Part shown: piece by piece, positions 1-43,666 of the stretch
Layout: every line of letters starts with the position of its first letter
Position numbering within the stretch: position 1 is the stretch's first letter
Assembly: GCA_945897075.1 (NCBI GenBank)
Contig: CAMDEX010000017.1
Span: forward strand, 1 to 43,666
Length of the DNA: 43,666 nt
Reading direction: 5' to 3'
Source: Litorilinea aerophila
GTDB lineage: Bacteria > Chloroflexota > Anaerolineae > Caldilineales > Caldilineaceae
Program-made: the position numbers and the translations under genes
The notes under the pieces: model-generated
What the model saw: the letters and a program-made list of their open reading frames with translations, nothing else
The model's database searches: none
Told to the model about the DNA's origin: nothing

Positions 1-142
1 ACAATAATTGGAGTCCAGACCGCTCCCATACAGTACCTGCTCTTGTAAAAGGTGGTGATGCTCAATCTCTCTGCTATTCAGTTGTTAATCTGCAAAAAAG
101 CATCGACTGTTGGACCCTGCATGACTATTTTTTCAAGACTCT

Positions 143-2095
143 CTATACAAAGGTTTCAATGCCAACACCCGTTGGAATCGTACCGCCAGGACTGACAGTA
201 GTATTCGTATCCTTCCGTCGAAGTTCCAGGTGATCGATTTGTAAGTCTGGTTGCGCCTCTCGCTTGACTTTGAAGTAATCAATATATTTGCCGCTGTTGT
301 CACTTGATGTCAGATGGATCGCCAAGTTGTGCTCTTGATTGATAGATAAATATGACGGATCGATATAGAAGTCTACACTGTAGCCTCCTGAGTCATAATT
401 AATTTTGGATAACTTGGCCGTTATCTCCTTACTTGTATCAAGTTGGCTGATGTATTGACCCATATCGTTGTCGTATATTCGAACGGATCCAGACTGGCCA
501 AACTTGGTTCCGTCGTACTTTACGATATACACCTTAACGTAGAACTTGCCAGAAGTGTTCGTGCCAATAGTCATCTTTGCTTTGATAACATGCGGGGACG
601 CCGCATCTAAGCAATAACTACTGCTGGAGCCGTTCCGGCAATTGTTTGTTACCACAAAGATATCATCTCCTGTAGGAGGGTCTGATGGTGTGTTTACAAC
701 AGTCTTGAACAACAAATCATTTGGGCTGTCGGGCGGATCCATCCATATGATGTGTTCCGCAACAGGTCGGAAGTACTCCAGATAAGTAGCTGCTTGGTTT
801 GGCGCTTGGATTGTGGCTTCAAATGTGGCCTCTTGCCCTGGCGCGACACTTGATTCTTTCATCCATATGCGGTTACTTTGCTGCCAGCCGCTTAAACCTG
901 AACTATAGAATGGACTCGTTTTGTCCCGTGGATTATCCGTTCCCAGTTTTACTACCTCGCGTGTCCAAGTGGCTGTGCCGGTGTTTTTCACTGTGAAAGA
1001 CAGTGTGAACTGATCGCCAGATTTCATTGTGCCGGATGGGACGGTCTGGCGCACATATGTAAAGGAATAGGTAGGAGTGGCGTTCGCCCAGCAGTCAGAA
1101 TGGGGTTGACCGACAAGAAAACCCGTTTTGCCGCACATAGGTTCCGGCTTAATATTCGAACCATTGTGGTTAAGGATAAAATGGAGATGCGGACCAGTTT
1201 GGCATGAGCCTGTTTCTCCTGACTTCGCAATTATGTCGCCTTGTGACACATTTCCTGTCTTAAGAATCGATGACAAATGACCATAGAGCGAATAATACGA
1301 ACTGTCGTTGCTGTCTTTTACTTTCAGATAGGTGCCAACACAACTATCCGAATGCTGACTTGCCTCTCCTGAGTGTGCGGCACGCACATTCTCATAATTC
1401 AAGTTAAAGTCAACTGCAATTTTGGCGCTGGGATGGCACGCTGAATTGTCAGCATTGTATGCACATGTGATCGTCTTTGTTCCATTAAAGGGAAACTTTA
1501 GTGCCGGGAAACCCTGGGTAGAACGTGCAGTATGCACATTATTATTAATACGAGCAGTATTCTCAGGTAGACTATTTGTTGGCTCAAATGTTAATCCGAC
1601 CAACACATTTGAATAAACTGTTCTTCCAGATATATCGTTTTTCGTCGCTATCAAAAAAACCGTTCTAGCGATGAAAAATTCTGTTTCTAAAATTTCGCCG
1701 TAATCTGTTCCTACAGTACGGGAGACTCTCTCGATACCGTTGATGGTAGTAACCGTTTCTGATATTATGTACCGTCCGTAATCTGGGCGATTGTCTTCGT
1801 ATATCTTCTGCCAGTCTTCATACGAAAGGCCTTGAGGCAATTTCTCCGCATATATCTCAACTTTCGTGTCAGGCCGATCTACATCACCAGGCCCAAATAC
1901 AGTAACCAGTGTAATTGGAGATATATCAGTTGGGAAGTGGACCGAATAATCTTTTGGAAGTTCGAGTGAAAGCCCAATTCCAGGTGTCAATGGTGTAGCA
2001 TTGGCACCTTTGGTAATTACGCCAATGCCACATACAATTAAGAAAATGGATAGAATTTTCGAACTCCAGCCAATTGTTGCTGATAAGCGACTCAT
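143..2095 (-). CDS. Secreted M23-type peptidase-like protein with Ig-like domain
   Basis: The 650-residue product starts with a signal peptide or anchor (hydrophobic residues about 13-33, likely cleavage after ANA), so it is exported. Residues about 215-310 resemble an M23 (LytM/lysostaphin-type) peptidase: H221, D229, YGHLSS and the GPHLHF motif (H303, H305). The usual close HxxxD is stretched here to H-x7-D, so catalysis is uncertain. Residues about 340-450 form an Ig-like domain of the NBR1-like kind found in bacterial envelope proteins, with NTGTATW and a conserved Trp-rich core. The C-terminus begins what looks like a CARDB-type beta domain (SPGG around residue 634) but stops after about 35 residues, so the 3' end may be truncated. 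The likely role is in cell-wall remodelling or binding. Confidence 0.75.
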   Translation of the reverse strand: MSRLSATIGWSSKILSIFLIVCGIGVITKGANATPLTPGIGLSLELPKDYSVHFPTDISPITLVTVFGPGDVDRPDTKVEIYAEKLPQGLSYEDWQKIYEDNRPDYGRYIISETVTTINGIERVSRTVGTDYGEILETEFFIARTVFLIATKNDISGRTVYSNVLVGLTFEPTNSLPENTARINNNVHTARSTQGFPALKFPFNGTKTITCAYNADNSACHPSAKIAVDFNLNYENVRAAHSGEASQHSDSCVGTYLKVKDSNDSSYYSLYGHLSSILKTGNVSQGDIIAKSGETGSCQTGPHLHFILNHNGSNIKPEPMCGKTGFLVGQPHSDCWANATPTYSFTYVRQTVPSGTMKSGDQFTLSFTVKNTGTATWTREVVKLGTDNPRDKTSPFYSSGLSGWQQSNRIWMKESSVAPGQEATFEATIQAPNQAATYLEYFRPVAEHIIWMDPPDSPNDLLFKTVVNTPSDPPTGDDIFVVTNNCRNGSSSSYCLDAASPHVIKAKMTIGTNTSGKFYVKVYIVKYDGTKFGQSGSVRIYDNDMGQYISQLDTSKEITAKLSKINYDSGGYSVDFYIDPSYLSINQEHNLAIHLTSSDNSGKYIDYFKVKREAQPDLQIDHLELRRKDTNTTVSPGGTIPTGVGIETFV

Positions 2096-2234
2096 TGATA
2101 TCTCCTCGTTTGTTGAACGTTCTCAGATCGTCCCACTGTTACCTCTACCACCAACCGCCCGTGCCCATCCACATCAGCGCAAGCAGAATTATGAATCGCG
2201 CATATCATAACAGAACGTATATTCCTCAAGCATT

Positions 2235-2255
2235 GGACTTTTCCCCAAAAAGTCC
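2235..2255 (-). terminator. Hairpin downstream of the TPR regulator
   Basis: An 8-bp inverted repeat (GGACTTTT / AAAAGTCC) lies 25 nt after the stop codon of the minus-strand gene ending at 2280. There is no clear T-run after it on the minus strand, so its action as a terminator is only possible. The stretch 2096-2279 is otherwise unremarkable. Confidence 0.3.
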
Positions 2256-2279
2256 GCCCACCTAGCCCAAAAGTCCCAC

Positions 2280-4058
2280 TCACCCGGCCCCACCCACATA
2301 GCCCACCGCCCGCGCCCGTTGACGCAGCCCGATCTTGCGCGCGTTGGTGCTGTCAACCTTCAGCAAGTCCGCTGCCAAACGCTCGAAGATGCGCCGGATA
2401 GCGTGACGCACCACTGCCTCGCTTTCGTTAATGTGGGTGGCGATCTCCTTGCGGGGCACATCGCTCACATACAGACCGAAAATAGCGCAGAGGAGAAAGG
2501 CGCGTGCGTCAGCTTCTTCGCCGTTGCCCAGCGCCCGGCAGAGCGCGGGAAAGCCACTGGCGCGCAATAGACCGCTGGTCAGCAGTTCACTCAGCGCCGC
2601 GTGGAGCGCAGGTGCTTCCACCGCTTGTAGCAACTTCTCTATCACCCCATTTTGAAAGGCTATCACTTCAGGCAATACACGCGGCGCGGGCTGGGGTTCT
2701 TCGCCGATACGCAGGCGCAACATCCGGTGGATGATCTCCGCGTGCTGGGGCAGGGTCTCCTCGCCAAACGAGAGTACGCTGTAGACCGTCGCCGGATGCC
2801 ACCAGTGGGGAAAGTAGTCCAGACCGGTCTGCTCCATCCAGGCCAGCGCCTCGCCCAGGCGCTGGCGGGCGGCTGCGCGCTGATCCGTGCGCAGGTGCAA
2901 ATGGACCAGATGAAAGTCGATGGCGCAGACCGCCAGCCCTTCGCCGGCCCGGTGATAGAACTCCCGCGCTGTATACAAGGCCCGTTCGGCCGCGCTGCTA
3001 CGGCCCGTCAACAGATGGATAACTGCGCCCGTGACCTGTAAATTCATCTGCGCGGCGCTGTCTGCCTGCTGCGACGCCTGTTCTAATAAATGGCGCGCCT
3101 CTGGGATATGCCCCTGCAACAGGCAGAGCCAGGAACGGTTGGCCCAAATCCAGCGTTGCAGGGGGCGCAGTCCCAGCCCGGCGGCCAGGTCAAAAGCGGT
3201 AGTGTAGGCCCGGTCTGCCCGCTCGAATTGGCCCAAAGCCCGGTGTAGATTGGCCTCAAGTTCATGCGCGTAGACCAACTGGTTGACCATCCCCCGGCGT
3301 CTACAAAGACCTTGCAATTTGATGCTTTCGGCCAGCGCCGCCCCCAGTTCCCCTGCATACCAGGCCAGATGCACCGCGCTGTTGCCCAGACGCACTTCAT
3401 AGCGGGCCAGAACCGGTCCACTGTCAAAGCAGAGACGCGCCAGTTGTAGAAATTTGGTTACTGCCGCGAGGTGGCCCTGATGAATGTTCAGATTGGCAAG
3501 CTGCATCAGGGCCAGAAACTCCGAGTTGGCGTCACCGTCCCGGTGAAAGGCCGCTTGGGCCTCCTGCGCCGGACGGATGCCCTCTTTCATCTGCCCCGTG
3601 TCCGCAGCCAATACGGATTCCAGCAGACAAAACCGGGCGGATATGCGCGGGCGTGGCCGTGCGGACTGCTCCAAAAATGCCCTGGCTCGATCGAGTGCAT
3701 GCAACGCCGTCAGGAACTCGCCGCGTTCCTGACAGATGTCTGCGCTTTCAATCTGACAGAGCGCGGCGTAGTCGTGTTGTTCCTGGGCTGCATAGTGGCG
3801 GGTGGCGTTGTCCAGCAGAGCCAGGGCCTCTTCGCGCTCACCTTTGCCCCACAGGATCATCCCTTTGGGATAGGAGAAGGCCGGGTCGTCGTCGGGGAAG
3901 GGATCGTCGCTCATCTCGCGCAGCAGATAGCGCAGGGCCAGCCACTCCTGGCCGTGGACGGCGCGACGAATCGTATCTTCTTCGCCCCTGGCCCTGGAGC
4001 GGTGGATTTGTACGTGTTGCTGAAAGATCGCAATCAATTGGGCGGCAAGATCGTTCAT
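2280..4058 (-). CDS. TPR-rich putative transcriptional regulator (MalT/LuxR-like C-terminus)
   Basis: The 592-residue protein is almost entirely alpha-helical TPR-like repeats (about residues 60-440), resembling the sensor half of MalT/LAL-type regulators. The C-terminal about 70 residues contain VPRKEIATHINESEAVVRHA, which reads as a helix-turn-helix. Unlike full LAL regulators there is no N-terminal Walker A ATPase domain. It could be a truncated-architecture regulator or a protein-protein scaffold. The ATG at 4058 has no obvious Shine-Dalgarno. A good promoter (4248-4277) lies about 190 nt upstream. The gene stands alone, because the upstream DNA is an intergenic repeat region. Confidence 0.65.
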   Translation of the reverse strand: MNDLAAQLIAIFQQHVQIHRSRARGEEDTIRRAVHGQEWLALRYLLREMSDDPFPDDDPAFSYPKGMILWGKGEREEALALLDNATRHYAAQEQHDYAALCQIESADICQERGEFLTALHALDRARAFLEQSARPRPRISARFCLLESVLAADTGQMKEGIRPAQEAQAAFHRDGDANSEFLALMQLANLNIHQGHLAAVTKFLQLARLCFDSGPVLARYEVRLGNSAVHLAWYAGELGAALAESIKLQGLCRRRGMVNQLVYAHELEANLHRALGQFERADRAYTTAFDLAAGLGLRPLQRWIWANRSWLCLLQGHIPEARHLLEQASQQADSAAQMNLQVTGAVIHLLTGRSSAAERALYTAREFYHRAGEGLAVCAIDFHLVHLHLRTDQRAAARQRLGEALAWMEQTGLDYFPHWWHPATVYSVLSFGEETLPQHAEIIHRMLRLRIGEEPQPAPRVLPEVIAFQNGVIEKLLQAVEAPALHAALSELLTSGLLRASGFPALCRALGNGEEADARAFLLCAIFGLYVSDVPRKEIATHINESEAVVRHAIRRIFERLAADLLKVDSTNARKIGLRQRARAVGYVGGAG

Positions 4059-4247
4059 CGGTTTTGTCTTTGAATGGGTGATAGGCGGTGGCTGTCCGCA
4101 AGATCAATACTATCTCGTTCAACTGTGGTGGTGCTGGGCGTGGCAAAATCGAGAAACAGTAGCGTGCGCGACAACGGAATGCACGAGAAATCGGACCCGT
4201 AGGCGTATTGGGGGGATATAGAGGCCTGAAAGGTTTTATTTGAACGC

Positions 4248-4277
4248 AGTATAGCACTGGCGGGCGAACGAAACCAA
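4248..4277 (-). promoter_or_regulatory. Sigma70-like promoter for the TPR regulator
   Basis: On the minus strand TTGGTT (4272-4277) and TATACT (4248-4253) are separated by 18 nt. The leader to the ATG at 4058 would be about 185 nt. The -35 box directly abuts the word-repeat array at 4279. Confidence 0.55.
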
Positions 4278-4278
4278 A

Positions 4279-4349
4279 CGAATGCGGAATGCAGAAGTCG
4301 AAATGCGGAATCGGGCGGGCGGCTCACCCATTCGCCATTCGACACACCC
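4279..4349. repeat. Heptamer-phased word array (GAATGCG family) with inverted right arm
   Basis: The words GAATGCG, GAATGCA, GAAGTCG, AAATGCG and GAATCGG follow each other in 7-nt phase. They are followed by ATTCGCC and ATTCGAC, the reverse-complement words, giving an imperfect hairpin. It is one of at least eleven such arrays in the window. Confidence 0.7.
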
Positions 4350-4636
4350 ATATTGGGCAAAGGCATACCGGCAGCCGGATCATCCACGAAAAAGGTGTAC
4401 GTGGCGAAAGCAGCCAGGGCATAGACGACGAGCAAAGTCACACTGGGAGTTGAGTTGGAGCGACAGGTGATGCAGCGTTTCCATCTCGGCCAGCCGCCGC
4501 TGATCTGCGCTGGCCTCTGCCGGATGTCCGGTCTGTTCCCTATCTGGTCTATCCCCGTCGGTGTCCATTAGCGTGTCCATGCCCGAATGGGCACAATCGT
4601 GAATCCATCCTGTCTGTAGAATCCGTCTCCTGATTT
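4350..4636 (-). other. Gene-poor stretch, possible frameshifted small membrane-protein remnant
   Basis: No convincing intact gene is present. On the minus strand one frame (from 4580, starting MDTLMDTDGD) runs to about 4440. Another frame over 4350-4440 encodes a strongly hydrophobic segment (VTLLVVYALAAFATYTFFV). Joined by one frameshift they would make a small protein with one membrane segment. I do not recognise the family, and the hydrophobic run could be chance. Confidence 0.2.
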
Positions 4637-5146
4637 TCAGGTCAATTCCATTGCGTAGAGATGAAAAGCTCCCATCTTATCCACGCACGCTTTCTCGAAA
4701 TACATCCCCATCTTCTTGGCTACCCGCGCCGAAGGCGCATTGGCCGGATCGATCAGGCAGACCAGCCGGGAGAATCCCAATGGCCCGAAGGCGTAGTCGC
4801 GGATGGCCTGGGCCGCTTCGGTTGCCAACCCCTGCCCCCAGTACGCTTTGGCAATCGTATAAGCCACCTCCACCTCATCCACGCCGTCAATTGTCCAGGA
4901 CAGCAGACCGCAGCGCCCAATAAATTGCCCGCTCTCTTTGTGAACTGTCGCCCACAGCCCCAACTCTGGATGCCGAGGATGGCCGTGCTGATGCCATTCC
5001 AGTTCTTGCCTGGCTTCCGCGTAACTGCGCGGCGCGTCGGGAATGTAGCGGGTGATGTCTGGATCGCAATAGAGGGCGTAGAGGCTGTCCAGGTCATCCG
5101 CTGTTTGATGGCGCAGAAGCAGCCGTTCGGTTTCCAGAATTTTCAT
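4637..5146 (-). CDS. GNAT acetyltransferase, RimJ/RimL-like
   Basis: The 169 residues are the usual length of the RimJ/RimL-type GNAT fold. The start (ETERLLLRHQTADD) is the typical first beta strand of this group. The acetyl-CoA-binding region is AYWGQGLATEA (about residues 104-114, Q/RxxGxG/A-like). The end (SARVAKKMGM) is the typical C-terminal helix. It transfers an acetyl group from acetyl-CoA to an unknown amine. It is the last gene of a tight minus-strand cluster, 27 nt after the preceding GNAT gene. Confidence 0.85.
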   Translation of the reverse strand: MKILETERLLLRHQTADDLDSLYALYCDPDITRYIPDAPRSYAEARQELEWHQHGHPRHPELGLWATVHKESGQFIGRCGLLSWTIDGVDEVEVAYTIAKAYWGQGLATEAAQAIRDYAFGPLGFSRLVCLIDPANAPSARVAKKMGMYFEKACVDKMGAFHLYAMELT

Positions 5147-5173
5147 CGGTTTGTTTTCGTTGGTCTGTTCAAT

Positions 5174-5713
5174 TTACCAAATCCGCCCATCAATTTCGAT
5201 GATCAGGAGGCTGTCGAGGTTGAGAGGCGGTGTCTGTTTCAGGCGCAAAACCAGAATGCCCTCCTGCTCCGGCGTAGGCACCAGCCCCTCGTTGCCCCGT
5301 CCAGCCAGGGCACCGCGCCAGCGTTCCCAGCCCAAACGCGCATAAAACCCAATGCGCTCGGTCTCCAGACAGGCGATGGCGTAGTCGGCGATGCTCTGGG
5401 CCAGCGTGCGCATAACTGCGCTGCCGTAACCCTGCCCCTGGAATGTGGGCAGGGTGGCGACCGCATCCACATAGGCCGTCTTGAGCAGCGGCTGGCCCTC
5501 CGGTTGCAGCCAGCGCGTCGTCACCACCGCGTGGCTGACCACTTCGCCGTCCCGGTAGGCGAGGAAGTGGCGTCCGCCGGAAGGAATGTAGGAGAAGAGA
5601 TTACGGAAGTCCTCCTCCTGGTGCGCGGCGATGCAGACGCGGATGATGGCGGCGCGGGTGGCGGCGTCTAGTTTTTCTGTGGGGAATGACCGCACAATCA
5701 CCGTCTCTGTCAT
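5174..5713 (-). CDS. GNAT acetyltransferase resembling the AAC(2') family
   Basis: From the ATG at 5713 the product is 179 residues. That start is preferred over an in-frame upstream one (5797) because it overlaps the previous gene's stop as ATGA. The acetyl-CoA loop is FQGQGYGSAV. The end is diagnostic: GWERWRGALAG, VPTPEQEG and a final IEIDGRIW closely parallel the C-terminus of aminoglycoside 2'-N-acetyltransferases (GW-W-GPL, TPDEDG, DWR-GDVW). Relationship to that family is well supported by pattern. Actual aminoglycoside acetylation is inference, since mycobacterial members may have other physiological substrates. Confidence 0.75.
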   Translation of the reverse strand: MTETVIVRSFPTEKLDAATRAAIIRVCIAAHQEEDFRNLFSYIPSGGRHFLAYRDGEVVSHAVVTTRWLQPEGQPLLKTAYVDAVATLPTFQGQGYGSAVMRTLAQSIADYAIACLETERIGFYARLGWERWRGALAGRGNEGLVPTPEQEGILVLRLKQTPPLNLDSLLIIEIDGRIW

Positions 5714-6327
5714 ATCACATCTTCCCCGTGGATAGGATAAGTAGGCCCGTGGGCGGGATAGACAGTCGTGGCTCCCCGCTCGCGCAGCAGACGCCAACTG
5801 GCTGCCACCACTGCGGGGTCTTCGTGGGCAATGAACATCGGGTGGGTGAGGTCGCCGGTGAAGACTTCGCCCGTATCCAGTAGAAGCGATACGCTGTCGG
5901 GGGAATGGCCGGGGGTGGGCAGAATCTCGCCCGCGATGCCGATCTGTGCCAGCAGCGCCCGGCTCTCGGCGCAGGTGATGACCCGGTTGTCGTGGGTTGT
6001 GATTGCGGTGTAGTTGTCTTCGGGTTTAATCCAGGTTTTCATCAGCGGGATGGCCTCCACTTGCAGGTTCATCACCAGCAGAGGCACACCCGCATTCTTC
6101 AAATCCTGGGCCGCGCCGGCGTGGTCAATGTGATAGTGGGTCGCCAGCCCGTAGCGGATTTCGTGCAGGGGGATGTCCATGCGGCGCAGGTTGGCGGCCA
6201 GTTCACCAAAGCGTCCCGGCCAGCCCAAATCTACCAGCAGGCGGGAAGTGCCCGCGCTGATCACCCAGAAATGGGTGGAGCGGTAACCGACGTTGACGAT
6301 TGTGAGTTTGGGTGTGAGATTAGGCAT
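5710..6327 (-). CDS. MBL-fold metallo-hydrolase
   Basis: The 205-residue single-domain protein carries the metallo-beta-lactamase-fold signature THYHIDHAG (H64, H66, D68, H69), a later GHSPDS histidine, a FTGDL aspartate and a final PAHGPTYPI histidine. This is a complete set for two metal ions. The substrate is unknown; related small proteins include glyoxalase II-like and quorum-lactonase-like enzymes. It overlaps the AAC(2')-like gene by 4 nt and follows the sulfotransferase gene by 14 nt. A decayed copy of this gene's N-terminus lies at 9022-9084. Confidence 0.85.
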   Translation of the reverse strand: MPNLTPKLTIVNVGYRSTHFWVISAGTSRLLVDLGWPGRFGELAANLRRMDIPLHEIRYGLATHYHIDHAGAAQDLKNAGVPLLVMNLQVEAIPLMKTWIKPEDNYTAITTHDNRVITCAESRALLAQIGIAGEILPTPGHSPDSVSLLLDTGEVFTGDLTHPMFIAHEDPAVVAASWRLLRERGATTVYPAHGPTYPIHGEDVI

Positions 6328-6341
6328 AGGAGCAACTTTTC

Positions 6342-7208
6342 TCAGTCGTGAAACATCCAGCTATCCATGGCATAGCCAAAGCTCTCGAAATCGTCCCGGT
6401 AGATTGCATAGACGGTATCGGCCAGTTGCTTGCTGTAGGCGGCGGCCAGGGGAAGCACGGCCGTCGTGTTGACGCGCTCGTCCAGCGAGCCGATCAGCTC
6501 CGGCGGGGCAGCAAAGCGTTGCAGAATCTGTGTAAAATCCTGGGCGAAGTTCTCGACACGCCCGATGCAATCGTAGGCAATCCGGTCGCGATGGAGCGAT
6601 CCGGTCTGGGACTTCCAATGGCCGTCCCGCTCTCCGTCCGCCTGCCCGGCGATGTATCGCACAAAATCGGCAAAACCCACCCGTCCCGGCGTGGCCCCGT
6701 TCGCCGTCGGGTAGCCGGCTGCTTGCCGGATCGCTTCCCGAAAGCCCACATAAGGCGACGTCAAGTCCAGAACCTGGGATTTGTAGGCGGAGAAGAGGCG
6801 GGCGTAGGGGTTGCGCACAAAGGCAAAGCGAAACCAGTCAGGGGAGGTTAGGATTTCCACCCCGTCGGCGCTGGCAAAATCGGCGATGCTGGGCAGGAAA
6901 GCCAGCCCCGGTTCGTCCCGAAAATGGATGCGCATTGGGTCCGGCGGCAGGGGCAGACCTTCGAGTTGCTGCAAAATGAGCTTTGTTTTGCTACAGGCGT
7001 TCTTGGGGATCGCCATACAGAAATAGCGGTGGCGCGGTGAAATCCAGGTGTCGGCCACATTCAGCCCGGCGCTGTCTTCGTCAGGGGGCTGGGTTTTGGC
7101 ATCTTCGATCCAGCGGTAGAGGTCCGTTGTCATTTTTGCTCTTTGCGCATTGCGCGACAAGGCGTCAAATTCTGCCCCCAATCGCTGCGCGGCTGCGTGT
7201 ACGTTCAC
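6342..7208 (-). CDS. Sulfotransferase family 2-like protein
   Basis: The 288-residue protein contains MAIPKNACSKTK (residues about 65-76), the 5'-phosphosulfate loop of PAPS-dependent sulfotransferases. It also contains FVRNPYARLFSAY (about 130-142), the 3'-phosphate-binding segment. In this family the enzyme moves sulfate from PAPS to a carbohydrate or small molecule. There is no signal peptide or membrane segment, so it is cytoplasmic, unlike Golgi members. It lies 16 nt after the GTPase gene and 14 nt before the MBL gene. The acceptor is unknown. An internal ATG at residue 26 is an alternative start. Confidence 0.8.
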   Translation of the reverse strand: MNVHAAAQRLGAEFDALSRNAQRAKMTTDLYRWIEDAKTQPPDEDSAGLNVADTWISPRHRYFCMAIPKNACSKTKLILQQLEGLPLPPDPMRIHFRDEPGLAFLPSIADFASADGVEILTSPDWFRFAFVRNPYARLFSAYKSQVLDLTSPYVGFREAIRQAAGYPTANGATPGRVGFADFVRYIAGQADGERDGHWKSQTGSLHRDRIAYDCIGRVENFAQDFTQILQRFAAPPELIGSLDERVNTTAVLPLAAAYSKQLADTVYAIYRDDFESFGYAMDSWMFHD

Positions 7209-7224
7209 ACATCTACAAAGAAGC

Positions 7225-8391
7225 CTACGGGTGGAGAGGGAGAGCGGACGGTCTACGGAACAAACGCTTGATGCGCTCCAGCAGTCCGCCGGGCGATTTG
7301 ATTTTTGTTGCCTGCAACTGGCGCATGAACTCCTCTCCCACTTCTTCCGCTCCCGGTATGTGGGCTGGGTCGTCTTTGGTCAGCATATAGAGTGCGGCGA
7401 TGTATGCTTCGCCAAATGCGCTGGTCAGCGTGCTGGCCACGCCGGCGTTGATCACACCTCCGACGACTGAACCAACACCGGGGATCAGTTTCAGCAACTC
7501 AGCAGCCACAGCCCGTCCGATGAGTGTGCCCCCCGTCCCGGTAATCGCGCCGCTGACAAGTGTGCCCAGATAGGCGGTGGATGTGGGCAGCCCCCACACC
7601 GCGCTGATGCTGGCCAGCATTGTCAGTTGAATGGGCACAATGGCAATTGCATCGGAAAAGGGAATGGGTGTCGCGCCGACCCCGCCCGCAGTAAGCGCCA
7701 TACTGGCCACAATTGCATGCGCGCGCTGCAATTTGTGGTTGACACTGATGCGCTGTGCGGCAGCCAGTGCGTCCCGTTGCGCCTCCGGCACTAAAGTCAT
7801 GGTAAGTTCGACAAGATTTTCGAGACCGCTTGCAGGTATCGCGTGTCCGCTATCCAAAACCATTTCTTTGGCGAGAACGCGCACAGCATTGCGGGTCTGG
7901 GGCAGCAGTTCCTGTACTTTTTGGCGAAATCCGTTGTCGGCGATGCTTTTGGTGACGACGGCGACGACCGGCACATACCTGTCCAGCATTTCCGCCAGTT
8001 GTATCTCGGCGTCTTCGACACGGCGCGACTCCTCCATCACACAAATCCAGGCAATGTGGATATGCTGGTTGGGGTCGGCGCTTCTGCGTCTCTCCTGAAT
8101 GAATTTCTCCAGTTCCTGAACGGTCTGCTTGTACTCGCCTATCTCCAACCCACGTGTATCAAATACACTGAGGGGAATGCCCTCTTTGTGAATCTCTCTG
8201 GTCGTGCGGGTGACGGGGCGTCCATCGCCGGTTTCGGCCAGATTGCCATGAAAAACCGCGTTGACCAGTGTGCTTTTCCCAACACCGGTCTTGCCAACGA
8301 CGACGATATTCACCCTGCCCAGCCGAACCAGGGCTTCTTCCAGTTTCTGCTTTAGCTGTTCGGCAAAATGGCTTTCAAGCTTGACACTCAT
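7225..8391 (-). CDS. Era/EngA-superfamily GTPase with DUF697-like membrane domain
   Basis: The 388-residue protein has an N-terminal GTPase: Walker A GKTGVGKS (33-40), TRTT switch (about 61-64), DTRG G3 box (78-81) and a TKS G4-like motif in place of NKxD. The C-terminal half has hydrophobic segments typical of DUF697 (ASMALTAGGVGATPIPFSDA and the glycine-rich GTGGTLIG region). The fold suggests a membrane-associated GTPase. It overlaps the upstream gene by 4 nt (ATGA), so the two are translationally coupled. Confidence 0.8.
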   Translation of the reverse strand: MSVKLESHFAEQLKQKLEEALVRLGRVNIVVVGKTGVGKSTLVNAVFHGNLAETGDGRPVTRTTREIHKEGIPLSVFDTRGLEIGEYKQTVQELEKFIQERRRSADPNQHIHIAWICVMEESRRVEDAEIQLAEMLDRYVPVVAVVTKSIADNGFRQKVQELLPQTRNAVRVLAKEMVLDSGHAIPASGLENLVELTMTLVPEAQRDALAAAQRISVNHKLQRAHAIVASMALTAGGVGATPIPFSDAIAIVPIQLTMLASISAVWGLPTSTAYLGTLVSGAITGTGGTLIGRAVAAELLKLIPGVGSVVGGVINAGVASTLTSAFGEAYIAALYMLTKDDPAHIPGAEEVGEEFMRQLQATKIKSPGGLLERIKRLFRRPSALPLHP

Positions 8392-8966
8392 AACCGCTCC
8401 CGCAACGGACAGAGGATATCGATCATCTCACCCTTGTGAAACACAATCGTGTGTTCATCAGACGCGGAATCGCTGAGGTGGATTTTCCTTTTCTGGCTTT
8501 TGGCTTTGGCTTCCTTGATTGTGTTTTCTGAAAAGTCCGACTCATGTCCGCAAACACACAGATAGGATGATGGGTAAATCTCTTGCGGTCTCGGTGCAGA
8601 ACTCTCCTCTGTTTTGTTTTCTGCCAGTCGGTTTTGCCGGTTGCGGGTTTCTATCAACGCGAGCCGCTGTTTTTGCAGAGAGGTGAGTTTGCGCTTGTAG
8701 CTGTTGATTTCCTTGTCGATCTGCCGCAACTGACTGGTAAACGCTTGCTCTTCCATAGCCGCGGCCCCACGCAATGCCAGGGCCAGCGCCTCAACTTCGC
8801 CCCTGAGCAGTTTGAAATAAGGGTTGCCGTGGGCGTAGTTTTCACGGAACTGCAATTTACCGGCTTTCATCGCATCCAGTATGTCACGTTCTGTCAGGCC
8901 ATATTCTTGACAGGCGTTCTTGAGGCTGAGCGTTGCGCCCTGCTCTGTCCACAGAGAGTTTGTCAT
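8388..8966 (-). CDS. HTH / coiled-coil / Cys-rich protein coupled to the GTPase
   Basis: I do not recognise this 192-residue family. Residues about 12-60 resemble a MerR/excisionase-type helix-turn-helix (LSLKNACQEYGLTERDILDA). Residues about 68-110 are strongly charged and predicted to form a coiled coil. The C-terminal part holds CVCGHESDF and a later lone Cys, a possible partial metal site. It is the first gene of the six-gene minus-strand cluster running to 4637 and shares ATGA with the GTPase gene, so it may be a partner or regulator of the GTPase. Confidence 0.6.
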   Translation of the reverse strand: MTNSLWTEQGATLSLKNACQEYGLTERDILDAMKAGKLQFRENYAHGNPYFKLLRGEVEALALALRGAAAMEEQAFTSQLRQIDKEINSYKRKLTSLQKQRLALIETRNRQNRLAENKTEESSAPRPQEIYPSSYLCVCGHESDFSENTIKEAKAKSQKRKIHLSDSASDEHTIVFHKGEMIDILCPLRERL

Positions 8967-9021
8967 TTTTCGTTAGTCCCTAGATTTGATTCAGTCACAC
9001 TCATCGGGTGGAGCCGCATCC

Positions 9022-9084
9022 ACCGCTTTTGCCGGTGACAACCCACAAGTTGGTCGAGCGGTAGCCGCTGTTGACAATTGTGAG
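9022..9084 (-). pseudogene. Vestige of an MBL-hydrolase N-terminus
   Basis: Immediately after the ygiT-like stop, the minus strand encodes LTIVNSGYRSTNLWVVTGKS. This is nearly the N-terminus of the intact MBL gene (LTIVNVGYRSTHFWVIS, gene 5710-6327). Only about 21 codons remain before the similarity ends. It is best explained as the stump of a paralogous or duplicated copy removed by deletion. Confidence 0.7.
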
Positions 9085-9085
9085 G

Positions 9086-9346
9086 TTACGCAAACACAGC
9101 CACTGGAACCGATCGCTGCACAGCCAGTAGTTGCCGGTGCAACTTCATCCGTTCGATCTCATGCAGGGTTTCCGCTGCCAGGTAACTCTCTCCACAGTGC
9201 GGGCAACTCACGACCGGAACATTCTCGATGACAAACAAAGTCTCACCCCGGCCATAGCTGCGGGAGACAAGGCGAATCTTTGCCCCTGCCCGCCCGCAGA
9301 TGTCACACAGGAGTGTCGTTTGTGGTGGTAATAGAGAGGCTATCAT
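9086..9346 (-). CDS. YgiT-type zinc finger protein (antitoxin of DUF4258/MqsR-like pair)
   Basis: The 86-residue protein has two CxxC knuckles (CDIC, CPHC) separated by the conserved block SYGRGETLFVIENVPVVSCP. It ends in a HEIERMKLHR helix, the hallmark of YgiT-type zinc fingers. Members are usually encoded directly after a DUF4258 or MqsR-like toxin gene. Here the toxin gene survives only as a 5' stump (9303-9434) that overlaps this gene's start. The first residues (MIASLLPPQTT) are atypical and may be created by the deletion junction. Confidence 0.85.
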   Translation of the reverse strand: MIASLLPPQTTLLCDICGRAGAKIRLVSRSYGRGETLFVIENVPVVSCPHCGESYLAAETLHEIERMKLHRQLLAVQRSVPVAVFA

Positions 9347-9434
9347 CGTTCATCTCCTCCTCGGCGTGCAGAGTCATCACATACTGCCGTGTACGGATTT
9401 TCTCTCGCATCAACCGAAGTATACGCTCATACAT
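9303..9434 (-). pseudogene. Truncated DUF4258-family toxin gene
   Basis: From the ATG at 9434 the product begins MYERILRLMREKIRTRQYVM and continues TLHAEEEMNDDSLSI, the characteristic N-terminus of DUF4258 proteins paired with YgiT antitoxins. After NDDSLSI the frame enters the out-of-frame ygiT sequence and ends after 43 residues. The remaining roughly 40 residues expected of the family are missing. An internal deletion has fused the 5' end of the toxin to the start of the antitoxin. Confidence 0.75.
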
Positions 9435-9661
9435 TATTGCAACTCGTTCCCATCAAAGTCATTGGCGTCCAACGAGCAACCGCCCAGGTCGTACTCGTCA
9501 AAGACACATTCGGCCACGGCAAAAGGCGGTCCGACGTACCAACTCACGTCATCTTTATCAAGCCGAATGGCGACGATGACCCGTGTGCCGGTATCCGTAC
9601 AGCGCCACTTGCCGGCTGCCGTGTAGAACTCGATGCCAATCCGAAAATCGTCTTTGATCAT
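9434..9661 (-). CDS. Conserved small protein of unknown function
   Basis: The 75-residue acidic protein has the pattern FYTAAGKWRCTDTGTRVIVA, then DKDDVSWYVGPP and VFDEYDLGGC. I have the impression of a recurrent small family in Cyanobacteria and Chloroflexota but cannot name it. Its stop overlaps the truncated toxin start by one base (TAATG), and it follows xisI by 9 nt. No membrane segment or signal peptide is visible. Confidence 0.6.
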   Translation of the reverse strand: MIKDDFRIGIEFYTAAGKWRCTDTGTRVIVAIRLDKDDVSWYVGPPFAVAECVFDEYDLGGCSLDANDFDGNELQ

Positions 9662-9670
9662 TTGGCTGTG

Positions 9671-10006
9671 TCAATTATACGCAAACTCGGTGTGTTGGCG
9701 CGCAAAGGGTGAAAGATAGGCTAAGACAATATCCGATTTGGGGACGCCAAGCGCCACCAATTCATTGGCGACACCCGCTTCCGTACCGTCATATTGAATC
9801 CAAATTTTGTCGTCTTTGATGTCAATGTGCATCAAACATCCATACTGTCGTTGTTTTTTGTGCCAACCGGCGTGGATCAATTGATAGTGATCGCCCTCTG
9901 TGTCGAAGACGGATTGGACTTCAATCTCGCCATAGGCCAATTGGTGGCGGGCGTGATTGCGAACCACCTGTTTTACTGCCTCGCGATACTCTGCTACTTT
10001 TGCCAT
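9671..10006 (-). CDS. xisI: XisI family protein
   Basis: The 111-residue product matches the XisI (fdxN-element excision controlling factor) family along its length: EYREAVKQVVRNHA, FDTEGDHYQLIHAGW, the block ending MHIDIKDDKIWIQYDGTE and GVPKSDIVLAY. XisI normally works with XisH, but here xisH is broken. The name comes from heterocyst DNA rearrangement in Anabaena. In unrelated phyla the biological role is unknown, and there is no excisable element evident here. Confidence 0.9.
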   Translation of the reverse strand: MAKVAEYREAVKQVVRNHARHQLAYGEIEVQSVFDTEGDHYQLIHAGWHKKQRQYGCLMHIDIKDDKIWIQYDGTEAGVANELVALGVPKSDIVLAYLSPFARQHTEFAYN

Positions 10007-10330
10007 TTCGTAATCACCCTCTCCTCAGCATCGTAAACCAACAGATGCAGTTGATATTCTGCCACCCCGTCGCGGATAAATGGCAGTGCAAAGAAAGTTG
10101 CGTAGATTTCTGCCGGAACCGCCAAATAGAGGTGGCGTTCTGATCTGTTGTACGCAGGGCACGACGATAATTTAAGAACTGTCCAACCGCCGTGTGAAAT
10201 TCCGAAATAGTGGATGGCTGAAGGAAGCTTTTTACCTCAACCGCAATCTTTTCGTCGTCTTTTTCCGCTGCAAGTAGAGGCTCAGCGCCGAGATCGATAT
10301 ACAGTTTTCTGCGATCATTAGTCGGCTGAT
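9994..10330 (-). pseudogene. xisH: xisH, 5'-truncated and frameshifted
   Basis: The minus strand encodes KLYIDLGAEPLLAAEKDDEK, then IAVEVKSFL and EFHTAVGQFLNYRRAL, all canonical XisH. At about 10145 the frame shifts by one base, and ERHLYLAVPAEIYATFF continues in the next frame to a TAG at 9994 overlapping xisI's start. The first about 35 residues of XisH are missing. Similarity begins right after the hicB stop codon, so a deletion removed the xisH start. Confidence 0.85.
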
Positions 10331-10662
10331 TCCGACAGGGCGGCCTGCCGCAAGACATCCGAAGCCCACTGGTTGATGCTTTTGTTATTGGTCTCCGCCG
10401 CGGTTGCTACAGCCAGATGAACTTCGGGCGGAATCCGCACCGTCAGTTTTCCGGAATAGGCGCGTTGTGGCTTCTGTCCGATTTTCTCACATACGTCCAG
10501 ATAGTGATGGATAGCCTCGTGGAAGGCTGCTTCCAACTCCTCCACGGTGCTGCCGTGAAAGCTGACAATGTCGTGAATGCCCAAAATGTGGCCGACAAAT
10601 ATCTTGTCGAGGGGGTCGTATTCGATTTTGGCGGAATAGTCCTGATATTTCATTTCGTTCAT
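10318..10662 (-). CDS. hicB: HicB-family antitoxin (copy 1)
   Basis: The 114-residue protein has the HicB partial RNase-H-like fold (YSAKIEYDPLDKIFVGHILG, STVEELEAAFHEAI). It ends with a DNA-binding helix region (LTVRIPPEVHLAVATAAE, NKSINQWASDVL) of the CopG/HicB type. It neutralises HicA and represses the operon. Its ATG at 10662 overlaps the hicA stop as ATGA, which fixes the start and shows coupling. A second copy about 90% identical by eye count lies at 12552-12887. Confidence 0.92.
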   Translation of the reverse strand: MNEMKYQDYSAKIEYDPLDKIFVGHILGIHDIVSFHGSTVEELEAAFHEAIHHYLDVCEKIGQKPQRAYSGKLTVRIPPEVHLAVATAAETNNKSINQWASDVLRQAALSESAD

Positions 10663-10913
10663 GGGGTTACACCTGCCCTCTGCAAAAAGAGACGCACATC
10701 TTTGACCCGATAGCGCAGCGCTTCCTTTCCAGGATGGGGTCGATGAAAGTCTGCCCGTTGTCCATTGAGAAGAAAGGTCACGCGTGAACCGCTCCCCTCA
10801 ATGATCTGGCATTCCAGAGCAATCAGCAGCGATTCAATGCTGCGCCACTCGATGTTGCCATTAATTGGGTCGGCAAAGATCGCAGAAAGGATTTTACGCT
10901 GTCTTGTGTTCAT
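10659..10913 (-). CDS. hicA: HicA-family mRNA interferase toxin
   Basis: The 84-residue protein ends with the classical HicA block: GSGSRVTFLLNGQ, then FHRPHPGKEALRYRVKDVR and FLQRAGV, including the catalytic His of the double-stranded RNA-binding-like fold. It is a ribosome-independent RNase toxin encoded before hicB. It is slightly longer than the shortest HicA proteins and appears intact. Confidence 0.9.
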   Translation of the reverse strand: MNTRQRKILSAIFADPINGNIEWRSIESLLIALECQIIEGSGSRVTFLLNGQRADFHRPHPGKEALRYRVKDVRLFLQRAGVTP

Positions 10914-11013
10914 AGGTCAATGATAGCAGATTATGCCGCCACTTTCCACTCTACGGAGACGGTTCTTCAGCCACACTGTGCGCTGCATTCCTCACATTCT
11001 GCCCACAGTATAA

Positions 11014-11042
11014 CAAAAAAGCCGGATGGCTGCTATCCGGCT
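11014..11042 (-). terminator. Rho-independent terminator after the PIN/DUF3368 unit
   Basis: AGCCGGAT / ATCCGGCT (8-bp stem, 7-nt loop) is followed on the minus strand by six T residues. A TATACT box (11007-11012) sits directly after it, a layout shared with 12453-12488. It separates the unit at 11152-11951 from hicAB. The stretch 10914-11151 holds nothing else evident. Confidence 0.8.
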
Positions 11043-11151
11043 CTGTGGGGTATTCTCGATTGTTCCCGGTTGTAAAAATGGCCCGGTCGAACAAATCCAG
11101 CGTCAAGGGCACCGGCGACAGAGGGCATATATGGCGCAAAGTCTACGTCAT

Positions 11152-11379
11152 CTAAGCAGCAAGACGTTCCTCTACACGCCGACGCAAAAGCACCAATTCA
11201 TCACGGTTGAATTCTTCCAATGAGGAAAGGAACAATGAAAATGGAATTTGTAGATGTACCATTGGTTCTGACTTGAGCAGATTTTTGCGCAGTATACCCG
11301 CCAATTGCAGCGCATCATTCCAGACATCTGCAGCACCCATCACCTGTGCCTCTGATTCGTGGGGTGATCGTTGTAACAT
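11152..11379 (-). CDS. Small protein downstream of the DUF3368 toxin, possible antitoxin
   Basis: The 75-residue product ends with SLEEFNRDELVLLRRRVEER, an amphipathic helix seen in small antitoxin-like proteins. It begins 2 nt after the DUF3368 gene, with its own strong Shine-Dalgarno (GGAGG, 5 nt before the ATG). The family is not recognised with certainty. Linkage suggests it partners the PIN-like toxin. Confidence 0.55.
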   Translation of the reverse strand: MLQRSPHESEAQVMGAADVWNDALQLAGILRKNLLKSEPMVHLQIPFSLFLSSLEEFNRDELVLLRRRVEERLAA

Positions 11380-11381
11380 AA

Positions 11382-11951
11382 TTACCTCCCGCCTTGTCGG
11401 GCCATCTCATAGACCTGTTGAATGAACGACGTTCCATAGTGCGTTCCCTGCTGACGACATCGTTCCAATCGTCTTTTCAATTCGTCTGCTGTGATCAGGC
11501 CGGTTTGCACAGCCAACAAGAGGACGCCAGGAAAACCCGAAAGCCTGATCCTCAATTGTTGCGCAACAGCGCGAGCGGCCAACTCATCCAGCAAAAGCAC
11601 ATCCTCTTGATGTTCAGCGCGTAATGCCAATGTGATTGCCTGCGCCTCGCCCAGATGATTTTCGATGATGGGATCGTTGTTGTTGGGATGGAGGGCAATC
11701 TGTTCAGCAATCGTATACGCCTGCTGTTCTTCTGCCACAGTGACGGAAACAATTACGATGGGCGGCATTGCTGCCGTCACTTCTGCTTCCCACCCATGGC
11801 GAATCAATTCATTAACACAAACGCTCGACAGGTGAATCTCAGTGAAAATTTGGGCAAACAGCGGGAAACTATCGGATTGAAAAGCCGATATCAGTGGGCC
11901 TGTATTGCAGACGGCATAGGTACCGGTTCGTGCTTTGGATGTTTGCGCCAA
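11382..11951 (-). CDS. DUF3368 / PIN-like toxin
   Basis: This 189-residue PIN-fold protein has AVCNTGPLISAFQ (first acidic/Asn motif, residues about 14-26), LGEAQAITLALR (conserved Glu), LLLDELAARAVA (Asp motif) and GFPGVLLLAVQTGLI, the DUF3368 signature. It is a putative metal-dependent RNase toxin. The start is a TTG with no clear upstream ATG. Five codons upstream there is an in-frame TGA, and the frame before it is open (VKFLTDLSVVRLEENG), so the annotated N-terminus may itself follow a deletion or nonsense change. Confidence 0.8.
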   Translation of the reverse strand: MAQTSKARTGTYAVCNTGPLISAFQSDSFPLFAQIFTEIHLSSVCVNELIRHGWEAEVTAAMPPIVIVSVTVAEEQQAYTIAEQIALHPNNNDPIIENHLGEAQAITLALRAEHQEDVLLLDELAARAVAQQLRIRLSGFPGVLLLAVQTGLITADELKRRLERCRQQGTHYGTSFIQQVYEMARQGGR

Positions 11952-12060
11952 TACTCAACCATTTTCTTCGAGACGGACTACCGACAAATCAGTCAAAAAC
12001 TTCACAACCAACGCATATCACGATTTTACCACATATCACGCAGCGTTGGCAGTCTGTCGT

Positions 12061-12123
12061 TCAGATTCGGTCACGCTCAGCATCGAGCAACGCCACCAAT
12101 GGCCCTGTATCGGTCAGAATCAT
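12061..12123 (-). pseudogene. Stump of a PIN-domain (VapC-like) toxin
   Basis: Directly overlapping the antitoxin stop (ATGA at 12120-12123), the minus strand encodes MILTDTGPLVALLDAERDRI and then a stop. This is the standard N-terminus of VapC-type PIN nucleases. The remaining roughly 110 residues are absent, and the DUF3368 unit begins about 100 nt later. Confidence 0.75.
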
Positions 12124-12404
12124 AGACGATCCTGTATGCGTTTCTGCGCCATCAGTTGCGCGAATTGTTTGCCTGTTTCCTCAGACATCTGCGCCCCGCC
12201 AGCAACGAATTCGCTGCTGCGAATTACCCCGACGTATCCATCGAGGAAATCCGCCAATGAGACTGGTGATTCGTCGGCAACTTCAACCCTGGAGACGAAC
12301 AGCATCCGCAGACCGTCAAGCGCAATTTTCTCAGGTGTCGTGCCTTTTTGACTTGCCTGTTTTTTGATAGCACGTTCTATCTCTGGTGTCAGTATCAGTT
12401 CCAT
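12120..12404 (-). CDS. Antitoxin of a VapBC-like pair
   Basis: From the ATG at 12404 the product is 94 residues; an upstream ATG at 12437 is possible but lies in the promoter region. MELILTPEIERAIKKQASQK and GTTPEKIALDGLRMLF resemble a ribbon-helix-helix antitoxin. An acidic C-terminal tail would wrap the toxin. Its stop overlaps the start of a PIN toxin that is now only a stump, so it is an orphan antitoxin. Confidence 0.65.
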   Translation of the reverse strand: MELILTPEIERAIKKQASQKGTTPEKIALDGLRMLFVSRVEVADESPVSLADFLDGYVGVIRSSEFVAGGAQMSEETGKQFAQLMAQKRIQDRL

Positions 12405-12452
12405 AATGCTTCTCGCCTGTTGGTTCATCGGATACATAGCCTGTCTGCCCAG

Positions 12453-12488
12453 ATTATAACAGAAAAGCCGGGTTGCGCAACCCGGCTT
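12453..12488 (-). promoter_or_regulatory. Palindromic terminator overlapping a promoter
   Basis: A perfect 24-nt palindrome (12465-12488, arms AAGCCGGGTTGC) is followed on the minus strand by TTTT and then TATAAT (12453-12458). TTGCGC in the palindrome centre (12475-12480) is 16 nt from TATAAT, so terminator and promoter appear merged. The downstream text TGTTATA-T-TGGGCAGA is shared with the element at 11007-11042. Confidence 0.6.
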
Positions 12489-12551
12489 GCTTTGTCATTT
12501 ATCGTTGGATTGCAACGTGTCGTTAGTAAAACATATGGCGAAGCAATCCTT

Positions 12552-12887
12552 TCAGGTAGTTGATTCTGCAAGCGCCGCCTGCCGCAAGACATCGGAAGCC
12601 CACTGGTTGATGCTTTTGTTGTTGGTCTCTGCCGCGGTCGCCACCGCCAGATGAACTTCCGGTGGGATGCGCACGGTCAGTTTGCCGGAGTAGGAGCGTT
12701 GTGGCTTTTGTCCGATTTTTTCGCATACGTCCAGGTGGTGATACACAGCCGCGTGGAAAGCCGACTTCAACTCCTCGACGGTGCTGCCGTGAAAGCTGAC
12801 AATGTCGTGAATACCCATAATGTGGCCGACAAATATCTTGTCGAGGGGGTCGTATTCAATTTTAGCGGAGTAGTCCTGATATTTCAT
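12552..12887 (-). CDS. hicB: HicB-family antitoxin (copy 2, without HicA)
   Basis: From the ATG at 12887 this is a 111-residue HicB, identical to copy 1 at about 100 positions by eye, including the whole C-terminal DNA-binding part. The upstream neighbour is a ParE/RelE-like toxin, not HicA, separated by 4 nt. A HicB with no HicA either lost its partner or acts in trans on copy 1. Open frame exists upstream to 13034, but it overlaps the toxin gene and is not needed. Confidence 0.88.
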   Translation of the reverse strand: MKYQDYSAKIEYDPLDKIFVGHIMGIHDIVSFHGSTVEELKSAFHAAVYHHLDVCEKIGQKPQRSYSGKLTVRIPPEVHLAVATAAETNNKSINQWASDVLRQAALAESTT

Positions 12888-12891
12888 CTCG

Positions 12892-13140
12892 TTATCCAAG
12901 AAGACGGTCATACTCGTCGTGCTTGCCAACCCAATACCAGTGGACAGTATTGTCCTCAATATATCCGACGGCACGATAGTTCCCGTCAATACGAACAGAC
13001 ACATCCTCGCCCACATGTTTGAATCGACGAGCACTGGGATTGACCCGCCATTCCTGATACGCTCGTCTCGTTCTCTCGCGAATATCGAGTGGTAATTTCC
13101 GAAATGCTTCCCGAAAAGAGGGCGTGATGAGAGAGTTCAT
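12892..13140 (-). CDS. ParE/RelE-like toxin
   Basis: The 82-residue product has the RelE/ParE-fold pattern: FREAFRKLPLDIRERTRRAY at the N-terminus, VRIDGNYRAVGYIEDN in the sheet and VHWYWVGKHDEYDRLL at the C-terminus. This matches the small ParE/HigB-like toxins found beside DUF2281-like antitoxins. Its ATG overlaps the preceding antitoxin stop (13137-13140). Confidence 0.82.
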   Translation of the reverse strand: MNSLITPSFREAFRKLPLDIRERTRRAYQEWRVNPSARRFKHVGEDVSVRIDGNYRAVGYIEDNTVHWYWVGKHDEYDRLLG

Positions 13141-13466
13141 TCGACGCTGAATTCTCCCCGTTCATTGAACAGCGGAACCGCTTTTTGCGCTTTCACGTCG
13201 GCTTTGGCCTGGGCTTTCAATGCGGCAAAGCGATCCGCGTGACGAGCCATACTTTTCTCCCAGACCGTATCTTCTGCTGCCAGCTCCTCCTCAGAAATAT
13301 CGTCTTCCCTATCTTCCGTGAAAGGGAATTCGGCCACAGATCGGGACTCTTCCAACAAGAAGCGCGCAAAATCATAGAGTTGCGCAGCGCGCTCCGTCGA
13401 CAGTTCCCGGATGAGCGTCACAATCGCACCCTCGTAATCAGTTGGGTATTGTATAGACCCCATCAT
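13137..13466 (-). CDS. Antitoxin-like partner of the ParE/RelE toxin
   Basis: The 109-residue protein starts with a helical segment (STERAAQLYDFARFLLEE, DUF2281-like), then a very acidic linker (EDREDDISEEELAAED). The tail (DRFAALKAQAKADV, PLFNERGEF) is typical of antitoxins that bind through an unstructured C-terminus. It overlaps the toxin gene by 4 nt. Confidence 0.7.
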   Translation of the reverse strand: MMGSIQYPTDYEGAIVTLIRELSTERAAQLYDFARFLLEESRSVAEFPFTEDREDDISEEELAAEDTVWEKSMARHADRFAALKAQAKADVKAQKAVPLFNERGEFSVE

Positions 13467-13537
13467 TTTTCTCCATTCTACGTCGTTTCTTTTGTACAGC
13501 GCACGGCCCCTGGGATGACTGAGTAGCCGCGTTCTAT

Positions 13538-13954
13538 TTACACTTTTGGATCAGGAGCATCTTCAGGATAAAGAAGGTGAGAATTGCGCGGCACCCAGCC
13601 GAGGTCTTCAAGAGCTTGCGCGACGTTTGGCCGCAGTACCCAAAGATAGTGCTGATTAGCGGCAAAATCGGGATGAACAAAGTCCACCAGGATACCGAGT
13701 TGGACGAAACCGCCAAGATCGATATTCAGTTCTCGTGCGATAGCTCCGGCGAGTCTGCCGTACTGAAGATTGACCGGATTATAGTCACTGAACCCAACAT
13801 CCTTAGCCAAACGAGTCGCCGATATCACCCTTGCTGGAGCAGCATGATGCGCGGTAAGTATTTCTTTTTGTTTTATGTTGATTTGTGACTCAATTGCCCT
13901 GAATGCTGCAATGTAATCAGAGACACTTGGAACGCGAAGCGGCTGGGAGTTCAT
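13538..13954 (-). CDS. Conserved hypothetical protein
   Basis: The 138-residue protein has a first half (SDYIAAFRAIESQINIKQKE, LTAHHAAPARVISATRLAKD) that recalls a winged-helix segment found at the N-terminus of some HNH-nuclease-associated proteins. The second half contains HYLWVLRPNVAQALEDLGW. I cannot assign a function. It lies alone between the TA units. A 15-codon frame (MPRQIVDLKKDTGYL) just upstream ends in ATGA at its start and might be a leader or a remnant. Confidence 0.5.
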   Translation of the reverse strand: MNSQPLRVPSVSDYIAAFRAIESQINIKQKEILTAHHAAPARVISATRLAKDVGFSDYNPVNLQYGRLAGAIARELNIDLGGFVQLGILVDFVHPDFAANQHYLWVLRPNVAQALEDLGWVPRNSHLLYPEDAPDPKV

Positions 13955-14039
13955 AAATAACCTGTATCTTTCTTCAGATCGACGATCTGGCGTGGCATTT
14001 GTTCACTACACGATTATTCTCATTCTTCTACGGCAAGCA

Positions 14040-14321
14040 TCAGGCCAACTCAAGCTCCGGCAATGTTTGCATAAAACCCTTCATAACCACCCGCACCGCT
14101 TCCATCACCGCCTCGCGCGAGACCCGCCCCCGATAACCGGCAACCACTTCATTGAGACTCTCGCCTGCCGCCAAACGCTCCATCGTACCGGCTACTTCGA
14201 TGCGCGTATACTTGAAGGTCGGCCGTCCACCGCACACGCCGGATGCACGGACGACGTACTCGCCGAGTGGGTAGTAATGATAGTTTTCGCCGTTCACGAC
14301 TTCGCTGACAAGCTGACTCAT
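14040..14321 (-). CDS. DUF433-family protein (antitoxin-like)
   Basis: From the ATG at 14321 the product is 93 residues. An upstream start (14399) would translate the terminator of the POR genes and is rejected. VCGGRPTFKYTRIEVAGTME and LAAGESLNEVVAGYRG form the DUF433 signature, a small helix-turn-helix fold usually paired with a DUF5615/PIN-like toxin. No such toxin follows here: 13955-14039 holds no gene, so it is an orphan. Confidence 0.85.
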   Translation of the reverse strand: MSQLVSEVVNGENYHYYPLGEYVVRASGVCGGRPTFKYTRIEVAGTMERLAAGESLNEVVAGYRGRVSREAVMEAVRVVMKGFMQTLPELELA

Positions 14322-14376
14322 ACTGCTTTCCCCTTCCCAAAAGATCACCGCATAGAACGATTCCCCAAAAAAACCA

Positions 14377-14422
14377 AAATTGGGGCGTTCATGCGCCAAT
14401 TATCGCACAAACGCCCCAATTT
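14377..14422 (-). terminator. Terminator of the POR genes
   Basis: AAATTGGGGCGTT (14377-14389) and its exact complement (14410-14422) form a 13-bp stem. On the minus strand it is followed by a T-rich run (TTGGTTTTTTTGG). It lies 30 nt past the POR beta stop. A CCAA tandem run (14431-14448) separates the two. Confidence 0.8.
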
Positions 14423-14451
14423 GTCATCCAATCAACCAACCAACCAACCCC

Positions 14452-16080
14452 CTACCGCACCCCTGCCATCTCCTGCAGCATATGCCAGTTGGCCAGCCGA
14501 TCCGCCTTGGCGGCCAGCAGCGTGGGGGAGGGATTGCCCTCGCGGTCGAACTGCTTGGCAAAGCGCCCTTCCGAGCGGGCAAAGGTGATGAAGTCAATGA
14601 CCTCGCCCGTCTTCTTGATCGTGTACCAATCCTCGTCCGCGGCCGGATTGCCCTTCAGACTCAGCCGCTCTTTGATCGTCTCGCCTTTGCGCGGGTCATA
14701 GACAAACATCGGGAAGGCCCGGCTGTCCACGGCCAGCTTGGACTGGTAGCGGGCCATATTGTCGGCCACGCCGTGTTCCGGCTGGCAGGTGGTATAGGTG
14801 CTGACGATGGCGGGGCCGTCGAAGGAAGCCGCATCCAGAATCGATTGGTAGAAGTGGTTGGGCACCGCGGCCACCGTCTGCGCCACGAAGGTATTCGGGT
14901 GCATCATCGCAATGCGCCCGATCTCCTTGCGCATCTCTTCCTTGCCCGGATGGGCCGTGCCAAAGGCGTACATCTTGGCTTCCTGGCCGGTGAAGGAGCC
15001 GGTGCTGGTCTGGCCGCCGGTGTTGGAGTAGACCTGCGTATCCAGAATCAGCACTTTGATATTCATCCCGCTGGCCATCATCCGGCTGAGGGATTGGAAG
15101 CCGATGTCGAGCATCGCACCGTCGCCGCCCATTACCCAAAGCTGCTTGTCCTGCCAGCCAAGCTGATCCCAGCGCATGCGGATGCCCATCGCAAAGGCGG
15201 GGCCATTCTCAAAGAGGCTGTTGCTCCAGGGCACGATGTACGGATTGTAAGGGTAGGTGCTGCCGTAGACGGTGTTGCAGCCTGTGCTGGCGGCGATGCC
15301 CACATTCTCCGCGCCGTATTTGTAGCCCAGCGCGGCCAGCCACATACGGATGACCGTCGCCTCGCCGCAGCCGGCGCAGGAACCCGCACCGCCCACGTAG
15401 AGCATCGACTGTTCGGCCAGCATCATATCCACCGCCACCCGGTCGTTGATAAACTCTGCGGGCGTGGCGGGCAAAGAGCGGAAGAAGTTGATGCTCTTCT
15501 GGTACTTGGGAACAGTCGTGTCTTCTTTCGTAATCATCTTTAGCGCGTTGTAGCCCAGGTCGTCACAGGCTTCCACACACTCGGCGCAGCCCTTGCATTT
15601 GGTGGGGTCAATGAAGATGCCAAACTTGCCCGGCATTTTTTTCTGGCGTTCGGGCACTTTGAAGAATTTGTTGGTGATGGCGAACTGGTCGGCCATATAG
15701 AGCCGCTCGTCGTCGTTTTCGATGGCGGCCAAGTGGTTGTCCAACTCCCCCACATAAATCGCCTTGCCCAAAATCGCCGTATCCGGGCATTGGGTGACAC
15801 AGGTCATACAACCGGTGCAGTTCTCCTGGATGAATTCGGGAATCTCCGGCGCAATGTAGCTGAAGTCGCGGAACGCGCCCGTGCCCGCCGGGATGATCGA
15901 GCGGGCCAGCCCCACATCTGCGGTCAGTTCTTCCTCGCCCGTGCCCTCGTTGTAGCCGCTGAGCACCCGGTCGAAGAAATCCTGCACGTCAATAATCGAA
16001 GAGTCATAGCCGCCATGCCCGTTGCCGTTGGCGGTCTTGCTCAATTTGGTAATGTCGATGGTGTTGGTTGTGACTGCCAC
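14452..16080 (-). CDS. porB: Pyruvate:ferredoxin oxidoreductase, ferredoxin-beta fusion subunit
   Basis: The 542-residue protein joins a delta-type 2[4Fe-4S] ferredoxin domain with CxxCxxCxxxCP (CTGCMTCVTQCP, about 85-96) and CKGCAECVEAC (about 136-146) to the thiamine-diphosphate-binding beta domain. The ThDP region has CAGCGEAT, the GGDGAMLDIG start and a VYSNTGGQTS end, the standard GDG...N motif. It oxidises pyruvate to acetyl-CoA, reducing ferredoxin. It corresponds to the C-terminal half of single-chain NifJ. It is the second of two co-directional genes, 109 nt after the alpha/gamma subunit. A word-repeat hairpin sits in that gap. Confidence 0.93.
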   Translation of the reverse strand: MAVTTNTIDITKLSKTANGNGHGGYDSSIIDVQDFFDRVLSGYNEGTGEEELTADVGLARSIIPAGTGAFRDFSYIAPEIPEFIQENCTGCMTCVTQCPDTAILGKAIYVGELDNHLAAIENDDERLYMADQFAITNKFFKVPERQKKMPGKFGIFIDPTKCKGCAECVEACDDLGYNALKMITKEDTTVPKYQKSINFFRSLPATPAEFINDRVAVDMMLAEQSMLYVGGAGSCAGCGEATVIRMWLAALGYKYGAENVGIAASTGCNTVYGSTYPYNPYIVPWSNSLFENGPAFAMGIRMRWDQLGWQDKQLWVMGGDGAMLDIGFQSLSRMMASGMNIKVLILDTQVYSNTGGQTSTGSFTGQEAKMYAFGTAHPGKEEMRKEIGRIAMMHPNTFVAQTVAAVPNHFYQSILDAASFDGPAIVSTYTTCQPEHGVADNMARYQSKLAVDSRAFPMFVYDPRKGETIKERLSLKGNPAADEDWYTIKKTGEVIDFITFARSEGRFAKQFDREGNPSPTLLAAKADRLANWHMLQEMAGVR

Positions 16081-16100
16081 GTGTAGTCTACCTTTCTAAG

Positions 16101-16176
16101 AAGTAATCAGTAAACAGTTACCAGTAATCAGTCAGAAGTGTCGATTCGCCCACTGATGACTGTTTACTGATAACTG
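16101..16176. repeat. Heptamer word hairpin (AGTAATC/AGTAAAC family) between the POR genes
   Basis: Left array: AGTAATC, AGTAAAC, AGTTACC, AGTAATC, AGTCAGA in strict 7-nt phase. The right arm contains the complement. ATCAGTAAACAGT (16106-16118) pairs perfectly with 16159-16171. It lies inside the presumed POR operon and could affect relative expression of the two subunits. Confidence 0.8.
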
Positions 16177-16189
16177 CTGAACCGTTGAA

Positions 16190-18241
16190 TTAGGCGAATA
16201 GCTCAATCTTCACGCTCGGGTTGTAGATCGGCGCGTTGATATCCTGGGCGATGACGCTGGGGGGAATCTCGAAACATTCGTCGTAGCCCCGCTGCACACA
16301 GCGCACGTTGGCCTGCACTACCTTCTCGCCGCGCTTGCCAAAGTATTTGCGCAGGGCCTTCTCCGAGCGAGCCAGCACTTCCGCATCCTCAATGCCCGCG
16401 TCCTTGGCAAAAGGCGTCACTTTCAGGAAGATGCCGAGCAGCACAATGCCCTGCATACGCACTTCCAGATCGGCCACGGGGGCTTCTTCTTTGGCGATTT
16501 TGGCCCCATCCGCCACCACCACGCGCAGCTGCTTCTCCCGAATTGTCTTTTTGGCTTTGGGCGGAATGATCGACCAGACATCTTCCGGCGTGGACTTGGG
16601 CGTCTGCACAAAGAGCGTCCCACCCTGCGTCAGGCCGGCCAGGGGCGAACTGCTGAAAAAGGCGTTGATGTCGTTCATCGGCACAAACTCCACCTGATTC
16701 AACTCGCAGTGGGTCATAATCTGCTCGTCGGCCACAGTCAGATAGTAGGTGGTGGGCAGCCCCTTCTTTTCCGAGCCATATTTGGGGTAAGCCTGCACCT
16801 TCTTGCCAAAGACATCACCGGCAATCGTGGCGATGACTTTGTTGGTGGTGACGGAGCCATAGCCGCCCACCGAATGACCGCGCATGGAAAAGCCACCTTT
16901 GGGGCGCACGTCCGGGTCAACCGGCATAGGCAGGGCCAGTTCGTGGTCAATGCCCACCACAAAGAAGCGCCGCCCACCCTCGCCCGTCATATTGCGCGCC
17001 ATCGAGACAAAGTGGCCGGGGCGCACGTCACGGCTGCCCAGACCCGCGGCCGCGCTGTAAATCGTCGGGATGTGGTCAATGCTGGGGTAGCCGGCCGCGC
17101 CGATGTAAGCATCGGTGAAGGCGGCTTTGATGTCGTTGGTCAGCGGGTTGTTGGAGGCCAGGGGATCGTCCATGCGTTCGACGACGGTGAAGCCCTTCAG
17201 GTGGCGGAGCGTTTCAACAATCTGCGCACCGGGGAAGGGACGGAAGCAGGTGACGTGTACGACGCCCAGTTTGATGCCTGTGTTTGTGCGGATCCAATCC
17301 ACAGTGGCTTTGGCTGTCTCCACCAGAGAACCCATACCCACAATCGCGTACTCGGCGTCCTCCATCCGGTAGGTGTCCACCATCTGATAGAGACGCCCCG
17401 TCTGCCGATAGAACTCGTCCATCGCGCTCTGAATGGCGGCTGGCACCCGATCGTAATAGTGGCGCTGGGCGATCTTGCCCTTCATATAGCTGTCCTGGTT
17501 TTGGACAACCCCGGTCATCACCGGGTTGTAAGGGTCGAAAAGGTTGATCAGCTTTTCCGCGGGCGAACCGACAAAATCCTTCATCATCTCCGGCTCGATC
17601 AGCAGCACATCCTCGACGGTGTGGGTGGTCAGGAAGCCGTCCTGCACATTCATAAACGGCGTCTTGCTCTCCTCGGCCGCGCGGCGGCAGATGAGGGCCA
17701 GATCACCCGATTCCTGGGCCGTGCGCCCAAAGAGGATGCCCCAGCCCGATTCGCGCACAGACATCACGTCGTCGTGGCCGGCGTGGACATTCAGACTCTG
17801 GCTGGTGAGGGCGCGGGAGCCGATGTGGAAAACCATCGGCAGCCGCTTGCCGGAAATGGTGTACAGTACCTCGTGCATCAAAATCAGCCCCTGCCCGGAG
17901 GTGAAATTGCTCACCCGCCCGCCGGTGAGGGCAAAGCCTTCGCAGGCCGTGGCCGCGCTGTGCTCGGATTCCGGCTCCATAAAGCTGAGGGTTTCGCCCC
18001 ACAGATTCTGCTTGCCATTGGAGACCGCCGCGCCGTAGCCGCCGCCCATACTGGTGGACGAAGTAATCGGATAGGCGCACGCGCCCTGGGTGATGGCAGT
18101 TTCCACCCAAACCACTGTGTCGGAGCCATCGGCGGTGGTGGGAATGCCCGGATAGGGAAAGCTCTTGGCCCGCCCATTCTGGTGTTCCAGCAACGTTGGC
18201 TGATGTATAACGTCTGTCATTGGATGTATAACGTCTGTCAT
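16190..18241 (-). CDS. porA: Pyruvate:ferredoxin oxidoreductase, alpha-gamma fusion subunit
   Basis: The 683-residue protein has an alpha domain in the N-terminal part (VWVETAITQGACAYPITSST, MGGGYGAAVSNGKQNLWGE) with a transketolase-like core (LMHEVLYTISGKRLPMVFHI, NVHAGHDDVM). The C-terminal part is a gamma domain (GYGSVTTNKVIATIAGDVFG, YGSEKKGLPTTYYLTVAD). It matches the N-terminal half of NifJ. The Shine-Dalgarno AGGAG is 7 nt before the ATG. The first 21 nt of the reading frame are tandemly duplicated, so the protein starts MTDVIHPMTDVIHQ and two starts are available. Confidence 0.93.
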   Translation of the reverse strand: MTDVIHPMTDVIHQPTLLEHQNGRAKSFPYPGIPTTADGSDTVVWVETAITQGACAYPITSSTSMGGGYGAAVSNGKQNLWGETLSFMEPESEHSAATACEGFALTGGRVSNFTSGQGLILMHEVLYTISGKRLPMVFHIGSRALTSQSLNVHAGHDDVMSVRESGWGILFGRTAQESGDLALICRRAAEESKTPFMNVQDGFLTTHTVEDVLLIEPEMMKDFVGSPAEKLINLFDPYNPVMTGVVQNQDSYMKGKIAQRHYYDRVPAAIQSAMDEFYRQTGRLYQMVDTYRMEDAEYAIVGMGSLVETAKATVDWIRTNTGIKLGVVHVTCFRPFPGAQIVETLRHLKGFTVVERMDDPLASNNPLTNDIKAAFTDAYIGAAGYPSIDHIPTIYSAAAGLGSRDVRPGHFVSMARNMTGEGGRRFFVVGIDHELALPMPVDPDVRPKGGFSMRGHSVGGYGSVTTNKVIATIAGDVFGKKVQAYPKYGSEKKGLPTTYYLTVADEQIMTHCELNQVEFVPMNDINAFFSSSPLAGLTQGGTLFVQTPKSTPEDVWSIIPPKAKKTIREKQLRVVVADGAKIAKEEAPVADLEVRMQGIVLLGIFLKVTPFAKDAGIEDAEVLARSEKALRKYFGKRGEKVVQANVRCVQRGYDECFEIPPSVIAQDINAPIYNPSVKIELFA

Positions 18242-18243
18242 TG
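18202..18243. repeat. 21-bp perfect tandem duplication over the porA start codon
   Basis: Two identical 21-bp units (18202-18222 and 18223-18243) duplicate the start codon and the codons for MTDVIH. The first copy keeps the Shine-Dalgarno at normal distance. The second ATG would be 21 nt further. Confidence 0.95.
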
Positions 18244-18262
18244 ATTGTCTCCTGGTGCTATA

Positions 18263-18288
18263 AGCCGCTGCACAGGAAGGCAGCGGCT
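18263..18288 (-). promoter_or_regulatory. Hairpin in the porA leader
   Basis: AGCCGCTG / CAGCGGCT forms an 8-bp stem with a 10-nt loop, just upstream of the porA ribosome-binding site on the minus strand. It may be a dispersed palindrome or a translation or stability element. Between 18289 and 18469 nothing else is evident. Confidence 0.45.
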
Positions 18289-18469
18289 ACCGGACCGGCA
18301 AGATATGCGAAGTTGCACGCCAGTGTGCTGTGTGAAAATCCATTTTGAGGATAGAAGAGATTTTAGCACGCAATCGCCGAAAATTCAATCTAAAGAGAAC
18401 ACTGCGGAAACTTGTTTCGCATTTGCCTTCATTTGTTGATCCTTTGCCAATTCACGCCAATACCACAAC

Positions 18470-18498
18470 TTGAATGCACCGACAATCCATAGTACAAT
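18470..18498 (+). promoter_or_regulatory. Promoter of mazEF
   Basis: TTGAAT (18470-18475), 17-nt spacer, TACAAT (18493-18498). The predicted transcription start is about 18505, 46 nt before the MazE-like ATG. Confidence 0.7.
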
Positions 18499-18550
18499 GT
18501 GGGTAATTCTGTGGATGATATTCAGCATTGCAAGGAGAAACATCTATCCA

Positions 18551-18790
18551 ATGACAACAAGAACCGTACAAATCACAATTGACGACGATTTGCTCAAAGT
18601 GGTAGACAAAACCGTCTCCGAGATGGAGACCAACCGCTCTGCCTTCATCCGTCAGGCGCTGCAGCTTGCCCTGAAGCGTATCCAGATTTTCAAGTTGGAG
18701 CAGCAGCACGCCGCGGGCTACACACTTCATCCCGTCATCCCTGGCGAATTCGACGGCTGGGAGTCGGAACAGGTGTGGGATGCCGTATGA
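18551..18790 (+). CDS. Ribbon-helix-helix antitoxin (MazE/CopG-like)
   Basis: From the ATG at 18551 (AAGGAG upstream) the product is 79 residues. RTVQITIDDDLLKVVDKTVS and SAFIRQALQLALKRIQ form a classical ribbon-helix-helix. An earlier in-frame ATG at 18470 overlaps the promoter and is rejected. The stop overlaps the mazF start as ATGA. It is expected to bind its own promoter and the toxin. Confidence 0.88.
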   Translation: MTTRTVQITIDDDLLKVVDKTVSEMETNRSAFIRQALQLALKRIQIFKLEQQHAAGYTLHPVIPGEFDGWESEQVWDAV

Positions 18791-19113
18791 GACAGCGCGA
18801 AGTGCGTTGGTACACTTTCTCCCCGCCAGACAAACGTCGGCCTGTTCTGTTGTTGACCAGATCATCGGCCATCGGTTTTCTCACCGGTATTATCGTTGCA
18901 CCCCTCACAACCCAAATCCGCGATATCCCAACGGAAGTGTTGTTAACACCGGAAGAAGACGGCGTAGCTGAACTGTGTGCGATCAATCTGGATAACCTGC
19001 AAACTGTGCAGAAACGACAGCTTGGCTCGCTTATCACGACTCTTTCCTCGCGCCGGATGCAGGACGTACAAAGAGCCATCCAATTCGCCTTGGACATGGA
19101 CGATTATCGGTAA
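18787..19113 (+). CDS. mazF: MazF-family endoribonuclease toxin
   Basis: The 108-residue protein starts RQREVRWYTFSPPDKRRPVL, typical of PemK/MazF. It continues with IIVAPLTTQIRDIPTEVLL (the conserved strand and T/S-rich loop), then CAINLDNLQTVQKRQLG, the family's most recognisable block. MazF cleaves mRNA at short sites. It is encoded in a two-gene operon with the antitoxin and is followed after 3 nt by a word-repeat array. Confidence 0.92.
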   Translation: MRQREVRWYTFSPPDKRRPVLLLTRSSAIGFLTGIIVAPLTTQIRDIPTEVLLTPEEDGVAELCAINLDNLQTVQKRQLGSLITTLSSRRMQDVQRAIQFALDMDDYR

Positions 19114-19116
19114 TGA

Positions 19117-19165
19117 TTGACGATTGGACACGCCAAATCTCCAATCTCCCAATCTCCAATCTTCT
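19117..19165. repeat. Heptamer word array (AATCTCC family) after mazF
   Basis: GATTGAC and GATTGGA on the left and AATCTCC words (one slipped to 8 nt) on the right form inverted arms immediately after the mazF stop. The array runs up to the next promoter (19166). Confidence 0.65.
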
Positions 19166-19193
19166 TTGACTTCCCCCCGCCCTGTGGTATCAT
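19166..19193 (+). promoter_or_regulatory. Promoter of the SAM-riboswitch transcript
   Basis: TTGACT (19166-19171), 16-nt spacer, TATCAT (19188-19193). The predicted start is about 20 nt before the riboswitch. Confidence 0.75.
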
Positions 19194-19220
19194 AGCCACC
19201 ACAACCGCATAGATCAGTTG

Positions 19221-19342
19221 CTCTTATCACGAGAGGTGGAGGGAACGGCCCTACGAAGCCTCGGCAACCGGCAGCGCAAACCAGCAATGGTTTTGCCTGT
19301 GTCAGGTGCCAATTCCGTCGGTGTGATACACCGAAAGATGAG
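19221..19342 (+). promoter_or_regulatory. SAM-I (S-box) riboswitch aptamer
   Basis: The core elements occur in order: CTCTTATC, GAGGTGGAGGGA, GGCCCTACGAAGCC, GGCAACCGG, GGTGCCAATTCC and GAAAGATGAG. These match the S-box consensus almost letter for letter. With SAM bound, the downstream terminator (19366-19402) should form and stop transcription of the PLP enzyme gene. This places that enzyme in methionine or cysteine metabolism. Confidence 0.96.
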
Positions 19343-19365
19343 ATGCGCGCCAGATGTTGCCCGCA

Positions 19366-19402
19366 CCCCTCTTGCCCGTATCCACCGGCAGAGGGGTTTT
19401 TC
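19366..19402 (+). terminator. Riboswitch-controlled rho-independent terminator
   Basis: CCCCTCT-TGCC pairs with GGCAGAGGGG (10 bp with one bulge), followed by TTTTT. It sits 24 nt after the aptamer and 190 nt before the gene, as expected of an S-box expression platform. Confidence 0.9.
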
Positions 19403-19575
19403 GTGGTGCGTGGTGCGTGAACAAACGTTTGAAAATGTTGCGTTGTGCGCACTCATCGAAACGTGAAATAGGCCGAACGATCTCACATTTCATACCCCCA
19501 CCGACCAAACCCATAAAGCGCCTAATCGTCACTTAATTGTTCACGCACCACGCACCACGCACTACGCACTCATCA
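19402..19575. repeat. Word hairpin (GCACCAC family) inside the riboswitch leader
   Basis: The left arm (19402-19423) and right arm (19538-19559) are perfect 22-nt complements made of GCACCAC heptamers, separated by 114 nt. The right array continues with GCACTAC to about 19572. The left arm overlaps the terminator's T-run, so only read-through transcripts contain the hairpin. Confidence 0.85.
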
Positions 19576-19589
19576 TCGGAGACCTATCT

Positions 19590-20795
19590 ATGACCAGAAA
19601 CCTCCCCACCGGCGTTTCTCCCCAAACCGCAGCCGTCCACGCCGGCGAGGCGCGCTACGTGGCGTATCACAGCCTGACCGTGCCGATTGTGCAGACCGCC
19701 ACCTACACCTTCGAGAATACAGAGGCGCTCATCGCCTATCAGGAAGACAAAATGTTCTGGGACGTGCCGGAGCGGGTGGAATACGGGCGCTATGGCAACC
19801 CGACGGTCCATGCAGCCGAGGCCAAACTGGCCAGCCTGGAAGGGGCCGAGGATGCTTTGCTCGTCTCCAGCGGAATGGCCGCCATCACCACCACACTGAT
19901 GATTCTGCTCTCCCAGGGCGATCACTTCCTCATCACCGAGGACTGTTACCGGCGCACGCGCATCTTCTGCAATTCCTTCCTGGCCCGCTTCGGCATCGAG
20001 TGTACAACCGTCAAGCCCGGCGACTACGACGGCATGGAAGCCGCCATCCGCCCCAACACAAAGCTGATCTTCTCCGAATCCCCCACCAATCCCTTTCTGC
20101 GTTGCCTGGACTATCCCCGGCTGGTGGAGATTGCCAAACGCCACAACCTGAAAACGGTGATTGACGGCACATTTGGCACGCCGGTCAATATCCGCCCGCT
20201 GGGGTACGGCGTCGATCTGGTCGTCCACAGCGTGACCAAATACCTGGCCGGCCACAACGACCTGTTGGCTGGCTGTGTGGTGGGCAGCTTTGCCATGACC
20301 AGCGTGCTGCGTCAGGCCCAGGGCGTCATCGGCGCGGTGGTAGACCCCCACACGGCCTTCCTCATCCTACGCGGGTTGAAGACGCTGGGGCTGCGCATGG
20401 CCCAGCACAACGCCAACGGGATGGCGATAGCCCGCTTTCTGGAGAGCCATCCGAAAATTCGTCGGGTCTGGTATCCGGGGCTGGAGAGCCACCCGGATCA
20501 CAGCCTGGCCGCGGCGTCTATGCGCGGCTTCGGCGGGGTGGTCAGTTTTGAGGTGGAGAGCGACGGCGCGGGGGCCAGCCGTTTCATCGACGCCTGCCGC
20601 ATCCCCCACATCGCGCCCAGCCTGGGCGGGGTGGAGAGCCTGATCGAGCAGGTGTACATCGTCAGCTACTACGACACCGCGCCCGAAGATCGCCTGGCCC
20701 TGGGCATCCGCGACGAGATGGTGCGTCTGGCCCTGGGCGTGGAAGATACGGACGATCTCATCTCTGATTTGGCCCAGGCGTTGGAAAAGGTGTAG
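19590..20795 (+). CDS. Cys/Met-metabolism PLP-dependent enzyme
   Basis: The 401-residue protein is of the cystathionine gamma-synthase / cystathionine lyase / methionine gamma-lyase / O-acylhomoserine sulfhydrylase superfamily. The PLP lysine is K217 in [17 protein letters not shown]. Other signatures are [20 protein letters not shown] and the SESPTNPF active-site segment. The exact reaction cannot be read from motifs. The S-box riboswitch upstream supports a methionine-synthetic or salvage role, with production turned off by SAM. The Shine-Dalgarno GGAGA lies 8 nt before the ATG. The stop codon touches a word array. Confidence 0.9.
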
Positions 20796-20905
20796 GGTAT
20801 TGGGTATTGGGTATTTCGTCCGGACGATAGAGGGGTGTCAGTAAATAGTGAGCAGTACATCCATTGATTGTTATCGCTTTTCTCTGCGTCTTTGCGGCTC
20901 TGCGG
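20795..20905. repeat. Three adjacent word arrays between the PLP enzyme and the lipoprotein gene
   Basis: GGGTATT three times (20795-20815) starts at the stop codon. TCGTCCGGACGA (20816-20827) is self-complementary. CAGTAAATAGTGAGCAGTAC (20839-20858) belongs to the same word family as 16101 and 39337. CTCTGCG/TTTGCGG words cover 20881-20905. At least three word families sit side by side. Confidence 0.7.
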
Positions 20906-20913
20906 GAGATTTC

Positions 20914-22074
<1,161 letters not shown>

Positions 22075-22083
22075 GGGGAGAAA

Positions 22084-22471
22084 ATGTCAACGATTCTGAT
22101 AGAAGATGGCTTTCGTATGACTTTGCCGGAAGAATTGCGCAGTACACTATGTGTGGGTGATGAGCTTCTATAGTTTTACAGGTAATTATCGGTAGGGGCG
22201 TTTGCTGGCTGCGCCCGGCACACAAGAGATGGACGCAGCCAGCAGCGCCCCTACAGAGAAAATCTTTATCTGTAAAACTATAGCAAGCCGGGACAACAAC
22301 GGGCGGATTATTCTCACAATCAAGTCGGAGATGCAGCAGGCGCTGGACGAGGCATTTGGCCTTTGGGCCGATCGCACAGATGTCCCAAAGGACGGCGTCG
22401 AATATGTCAATCGAATTCGCAGTGATGACCGCTTTGATGAGATTAGGAAACGATTGTATGAAACTGCTTGA
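22084..22471 (+). pseudogene. AbrB/MazE-type antitoxin gene split by a MITE
   Basis: The 5' part (22084-22173) encodes MSTILIEDGFRMTLPEELRS and continues TLCVGDELL, then a stop inside the insertion. The 3' part resumes at 22283 with ASRDNNGRIILTIKSEM and runs to 22471. Removing 22171-22282 joins GDELL to ASRDNNGR in frame and gives a normal 91-residue SpoVT-AbrB-type antitoxin. The gene overlaps the PIN gene (22458) by 14 nt. Confidence 0.9.
22171..22280. mobile_element. 110-bp palindromic MITE with TA target duplication
   Basis: The element begins TAGTTTTACAG and ends with the exact complement CTGTAAAACTA. It is flanked by TA on both sides (22169-22170 and 22281-22282). Inside, GTAGGGGCG and GCTGGCTGCG words pair with their complements, so the whole element folds into one long hairpin. 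TA duplication and short terminal repeats point to mobilisation by an IS630/Tc1-mariner-type transposase. No transposase is encoded. Confidence 0.9.
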
Positions 22472-22712
22472 CACGGACATTTTGATCGACCTTTTTCATA
22501 GCAATCCATTGGCTCGCGCATTCATTGATAGGCAAGACCAGGCCCACTTCCTGCGTACATATCGTGACGGTCATCGTATCCACTTAAGCGATGCTGTGAT
22601 TGCCGCCACAGCTTTCTTGCGCGGCGCAGATATTGTGACCCGCAACACCCGCCATTACCCTATGCCCGAAGTGCTGGTGATCGAACCGTACCAACGCGGC
22701 GCGGGCGATTGA
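22458..22712 (+). pseudogene. PIN-domain (VapC-like) toxin with internal deletion
   Basis: The 84-residue frame has an intact N-terminus (MKLLDTDILIDLFHSNP) and an intact C-terminus (HRIHLSDAVIAATAFLRGAD, VTRNTRHYPM) of VapC toxins. VapC proteins are about 130 residues, and roughly 45 residues between RQDQ and AHFL are missing, including the segment with the conserved Glu. The reading frame is kept, but the nuclease is probably inactive. Confidence 0.75.
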
Positions 22713-22743
22713 TCTGTCACACACATACCCCCGAGGAGATCAG

Positions 22744-23565
22744 ATGAGCTGGCAAAGTGATTTTGTACAGGTGAACGGCATCCGCATCCATTACACCCGC
22801 ACAGGCGGCGACAAACCTGCCCTCGTCCTACTACACGGCATCACCGACAACGGGCTGTGTTGGAGCCGGGTGGCGCACGCCCTGCAAAATCAGTACGATA
22901 TTGTGATGGTGGATGCCCGCGGCCACGGCCTCTCTGACAAACCGGAGAACGGCTACACCTCCGACCACTACGCCGCGGACTTTGCGGGGCTGATCGAAAG
23001 CCTGGGCTTGGGGCAAGCGCTGCTGATAGGCCATTCGTTGGGCGCAATCAGTGCCGCAACCCTGACCACCAACTATCCCCACCTGGTGCGGGGCACAGTA
23101 TTGGAAGACCCGCCCTGGCGCGACCAGAGCGAAGCCCAGTCGCAGATGTCGCCCGAACAGGCAGCCGCGTGGATGGCGGAATGGCGCGCCAATCTTGTCG
23201 CTGAACAAAAACTCTCCGCAGAGGAGATCAGCGCAGCCGGGCGCAGCCGTTCACCCGCCTGGCACGCCGACGAATTCCCCGATTGGGCGCAGGCAAAATT
23301 ACAGGTCTATCCCGACGTTCTTGACAAAAGCCAGCTACGCACCTGGACAGACCTGGTGCCCCAAATCCACTGCCCGACCCTTCTCGTCACAGGCGATCCC
23401 TCGCTGGGGGCGATTGTCACGCCGGGGCTGGCCACAAAAATCTGTGCGGCCAATCCCAAAATCGAGTACGCCCACATCCCCGGTGCGGGCCACAACATCC
23501 GCCGCGAGAACTTCGACGGCTTTCTGGTGGCCGTGCGCTCGTTTCTCGCCGAAGTAGAGGGATGA
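22744..23565 (+). CDS. Alpha/beta hydrolase
   Basis: This 273-residue alpha/beta-hydrolase-fold enzyme has LVLLHGITDNG (oxyanion HG), VDARGHGLSDKP, the nucleophile elbow IGHSLGAIS and a final GAGHNIRREN His. This is a complete Ser-Asp-His arrangement. The substrate is unknown; the sequence style is of small-molecule esterases or haloperoxidase-like hydrolases. It ends 6 nt before the NUDIX gene, so the two are probably co-transcribed. Confidence 0.88.
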   Translation: MSWQSDFVQVNGIRIHYTRTGGDKPALVLLHGITDNGLCWSRVAHALQNQYDIVMVDARGHGLSDKPENGYTSDHYAADFAGLIESLGLGQALLIGHSLGAISAATLTTNYPHLVRGTVLEDPPWRDQSEAQSQMSPEQAAAWMAEWRANLVAEQKLSAEEISAAGRSRSPAWHADEFPDWAQAKLQVYPDVLDKSQLRTWTDLVPQIHCPTLLVTGDPSLGAIVTPGLATKICAANPKIEYAHIPGAGHNIRRENFDGFLVAVRSFLAEVEG

Positions 23566-23571
23566 CCATCC

Positions 23572-24270
23572 GTGCAAACCACTTCCCCATTTGACCTGGC
23601 CGTAGCTCTGACAAACATTGCCAGCGATCTGCGCGCCCTGAGCAACGCGGGCATTCACTACACCGAAGACCCCTATCAGATCGAGCGCTATCAGCGCATC
23701 ATCGAACTCTCCGCCGAGCTGACCAGCCTGGCCAACGGTCACAGCGCGGCGGATCTGCGCCAGCTTTTCTTGGCCGATCTCCATTACATGACGCCCTACG
23801 CGGTGGTGGATACGGCGATCTTCGATGACGCTGACCGTCTGCTGCTCATCCGCCGCGCCGACAACGGCCAATGGGCCTTTCCCGGCGGCGCGTGCGATGT
23901 GGGCGAGCCACCTGCCAGCGGCGCGGCCCGCGAAGTCTGGGAAGAGACGGGCTACATCGCCGAAGTGACCGACCTTCTGGGCGTCTTCGACAACCGCTTT
24001 CACAGCGGCAAGAGCTTCCACCACCTCTACTGTCTGCTCTTTGGCGGGCGGGCCGTGGGCGGGGAGCGGCTGATCACCCGCGAGACGCTGGACTGCGCCT
24101 GGTTCGCCGAGGACGAAATGCCCTGGCCGGAAGTGACGCCCAGCCACGTGACGCGCATCCGTCACGCCTTTGCCTGGCGCAACGAGCCGACGACGCCGGT
24201 CTTTTTCGACCGGGTGGACTGGCAGCCCCAACCGACAAACCAGCACGCGGAGGCGGTGCAAGCAGAATAG
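23572..24270 (+). CDS. NUDIX hydrolase with N-terminal helical domain
   Basis: The 232-residue protein starts at a GTG. Residues 1-65 form a helical N-terminal domain seen in some ADP-ribose/nucleoside-diphosphate NUDIX enzymes. The NUDIX box is present in full: G-x5-E (GACDVGE), then REVWEETGYI. It hydrolyses a nucleoside diphosphate linked to another moiety, with the exact substrate unknown. It is preceded by 6 nt by the alpha/beta hydrolase. Confidence 0.88.
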   Translation: MQTTSPFDLAVALTNIASDLRALSNAGIHYTEDPYQIERYQRIIELSAELTSLANGHSAADLRQLFLADLHYMTPYAVVDTAIFDDADRLLLIRRADNGQWAFPGGACDVGEPPASGAAREVWEETGYIAEVTDLLGVFDNRFHSGKSFHHLYCLLFGGRAVGGERLITRETLDCAWFAEDEMPWPEVTPSHVTRIRHAFAWRNEPTTPVFFDRVDWQPQPTNQHAEAVQAE

Positions 24271-24307
24271 ACAGGGCAACTGGAATAGGTATTCTTCTCA
24301 TTCATCG

Positions 24308-24316
24308 TGATATAAT
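24308..24316 (+). promoter_or_regulatory. Extended -10 promoter of the Phd/RelE-type pair
   Basis: TGATATAAT fits an extended -10 (TGn-TATAAT) and lies 51 nt before the antitoxin ATG. No good -35 box is visible. Confidence 0.55.
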
Positions 24317-24366
24317 CGTACCATCAAGCGTATTCCAAATCGCACTTTTGGTGAGCGAGGTGAGAA

Positions 24367-24636
24367 ATGACTGTTGTCACAGCCAACGATCTCAAAACGA
24401 AGGGGATCTCCGACATCGAACGTATTCTCCAAGATGCCCAGGAGGTCATCATCAGTGTCAGGGGCAAGCCGCGCTATGTGGTGATGAATATCGCGCACTA
24501 CGAGTTTCTGTGCGAGTGCGAGATCGTGGCGGCCTGGGCGCAGACGCGGGAAGATGTGGCGGGCGGGCGCTATCGGCAAGAGAGCGCCGATGCGCATATC
24601 GCGCGCGTCACGGGTGAGTTGACCGATGGCCTATAG
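24367..24636 (+). CDS. Phd/YefM-type antitoxin
   Basis: The 89-residue protein has TVVTANDLKTKGISDIERIL and VIISVRGKPRYVVMNIAHYE, the Phd/YefM fold (DNA-binding N-terminal domain). A flexible C-terminus would cap the toxin. It overlaps the toxin gene by 11 nt. Confidence 0.88.
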   Translation: MTVVTANDLKTKGISDIERILQDAQEVIISVRGKPRYVVMNIAHYEFLCECEIVAAWAQTREDVAGGRYRQESADAHIARVTGELTDGL

Positions 24637-24901
24637 CCTGATCTTCACGGAGAGTTATGAGAAGATCGAGCGACGCTTTCTGAAACGCCATCCAGATTTG
24701 ATCGAACGCTACCAGAAGACATTGGCCGTACTCGAGCAGGATGCCTTTCACCCCTCCCTGCGTCTGCACGCATTGGCGGGGCGACTGACAGGGCTGCACG
24801 CCGTCTCCATCAATCTGCAATATCGTATCAGCCTTGAGTTGGAGCTACGCGAGCGGGAGATACACCTCGTCAGCGTGGGCACGCATAGCGAGGTGTATTG
24901 A
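24626..24901 (+). CDS. RelE/ParE-superfamily toxin (YafQ-like)
   Basis: The 91-residue product has YEKIERRFLKRHPDLIERYQ, FHPSLRLHALAGRLTG and INLQYRISLELE with a final HSEVY, the RelE/YafQ-type mRNA interferase pattern. It pairs with the Phd-type antitoxin upstream and appears intact. Confidence 0.87.
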   Translation: MAYSLIFTESYEKIERRFLKRHPDLIERYQKTLAVLEQDAFHPSLRLHALAGRLTGLHAVSINLQYRISLELELREREIHLVSVGTHSEVY

Positions 24902-24923
24902 GTGGACAGTAACCCCTCTGTTT

Positions 24924-25095
24924 ATGAGTCAGTCGCTCTTTCTCAAAGGAGTGCTGATCGGCTTTTCCATCGCCGCGCCCGTGGGACAGATTGGGGCGCT
25001 TTGCATTCGCTGCTCGATTGCCGAGGGACGGCTCTCCGGTTTTGTATCGGGTCTGGGCGCGGCCAGCGCGGATGCGGTCTATGGAGCTATCAGAA
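24924..25095 (+). pseudogene. LysE-type transporter, 5' fragment
   Basis: MSQSLFLKGVLIGFSIAAPV and GQIGALCIRCSIAEGR, followed by LSGFVSGLGAASADAVYGAI, are the first helix and loop of LysE-type amino-acid exporters. After about 55 residues the similarity stops and the McrC-like gene begins (ATG at 25081, different frame). No C-terminal LysE part was found after 28668, so the insertion or associated deletion removed it. Confidence 0.82.
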
Positions 25096-26637
25096 GTGTT
25101 GACGCCTATCACCCATCAAACACTGCTTGAGCGACTTAATGCCGCGCCTATCCCTCTCGATTCGGCGAATTTTTGCGCGCCAGCAACGCATGTATTGGTA
25201 GAGTGGCAAAAATATTGGCTTGAATTGCCTAAGTGCTATTTCCTTCGCGTCGGCACAGAGAACCTGCGGCCAATAGCTGGCTCATTGTTTTCTCTGCAGT
25301 TTGAAAATCGGCTTGGCCTTAGTCGTATTCAACCATTTGACGCGGACGGTCATGCATTGACCGATCCGCTTTATGTGGAGGTCGTGAGCCAAAAATTTCC
25401 ATCTTTTGCGGCGCACATTAGTTTTTATCACTCTCTATTGGATGATCTGTTTGCTCGTGGAGTTCATCTTCCCTTTCACGTTAGCAGTTCCACTAGTCAA
25501 CGGGTCGGAGAAGCACTACGCCCACCCACACCTCTGTTTGTATACCACTTTCTCCGTCAGCATGGCCATGCCCTGAGCAATGCAGGCGATATCATCCAGG
25601 CGCAACCTTTGCGGCGATTAACCGATCAGCCGCGTCAAGTTCCCCTGGGCGCAGTCTCTGATGTAGATGTAGATGTATTACTTCAGATTGTGGAGACGCC
25701 AGAGGAATTGACACGTGCGCCGCATCTGTCGATTGCCAACTACATGAATGGCTACGTTCCTCAACGCGTCTGGCAGCGTCTGTCAGTTGAAACTCTTGAT
25801 ACACCAGAGAACCGATTTGTACGCTATTTTTTGGAAATCATACATCAAGAGGCAGGCAATCTATTAGGTGAGCCGTGGTGGCAATCTGTCCCCGAACAAA
25901 CCCAACAACAGATTATAGAAATTATCGGACGGATCGGAAATCATTTACGGCATCCTATGTATAGTGAAATTGGTCGGATGACTCACTTACCGTTTCAATC
26001 CCGCGTATTGTTGAGACGGGAAGGCTACCGACAACTCCGTGAACTCTGGCAACTCTTTCAGGATGCGCGGAGACCGTTATTTCAAGCTTTGCAGGAGGCG
26101 ATCGAGGCACGCGATGTGGCTCAGTTGTACGAAATTTGGGCATTTTTCGCGTTGGTAGAAGAAATAAGTGCAGCGTTGAAGATCGATCCGGTTATCAACT
26201 TGTCCACAACGGTAGAGGAAGGACTACAGCACGGAGCTATAGCTCATTTTGGGCCGAAGTACTGTCTGGCATACAACTGTTGGAGAATGGGTTATTCTGG
26301 GCGTTTACACCCTGATTTTATGTGGCTCGTAGATGGTGTGCCCGAAGTGATTCTGGATGCCAAATTTCGTTTGGATCGCCCCCCTTCTGGGGGTGATCCA
26401 AACGGCACTACGCCGGAAGCGAAGGCAAGGGTAGATGATTTGTATAAGATGCACGCCTACCGAGATGCACTAGGGGTGCGGGCCGCAATAGTGGTCTATC
26501 CTGGTGATCGAACTTTGTTCTACGACATTGCAGCGCAGGAGTCCAACGATAGAACTATAGAAGATATTCTGATGGGTTCTTTTGCCGGTATAGGATCAAT
26601 CTGTCTCAAACCGCAGAATTGTTCAAGCGATGTTTAA
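25081..26637 (+). CDS. McrC-like DUF2357 / PD-(D/E)xK nuclease
   Basis: The 518-residue protein has a DUF2357-type N-terminal region. Its C-terminal nuclease has E351 (YEIWAFF), D412 (RLHPDFMW), D426-A-K428 (VILDAKFR) and a following YKMHAYRDAL motif, together a PD-(D/E)xK set. In McrBC systems the nuclease subunit is driven by an AAA+ translocase to cut modified or foreign DNA. Here the nuclease gene comes first and the AAA+ gene 3 nt later. Base composition is more AT-rich than the neighbouring genes, and a LysE gene is cut at the left edge, both signs of recent acquisition. Confidence 0.85.
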   Translation: MELSEVLTPITHQTLLERLNAAPIPLDSANFCAPATHVLVEWQKYWLELPKCYFLRVGTENLRPIAGSLFSLQFENRLGLSRIQPFDADGHALTDPLYVEVVSQKFPSFAAHISFYHSLLDDLFARGVHLPFHVSSSTSQRVGEALRPPTPLFVYHFLRQHGHALSNAGDIIQAQPLRRLTDQPRQVPLGAVSDVDVDVLLQIVETPEELTRAPHLSIANYMNGYVPQRVWQRLSVETLDTPENRFVRYFLEIIHQEAGNLLGEPWWQSVPEQTQQQIIEIIGRIGNHLRHPMYSEIGRMTHLPFQSRVLLRREGYRQLRELWQLFQDARRPLFQALQEAIEARDVAQLYEIWAFFALVEEISAALKIDPVINLSTTVEEGLQHGAIAHFGPKYCLAYNCWRMGYSGRLHPDFMWLVDGVPEVILDAKFRLDRPPSGGDPNGTTPEAKARVDDLYKMHAYRDALGVRAAIVVYPGDRTLFYDIAAQESNDRTIEDILMGSFAGIGSICLKPQNCSSDV

Positions 26638-26640
26638 AAT

Positions 26641-28668
26641 ATGAGCAATACTCGATCAGCACTATATTTTTATCATAAAGAGTATGAGCATCGGTTTCTT
26701 CCAGGCAATAACTGCGAACAATTCATAGCGAACTTGCTCGCCGCCTTGCAAGATGCAGGTGCTGTCGAAGTTGCGAAAACCGTGGGCCACATCGCGCGCG
26801 GGCTAATCCAAGCCAACTGCATTGGGACTAGCAAAGGACGAGGGAAGAAGGCGGACGTATCTTGGCTTCCTGATAACCCACAATTACCAGACTTGCAGCA
26901 CTTTGGACATCTTTCAGCCCTCGAACATGTGAAGGTGTATATAGCAAAATTGCAGAATGATGGGTATACGGATGAGGCCGAAATAGCGGAAGTTTTCCTA
27001 GAAGCAGCGGTCGCAAGTAAGTGTATTCACGGAACATTCGTCAGTACACGCAAAGAACCACAAGGTTTATCGTCTACTGAACAGAAACCCCAACAAGAAA
27101 GGAAACTGTCGATGCTTGATATTCTCAGGAATCAGACGAGTAGAGATGGACTTTACTTCACCGATTGGCAACTTGCCACCTTTTACACCGCCCTGCAAGC
27201 CAAAGGGTTCGTGATTCTCAGCGGGATTAGCGGCACGGGAAAATCAAAACTAGCGCAACATTTTGCAGGAATTTTGCCACGCCCTTTAGGTAATCTCGAA
27301 GTAATAGAAGATGAAGAATACGTGGCAGTAACCATTCAGCCTTATATGCTAAAGTATAGCCGAATGATTGTTCCACGGAATGCTGTTCGTCTGTTTACTC
27401 CGCCAGCGCCTGGAGAACAGATAGAAGTGAAAGTCGATTACGATGGACACTCCCAGAAATGTCGATTCAAGCATGCTGCTTATACGGGTACTTCCTATAT
27501 GCAGTTGCTTCTACCCGGAAAGATAGGGCAACGGTTTAAGCAAAACGTTTCTGTCGGCGATTCATTAGGTTTGGAACCTATTGTTGACGGAGATACTGAC
27601 GTCCTAATTGGCTTCCGTCTGTTTGATCCAGAAACTGAGTCAAACGTTGAAGCAACTGAAGGCAACTGCTGGCTCTTTCTCTCTGTACGTCCAGACTGGC
27701 GAGACAGCAAATCGCTGTTGGGATACTTCAACCCCATCACTCAATCCTACGAATGGACTGATTTCCTACGTTTCTTGTTGAAAGCCGAACAGGATTATCG
27801 GAAGAACAGTTCATCTGCATTGGCTTGGTTTGTGATACTGGATGAAATGAATTTGGCTTATGTCGAGTACTACTTTGCTGACCTACTCAGTGTGATGGAG
27901 TCGGGTCGAGACGCAGAAGGGTGGAGTCGGGAAGCATTGCGTTTTCCGCGCCCAATCCAGATAGGGTTAGATGCCGATGTGCCGCCAGTTCACATCCATT
28001 TGCCACCCAATTTCTACGTTGTCGGTACAGTCAATGTAGATGAGACGACGCATGCTTTCAGCCCAAAGGTGCTGGATCGAGCCTTCACGTTAGAACTCAA
28101 CGAAGTCGATTTCACACAATATCCCCGACCAATGGCAAACCTTGCTTCCGATCTGTTGACATCTGATCAACGACAATCTCTCTTAGCGGATTTTAGCCGT
28201 AACGGGCGTTTTGTGTATCGAGATAAGCAAGAAATTGCGTCTTTTGTTGGGCTATACCCAAACGTCCGTACTCGACTGCAAACGTTAAATGAACTGTTGC
28301 GCCAGTCCAATCATCATTTTGGCTATCGGGTCTTTGACGAAATTGTCGAGTTTCTGATTGCGGCTGACGAAAATGGAATGTTCAGCGCGATTGAAGACGA
28401 TCCTTTTGATACAGCCGTTCTAATGAAAGTGTTACCTAAATTTCATGGCAGTCGTAATGCGTTGCAACCCGCCTTACAACGATTATTGGCGTGGTGCGCG
28501 TCTCCAGACGAACCACCAGTTCAAAAGCTCACTGAAAAGCTAAATTCGTCTGAGATCAGTCAACTGGATACCATTTACCGAGAGTTCAATTGGTCGCTAC
28601 CCCAGACGGCGCAACGGATATGGCAAATGCTCTATGAACTTAGAGTGAATGGCTTCACTGCATTTTAA
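26641..28668 (+). CDS. McrB-like AAA+ ATPase/GTPase with inserted domain
   Basis: The 675-residue protein has a helical N-terminal region (1-150) of unknown fold. Walker A is GISGTGKS (195-202), Walker B VILDEMN (398-404), sensor-like VGTVNVDETTH (461-471), and an arginine-finger-like VLDRAF follows. SVRPDWRDSKSLLGYFNP is typical of the McrB branch. Between Walker A and that block there is an extra beta-rich segment of about 115 residues (221-340), including IVPRNAVRLFTPP and VSVGDSLGLEP, resembling B3/EcoRII-N-type DNA-binding folds (inference). It is predicted to power the nuclease encoded just upstream. Confidence 0.85.
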   Translation: MSNTRSALYFYHKEYEHRFLPGNNCEQFIANLLAALQDAGAVEVAKTVGHIARGLIQANCIGTSKGRGKKADVSWLPDNPQLPDLQHFGHLSALEHVKVYIAKLQNDGYTDEAEIAEVFLEAAVASKCIHGTFVSTRKEPQGLSSTEQKPQQERKLSMLDILRNQTSRDGLYFTDWQLATFYTALQAKGFVILSGISGTGKSKLAQHFAGILPRPLGNLEVIEDEEYVAVTIQPYMLKYSRMIVPRNAVRLFTPPAPGEQIEVKVDYDGHSQKCRFKHAAYTGTSYMQLLLPGKIGQRFKQNVSVGDSLGLEPIVDGDTDVLIGFRLFDPETESNVEATEGNCWLFLSVRPDWRDSKSLLGYFNPITQSYEWTDFLRFLLKAEQDYRKNSSSALAWFVILDEMNLAYVEYYFADLLSVMESGRDAEGWSREALRFPRPIQIGLDADVPPVHIHLPPNFYVVGTVNVDETTHAFSPKVLDRAFTLELNEVDFTQYPRPMANLASDLLTSDQRQSLLADFSRNGRFVYRDKQEIASFVGLYPNVRTRLQTLNELLRQSNHHFGYRVFDEIVEFLIAADENGMFSAIEDDPFDTAVLMKVLPKFHGSRNALQPALQRLLAWCASPDEPPVQKLTEKLNSSEISQLDTIYREFNWSLPQTAQRIWQMLYELRVNGFTAF

Positions 28669-28710
28669 GGTTCGCCAGCGATTCCAACGGCAACGGTCTT
28701 CGGTCTCGCT

Positions 28711-28738
28711 TTCTGACTCTGCGTATCTATGCTATGAT
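28711..28738 (+). promoter_or_regulatory. Possible promoter of the Trm112-like gene
   Basis: TTCTGA (28711-28716), 16-nt spacer, TATGAT (28733-28738), then an ATG 41 nt further with GGAGG upstream. The -35 match is weak. Confidence 0.45.
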
Positions 28739-28778
28739 AGAGAGAGTTTGTCCTATCTTATACCTATGGGAGGAAAAA

Positions 28779-29162
28779 ATGAAGGGTTTTCTGAAGTTTC
28801 TCTTTTTCATCGCTTTCGTGGCCGGTGTGGTCTACGTCGTCAAGAACGCGCTGGGCGGCCAACCCCAGAAGTCTGGCGCTGGCGCAGGCGTCCTGCCCGA
28901 CACCCCCATCACGCCCCTGGAAGAGACACCCCTGGGCGGCGATGTCAGCCCGCAACTGTTGGAGATTCTGGTCGATCCCCTGGACAAGGGCAAGTTGGAA
29001 CTGGTGGAGGCGGGCAAATTCCTGCTCAACCCGCGCAACGGCTACCGCTACCCCATCCGCAACGGCATCCCTGTGATGCTGATCGAAGAGGGCAAGAAAT
29101 ACCAGGATAAGAGTCTGGCTGGGGCCAACGGCAACGGCGTGGCCGCCAAAGCCACCGCGTAG
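28779..29162 (+). CDS. Membrane-anchored Trm112-like protein
   Basis: From the ATG at 28779 (GGGAGG upstream) the product is 127 residues. One membrane helix is at the N-terminus (FLKFLFFIAFVAGVVYVV). A proline-rich linker follows, then a Trm112-like fold: LLEILVDPLDKGKLELVEAG, YRYPIRNGIPVMLIEE. Trm112 proteins are usually soluble zinc-binding activators of methyltransferases. The first Cys pair is absent here, so zinc binding is doubtful. A membrane-bound version is unusual. Confidence 0.75.
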   Translation: MKGFLKFLFFIAFVAGVVYVVKNALGGQPQKSGAGAGVLPDTPITPLEETPLGGDVSPQLLEILVDPLDKGKLELVEAGKFLLNPRNGYRYPIRNGIPVMLIEEGKKYQDKSLAGANGNGVAAKATA

Positions 29163-29163
29163 G

Positions 29164-29400
29164 AATAGAACGCGGATTTTGCGGATCGGGCGGATGGCAG
29201 CGGATTCAAACCCTGAAGCTCCTGGCGATCTGTCTCGGTACTTCCGGCCTGGCTCGTGTGAGCCAGGCCGCTCTCTTTCTTATCCGCCGCCATCCGCCGC
29301 ATCCGCAAAATCCGCGTTCTATTCCCGCGTTCCAGGCCGCTCTCTTGCTTATCCGCGTTCATCAGCCCCATCCGCGTAATCCGCGTTCTATTCCCGCGTT
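29164..29400. repeat. Inverted word repeat (GCGGATTTT family) with duplicated right arm
   Basis: The left arm starts 2 nt after the stop. Its first 23 nt (29164-29186) are perfectly complementary to 29301-29323, with weaker pairing on to about 43 nt. Words are 9-10 nt here. A second right arm (about 29351-29395) repeats a unit of about 70 bp that includes CCAGGCCGCTCTCTT. Start codons upstream of 29423 in the next gene's frame lie inside this repeat and are rejected. Confidence 0.8.
29245..29281 (+). terminator. Terminator of the Trm112-like gene
   Basis: CGGCCTGGCTC / GAGCCAGGCCG form an 11-bp stem with a 4-nt loop, followed by CTCTCTTTCTT. It lies in the loop of the larger word hairpin. 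Confidence 0.7.
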
Positions 29401-29422
29401 CCATTCCCCAGGAGAACCGCAA

Positions 29423-30634
29423 ATGTCCAATGAAAAAGTCGGCGTGCGCTATGGCATTGATATGCTGCTGGCGGGGATGGTGGGGCAAGTGGCGGGTCAG
29501 CGGGTCGGGCTGATCACCAACGACGCCGCCACCACCAGCGCCACCTACACGCATACGCTCACCCCCACCCGGCTGGCGTTGCTGGACGCGGGCGTCAATC
29601 TCGTCGCGCTCTTTTCCCCGGAACACGGGCTGGGCGCGGCCGCGGCGGACGGGGCAGAGGTGGGCCACGGCTTCGATCCCCTCACCGGTCTGCCTGTACA
29701 CAGCCTCTACGGTGCGCAGCTCCGCCCCACGCCAGCGCAATTGTCCGGTTTGGATCTACTCATCTTCGACATCCCGGATGTAGGCGCGCGCTTTTACACA
29801 TACATTTGGACGCTCTCCCACGCCATGCAAGCCTGCGCCGAGGCCGGGCTGCCCCTCTGGATATTGGATCGGCCCAACCCATTGGGCGGCTATCTGGCCG
29901 ACGCCGAGGGGCCGATGCTGGACGAGGCGCATATCTCCACTTTTGTAGGCCGCTGGGACATTCCCATCCGTCACTGTCTGACCGCGGGGGAGCTGGCCCG
30001 TCTCTGGCATCGGGAAAAGCAACTTTCTCTGGAACTGATGGTGGTGAAGATGGGGGGCTGGAGTCGCAAGGATCACTGGCCCGCCACGGGCAACCCCTTC
30101 GTGCCAATGTCGCCGGCCATGCCCTCCTACGAAGCCGCGCTGGTCTATCCAGGCACCTGTCTTTTTGAGGGGACGAATGTGAGCGAGGGACGGGGCACGG
30201 CCACCCCTTTCCAACAGGTGGGCGCGCCGTGGATGGACAGTCTGGCCGTGGCCGACGGTTTCAACGCCCAATCTGTGCCGGGGATTGTGGCCCGACCGGT
30301 CCAGTTCACCCCCAGCAGCAGCAAATACGCGGGCAAAATTTGCCACGGGGTGATGCTGCACGCGGTCGATCCGGGCCGGGCGCGCCCGGTGCAGGCTGGT
30401 CTGCTCCTCCTGGCCGAAATCATTGATCTGCACCGGGAGGAGTTCGCCTGGCTGCCCTACCCCGCGACGGTCAACGCGCCCGGCTACGGTCACTTCGACC
30501 GGCTGATCGGCCAACTCCACATCCGGGAGGCGCTGAGCGCGCAACTGGACAATCTGCGCTCGCAGATCGTCGGCTGGACTGCCGCGCCCGACTGGGCCAG
30601 GCGGGTGGGGGAAATTTTGTTGTACTATTCGTGA
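29423..30634 (+). CDS. DUF1343 protein (NamZ-like exo-beta-N-acetylmuramidase)
   Basis: From the ATG at 29423 (AGGAGA upstream) the product is 403 residues. VGLITNDAATTS, LFSPEHGLGA, LIFDIPDVGARFYTYIWTL and LDRPNPLGG are the DUF1343 signatures. A later segment reads EGTNVSEGRGTATPFQQVGA. Characterised members (NamZ) remove N-acetylmuramic acid from peptidoglycan fragments. No signal peptide is seen, so it probably acts in the cytoplasm on recycled muropeptides. Confidence 0.9.
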   Translation: MSNEKVGVRYGIDMLLAGMVGQVAGQRVGLITNDAATTSATYTHTLTPTRLALLDAGVNLVALFSPEHGLGAAAADGAEVGHGFDPLTGLPVHSLYGAQLRPTPAQLSGLDLLIFDIPDVGARFYTYIWTLSHAMQACAEAGLPLWILDRPNPLGGYLADAEGPMLDEAHISTFVGRWDIPIRHCLTAGELARLWHREKQLSLELMVVKMGGWSRKDHWPATGNPFVPMSPAMPSYEAALVYPGTCLFEGTNVSEGRGTATPFQQVGAPWMDSLAVADGFNAQSVPGIVARPVQFTPSSSKYAGKICHGVMLHAVDPGRARPVQAGLLLLAEIIDLHREEFAWLPYPATVNAPGYGHFDRLIGQLHIREALSAQLDNLRSQIVGWTAAPDWARRVGEILLYYS

Positions 30635-30643
30635 CGGGGGTAG

Positions 30644-30696
30644 GATGATGGGATGATGGGATTTTGCCTGCAACTTCATCATCCCATCATCCCATC
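30644..30696. repeat. Word hairpin (GATGATGG family) between convergent genes
   Basis: The 8-nt words GATGATGG on the left are complemented on the right. 30647-30662 pairs perfectly with 30681-30696 (16 bp). It sits between the stop at 30634 (+) and the stop at 30687 (-), overlapping the latter. It may serve as a two-way terminator. Confidence 0.8.
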
Positions 30697-32357
30697 TCAG
30701 TTTGAATTACAAATCGCGTCCCTTTTCCAACTGCGCTCTCCACCCGAATCCTCCAACCGTGCGCCTGAACGACGCTGGCGACGATGGAGAGGCCCAGCCC
30801 GCTGCCGGGGATTTCTGCGCCGTCGTCTGTGCGGGTGCGTCCGCGGTAGAAGCGCTCGAAGATGCGGGGCTGCTCGGCCTCGTCGATCCCCGGCCCCGTG
30901 TCGGCTACCCACAGCCGGACTTCTCCTCCATCCTGCGCCGCGCCGATTTCGACCCGATCCCCCGCCGCGCAATACTTTAGCCCGTTGTCCAGCAGATTGG
31001 AGAGCGCCAACAAGAGCCGCGCCCGGTCGCAGACGAGAGTGATGGGCTGATCGGGTGGATGAATTTGCAGATCAATGCCCCGTTCCGCGGCCAGCGCGCG
31101 GAAGGGCGCAGCGGCCTCGTCCAGCAGATCGCCGGTGTCGTGTGCGGCTCGGTCCAGCGCCACCAGCCGCCCGTCCAGACGGGAGAGGTCGAGCAGGTTG
31201 GCGGTGATCCATTGCAGCCGTTCCACCTGCACCGCGCTCTCGGCCAGAAATTCGGCCTGGGCCGCGCGGTCGTTGGCCGCGGGGCCGGTGAGCAGTTCGT
31301 TGAAGGATTTGAGCGCGGTGATGGGGGTGCGCAGCTCGTGGGAGGCGTCGGCCACAAAGCGGCGCAGCGCGTCCCGCTCCGCTTCTAATTCGGCAAAGCT
31401 GGCCTGCAGACCGTCAGCCATGCGGTTGAAGTGGGTCGCCACCTGGCCGATCTCGTCGCTGCTCTGCACGGGGGCGCGGGCAGAGAGGTCGCCCTCCCCC
31501 ATGCGCCGCGCCGCATCGCCCAACGAGCGGATGGGCGCGGTCAACCCCCGGCTGACGAGCAGACCGACGATCACCGCCAGCAGACCCACACCCACGCCCG
31601 CCACCGCAAAGGAACGGCGCACGCTGCGCAGGGAGCCGGCCACAAAATCGGGTCCGCCGCTCAGTTCCACAAAGCCGTCCGGGGTCGCCGGGTTGCCAAT
31701 CGGTACGCTCACCGCCAGGTTGGAGATGGGCAGGGGATTCGCCACCTCGTCCCCGCCGAAGATCAGCTCCCAGACCGGTGCCGGGCGATGGGCCAAGCGC
31801 TCATCGCTGTTACCGCTGGGCTGCTCTGACCCGCTTTCATTCTCAAATTCCAGCCGGTTGCCAAAGACGCCGGGAAAGCGCTGGATGGTGATGACCCCGG
31901 TCGCTCCATTTTCGTCGGTGAGGATGACGCCTTCCACCTGGCTGGGCATCATCCCGCGGCGGTTCATGGGGGGCATGGCAAAGATCAGACCGCCCTCCGG
32001 GTTGGGAATGAAGAGCGAGTGGGGGCGCAGGGAGAGGGTGGCCCCCGCTGCCGGGGTACTCTCGTCCGAATCCACGAGCAGACGCCCTTCGCTGTCCAGG
32101 ATGCGCACCCGCACATTGCCCAAGAAGGCGGCAGTCACGGCCAACTGTTCCAGATCGGCCTGCCGCACGCGTGGCGCGGCAAGCAGCGGGCGGGCTTGGA
32201 GTGCGATGGCTTGGGCATTGGCGCGAAAGGATTGATCCGCCCGGCGCTCGGCGTATTGGCCCAAAAGGGCAAGCGCCAACGCTCCCACCAGAACAACGGT
32301 CAGGAGCGTCAGCGCGGTGTAGGAGAGGATGAGTCGCCAGCGGATGGAGTGGAACAT
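30687..32357 (-). CDS. Sensor histidine kinase
   Basis: From the ATG at 32357 the product is 556 residues; an upstream start would translate repeat DNA. There are two membrane helices (about 8-33 and 250-270) flanking an extracytoplasmic sensor region of about 215 residues. A HAMP domain (about 268-320) follows, then HisKA with phospho-acceptor H340 in ASHELRTPITAL. The N box is LLDNGLKY, the G boxes are ADTGPGIDEAE and GSGLGLSIVASVV. Its likely partner is the OmpR-type regulator at 34409-35107, with the triple-PDZ protein gene between them. All are on the minus strand. Confidence 0.93.
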   Translation of the reverse strand: MFHSIRWRLILSYTALTLLTVVLVGALALALLGQYAERRADQSFRANAQAIALQARPLLAAPRVRQADLEQLAVTAAFLGNVRVRILDSEGRLLVDSDESTPAAGATLSLRPHSLFIPNPEGGLIFAMPPMNRRGMMPSQVEGVILTDENGATGVITIQRFPGVFGNRLEFENESGSEQPSGNSDERLAHRPAPVWELIFGGDEVANPLPISNLAVSVPIGNPATPDGFVELSGGPDFVAGSLRSVRRSFAVAGVGVGLLAVIVGLLVSRGLTAPIRSLGDAARRMGEGDLSARAPVQSSDEIGQVATHFNRMADGLQASFAELEAERDALRRFVADASHELRTPITALKSFNELLTGPAANDRAAQAEFLAESAVQVERLQWITANLLDLSRLDGRLVALDRAAHDTGDLLDEAAAPFRALAAERGIDLQIHPPDQPITLVCDRARLLLALSNLLDNGLKYCAAGDRVEIGAAQDGGEVRLWVADTGPGIDEAEQPRIFERFYRGRTRTDDGAEIPGSGLGLSIVASVVQAHGWRIRVESAVGKGTRFVIQTEMG

Positions 32358-32366
32358 AGAAGGTTG

Positions 32367-32714
32367 GGTATTTCGTATTGTCCGGTAAGTGGTGTGATAG
32401 GGCGGATGGAGTTGAGGAGTGAAGCGTGAAACGTGAAACGTGAAAGTCAGTGATGTGAATTCACGTTTCACGCTTCACTCCTCACGTTTCACTCCTCACG
32501 TTTCACGCTTCATTTTTTATCTTTCCATCGCTCCCTCAAAATCACTACTTACTCCGTACCAGCGCAAGATCGACGGTATATGCGTTAGTCGTTCTCCACT
32601 ACACGTAGTGCGTGGTGCGTGGACTAATCGTCACTACTGCTTGACGCACTACGCACTACGCACCACGCCGACTTTTAACTTGTGGCTTCGCCACCGTATG
32701 AAATACCCAATACG
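32367..32714. repeat. Composite of nested word hairpins (three word families)
   Basis: Outer words TTGGGTATTTCGTA (about 32364) and their complement (about 32694-32714) bracket two inner structures. One is a perfect 24-bp stem made of GAAACGT/CACGTTT heptamers (32414-32437 with 32460-32483, then a second run of CACGTTT/CACTCCT/CACGCTT words to about 32512). The other is a GTGCGTG/CGCACTA pair (about 32604-32670). No gene is evident in 32358-32719. Confidence 0.8.
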
Positions 32715-32719
32715 TCCTC

Positions 32720-34123
32720 TTACGCTCCTTCAGTTGTGTAACTGGGCTGCTGGAAGTAGCGGACATCCGGTGCGGGTTGCTCGTTCTGGTCGGGCATCTG
32801 GAAGCGGAACTGGGGTACACGGAACTCGAAACGGTCGCCGTTCTGCTCTTGGTCGGGCCGGCCAAAGAAGAAGGGCATCGAAGGCATTCCCCGTCCCCCG
32901 TCCTGCTCTCCGTGGAACTGGCGGAAGTCAAAATCCATACCGCCAGGCCCGCGCTGGATGCGCATAGCTCCGCCGATCTGCACCCCCAACAGTGCGCCGC
33001 CCTCCTCATTCGCGCCGAGAGTGACGGTCACATCAACAGCTTCTTCGTCGTCTTCGCCCTGCACAGTCAACACCATTGCATCGCCAGGCTTGGCAGCTTT
33101 CACCGCATCCACCAGCGCCTGGGGATTGTCAATCTCCTCACCGTTGACAGCGGTGATCCAGTCGCCCTCTTCCAGACCGGCTGCTGCCGCGGGGCCGTCT
33201 GCGCTCACCTCAGCCAGCACAACACCGGAGATAATCCCTTCACCGGCCATAAAAGGCATCATCCCATCTTCCATGCCGAAGTGGCCTGGCATCGCCGGCG
33301 CAAGCTGGACGCCCAGATATGCCTTCGTCTCGTCGTCGGGGTGCGCACCCAGCGTCACTTCAGCGCTGGCGCTTTCGTCGTCGCGGGCGTAGGTGACTGT
33401 CACCAGATCGCCGGGTTTGTGGTCAGCGAGCAGGGCGACCAGTTCGTCGCTGCTGGCAACAAGCGCGTCGTTCAAGCCGGTGATGACATCGCCAGCCTGC
33501 AAACCGGCAGCGGCGGCCGGGCCTTCCTCGGCAACTTCCATCACCAGCGCGCCGTCGGCTACTGCCGTCGCCCAGATCATCTCTTCGCCCCGGCCAAAGG
33601 GCATTGTGAACATACCACCTTCGCCAAAAGGCATTGCGGGCATATGGCCCTGGCGACCGCCGCGACCGGGCCTATCGAAGCCATCGAGGCCGCGCTGCTC
33701 CATACGCCGGTTGGCGACATCGCCGCCCACCGCCATCAGCCCCAATTCAGGCTGGCCGTCGTTGTCGCCCAGCGTGACCGAGAGGCTGCGCTCTTCGTCG
33801 CCGTGGGTCACTTTCAAGACGACCAGATCGCCGGGGTCGTGGGAAGCGACGATGTGCCTCAGTTCGGGCAGGGTGTTTACAGCGTCGTCGTCCACAGCCA
33901 GGATGATGTCACCGCGCGCTACGCCCGCCGCGGCCGCGGGGCCATCCGCCACGACATAAACAACGACCAGACCGGCATCGGGTTTCACCTGTTTGGCTGC
34001 GGGTTGGGTCTCCTGGGCCAGGGCCGCGCCAGCAAAGACGAGCAGTGCGGCCACAACCAGCGCCAGCACACCCCAACGCAGCGTGCGGACGTTCAAGCGA
34101 AAAGTCTTGGGTTTTTCTTGCAT
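32720..34123 (-). CDS. Exported protein with three PDZ domains
   Basis: The 467-residue protein has a signal peptide (WGVLALVVAALLVFAGAALA). It carries three PDZ domains, each with the sequence GPAAAAG and a following GD-I/W-I strand (about 55-120, 200-275 and 300-385). A Met/Phe/Gln-rich tail follows. No protease catalytic domain (HtrA or S41) is present. Strong Shine-Dalgarno GGAGG. It is probably a periplasmic/extracellular adaptor or ligand-binding protein, and its position between a response regulator and a sensor kinase suggests it helps sensing. The repeats are more alike than usual, suggesting internal duplication. Confidence 0.85.
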   Translation of the reverse strand: MQEKPKTFRLNVRTLRWGVLALVVAALLVFAGAALAQETQPAAKQVKPDAGLVVVYVVADGPAAAAGVARGDIILAVDDDAVNTLPELRHIVASHDPGDLVVLKVTHGDEERSLSVTLGDNDGQPELGLMAVGGDVANRRMEQRGLDGFDRPGRGGRQGHMPAMPFGEGGMFTMPFGRGEEMIWATAVADGALVMEVAEEGPAAAAGLQAGDVITGLNDALVASSDELVALLADHKPGDLVTVTYARDDESASAEVTLGAHPDDETKAYLGVQLAPAMPGHFGMEDGMMPFMAGEGIISGVVLAEVSADGPAAAAGLEEGDWITAVNGEEIDNPQALVDAVKAAKPGDAMVLTVQGEDDEEAVDVTVTLGANEEGGALLGVQIGGAMRIQRGPGGMDFDFRQFHGEQDGGRGMPSMPFFFGRPDQEQNGDRFEFRVPQFRFQMPDQNEQPAPDVRYFQQPSYTTEGA

Positions 34124-34267
34124 ACGAGCTACCTCCTCTACACGGTTGAATGGTTCGGCAGGACAGAGGCAAATCTCTGCCTGTTTCTGGGTTCCAGTCT
34201 ACCGGAAAGATGTGAAGGACGCAGGGAGGAAGTGTTAAGAGATCGCAATAATGGGGCTGGGATTGGC

Positions 34268-34405
34268 GACTGGGGGCTGGGGACTGGGGACTGGGGACTG
34301 GGGACTGGGAAAGGCCGGTCGCTGACGCTCCCGGTACGGATCCTGCCACCTGCCACCTGCCACCTGCCACCTGCAACTTGCAACCTGCAACCTTCCACCT
34401 GCCCC
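34268..34405. repeat. GGGGACT array (G-quadruplex-prone) and CACCTGC array
   Basis: GGGGACT repeats four times with two degenerate flanking copies (34268-34312). Separately, CACCTGC words repeat nine or so times with drift to AACTTGC and AACCTTC (34341-34403). Here the two arrays are not complements of each other, unlike other loci. The G array has five runs of at least four G with 3-nt loops. The gap 34124-34408 contains no gene. Confidence 0.85.
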
Positions 34406-34408
34406 CCT

Positions 34409-35107
34409 TCACCCCTGAAATTTGTAGCCGACGCCGCGCACGGTGAGGATGTGCTGCGGGTTGGCAGAGTCATCTTCGATTTTCGTGCGCAGGTGGCGGA
34501 TGTGGACGTCAATCGTGCGTTCGCCGCCGATGTCACTCTCGTAGCCCCACACGGCTTCGATGAGCGTGGCCCGGCTGATGGGCCGGTCGGCGTGCGCGGC
34601 CAGGTGGTGGAGCAGACGAAATTCGGTGGGGGTCAATTCGACGGCGCTGCCCGCTTTGCGCACGACCAGCCGGGCCGGGTCAATCTCCAGATCGCCGAAG
34701 CGCAGGGGGACGCTTTCGCCGTTGGCGGCCAGCTCGCCGTAGGCCCGGCGCAGGAGGGCACGGATGCGCGAGGTCACTTCGCGCAGACTGTAGGGTTTGA
34801 CAACGTAATCATCCGCGCCCAATTCCAGCCCCAGCACTTTGTCCACCTCCTCATCGCGTGCCGTCAACATCAAGACCGGCTGGCGAAAGCCCTCGGCGCG
34901 CAGGGCGCGGCAGACGTCGTAGCCGCTGGTGTCGGGCAGGCGGATGTCCAGTGTAATCAGTGCCGGATTCTCGGCGCGCAGAAGTTGCAGCGCCTCCTGG
35001 CCCGTGCGCGCCCAGAAGACCTGGAAGCCCTCGGCCTGCAAGCCGTACTCCAGCCCCCGGGCCACAGCCCGCTCGTCTTCAACAATCAGAATGCGTTCGC
35101 CGGTCAT
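34409..35107 (-). CDS. OmpR/PhoB-family response regulator
   Basis: From the ATG at 35107 the product is 232 residues; the start overlaps the upstream GNAT stop as ATGA. The receiver domain has acidic pocket ED and phospho-acceptor D54 (LITLDIRLPD), with conserved T and K (ADDYVVKPY). The winged-helix output domain has LTPTEFRLLHHLAAHADRPI, RTIDVHIRHLRTKIEDD and VRGVGYKF. It controls transcription of unknown targets, likely with the sensor kinase at 30687-32357. Confidence 0.95.
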   Translation of the reverse strand: MTGERILIVEDERAVARGLEYGLQAEGFQVFWARTGQEALQLLRAENPALITLDIRLPDTSGYDVCRALRAEGFRQPVLMLTARDEEVDKVLGLELGADDYVVKPYSLREVTSRIRALLRRAYGELAANGESVPLRFGDLEIDPARLVVRKAGSAVELTPTEFRLLHHLAAHADRPISRATLIEAVWGYESDIGGERTIDVHIRHLRTKIEDDSANPQHILTVRGVGYKFQG

Positions 35108-35631
35108 CCCAGCAATTCCTTTTCCATCACCAGCAGGCGCACCAGCCGCTGGCCCGACTTTGTGCGGCGGGATTCGCCGGTGAGGGCAAAACCGATGCGC
35201 TGGAAGAAATGCAGCGCGCCCGGATTGAACTGCTCCACAGTCAGCCGGGCCAGGGAGACGCCCGCCTGCCCGGCCAGCCAATCTTCCAACAGCGTCCAGG
35301 CGGCCGAAGCAACGCCCTGGCGCTGGAAGGGTTCAGCCACCAGCACCAGCCCCACATAGACCGTCCCCTGCTGCGGCCAGTGCAGACGAAAATCGAGCAG
35401 ACCGATCAGTTGCGCGCCAGCCGACGGGTCGCCCGCCTGGTTGGGGAGCAAAATGCCCAGCGCGGAACGACCCGCCTCCTCGCGCACAGCGGCCAGATCA
35501 CGCGCGGCCTGGCCCGCGGGCGCGCCCGCCAAGTGGTACATTTCCCAATAGGCGGGGGTCAAGGCGTAGACCTGCTGTAGTGCGTCGCTATGCAGTTGGG
35601 GGTCCAGAGGGATGAGGGAGACCGTTTTCAC
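35104..35631 (-). CDS. GNAT acetyltransferase
   Basis: The 175-residue GNAT has VGLVLVAEPFQRQGVASAAW (acetyl-CoA loop QRQGVA) and a C-terminal ALHFFQRIGFALTGE helix-strand. The substrate is unknown. It overlaps both its neighbours by 4 nt, so it is translationally embedded between the HEPN gene and the response regulator gene. Confidence 0.85.
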   Translation of the reverse strand: MKTVSLIPLDPQLHSDALQQVYALTPAYWEMYHLAGAPAGQAARDLAAVREEAGRSALGILLPNQAGDPSAGAQLIGLLDFRLHWPQQGTVYVGLVLVAEPFQRQGVASAAWTLLEDWLAGQAGVSLARLTVEQFNPGALHFFQRIGFALTGESRRTKSGQRLVRLLVMEKELLG

Positions 35632-36113
35632 ACGCCCGTTTCCCCAATTGCATCCAGAAAAGTTGCAAACGACTCTACATCTCGCGCAAGCAGTGTATAG
35701 CAGGACGACAATTCATTGACCAGCGCTTCGATGCGATCCGGTCGCAAATTGAACGTATAGACGTTGCGCACTACATGCCGAAATCCTCGGTACTCGTCCA
35801 GACAACGATAGCTCTCCTCACCGATCACTGCCGGGCGCACGTCGGATACAGGGGATGCCATTTGTAGCAGCAATGTACGATGCCAATCGCCGCCAGACGG
35901 CACTGCGCCGTCGATCTCGCGGGCGATGTCCTCAAAAATGCGCTCCGCGGCGGCGTAATAGGCGTGCAGGTTCAGCGCCGCGCCATCCAGAATATCGATC
36001 TCCCCCAGAAATTTCGCTCTTTGGGTCAACCGTTCCGCTCGTCCGACTACCCGTTCAACGTCTGCGATTTCGCGCCGGATACGAGCAGCCAGAACGCTAC
36101 TTTTTCCGATCAT
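35628..36113 (-). CDS. HEPN-fold toxin of a MNT/HEPN pair
   Basis: This all-helical 161-residue protein has LNLHAYYAAAERIFEDIARE and LDEYRGFRHVVRNVYTFNL, the latter including the Arg/His cluster expected of the HEPN RNase motif. It follows the minimal nucleotidyltransferase with a 4-nt overlap, the standard MNT-HEPN organisation. HEPN partners are RNases blocked by the MNT, often through AMPylation. Confidence 0.8.
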   Translation of the reverse strand: MIGKSSVLAARIRREIADVERVVGRAERLTQRAKFLGEIDILDGAALNLHAYYAAAERIFEDIAREIDGAVPSGGDWHRTLLLQMASPVSDVRPAVIGEESYRCLDEYRGFRHVVRNVYTFNLRPDRIEALVNELSSCYTLLARDVESFATFLDAIGETGV

Positions 36114-36484
36114 AACGCTACTCCTTGCCGCAGAATCGCGTCACACAGATTGGGAGATGAATAGTCGATCTCTACCAGATCGAAGGAGAATTCAGGCGTC
36201 ATGTCGAGCAATGCACTCACTGCCCGGTAATAGTCCCGCCCTTCGATCTGCTTCACGGCCAGATCGATGTCTGAACGTTCGTAAAATTTGGCCCGTTCCA
36301 GAAGTGAGCCAAAGACCCAAACAGTATCAACAGTGTAACGCTCTTTGAGCAATGCCACAGCCGCGTGCGCAGCATCCCAGGCAGCGGCAAAGCGCGCATC
36401 AAGACGCGCCTCTCGCTCATTCTGTCGTTGTTTGGCCGTGGCCCGATAGCGAGCCAGCATTTCCGCCGAAATCTCACCGGTCAT
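36110..36484 (-). CDS. Minimal nucleotidyltransferase (MNT) antitoxin
   Basis: The 124-residue protein has TVWVFGSLLERAKFYERSDI followed by DLAV, the pol-beta nucleotidyltransferase G-S...D-x-D signature, and the conserved FDLVEIDY near the end. It fits the MNT antitoxins that neutralise HEPN toxins. It begins directly next to the stop of the dynamin-like gene. Confidence 0.88.
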   Translation of the reverse strand: MTGEISAEMLARYRATAKQRQNEREARLDARFAAAWDAAHAAVALLKERYTVDTVWVFGSLLERAKFYERSDIDLAVKQIEGRDYYRAVSALLDMTPEFSFDLVEIDYSSPNLCDAILRQGVAL

Positions 36485-38242
36485 CTACTTCAACTCCTGT
36501 ACGTCGTGCTGCAACTGGCGCAACTGCTGATCCGCATCGCGCAGCGTGTCGGCCAGAACGGTCAATTTCTCCCGTTCCACGCGCACAAAGCGGGTATAGG
36601 GGGCGATGGCCTCGCGAATGCGCTGCGTACTCTGGGTCAGCTCCGCCTCGAACTGGCGCGTGATGGCGATGTCCAGCCGCTGGCGCAGGTCGCCGATGTG
36701 GGTGCGCATCCCCTCTTTGAATTTGGCACGGCGGTAGGGCAGAACGTACAAGCCCAGCGCGGCCACTGCGCCCGCACCCAGAATGCCGGTCACATCCAGC
36801 AGCGTTGTGTTGAGCAGGGCGACCAGCAGCGCGCCCAGACCGATAGCCCCAGCCTCCACGGCCGCCGTCTGCACAATCGCCCGCTGCACCTCCTGGGCGA
36901 GTTTGGATGCCTCGGTCTCGCGGTCATAGGAATCCACCACCTCGCGCGCGCTGCGCCCCACACTTTTCAAGAGCGTCTGGCGGCTGAACTCAAATTCACC
37001 GGAGACTTTGCCCACCATCCGTTCGGTGTGCTGGCTGGCCCGCTGGTTGATATAATCAATCACCCCCTGCCACTGACGAAAATCCTTCTCCACCATCCAG
37101 TCAATCAGTTCGCTCACATGCTGTTCGATCTGTCGGCTGGCGTCCGCCACCACACGCCGCTCAAATTCGCCGCGCAGCCGCTCGGAATTTATCAACTCCA
37201 GAATACGGGTGATGCGCAGATTCTCGTCAAAGAAGCGGTCGCCCCGCTCGGTCATCTCGTAAAGTACGTTGTCCACGCGGTCGCTCTGGTATTGAAAATC
37301 GCGGCGCATATCGGTTTGATAGGCTTCCAACTGTTCATCAATGATGTCCAGCGTCTGAAAATCGCCTTTGAGCAGATTCTGGCGGTCGTCAATCACCTGG
37401 CGGTAGCTATCCACCAGATTGAGCGCAATGCCCAGCGGGTTCTCCAGTTTCAGCCGCACCCGCTCCTGCTTGTCCAGCCGGGCCAGGATATACTCTTCCA
37501 ACGCACCGAACTGGCTGCGCCCCCAGCGCTCCTGCGCGGCCAGCGGCGTCCCGCTGCTGCGCTCCTGCTGTTTGGATTCCAGGGCCAGGCGTGCGCTGAC
37601 CGGGAAGATGCGTGCGTCGTTGCCCACCAGTTGGCTGGCGTTCTCACTCACAAAGCCCAGCACCTGTCCGCGCTCCTCTTCATTCTGGAGCAGGTCCATT
37701 TTGTTGACGACGATGACAATCTTCTTACCCCAACGCCGGATGCGTTCCAGAAAGGCCCGCTCGCTCTCGCTGAAGGGACGGTCGGCGCTGGTGACAAAGA
37801 GAACCAGATCGCTGCGCGGCACGAAATGTTCGGTGATGCGTTCGTGGCTGCGGATGACCGCGTTCGTGCCCGGCGTGTCCACCAGATTCACTTCGCGCAA
37901 CCAGTCAACCGGGAGATGAACGACGGCGATATCGTCGTGGCTGACACCGCGGCTGACTGTTTCGCCATAGCGCACGAGAAAGAGCTGGCTGGTGGTGGGG
38001 ATTACGCCTTCGGTCAGGTAGCGGTCACCCATCAGCGCGTTGATCACCGCGCTCTTGCCCGCGTTGAATTCGCCCACCACCACCAACAGGAACATCTCAT
38101 CCAACTGCTCCAGGCTGTTTTTGAGCAGGGCCAGGTCGTCGTCGCCTGCGTCCAGCCGGGTCAGGGCGATCTGCAAGGATTCCAGAACCGCACGTTCCTG
38201 GCGCAAAATTTTATCTTCTTGAACAGAGAGTAAGCGTCGCAA
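36485..38242 (-). CDS. Bacterial dynamin-like GTPase
   Basis: The 585-residue protein has G1 GEFNAGKS (57-64), G2 IPTTSQ, G3 DTPGTN (122-127), G4 NKMD (180-183). The long helical middle region is typical of bacterial dynamin-like proteins. A hydrophobic hairpin (AAVEAGAIGLGALLVALL, about 450-495) can act as a membrane paddle. It should bind and remodel membranes with GTP. The start is a TTG. It is the first gene of a five-gene minus-strand run whose members touch or overlap (to 34409). Confidence 0.9.
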   Translation of the reverse strand: MRRLLSVQEDKILRQERAVLESLQIALTRLDAGDDDLALLKNSLEQLDEMFLLVVVGEFNAGKSAVINALMGDRYLTEGVIPTTSQLFLVRYGETVSRGVSHDDIAVVHLPVDWLREVNLVDTPGTNAVIRSHERITEHFVPRSDLVLFVTSADRPFSESERAFLERIRRWGKKIVIVVNKMDLLQNEEERGQVLGFVSENASQLVGNDARIFPVSARLALESKQQERSSGTPLAAQERWGRSQFGALEEYILARLDKQERVRLKLENPLGIALNLVDSYRQVIDDRQNLLKGDFQTLDIIDEQLEAYQTDMRRDFQYQSDRVDNVLYEMTERGDRFFDENLRITRILELINSERLRGEFERRVVADASRQIEQHVSELIDWMVEKDFRQWQGVIDYINQRASQHTERMVGKVSGEFEFSRQTLLKSVGRSAREVVDSYDRETEASKLAQEVQRAIVQTAAVEAGAIGLGALLVALLNTTLLDVTGILGAGAVAALGLYVLPYRRAKFKEGMRTHIGDLRQRLDIAITRQFEAELTQSTQRIREAIAPYTRFVRVEREKLTVLADTLRDADQQLRQLQHDVQELK

Positions 38243-38261
38243 TCAATTTCCTCACCTAACA

Positions 38262-38453
38262 TTTGTACACATTACATTTGTAAACATTTGTAACGCAAGC
38301 TGTCAGCTTGCATTGTAGCACAAACCCACACTTCCAGCGAAGCGTCCCGTAGAGCCGGGGTGGCTCAATCCATCCGATAAGACACGGGCACTGTTGGGTT
38401 CTCCCGGCGTTCGATGGAGCGTAGGCACTGATCTCTTGCCGGGAGAACCCAAC
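38262..38453. repeat. Dispersed palindromes upstream of the dynamin gene
   Basis: ACATTTGTA words occur three times in 38262-38293. GCAAGCTG/CAGCTTGC hairpin at about 38295-38311. A perfect 16-bp stem GTTGGGTTCTCCCGGC (38393-38408) pairs with 38438-38453. This is REP-like intergenic DNA. No gene is evident in 38243-38705. Confidence 0.7.
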
Positions 38454-38482
38454 CTACGCCAGCGCGAGTTTCTTAGTAGCGC

Positions 38483-38511
38483 TTGACAAGCAACAAAACT
38501 TCGTGTAACAT
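38483..38511 (+). promoter_or_regulatory. Strong promoter of the cysteine hydrolase gene
   Basis: TTGACA (38483-38488), 17-nt spacer, TAACAT (38506-38511). The leader to the start at 38706 is about 190 nt and contains the palindrome at 38566-38623. Confidence 0.75.
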
Positions 38512-38565
38512 ACACACTATCAATTCGATAGATCAGCAAGCGTGCGAATGTTGTGTGAGGATAAG

Positions 38566-38623
38566 GTAGGGGCGCTGCTTGCTGCGCCCGTTGTGCGCCG
38601 GGCGCAGCAACCAGCGCCCCTAC
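38566..38623. repeat. REP-like palindrome sharing the core of the MITE at 22171
   Basis: GTAGGGGCGCTGCTTGCTGC and its complement (CGCAGC, AGCGCCCCTAC) form a 58-bp hairpin with a short loop. The GTAGGGGCG...GCTGCG core is the same as inside the 110-bp MITE, but without the TAGTTTTACAG ends. Confidence 0.8.
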
Positions 38624-38705
38624 GGATCAGTCCAGATATGTGATGACACCAGCCACTACGCAGCCAATCGTCGAAAGTTTCCCTACCCAAAGGAGAGAAC
38701 CCCCT

Positions 38706-39329
38706 GTGAAGGTCCCATTTATCCCCGGCCAACAGGTCGAAGTGCCAGAAATCAACTTCAAAGCGGAGATCGTTCTGCCCGCGGGCCGCACTGCGCTGAT
38801 TGTGGTGGATATGCAGAATGATTTTGTCAAGGAGGGCGGCGCACTGGTTGTGCCCGATGCCGCGGCCACCATTCCCAACATCCAGCACTTGTTGCGCGCC
38901 GCACGCAGCGCGGGCGTACACGTGGCCTATACCCAAGACACCCATTTTCACAACGACCCGGAGTGGGCCATCTGGCCTGAGCATTGTCGCCACGCCACCT
39001 GGGGCTGGCAGATTGTGGACGAGCTGGCCCCCCAGCCAGACGATCTCATCTGCCATAAAAGCCGCTACGACGGCTTTTATGGCACCTGGCTGGATCACTT
39101 CTTGGGTTCGGTCTGGAAGGTGGAGAATACGGTGATTGTGGGGACGGTCAGCAGCATCTGCGTGCTGCATACAGCGGCCTCGGCGGGGCTGCGCTGGTAC
39201 AACGTCGTCGTGCCCGCCGATGGCACATCTGCGCTGACCGAATTCGACCAGGCCCTAGCCCTGCGCCAGATTTCCTGGCTCTACACGGGGAGTGTCTGCC
39301 GGGGGGTGGGGGATATTCGGTTTGAATAG
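38706..39329 (+). CDS. Cysteine hydrolase of the isochorismatase-like family
   Basis: I choose the GTG at 38706, which has AGGAG 10 nt upstream, over GTG/ATG at 38640/38643, which lack one; the product is then 207 residues. It has a catalytic triad pattern: Asp in VVDMQNDF, Lys in ICHKSRYDGF and Cys in VGTVSSICVLHTA. These enzymes hydrolyse small amides, nicotinamide-type or ureido compounds; the substrate here is unknown. It converges on hpf across a perfect hairpin. Confidence 0.9.
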   Translation: MKVPFIPGQQVEVPEINFKAEIVLPAGRTALIVVDMQNDFVKEGGALVVPDAAATIPNIQHLLRAARSAGVHVAYTQDTHFHNDPEWAIWPEHCRHATWGWQIVDELAPQPDDLICHKSRYDGFYGTWLDHFLGSVWKVENTVIVGTVSSICVLHTAASAGLRWYNVVVPADGTSALTEFDQALALRQISWLYTGSVCRGVGDIRFE

Positions 39330-39336
39330 GGTGAGC

Positions 39337-39398
39337 AGTAAACAGTGAGCAGTCATCGGTAGACGGACATAGCCCCTGATGACTGCTCACTGTTTACT
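39337..39398. repeat. Perfect word hairpin (GTGAGCA/GTAAACA) between convergent genes
   Basis: 39337-39357 and 39378-39398 are perfect 21-bp complements built of heptamers GTAAACA, GTGAGCA, GTCATCG, with a 20-nt loop. It fills the gap between two converging genes and can terminate both. Confidence 0.88.
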
Positions 39399-39405
39399 TA
39401 AAACT

Positions 39406-39981
39406 TTACCCCTGTTCCGGCTGCAACAGGCCGTAATTGCCATCTTTGCGCCGATAGAGGACATGCATGGCATCGGCATCTACGCTGTAGAAGACGAAAA
39501 AGTCATGGCCCAGCAGTTCCATTTGTTCGATGGCCTCTTCCTGGTTCATTGGCTGGACAACGAACCGTTTGGTGCGCACGACATCACCCACAGTTTCTTC
39601 GGCCTCGACCTCGGCCTCTTCAGGCAGAAGCATGGCGGCCAGGTCAGCGTTGGCAGCGCCAGCCGCGGCCTCACGCCGTTTGTTCTTGAAACGCCGCCCT
39701 TTGTAGCGATCGATCTGTCGTGACATCTTGTCCACGATGGCGTCAATCGAGGCGAAAATATCCCCCGTCGATTCTTCAGCCCGTAAAATGCGCCCATTCG
39801 CCCAGATCGTCAATTGAGCTGTGTAGCGATCTGCGGCTGCCCGCGTCTCGCTGTAGACCAGTTCGGCCCGTGCCTCTCTGGCCTGGGGCAAGTAGCGTTC
39901 CAGGCGTTCCACCTTTTTCTCTACGTATTGGTGAATCCAATCGGTAACTTCAATGTTCCGGCCATGAATGTTCAGCTTCAT
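39406..39981 (-). CDS. hpf: Ribosome hibernation promoting factor, long form
   Basis: From the ATG at 39981 (AGGAG 8 nt upstream) the product is 191 residues. The N-terminal domain has [32 protein letters not shown] and the basic [16 protein letters not shown]. The C-terminal dimerisation domain has [40 protein letters not shown]. It binds the decoding centre and dimerises 70S ribosomes into inactive 100S particles in stationary phase. Confidence 0.96.
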
Positions 39982-40174
39982 ACCAGAAACTCCTTTCTGT
40001 ACGGATGGATATTGATTTGGCGCGAACAAGGCAGTGTAAGACGGGGTGGGGAGAGGAGATTTGGTTGATCGACACCTCCTTTGGTGTGGGGCTTAACCCA
40101 TTGTAACCCCGATGCAGCGGCTTGTCAACCAGTCCAATGCCGTGCTTTTGGCCTGGACAGATGGCCTGTTTCCG

Positions 40175-40210
40175 AAAGTCCCCGGCACTTCAGAAAGTGC
40201 CGGGGACTTT
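40175..40210. repeat. Palindrome at the comF stop
   Basis: AAAGTCCCCGGCACTT (40175-40190) and its exact complement (40195-40210) form a 16-bp stem with a 4-nt loop. The comF stop TAA is inside its edge, so it may terminate the comF transcript. It resembles dispersed REP palindromes. The stretch 39982-40174 has no gene. Confidence 0.8.
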
Positions 40211-40955
40211 AGACATCGCCGGGGGTATCGTCGTTGATGGTAGGGGCCGGGGTAGAAAGAACCAGCCCATAGACTGCGGCAGCCCCCGCCTGACGCAGAG
40301 CCTGGGCACAGGCGGCCAGGGTTGAGCCGGTGGTGAAAACATCATCAATCAGCAAGAGCCGTTTGCCCGCCGCAACAGAGTCGGCGAGGAAAGCATCTGC
40401 CACATTTTGCTGGCGCTCCGCAGCGTTCAGCCCGACCTGTGAACGGGTCTGCCGCGCCCGGCGCAACCAGCTTTCTGCCATCTTCAGCCCAACGCGCTCA
40501 GAAAATTCCCCAGCCAGGAGTGCCGACTGGTTGTATCCCCGCTCGGCCAGACGCTGGGCATGTAAAGGAACAGGGATAACAGCATTAATGTAGGGCAAAA
40601 TCTCCAGCCAGGGCGGTTGTTGGGCCACGGCAACCAGATAACGTGCCAGGGGCGCGGCCAGTTCCGGTTGCCTTTCATATTTCAAAGCGTGGATGGCAGA
40701 GCGCAGGGGGTGGCTGTGGAGAGTGGCTATGCGCACCAGAGAAAGAGAGTCCCGTTCGCCCAACTGGCAACTCCAGCACAGTTCCACCGGCTTCGACTGC
40801 GGCCGCCCACAGTGGGGGCAGATGGGCGCAACCACTGGGGCAACCAATTGGGCGCAAGGGTGGCAGAAAACAAAGCCTGCCCTGGCACAGCCTACGCAGC
40901 GGGGCGGGAAGAAGAGATCGGTCAGATAGAAACCGAGACGCGCAATGGACTTCAC
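40209..40955 (-). CDS. comF: ComF family protein (phosphoribosyltransferase-like)
   Basis: The 248-residue protein has zinc knuckles near the N-terminus (CVGC, CHPC, CPHC, CWSC). The phosphoribosyltransferase core has YNAVIPVPLHAQRLAERGYN-like text and the PRPP loop LLLIDDVFTTGSTL. ComF is needed for DNA uptake in competent bacteria. It follows a Flp-like pilin gene with a 4-nt overlap, which ties it to a surface-appendage context. Confidence 0.92.
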   Translation of the reverse strand: MKSIARLGFYLTDLFFPPRCVGCARAGFVFCHPCAQLVAPVVAPICPHCGRPQSKPVELCWSCQLGERDSLSLVRIATLHSHPLRSAIHALKYERQPELAAPLARYLVAVAQQPPWLEILPYINAVIPVPLHAQRLAERGYNQSALLAGEFSERVGLKMAESWLRRARQTRSQVGLNAAERQQNVADAFLADSVAAGKRLLLIDDVFTTGSTLAACAQALRQAGAAAVYGLVLSTPAPTINDDTPGDV

Positions 40956-41152
40956 ATCGCGATCCTCAGGAGCATACGTGCTTCATCCTGGGCAGGGAAC
41001 CAACGCAAGAACAGGTCATTGACAAAAACACGCAGATCGTCCCCCACAATCAGCAAAATAGCCAACACAACGATCGCCAAAAGGATGATCATGAGCGCAT
41101 ATTCCAAAAAACTTTGACCGCCACGGTTGGACGGCATACGGTACATAGACAT
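40952..41152 (-). CDS. Flp/Fap-type prepilin-like protein
   Basis: From the ATG at 41152 the product is 66 residues. A basic leader (MSMYRMPSNRGG) precedes QSFLEYALMIILLAIVVLAI, the type IVb prepilin pattern with Glu5 and Tyr6 of the mature protein. It would be cleaved by a TadV-like peptidase. No tad cluster is seen nearby. It overlaps comF by 4 nt. Confidence 0.82.
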   Translation of the reverse strand: MSMYRMPSNRGGQSFLEYALMIILLAIVVLAILLIVGDDLRVFVNDLFLRWFPAQDEARMLLRIAM

Positions 41153-41191
41153 AGGGCTGCTCCTGTAGAATAGTAATAACCCTATTGAACC

Positions 41192-41231
41192 AAAAAAAGG
41201 CAGGGAGCGCAACTTATGCGCTCCCTGCCTT
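41192..41231 (-). terminator. Rho-independent terminator of the NarL-type regulator
   Basis: AAGGCAGGGAGCGC (41197-41210) pairs with 41218-41231 (14 bp plus extension through GCGCA/TGCGC), followed on the minus strand by seven T. A second hairpin (GTAGGACGGCA / TGCCGTTCTAC, 41239-41265) precedes it. Confidence 0.9.
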
Positions 41232-41267
41232 TTCAGTCGTAGGACGGCACAGCATGCCGTTCTACCT

Positions 41268-42017
41268 TTATGCGGCTACATTGATAGAGGCGGTGTCTTC
41301 TAGCCGCACCCAACCCCGGCGCAGGGCCAGGAGAGCCGCCTGGGTGCGGTCATTTACAGCCAGCTTGCGCAAAATACTGCTCATGTGGTTCTTCACTGTC
41401 TGGCGGCTGATGCCCAGCGCATGGGCGATCTCTTTGTTGCTGGCCCCCCGTGTGATGAATTGAAGAATCTCCATCTCTCTGGGGCTGAGGGGGACAAACA
41501 TCTCATCGGGCGATTCTCCAAAGATGGCCAGATCATCAAACTGGCGCAGCATCCAGCGGGCCACTTGTGGCCGGTTCATCACTTCATCGCCGATGACATA
41601 GTTGTTGTGGGCTACGGCGCGCACAGCGGGAATCAGTTCACTGGGCAGGACATCTTTGGTGTAATAGGCTGCGGCACCGGCACGCAGAGCATGGAACAAC
41701 TGCTCGTCGTCGTGGTAGGCTGTCAAAATGATAATCCCAATCGTGCTGCCCATCGGGCTGTTTTTGATCTCCCGGGTCGCCTGCAAACCATTCTTGTTGG
41801 GCAGATTGATGTCCATCAGAACCACATCTGGCTGCAATTCAAGTGCCCGATCCACGGCAAGCGCGCCATCGTCCACCTCGGCTATCACCCGCAAATCAGT
41901 CTCCCCTTCCAGAACTCTACGCAGACCCTGTCCAAAGAGCGGGTGATCTTCCACGATCATTATACGGACAGCATCTGTGTCGCTGTGACCGTTTCGAAAT
42001 TGATTGATGTTCGCCAT
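41268..42017 (-). CDS. NarL/FixJ-family response regulator
   Basis: The 249-residue protein has a receiver domain (RIMIVEDHPLFGQGL; phospho-acceptor D69 in VVLMDINLPNKNG) and a LuxR-type HTH near 177-236 (LSPREMEILQFITRGASNKE, ISRQTVKNHMSSILRKL). No kinase is adjacent, so it is an orphan in this window. A terminator follows its stop and a promoter lies upstream (42163-42192). Confidence 0.95.
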   Translation of the reverse strand: MANINQFRNGHSDTDAVRIMIVEDHPLFGQGLRRVLEGETDLRVIAEVDDGALAVDRALELQPDVVLMDINLPNKNGLQATREIKNSPMGSTIGIIILTAYHDDEQLFHALRAGAAAYYTKDVLPSELIPAVRAVAHNNYVIGDEVMNRPQVARWMLRQFDDLAIFGESPDEMFVPLSPREMEILQFITRGASNKEIAHALGISRQTVKNHMSSILRKLAVNDRTQAALLALRRGWVRLEDTASINVAA

Positions 42018-42162
42018 AGCAGCCTCTCATAATCTCTAGAGTTTTCGTCCAATTTGACGATCCTCTACGCCAAATGGCGTAGATACGATTGTTTGCCTAC
42101 CACTGAATATTGCCGGAATCAATCCTACTTTCTCATCTCATCCCATATTCCATGTGTAAAAA

Positions 42163-42192
42163 AGTATAGCATTTCTTCATCAGACTCTTCAA
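42163..42192 (-). promoter_or_regulatory. Promoter of the NarL-type regulator
   Basis: On the minus strand TTGAAG (42187-42192), 18-nt spacer, TATACT (42163-42168). The leader to the ATG at 42017 is about 140 nt and holds a TCTACGCC/GGCGTAGA hairpin near 42064-42083. Confidence 0.65.
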
Positions 42193-42239
42193 TATAGGAG
42201 TACACGCCAATATGCGTATTAATGGACGGATAGGTATTC

Positions 42240-42312
42240 GTGTCCTATCTACACTTCTGGGTCTACACGATTCTATGTGTCCTATCTACACTTTGCGTCT
42301 ACACAATTCTAC
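42240..42312. repeat. 37-bp tandem repeat, two copies
   Basis: GTGTCCTATCTACACTT begins both units (42240 and 42277). The second halves (GGGTCTACACGATTCTAT versus GCGTCTACACAATTCTAC) differ at a few positions. TCTACAC and ATTCTAC words recur to 42360. The array lies between the divergent promoters at 42163 and 42390. Confidence 0.85.
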
Positions 42313-42389
42313 GTAGAGCCACGCTACAGCCATCCGCTCCGCCGTGGCATACGATTCTACGATTCTGAGAATCAGACACCCTGGGCTGG

Positions 42390-42419
42390 TTGCGACACTT
42401 TCCTTATCAATGCTATAAT
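42390..42419 (+). promoter_or_regulatory. Promoter of the zinc-ribbon protein gene
   Basis: TTGCGA (42390-42395), 18-nt spacer, perfect TATAAT (42414-42419), 54 nt before the GTG start. Confidence 0.75.
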
Positions 42420-42472
42420 TCAAGCAGACACTTTGCCATACCCAAATGTTCGCACATTTTCCAGGAGCCTTT

Positions 42473-43174
42473 GTGAACCCAATCGCTGATTTATACCGTC
42501 TACAGGAAATTGACACGATGTGGGACAAGATACGGCGGCGCATCCTGCAACTGCAAAAGACGACCGGTGGTTCGCCGGAGTTGGTCGAAATGCGTACACG
42601 AACGCGAGCCACCGAGACGGAGTTGCAAAAAGTGCGTCAAGAACAGCGGGATGCCGATGGGGAATCCGGTTCTCTCGCCGTACGGATCAAAGAATCCGAA
42701 AGCCTGCTGATGGGGGGGCAGGTGCGCAACCCCAAGGAATTGGAGGCATTGCAGGCCAGTGTGGAGTCTATGCGTCGGCACAAAGGCGCGTTGGATGATC
42801 GCAGTGTGGAGGCAATGGTCAAGGCCGATGAGATTGGGCAGCGCTTTGCCAAGCAGACCAGCAGCCTGAACAGCCAGGAGGCAGAGTGGCAGATCAAACA
42901 GCAGGCAGTTGATGAAGAATTGCAAAAGCGCAAAAAAGAGTATGTCTATCTGAAGAATATGCGGGAGGAGCTCGTCAAGAGTATTGACGGCAAGATGTTG
43001 GAACAGTATGAGTATTTACGCGGGCGCAAGAATGGCATTGCGGTCGCCAAGCTGGAGGACGGCTCCTGCACGGCCTGCCACATGCAGATACCTGTGGGGC
43101 TGATCGGCAGCGTGCGCCGTGGCGACGAGCTGGTCGCCTGCGCCGCGTGTGGCCGTATCCTCTTTGCCGCCTAA
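42473..43174 (+). CDS. Coiled-coil protein with C4 zinc ribbon (COG1579/CT398-like)
   Basis: I choose the GTG at 42473, with AGGAG 5 nt upstream, giving 233 residues. A long coiled coil (about 10-175, rich in Glu/Lys/Gln heptads) includes the family block QVRNPKELEALQASVESMRR. The C-terminal zinc ribbon has CTACHMQIP and CAACGRILF (two CxxC). COG1579 proteins are widespread. CT398 binds RNA polymerase sigma54 and secretion components in Chlamydia, but the general role is unknown. Confidence 0.92.
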   Translation: MNPIADLYRLQEIDTMWDKIRRRILQLQKTTGGSPELVEMRTRTRATETELQKVRQEQRDADGESGSLAVRIKESESLLMGGQVRNPKELEALQASVESMRRHKGALDDRSVEAMVKADEIGQRFAKQTSSLNSQEAEWQIKQQAVDEELQKRKKEYVYLKNMREELVKSIDGKMLEQYEYLRGRKNGIAVAKLEDGSCTACHMQIPVGLIGSVRRGDELVACAACGRILFAA

Positions 43175-43265
43175 CGACGACGGACGACGGACGACGGACT
43201 GCCGACTGCTGATGATGCGATCTTTGCGTTCCGCCGTCCGCCGTCCTCTGTCCGCCGTCTGCGCT
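43175..43265. repeat. Heptamer word array (GACGACG family) after the zinc-ribbon gene
   Basis: GACGACG words follow the stop directly, drifting to GACTGCC and GACTGCT. Words such as CCGCCGT and CTCTGTC form the right arm (43230-43262), giving imperfect inverted arms. Confidence 0.75.
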
Positions 43266-43519
43266 CTACTCCCTCTCCCCGCTGGAAATCTGTGGCAAAT
43301 AGCCCCGCCACGCAAAGCGAACAGCCACTTCTTCAGTGCGCAGGCCAACGTCGTTGTGCAGGTGTAGCAGCAAAACACCTCTGCTCCCGTTGCGCAGCAT
43401 CCCATTGCGATCCGCCACAAGCGCAATGGTTGTCCCCGGCAGATCGTAAAAGAGAGGCAGATCGGCCAGCCCATTCTGCACCCGTATGCCCGCAGCCAAG
43501 AGGTCGTAGAAGAGTGAGC
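43266..43519 (-). pseudogene. 3' end of an unknown gene truncated by an insertion sequence
   Basis: The minus-strand frame encodes SSLFYDLLAAGIRVQNGLAD, then VALVADRNG-like text and GVLLLHLHNDVGLRTEEV, a coherent protein C-terminus of unknown family. The coherent sequence begins exactly at the left end of the insertion sequence (about 43520). The frame continues open into the element but reads as nonsense there. The 5' part would lie beyond the element. Confidence 0.65.
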
Positions 43520-43666
43520 TAGCAGCCTGTCGGAGAAAGCCAGTGGAGCAGTGGAGAGATTGGTTGTCAAGGCAAAGGCAGATAGAATAGAATAGAAGAG
43601 ACGAGAGAGTCGTGTAGGGAGCAGTGAAAGGAAAAAGAGAGATGGCCCGCCACTTTATAGAAGTTG
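43520..43666 (+). mobile_element. Left end of an insertion sequence (IS1182-like), cut by the window edge
   Basis: CTAGCAGCCTGTCGGAGAA looks like an IS terminal repeat with a CTAG target. About 120 nt of leader follows, and then an ATG at 43642 (AAAGGA upstream) encoding MARHFIEV. That is the typical beginning of IS1182-family transposases. Only the first eight residues are inside the window, so the family is a pattern-based suggestion. Confidence 0.65.

What the first reader, a model, noticed from the sequence alone, without database searches (positions are those of the whole stretch)
4279..43266. Heptanucleotide-phased word arrays forming hairpins at many gene borders
At least eleven intergenic sites (about 4279, 16101, 19117, 19402, 20795, 29164, 30644, 32367, 34268, 39337, 43175) carry degenerate tandem words, mostly in exact 7-nt phase (8-10 nt at two sites). 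At most sites an array is followed by its reverse complement, with perfect stems of 13, 16, 21, 22, 23 and 24 bp. The sequence differs between sites while the phasing and inverted layout recur, so what is conserved is the format. Six arrays begin within 10 nt of a stop codon. Cyanobacterial short tandemly repeated repetitive (STRR) heptamers are the nearest known parallel. How arms stay complementary while words drift suggests copying of one arm from the other.
Basis: partly seen in the sequence, partly recalled or inferred. Interest (0 to 1): 0.8.

Follow-up and report, generated by a model that had tools for sequence, protein, structure and literature searches.

The report
Rewritten hairpin repeats between bacterial genes
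In this Chloroflexota bacterium many gaps between genes carry runs of 7- or 8-letter words that often form hairpins, and related species often keep a hairpin in the same gap but spell it with different words, which hints at a copying process that renews the two arms together.

Summary
In the window plus twenty 20-kb stretches of its genome (444 kb), period-7 (81) and period-8 (28) arrays far exceed other periods and a shuffle; intergenic DNA alone agrees. 34 of 106 arrays have a perfect reverse-complement arm of 12 bp or more within 200 bp, against 4 of 106 with swapped flanks. The organism belongs to Caldilineaceae. Words are not private to sites: a limited vocabulary recurs, including the known GGGGAYT heptamer. 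At orthologous borders congeners often keep an array, in at least 10 of 32 cases with a different word. Arms change together, and the 5' arm is purine-rich in 79 of 84 array hairpins, with or without GGG. Sense-strand mismatches show no G.U preference and no U-tract follows, so RNA-level selection or intrinsic termination is not supported. Best reading, not proven: slippage plus fold-back template switching in DNA, tolerated between a stop codon and the next gene's signals. It is a multi-word variant of heptamer repeats described in Xanthomonas, Nostoc and Beggiatoaceae.

The parts
4280..4311 (.). weak heptamer array (GAATGCG type), no stem found
   Evidence: 10 of 14 matches at lag 7
16102..16175 (.). 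ACTG-word hairpin (24 pairs, 3 mismatches, loop 26) between two pyruvate:ferredoxin oxidoreductase genes; at the same border G002 has GTGAAAC words and G001 a GGATATT hairpin
19118..19162 (.). GATTGGA / AATCTCC words, no ungapped stem
19402..19559 (.). GTGCGTG hairpin, 23 bp stem, loop 112 holding GTGAAA-like words; begins right after a T-run downstream of the SAM riboswitch; G002 and G005 have TTGCGTA words here
20793..20820 (.). GGGTATT array overlapping a stop codon, no stem in this genome
29162..29325 (.). hairpin of loose 9-10 nt words (GCGGATT type), 44-nt arms with 3 mismatches, starting at a called stop
30643..30692 (.). GGATGATG 8-mer hairpin, 16 bp, between convergent genes; G001 has an ACTG-word hairpin here
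32413..32484 (.). GTGAAAC hairpin, 25 bp stem, loop 22
32550..32714 (.). dispersed element of about 160 bp holding a GTGCGTG hairpin (32604-32660); 15 further whole or partial copies inspected; array length 17, 24 or 31 nt in the 9 of 14 loci where it could be measured
34259..34309 (.). GGGGACT array
34341..34403 (.). CCTGCCA array ending near the stop of the minus-strand gene 34409-35107; a different word from its neighbour array
39337..39398 (.). AGTAAACAGTGAGCAGTCATC hairpin, 21 bp, between convergent genes
43175..43259 (.). ACGGACG and TCCGCCG arrays, imperfect hairpin, starting at a called stop

Best explanation
These are hairpins that are rewritten at DNA level. A 7-8 nt word is multiplied by in-phase slippage; when the purine-rich strand is made, the nascent strand folds back and is copied, which lays down a reverse-complement arm, and the same fold-back can later re-copy one arm from the other. 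Words spread between sites, partly inside larger dispersed elements. The hairpins persist where they do least harm, between a stop codon and the promoter or ribosome-binding region of the next gene, so a border tends to stay occupied while its words are replaced. Shown: period, arms, polarity, 7-nt unit changes, border retention with word change in part of the cases, co-variation. Inferred: fold-back template switching as the cause, tolerance rather than function as the reason for the position, and the route of word spread.
For: Period 7/8 excess. Array length in copies of one element 17, 24 or 31 nt in 9 of 14 loci measurable. In 20 pairs of alignable hairpins at orthologous borders: 30 compensated double changes, 2 uncompensated doubles, 29 singles in 374 pair columns (two of the 20 pairs, with 4 of the 30, are palindromes without word arrays). 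An arm's own partner is its best complement among same-word arms in 28 of 70 hairpins, 11.3 expected (13 of 83 dropped for too few comparisons). 5' arm purine-rich in 79 of 84 array hairpins, 38 of 41 in this genome alone, 45 of 49 with no GGG or CCC in the arm. PMC8794818 (abstract and passages seen) holds that template switching can make and mend perfect stems and bias arm composition. Loops match in inverted orientation by 7 nt or more in 4 of 48 same-border pairs against 37 of 2400 control pairs. Sense-strand mismatches: 28 G.U, 42 A.C. 43 of 59 tandem-gene array hairpins start within 20 nt of the stop, 27 expected under uniform placement.
Against: Slippage and fold-back do not explain why one word occurs at many sites; a dispersal step is needed. 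The co-variation count is conditioned on a hairpin in both genomes, pairs are not independent, and some may be separate insertions, which mimic compensation. In 42 of 70 hairpins the own partner is not the best complement. Only 26 of 84 array hairpins are perfect, against 79 of 124 other palindromes, so arm correction is not complete. Other palindromes lean purine-rich too, 77 to 39. The asymmetry in PMC8794818 is G-C over C-G and U-A over A-U; here the 5' arm has more A than T (0.305, 0.191), which fits only the first half. The loop signal comes from three borders, one of them not a word hairpin. Border retention (32 of 75 pairs against 4 of 57) is also what selection would give.
Confidence: 0.5

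Rival explanations
1. Selected RNA hairpins at mRNA 3' ends (stability or termination). Cells need a stem after the stop codon and any word will do, so sequence turns over while pairing is kept by selection.
For: Position at stop codons, border retention, compensated changes.
Against: 28 G.U against 42 A.C mismatches on the sense strand, two-sided p 0.12; no U-tract on the sense side (7 of 59 hairpins with 5 or more T in 9 nt, 7 of 59 on the antisense side); 19 of 59 begin before the end of the upstream gene, where a terminating ribosome would sit; arrays also lie between divergent genes (15).
Confidence: 0.22
2. REP- or MITE-like mobile hairpins moved by a transposase such as a Y1 (RAYT) enzyme, each border hit independently.
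For: A 160-bp dispersed element carries a GTGCGTG hairpin at the window and 15 other loci inspected. Seven Y1_Tnp matches in the genome; genera g8 and g16 have neither Y1 matches nor arrays in the 56 kb seen, all of it one orthologous region. Word arrays occur within 3 of the 7 Y1 loci of 1.6-2.8 kb.
Against: 4 of 7 Y1 loci hold fixed-sequence palindromes unrelated to the words; only one has word arrays close by on the side of the gene, and about half a chance array per locus is expected from the general density. Congener G003 has no Y1 match (74% complete) but ACTG-word array matches. I saw no shared end or tag among word hairpins by eye; no systematic search for one was run.
Confidence: 0.17
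3. G-quadruplex elements, as discussed for GGGGAYT and GGGNATC heptamers.
For: GGGGATT and its near words are the commonest arrays.
Against: 49 of 84 array hairpins have no GGG or CCC in the arm and show the same polarity, 45 to 4.
Confidence: 0.04
4. Chance, assembly or binning artefact of one draft genome.
For: The genome is a draft of 397 contigs with 8.77% estimated contamination.
Against: Excess over shuffles; arrays in four congeners and G020, though G005 has only 2 of period 7 and 4 of period 8 in 133 kb.
Confidence: 0.01

Closest known systems
GGGNATC / GGGGA(C/T)T heptamer repeats of Xanthomonas and Nostoc (PMC4692102)
   Same: Intergenic heptamer arrays, single or as inverted pairs (70 and 75 cases in two Xanthomonas), G-rich on the coding strand within 50 bp of the stop, some overlapping it, and on the non-coding strand near the next start; [quoted passage not shown]
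   Different: That paper follows one word type per genome with quadruplexes in view; here 47 words share the layout among array hairpins, 49 of 84 lack GGG/CCC arms, period 8 is frequent, and orthologous borders can swap words.
Cyanobacterial STRR heptamers
   Same: Tandem intergenic heptamers including the GGGGAYT word (STRR word list recalled, no call).
   Different: Original STRR papers not seen; PMC4692102 reports only a few inverted pairs in Nostoc PCC 7120 (passage).
TAACTGA direct repeats of Beggiatoaceae (PMC4679880)
   Same: One heptamer at many intergenic sites; in Cyanothece strains small differences mostly in 7-nt steps; mixed heptamers in Microcystis (abstract and section 10 seen). 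ACTGATT-type words here are close to it.
   Different: In BOGUAY most lie just upstream of start codons and all but one set are direct repeats.
REP/RAYT systems
   Same: Intergenic hairpins in many copies (REP features partly recalled; PMC3733652 seen as listing only).
   Different: REPs keep a fixed sequence; this genome has such palindromes at 4 of 7 Y1 loci, distinct from the word hairpins.
Hairpins made and mended by replication template switching (PMC8794818)
   Same: Perfect stems, multi-base compensated changes, loop inversion and arm asymmetry are its footprints.
   Different: Described there for rRNA and microRNA genes; its A/U asymmetry is opposite to the A over T bias here.

Membership tests
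bacterial heptamer repeats (STRR type) | tandem heptamers far above chance | tested here: met
bacterial heptamer repeats (STRR type) | intergenic location | tested here: met
   80 of 106 arrays outside called genes; 26 fall in called ORFs of a crude caller and were not checked one by one
bacterial heptamer repeats (STRR type) | a word shared with described families | tested here: met
   GGGGAYT three times in a row: 188 overlapping matches in the genome
Xanthomonas/Nostoc G-rich repeats | strand polarity relative to stop and next start | tested here: met
   (purine-rich rather than G-rich)
Xanthomonas/Nostoc G-rich repeats | G-tract words able to form quadruplexes | tested here: not met
   49 of 84 array hairpins without GGG or CCC in the arm
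REP/RAYT | fixed palindrome sequence beside a Y1 gene | tested here: not met
   other palindromes at 4 of 7 Y1 loci, word arrays within 3 of 7
intrinsic terminators | U-tract after the stem on the transcribed strand | tested here: not met
   7 of 59 sense, 7 of 59 antisense
template-switch hairpins | arm-to-arm copying in one step | tested here: inconclusive
   no within-species data
mobile elements | empty sites and target duplications | not tested
   congeners are mostly 75-90% identical at these borders, too far for clean empty sites

The most novel reading that the evidence does not exclude
A word-independent hairpin-writing process acts at gene borders of this lineage: what is inherited at a border is the layout (purine arm, loop, pyrimidine arm, 7-8 nt phase), while the letters are overwritten within a genus, so that the hairpin is a renewable structure rather than a conserved sequence, and quadruplex or single-word explanations of heptamer repeats elsewhere describe special cases of it.
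Probability: 0.35. Interest if true: 0.78.

Novelty: new variant of a known kind. Interest (0 to 1): 0.56.

Why it matters
The role of bacterial heptamer repeats is still called unresolved in PMC4692102. A genome in which many unrelated words share one layout separates what depends on the word (quadruplex, protein site) from what depends on the layout, and related species with different words at the same border make arm copying directly testable.

Tried and rejected
G-quadruplex as the common cause: disfavoured, words without GGG behave alike. Intrinsic terminator: no U-tract. RNA-level selection seen through wobble pairs: not seen. Y1/RAYT as the mover: mixed evidence, see rivals. Phylum-wide pattern search: apart from this genome it drew none of the same family, so it says nothing on the family; 7 of 300 others had 1 to 5 matches, and the reversed control pattern also matched in some genomes. 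Gene calls come from my own codon-usage script. Congener stretches were fetched for synteny with own stretches, three of them picked as array-rich. Border pairs whose anchors ended more than 60 nt from the gene end were dropped. Of 32 double-positive pairs, 16 share a same or near word, 10 differ, 6 have no word on one side; some of the 10, such as AATATCCC and AATCCCC, may still be related. Hairpins with unequal position (over 60 nt apart) were left out of the loop test.
Full report
What was checked. The eleven sites were read and scored. Six of 11 hold an array passing the strict threshold (five of period 7, one of period 8); 16101 is somewhat looser, 29164 has a loose 9-10 nt phase, and 4279, 19117 and 39337 are weak or mixed. 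Six of 11 have an ungapped stem (16, 21, 23, 25 and 25 perfect pairs, and 24 pairs with 3 mismatches). At 34268 the two arrays are different words; at 4279, 19117 and 20795 no ungapped stem was found.

Is it more than chance? The genome was not available as a file, so I sampled the first 20 kb of 20 other contigs, 443,666 bases with the window, of 6.38 Mb. Arrays with at least 13 of 14 matches at lag p: 81 for p=7, 28 for p=8; p=4,5,6,9,10,11,12,13 give 2,1,7,3,0,0,4,1, and lags 14 and 16 are multiples. In called intergenic DNA (230 segments, 64.5 kb) the counts are 53 and 22 against means of 0.05 and 0.2 in 20 Markov shuffles; hairpins of score 14 or more, 84 against 0. 34 of 106 arrays have a perfect reverse-complement match of 12 or more within 200 bp, against 4 of 106 with flanks of another array and 0 of 106 with shuffled flanks.

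The words. They are not private to a site. GGGGATT/GGGGACT, GTGCGTG, GTGAAAC, GCAGACC, CCTGCCA, AATTGTG, ACTGATT, TTGCGTA and GGGTATT types recur; GGGGAYT three times in a row has 188 overlapping matches in the genome. GTGCGTR arrays also occur in a Caldilineaceae record, other Anaerolineae and scattered records of other phyla (stopped at its limit). The record Caldilineaceae bacterium ACE_CHL9 (L190) gives the same contig number, coordinates and identity as G020, which one search lists in the family of this genome; so the window is placed in Caldilineaceae.

Neighbourhood. Of 59 array hairpins between genes of one direction, 43 start within 20 nt of the upstream stop (27 expected under uniform placement, maximum 39 in 5000 draws) and 19 begin before the called end of the gene. 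At one border, read by eye, a promoter-like stretch of the next gene is alike in five genomes while the hairpin before it differs.

Orthologous borders. Stretches of G001, G002, G005 and G006 were fetched. Border 16080-16189 has ACTG words here, in G006 and, decayed, in G005, GTGAAAC words in G002 and a GGATATT hairpin in G001. Border L002:1042-1147 has GGAAGGGA words here, a 25-bp stem of other words in G005, AGGGTGAC-like words in G006 and G002 (25-bp stem in G002), and a 28-bp GGTATTGGATATT stem in G001. In 132 border pairs (50 borders, window and four own stretches) a relative has an array or array hairpin in 32 of 75 cases when this genome has one and in 4 of 57 when it has none; shuffling within genome and residual length gives a mean of 21.5 and a maximum of 30 of 5000. 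Collapsed to borders: 18 of 26 against 3 of 24. Of the 32, 16 share a same or near word, 10 differ, 6 have no word on one side. So loss is frequent too: 43 of 75 pairs have no array in the relative.

Arms. In 20 pairs of alignable hairpins there are 30 compensated double changes, 2 uncompensated doubles and 29 singles. This is conditioned on a hairpin in both genomes, includes two pairs of palindromes without words, and pairs share genomes. Against other arms of the same word, the own partner is the best complement in 28 of 70 cases, 11.3 expected. Loops match in inverted orientation in 4 of 48 same-border pairs against 37 of 2400 controls, at three borders, one without words. Copies of a dispersed element differ by exact 7-nt steps in the array where measurable, 9 of 14 loci. 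Against arm correction: 26 of 84 array hairpins are perfect, 79 of 124 other palindromes are.

Polarity. The 5' arm is purine-rich in 79 of 84 array hairpins (38 of 41 in this genome alone), with or without GGG; by G over C it is 68 to 10. The 84 include orthologous copies. Other palindromes lean the same way, 77 to 39. Lone arrays between tandem genes follow the rule in part: purine on the sense strand 19 times nearer the stop and 2 nearer the next start, pyrimidine 11 and 13 (Fisher p 0.002). PMC4692102 reports the same layout for G-rich words in Xanthomonas and Nostoc. Here it holds for words without G-tracts. PMC8794818 offers template switching as a source of arm asymmetry, but its A/U bias runs the other way.

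Function tests. On the sense strand 28 G.U and 42 A.C mismatches (63 hairpins) give no sign of RNA-level selection; there is no U-tract bias. Y1 transposase matches number seven in this genome; fixed-sequence palindromes lie at 4 of 7 of these loci and word arrays within 3 of 7. Genera g8 and g16 lack both Y1 matches and arrays in 56 kb of one orthologous region, while G003 has array matches and no Y1 match.

Conclusion. The finding is a real, genome-wide, multi-word form of bacterial heptamer repeats. The best account is slippage plus fold-back template switching with tolerance at 3' gene borders (0.5). A selected RNA hairpin (0.22) and a mobile hairpin (0.17) remain open. Prior description was looked for; among the rows listed (listings are capped) I saw no report on such arrays in Chloroflexota or on word replacement at orthologous borders. 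The library is open-access only.

Noticed in passing
window 19221-19344: SAM riboswitch (RF00162). A T-run downstream is directly followed by the GTGCGTG array; in G002 and G005 TTGCGTA words and in G001 degenerate words follow the same T-run; G006 and G020 show none right there.
   Followed up: partly
L309, L311, L312, L313 (own), L317 (G005): Y1 transposase loci with repeated fixed palindromes (CCTTCCGGGAAGCGGC, AAAAACTGAGTTTCT, GATTCCCGGAATC, TGTGCGGTTGCAAACCGCA types): apparent REP/RAYT families separate from the word hairpins.
   Followed up: partly
window 22164-22285: Dispersed element with inverted ends CTATAGTTTTACAG and an inner palindrome, several copies in this genome and G006; looks like a MITE.
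   Followed up: no
window 24991-28668: DUF2357/PDDEXK_7 gene followed by a gene with a weak, below-cut-off AAA_5 match; possibly a McrBC-like defence pair (recalled, not tested).
   Followed up: no
L007:12514-12575 and L008:3994-4055: Perfect 31-bp palindromes without a loop.
   Followed up: no
L006:17085-17153, L007:15489-15559, L007:17015-17090: A recurring 26-28 bp hairpin of 8-mer words (AACCACAAAGACACAAAG type) that by eye keeps its sequence better than other word hairpins.
   Followed up: no
window 42240-42311: Two tandem copies of a 37-bp unit in an intergenic stretch, not part of the word arrays.
   Followed up: no
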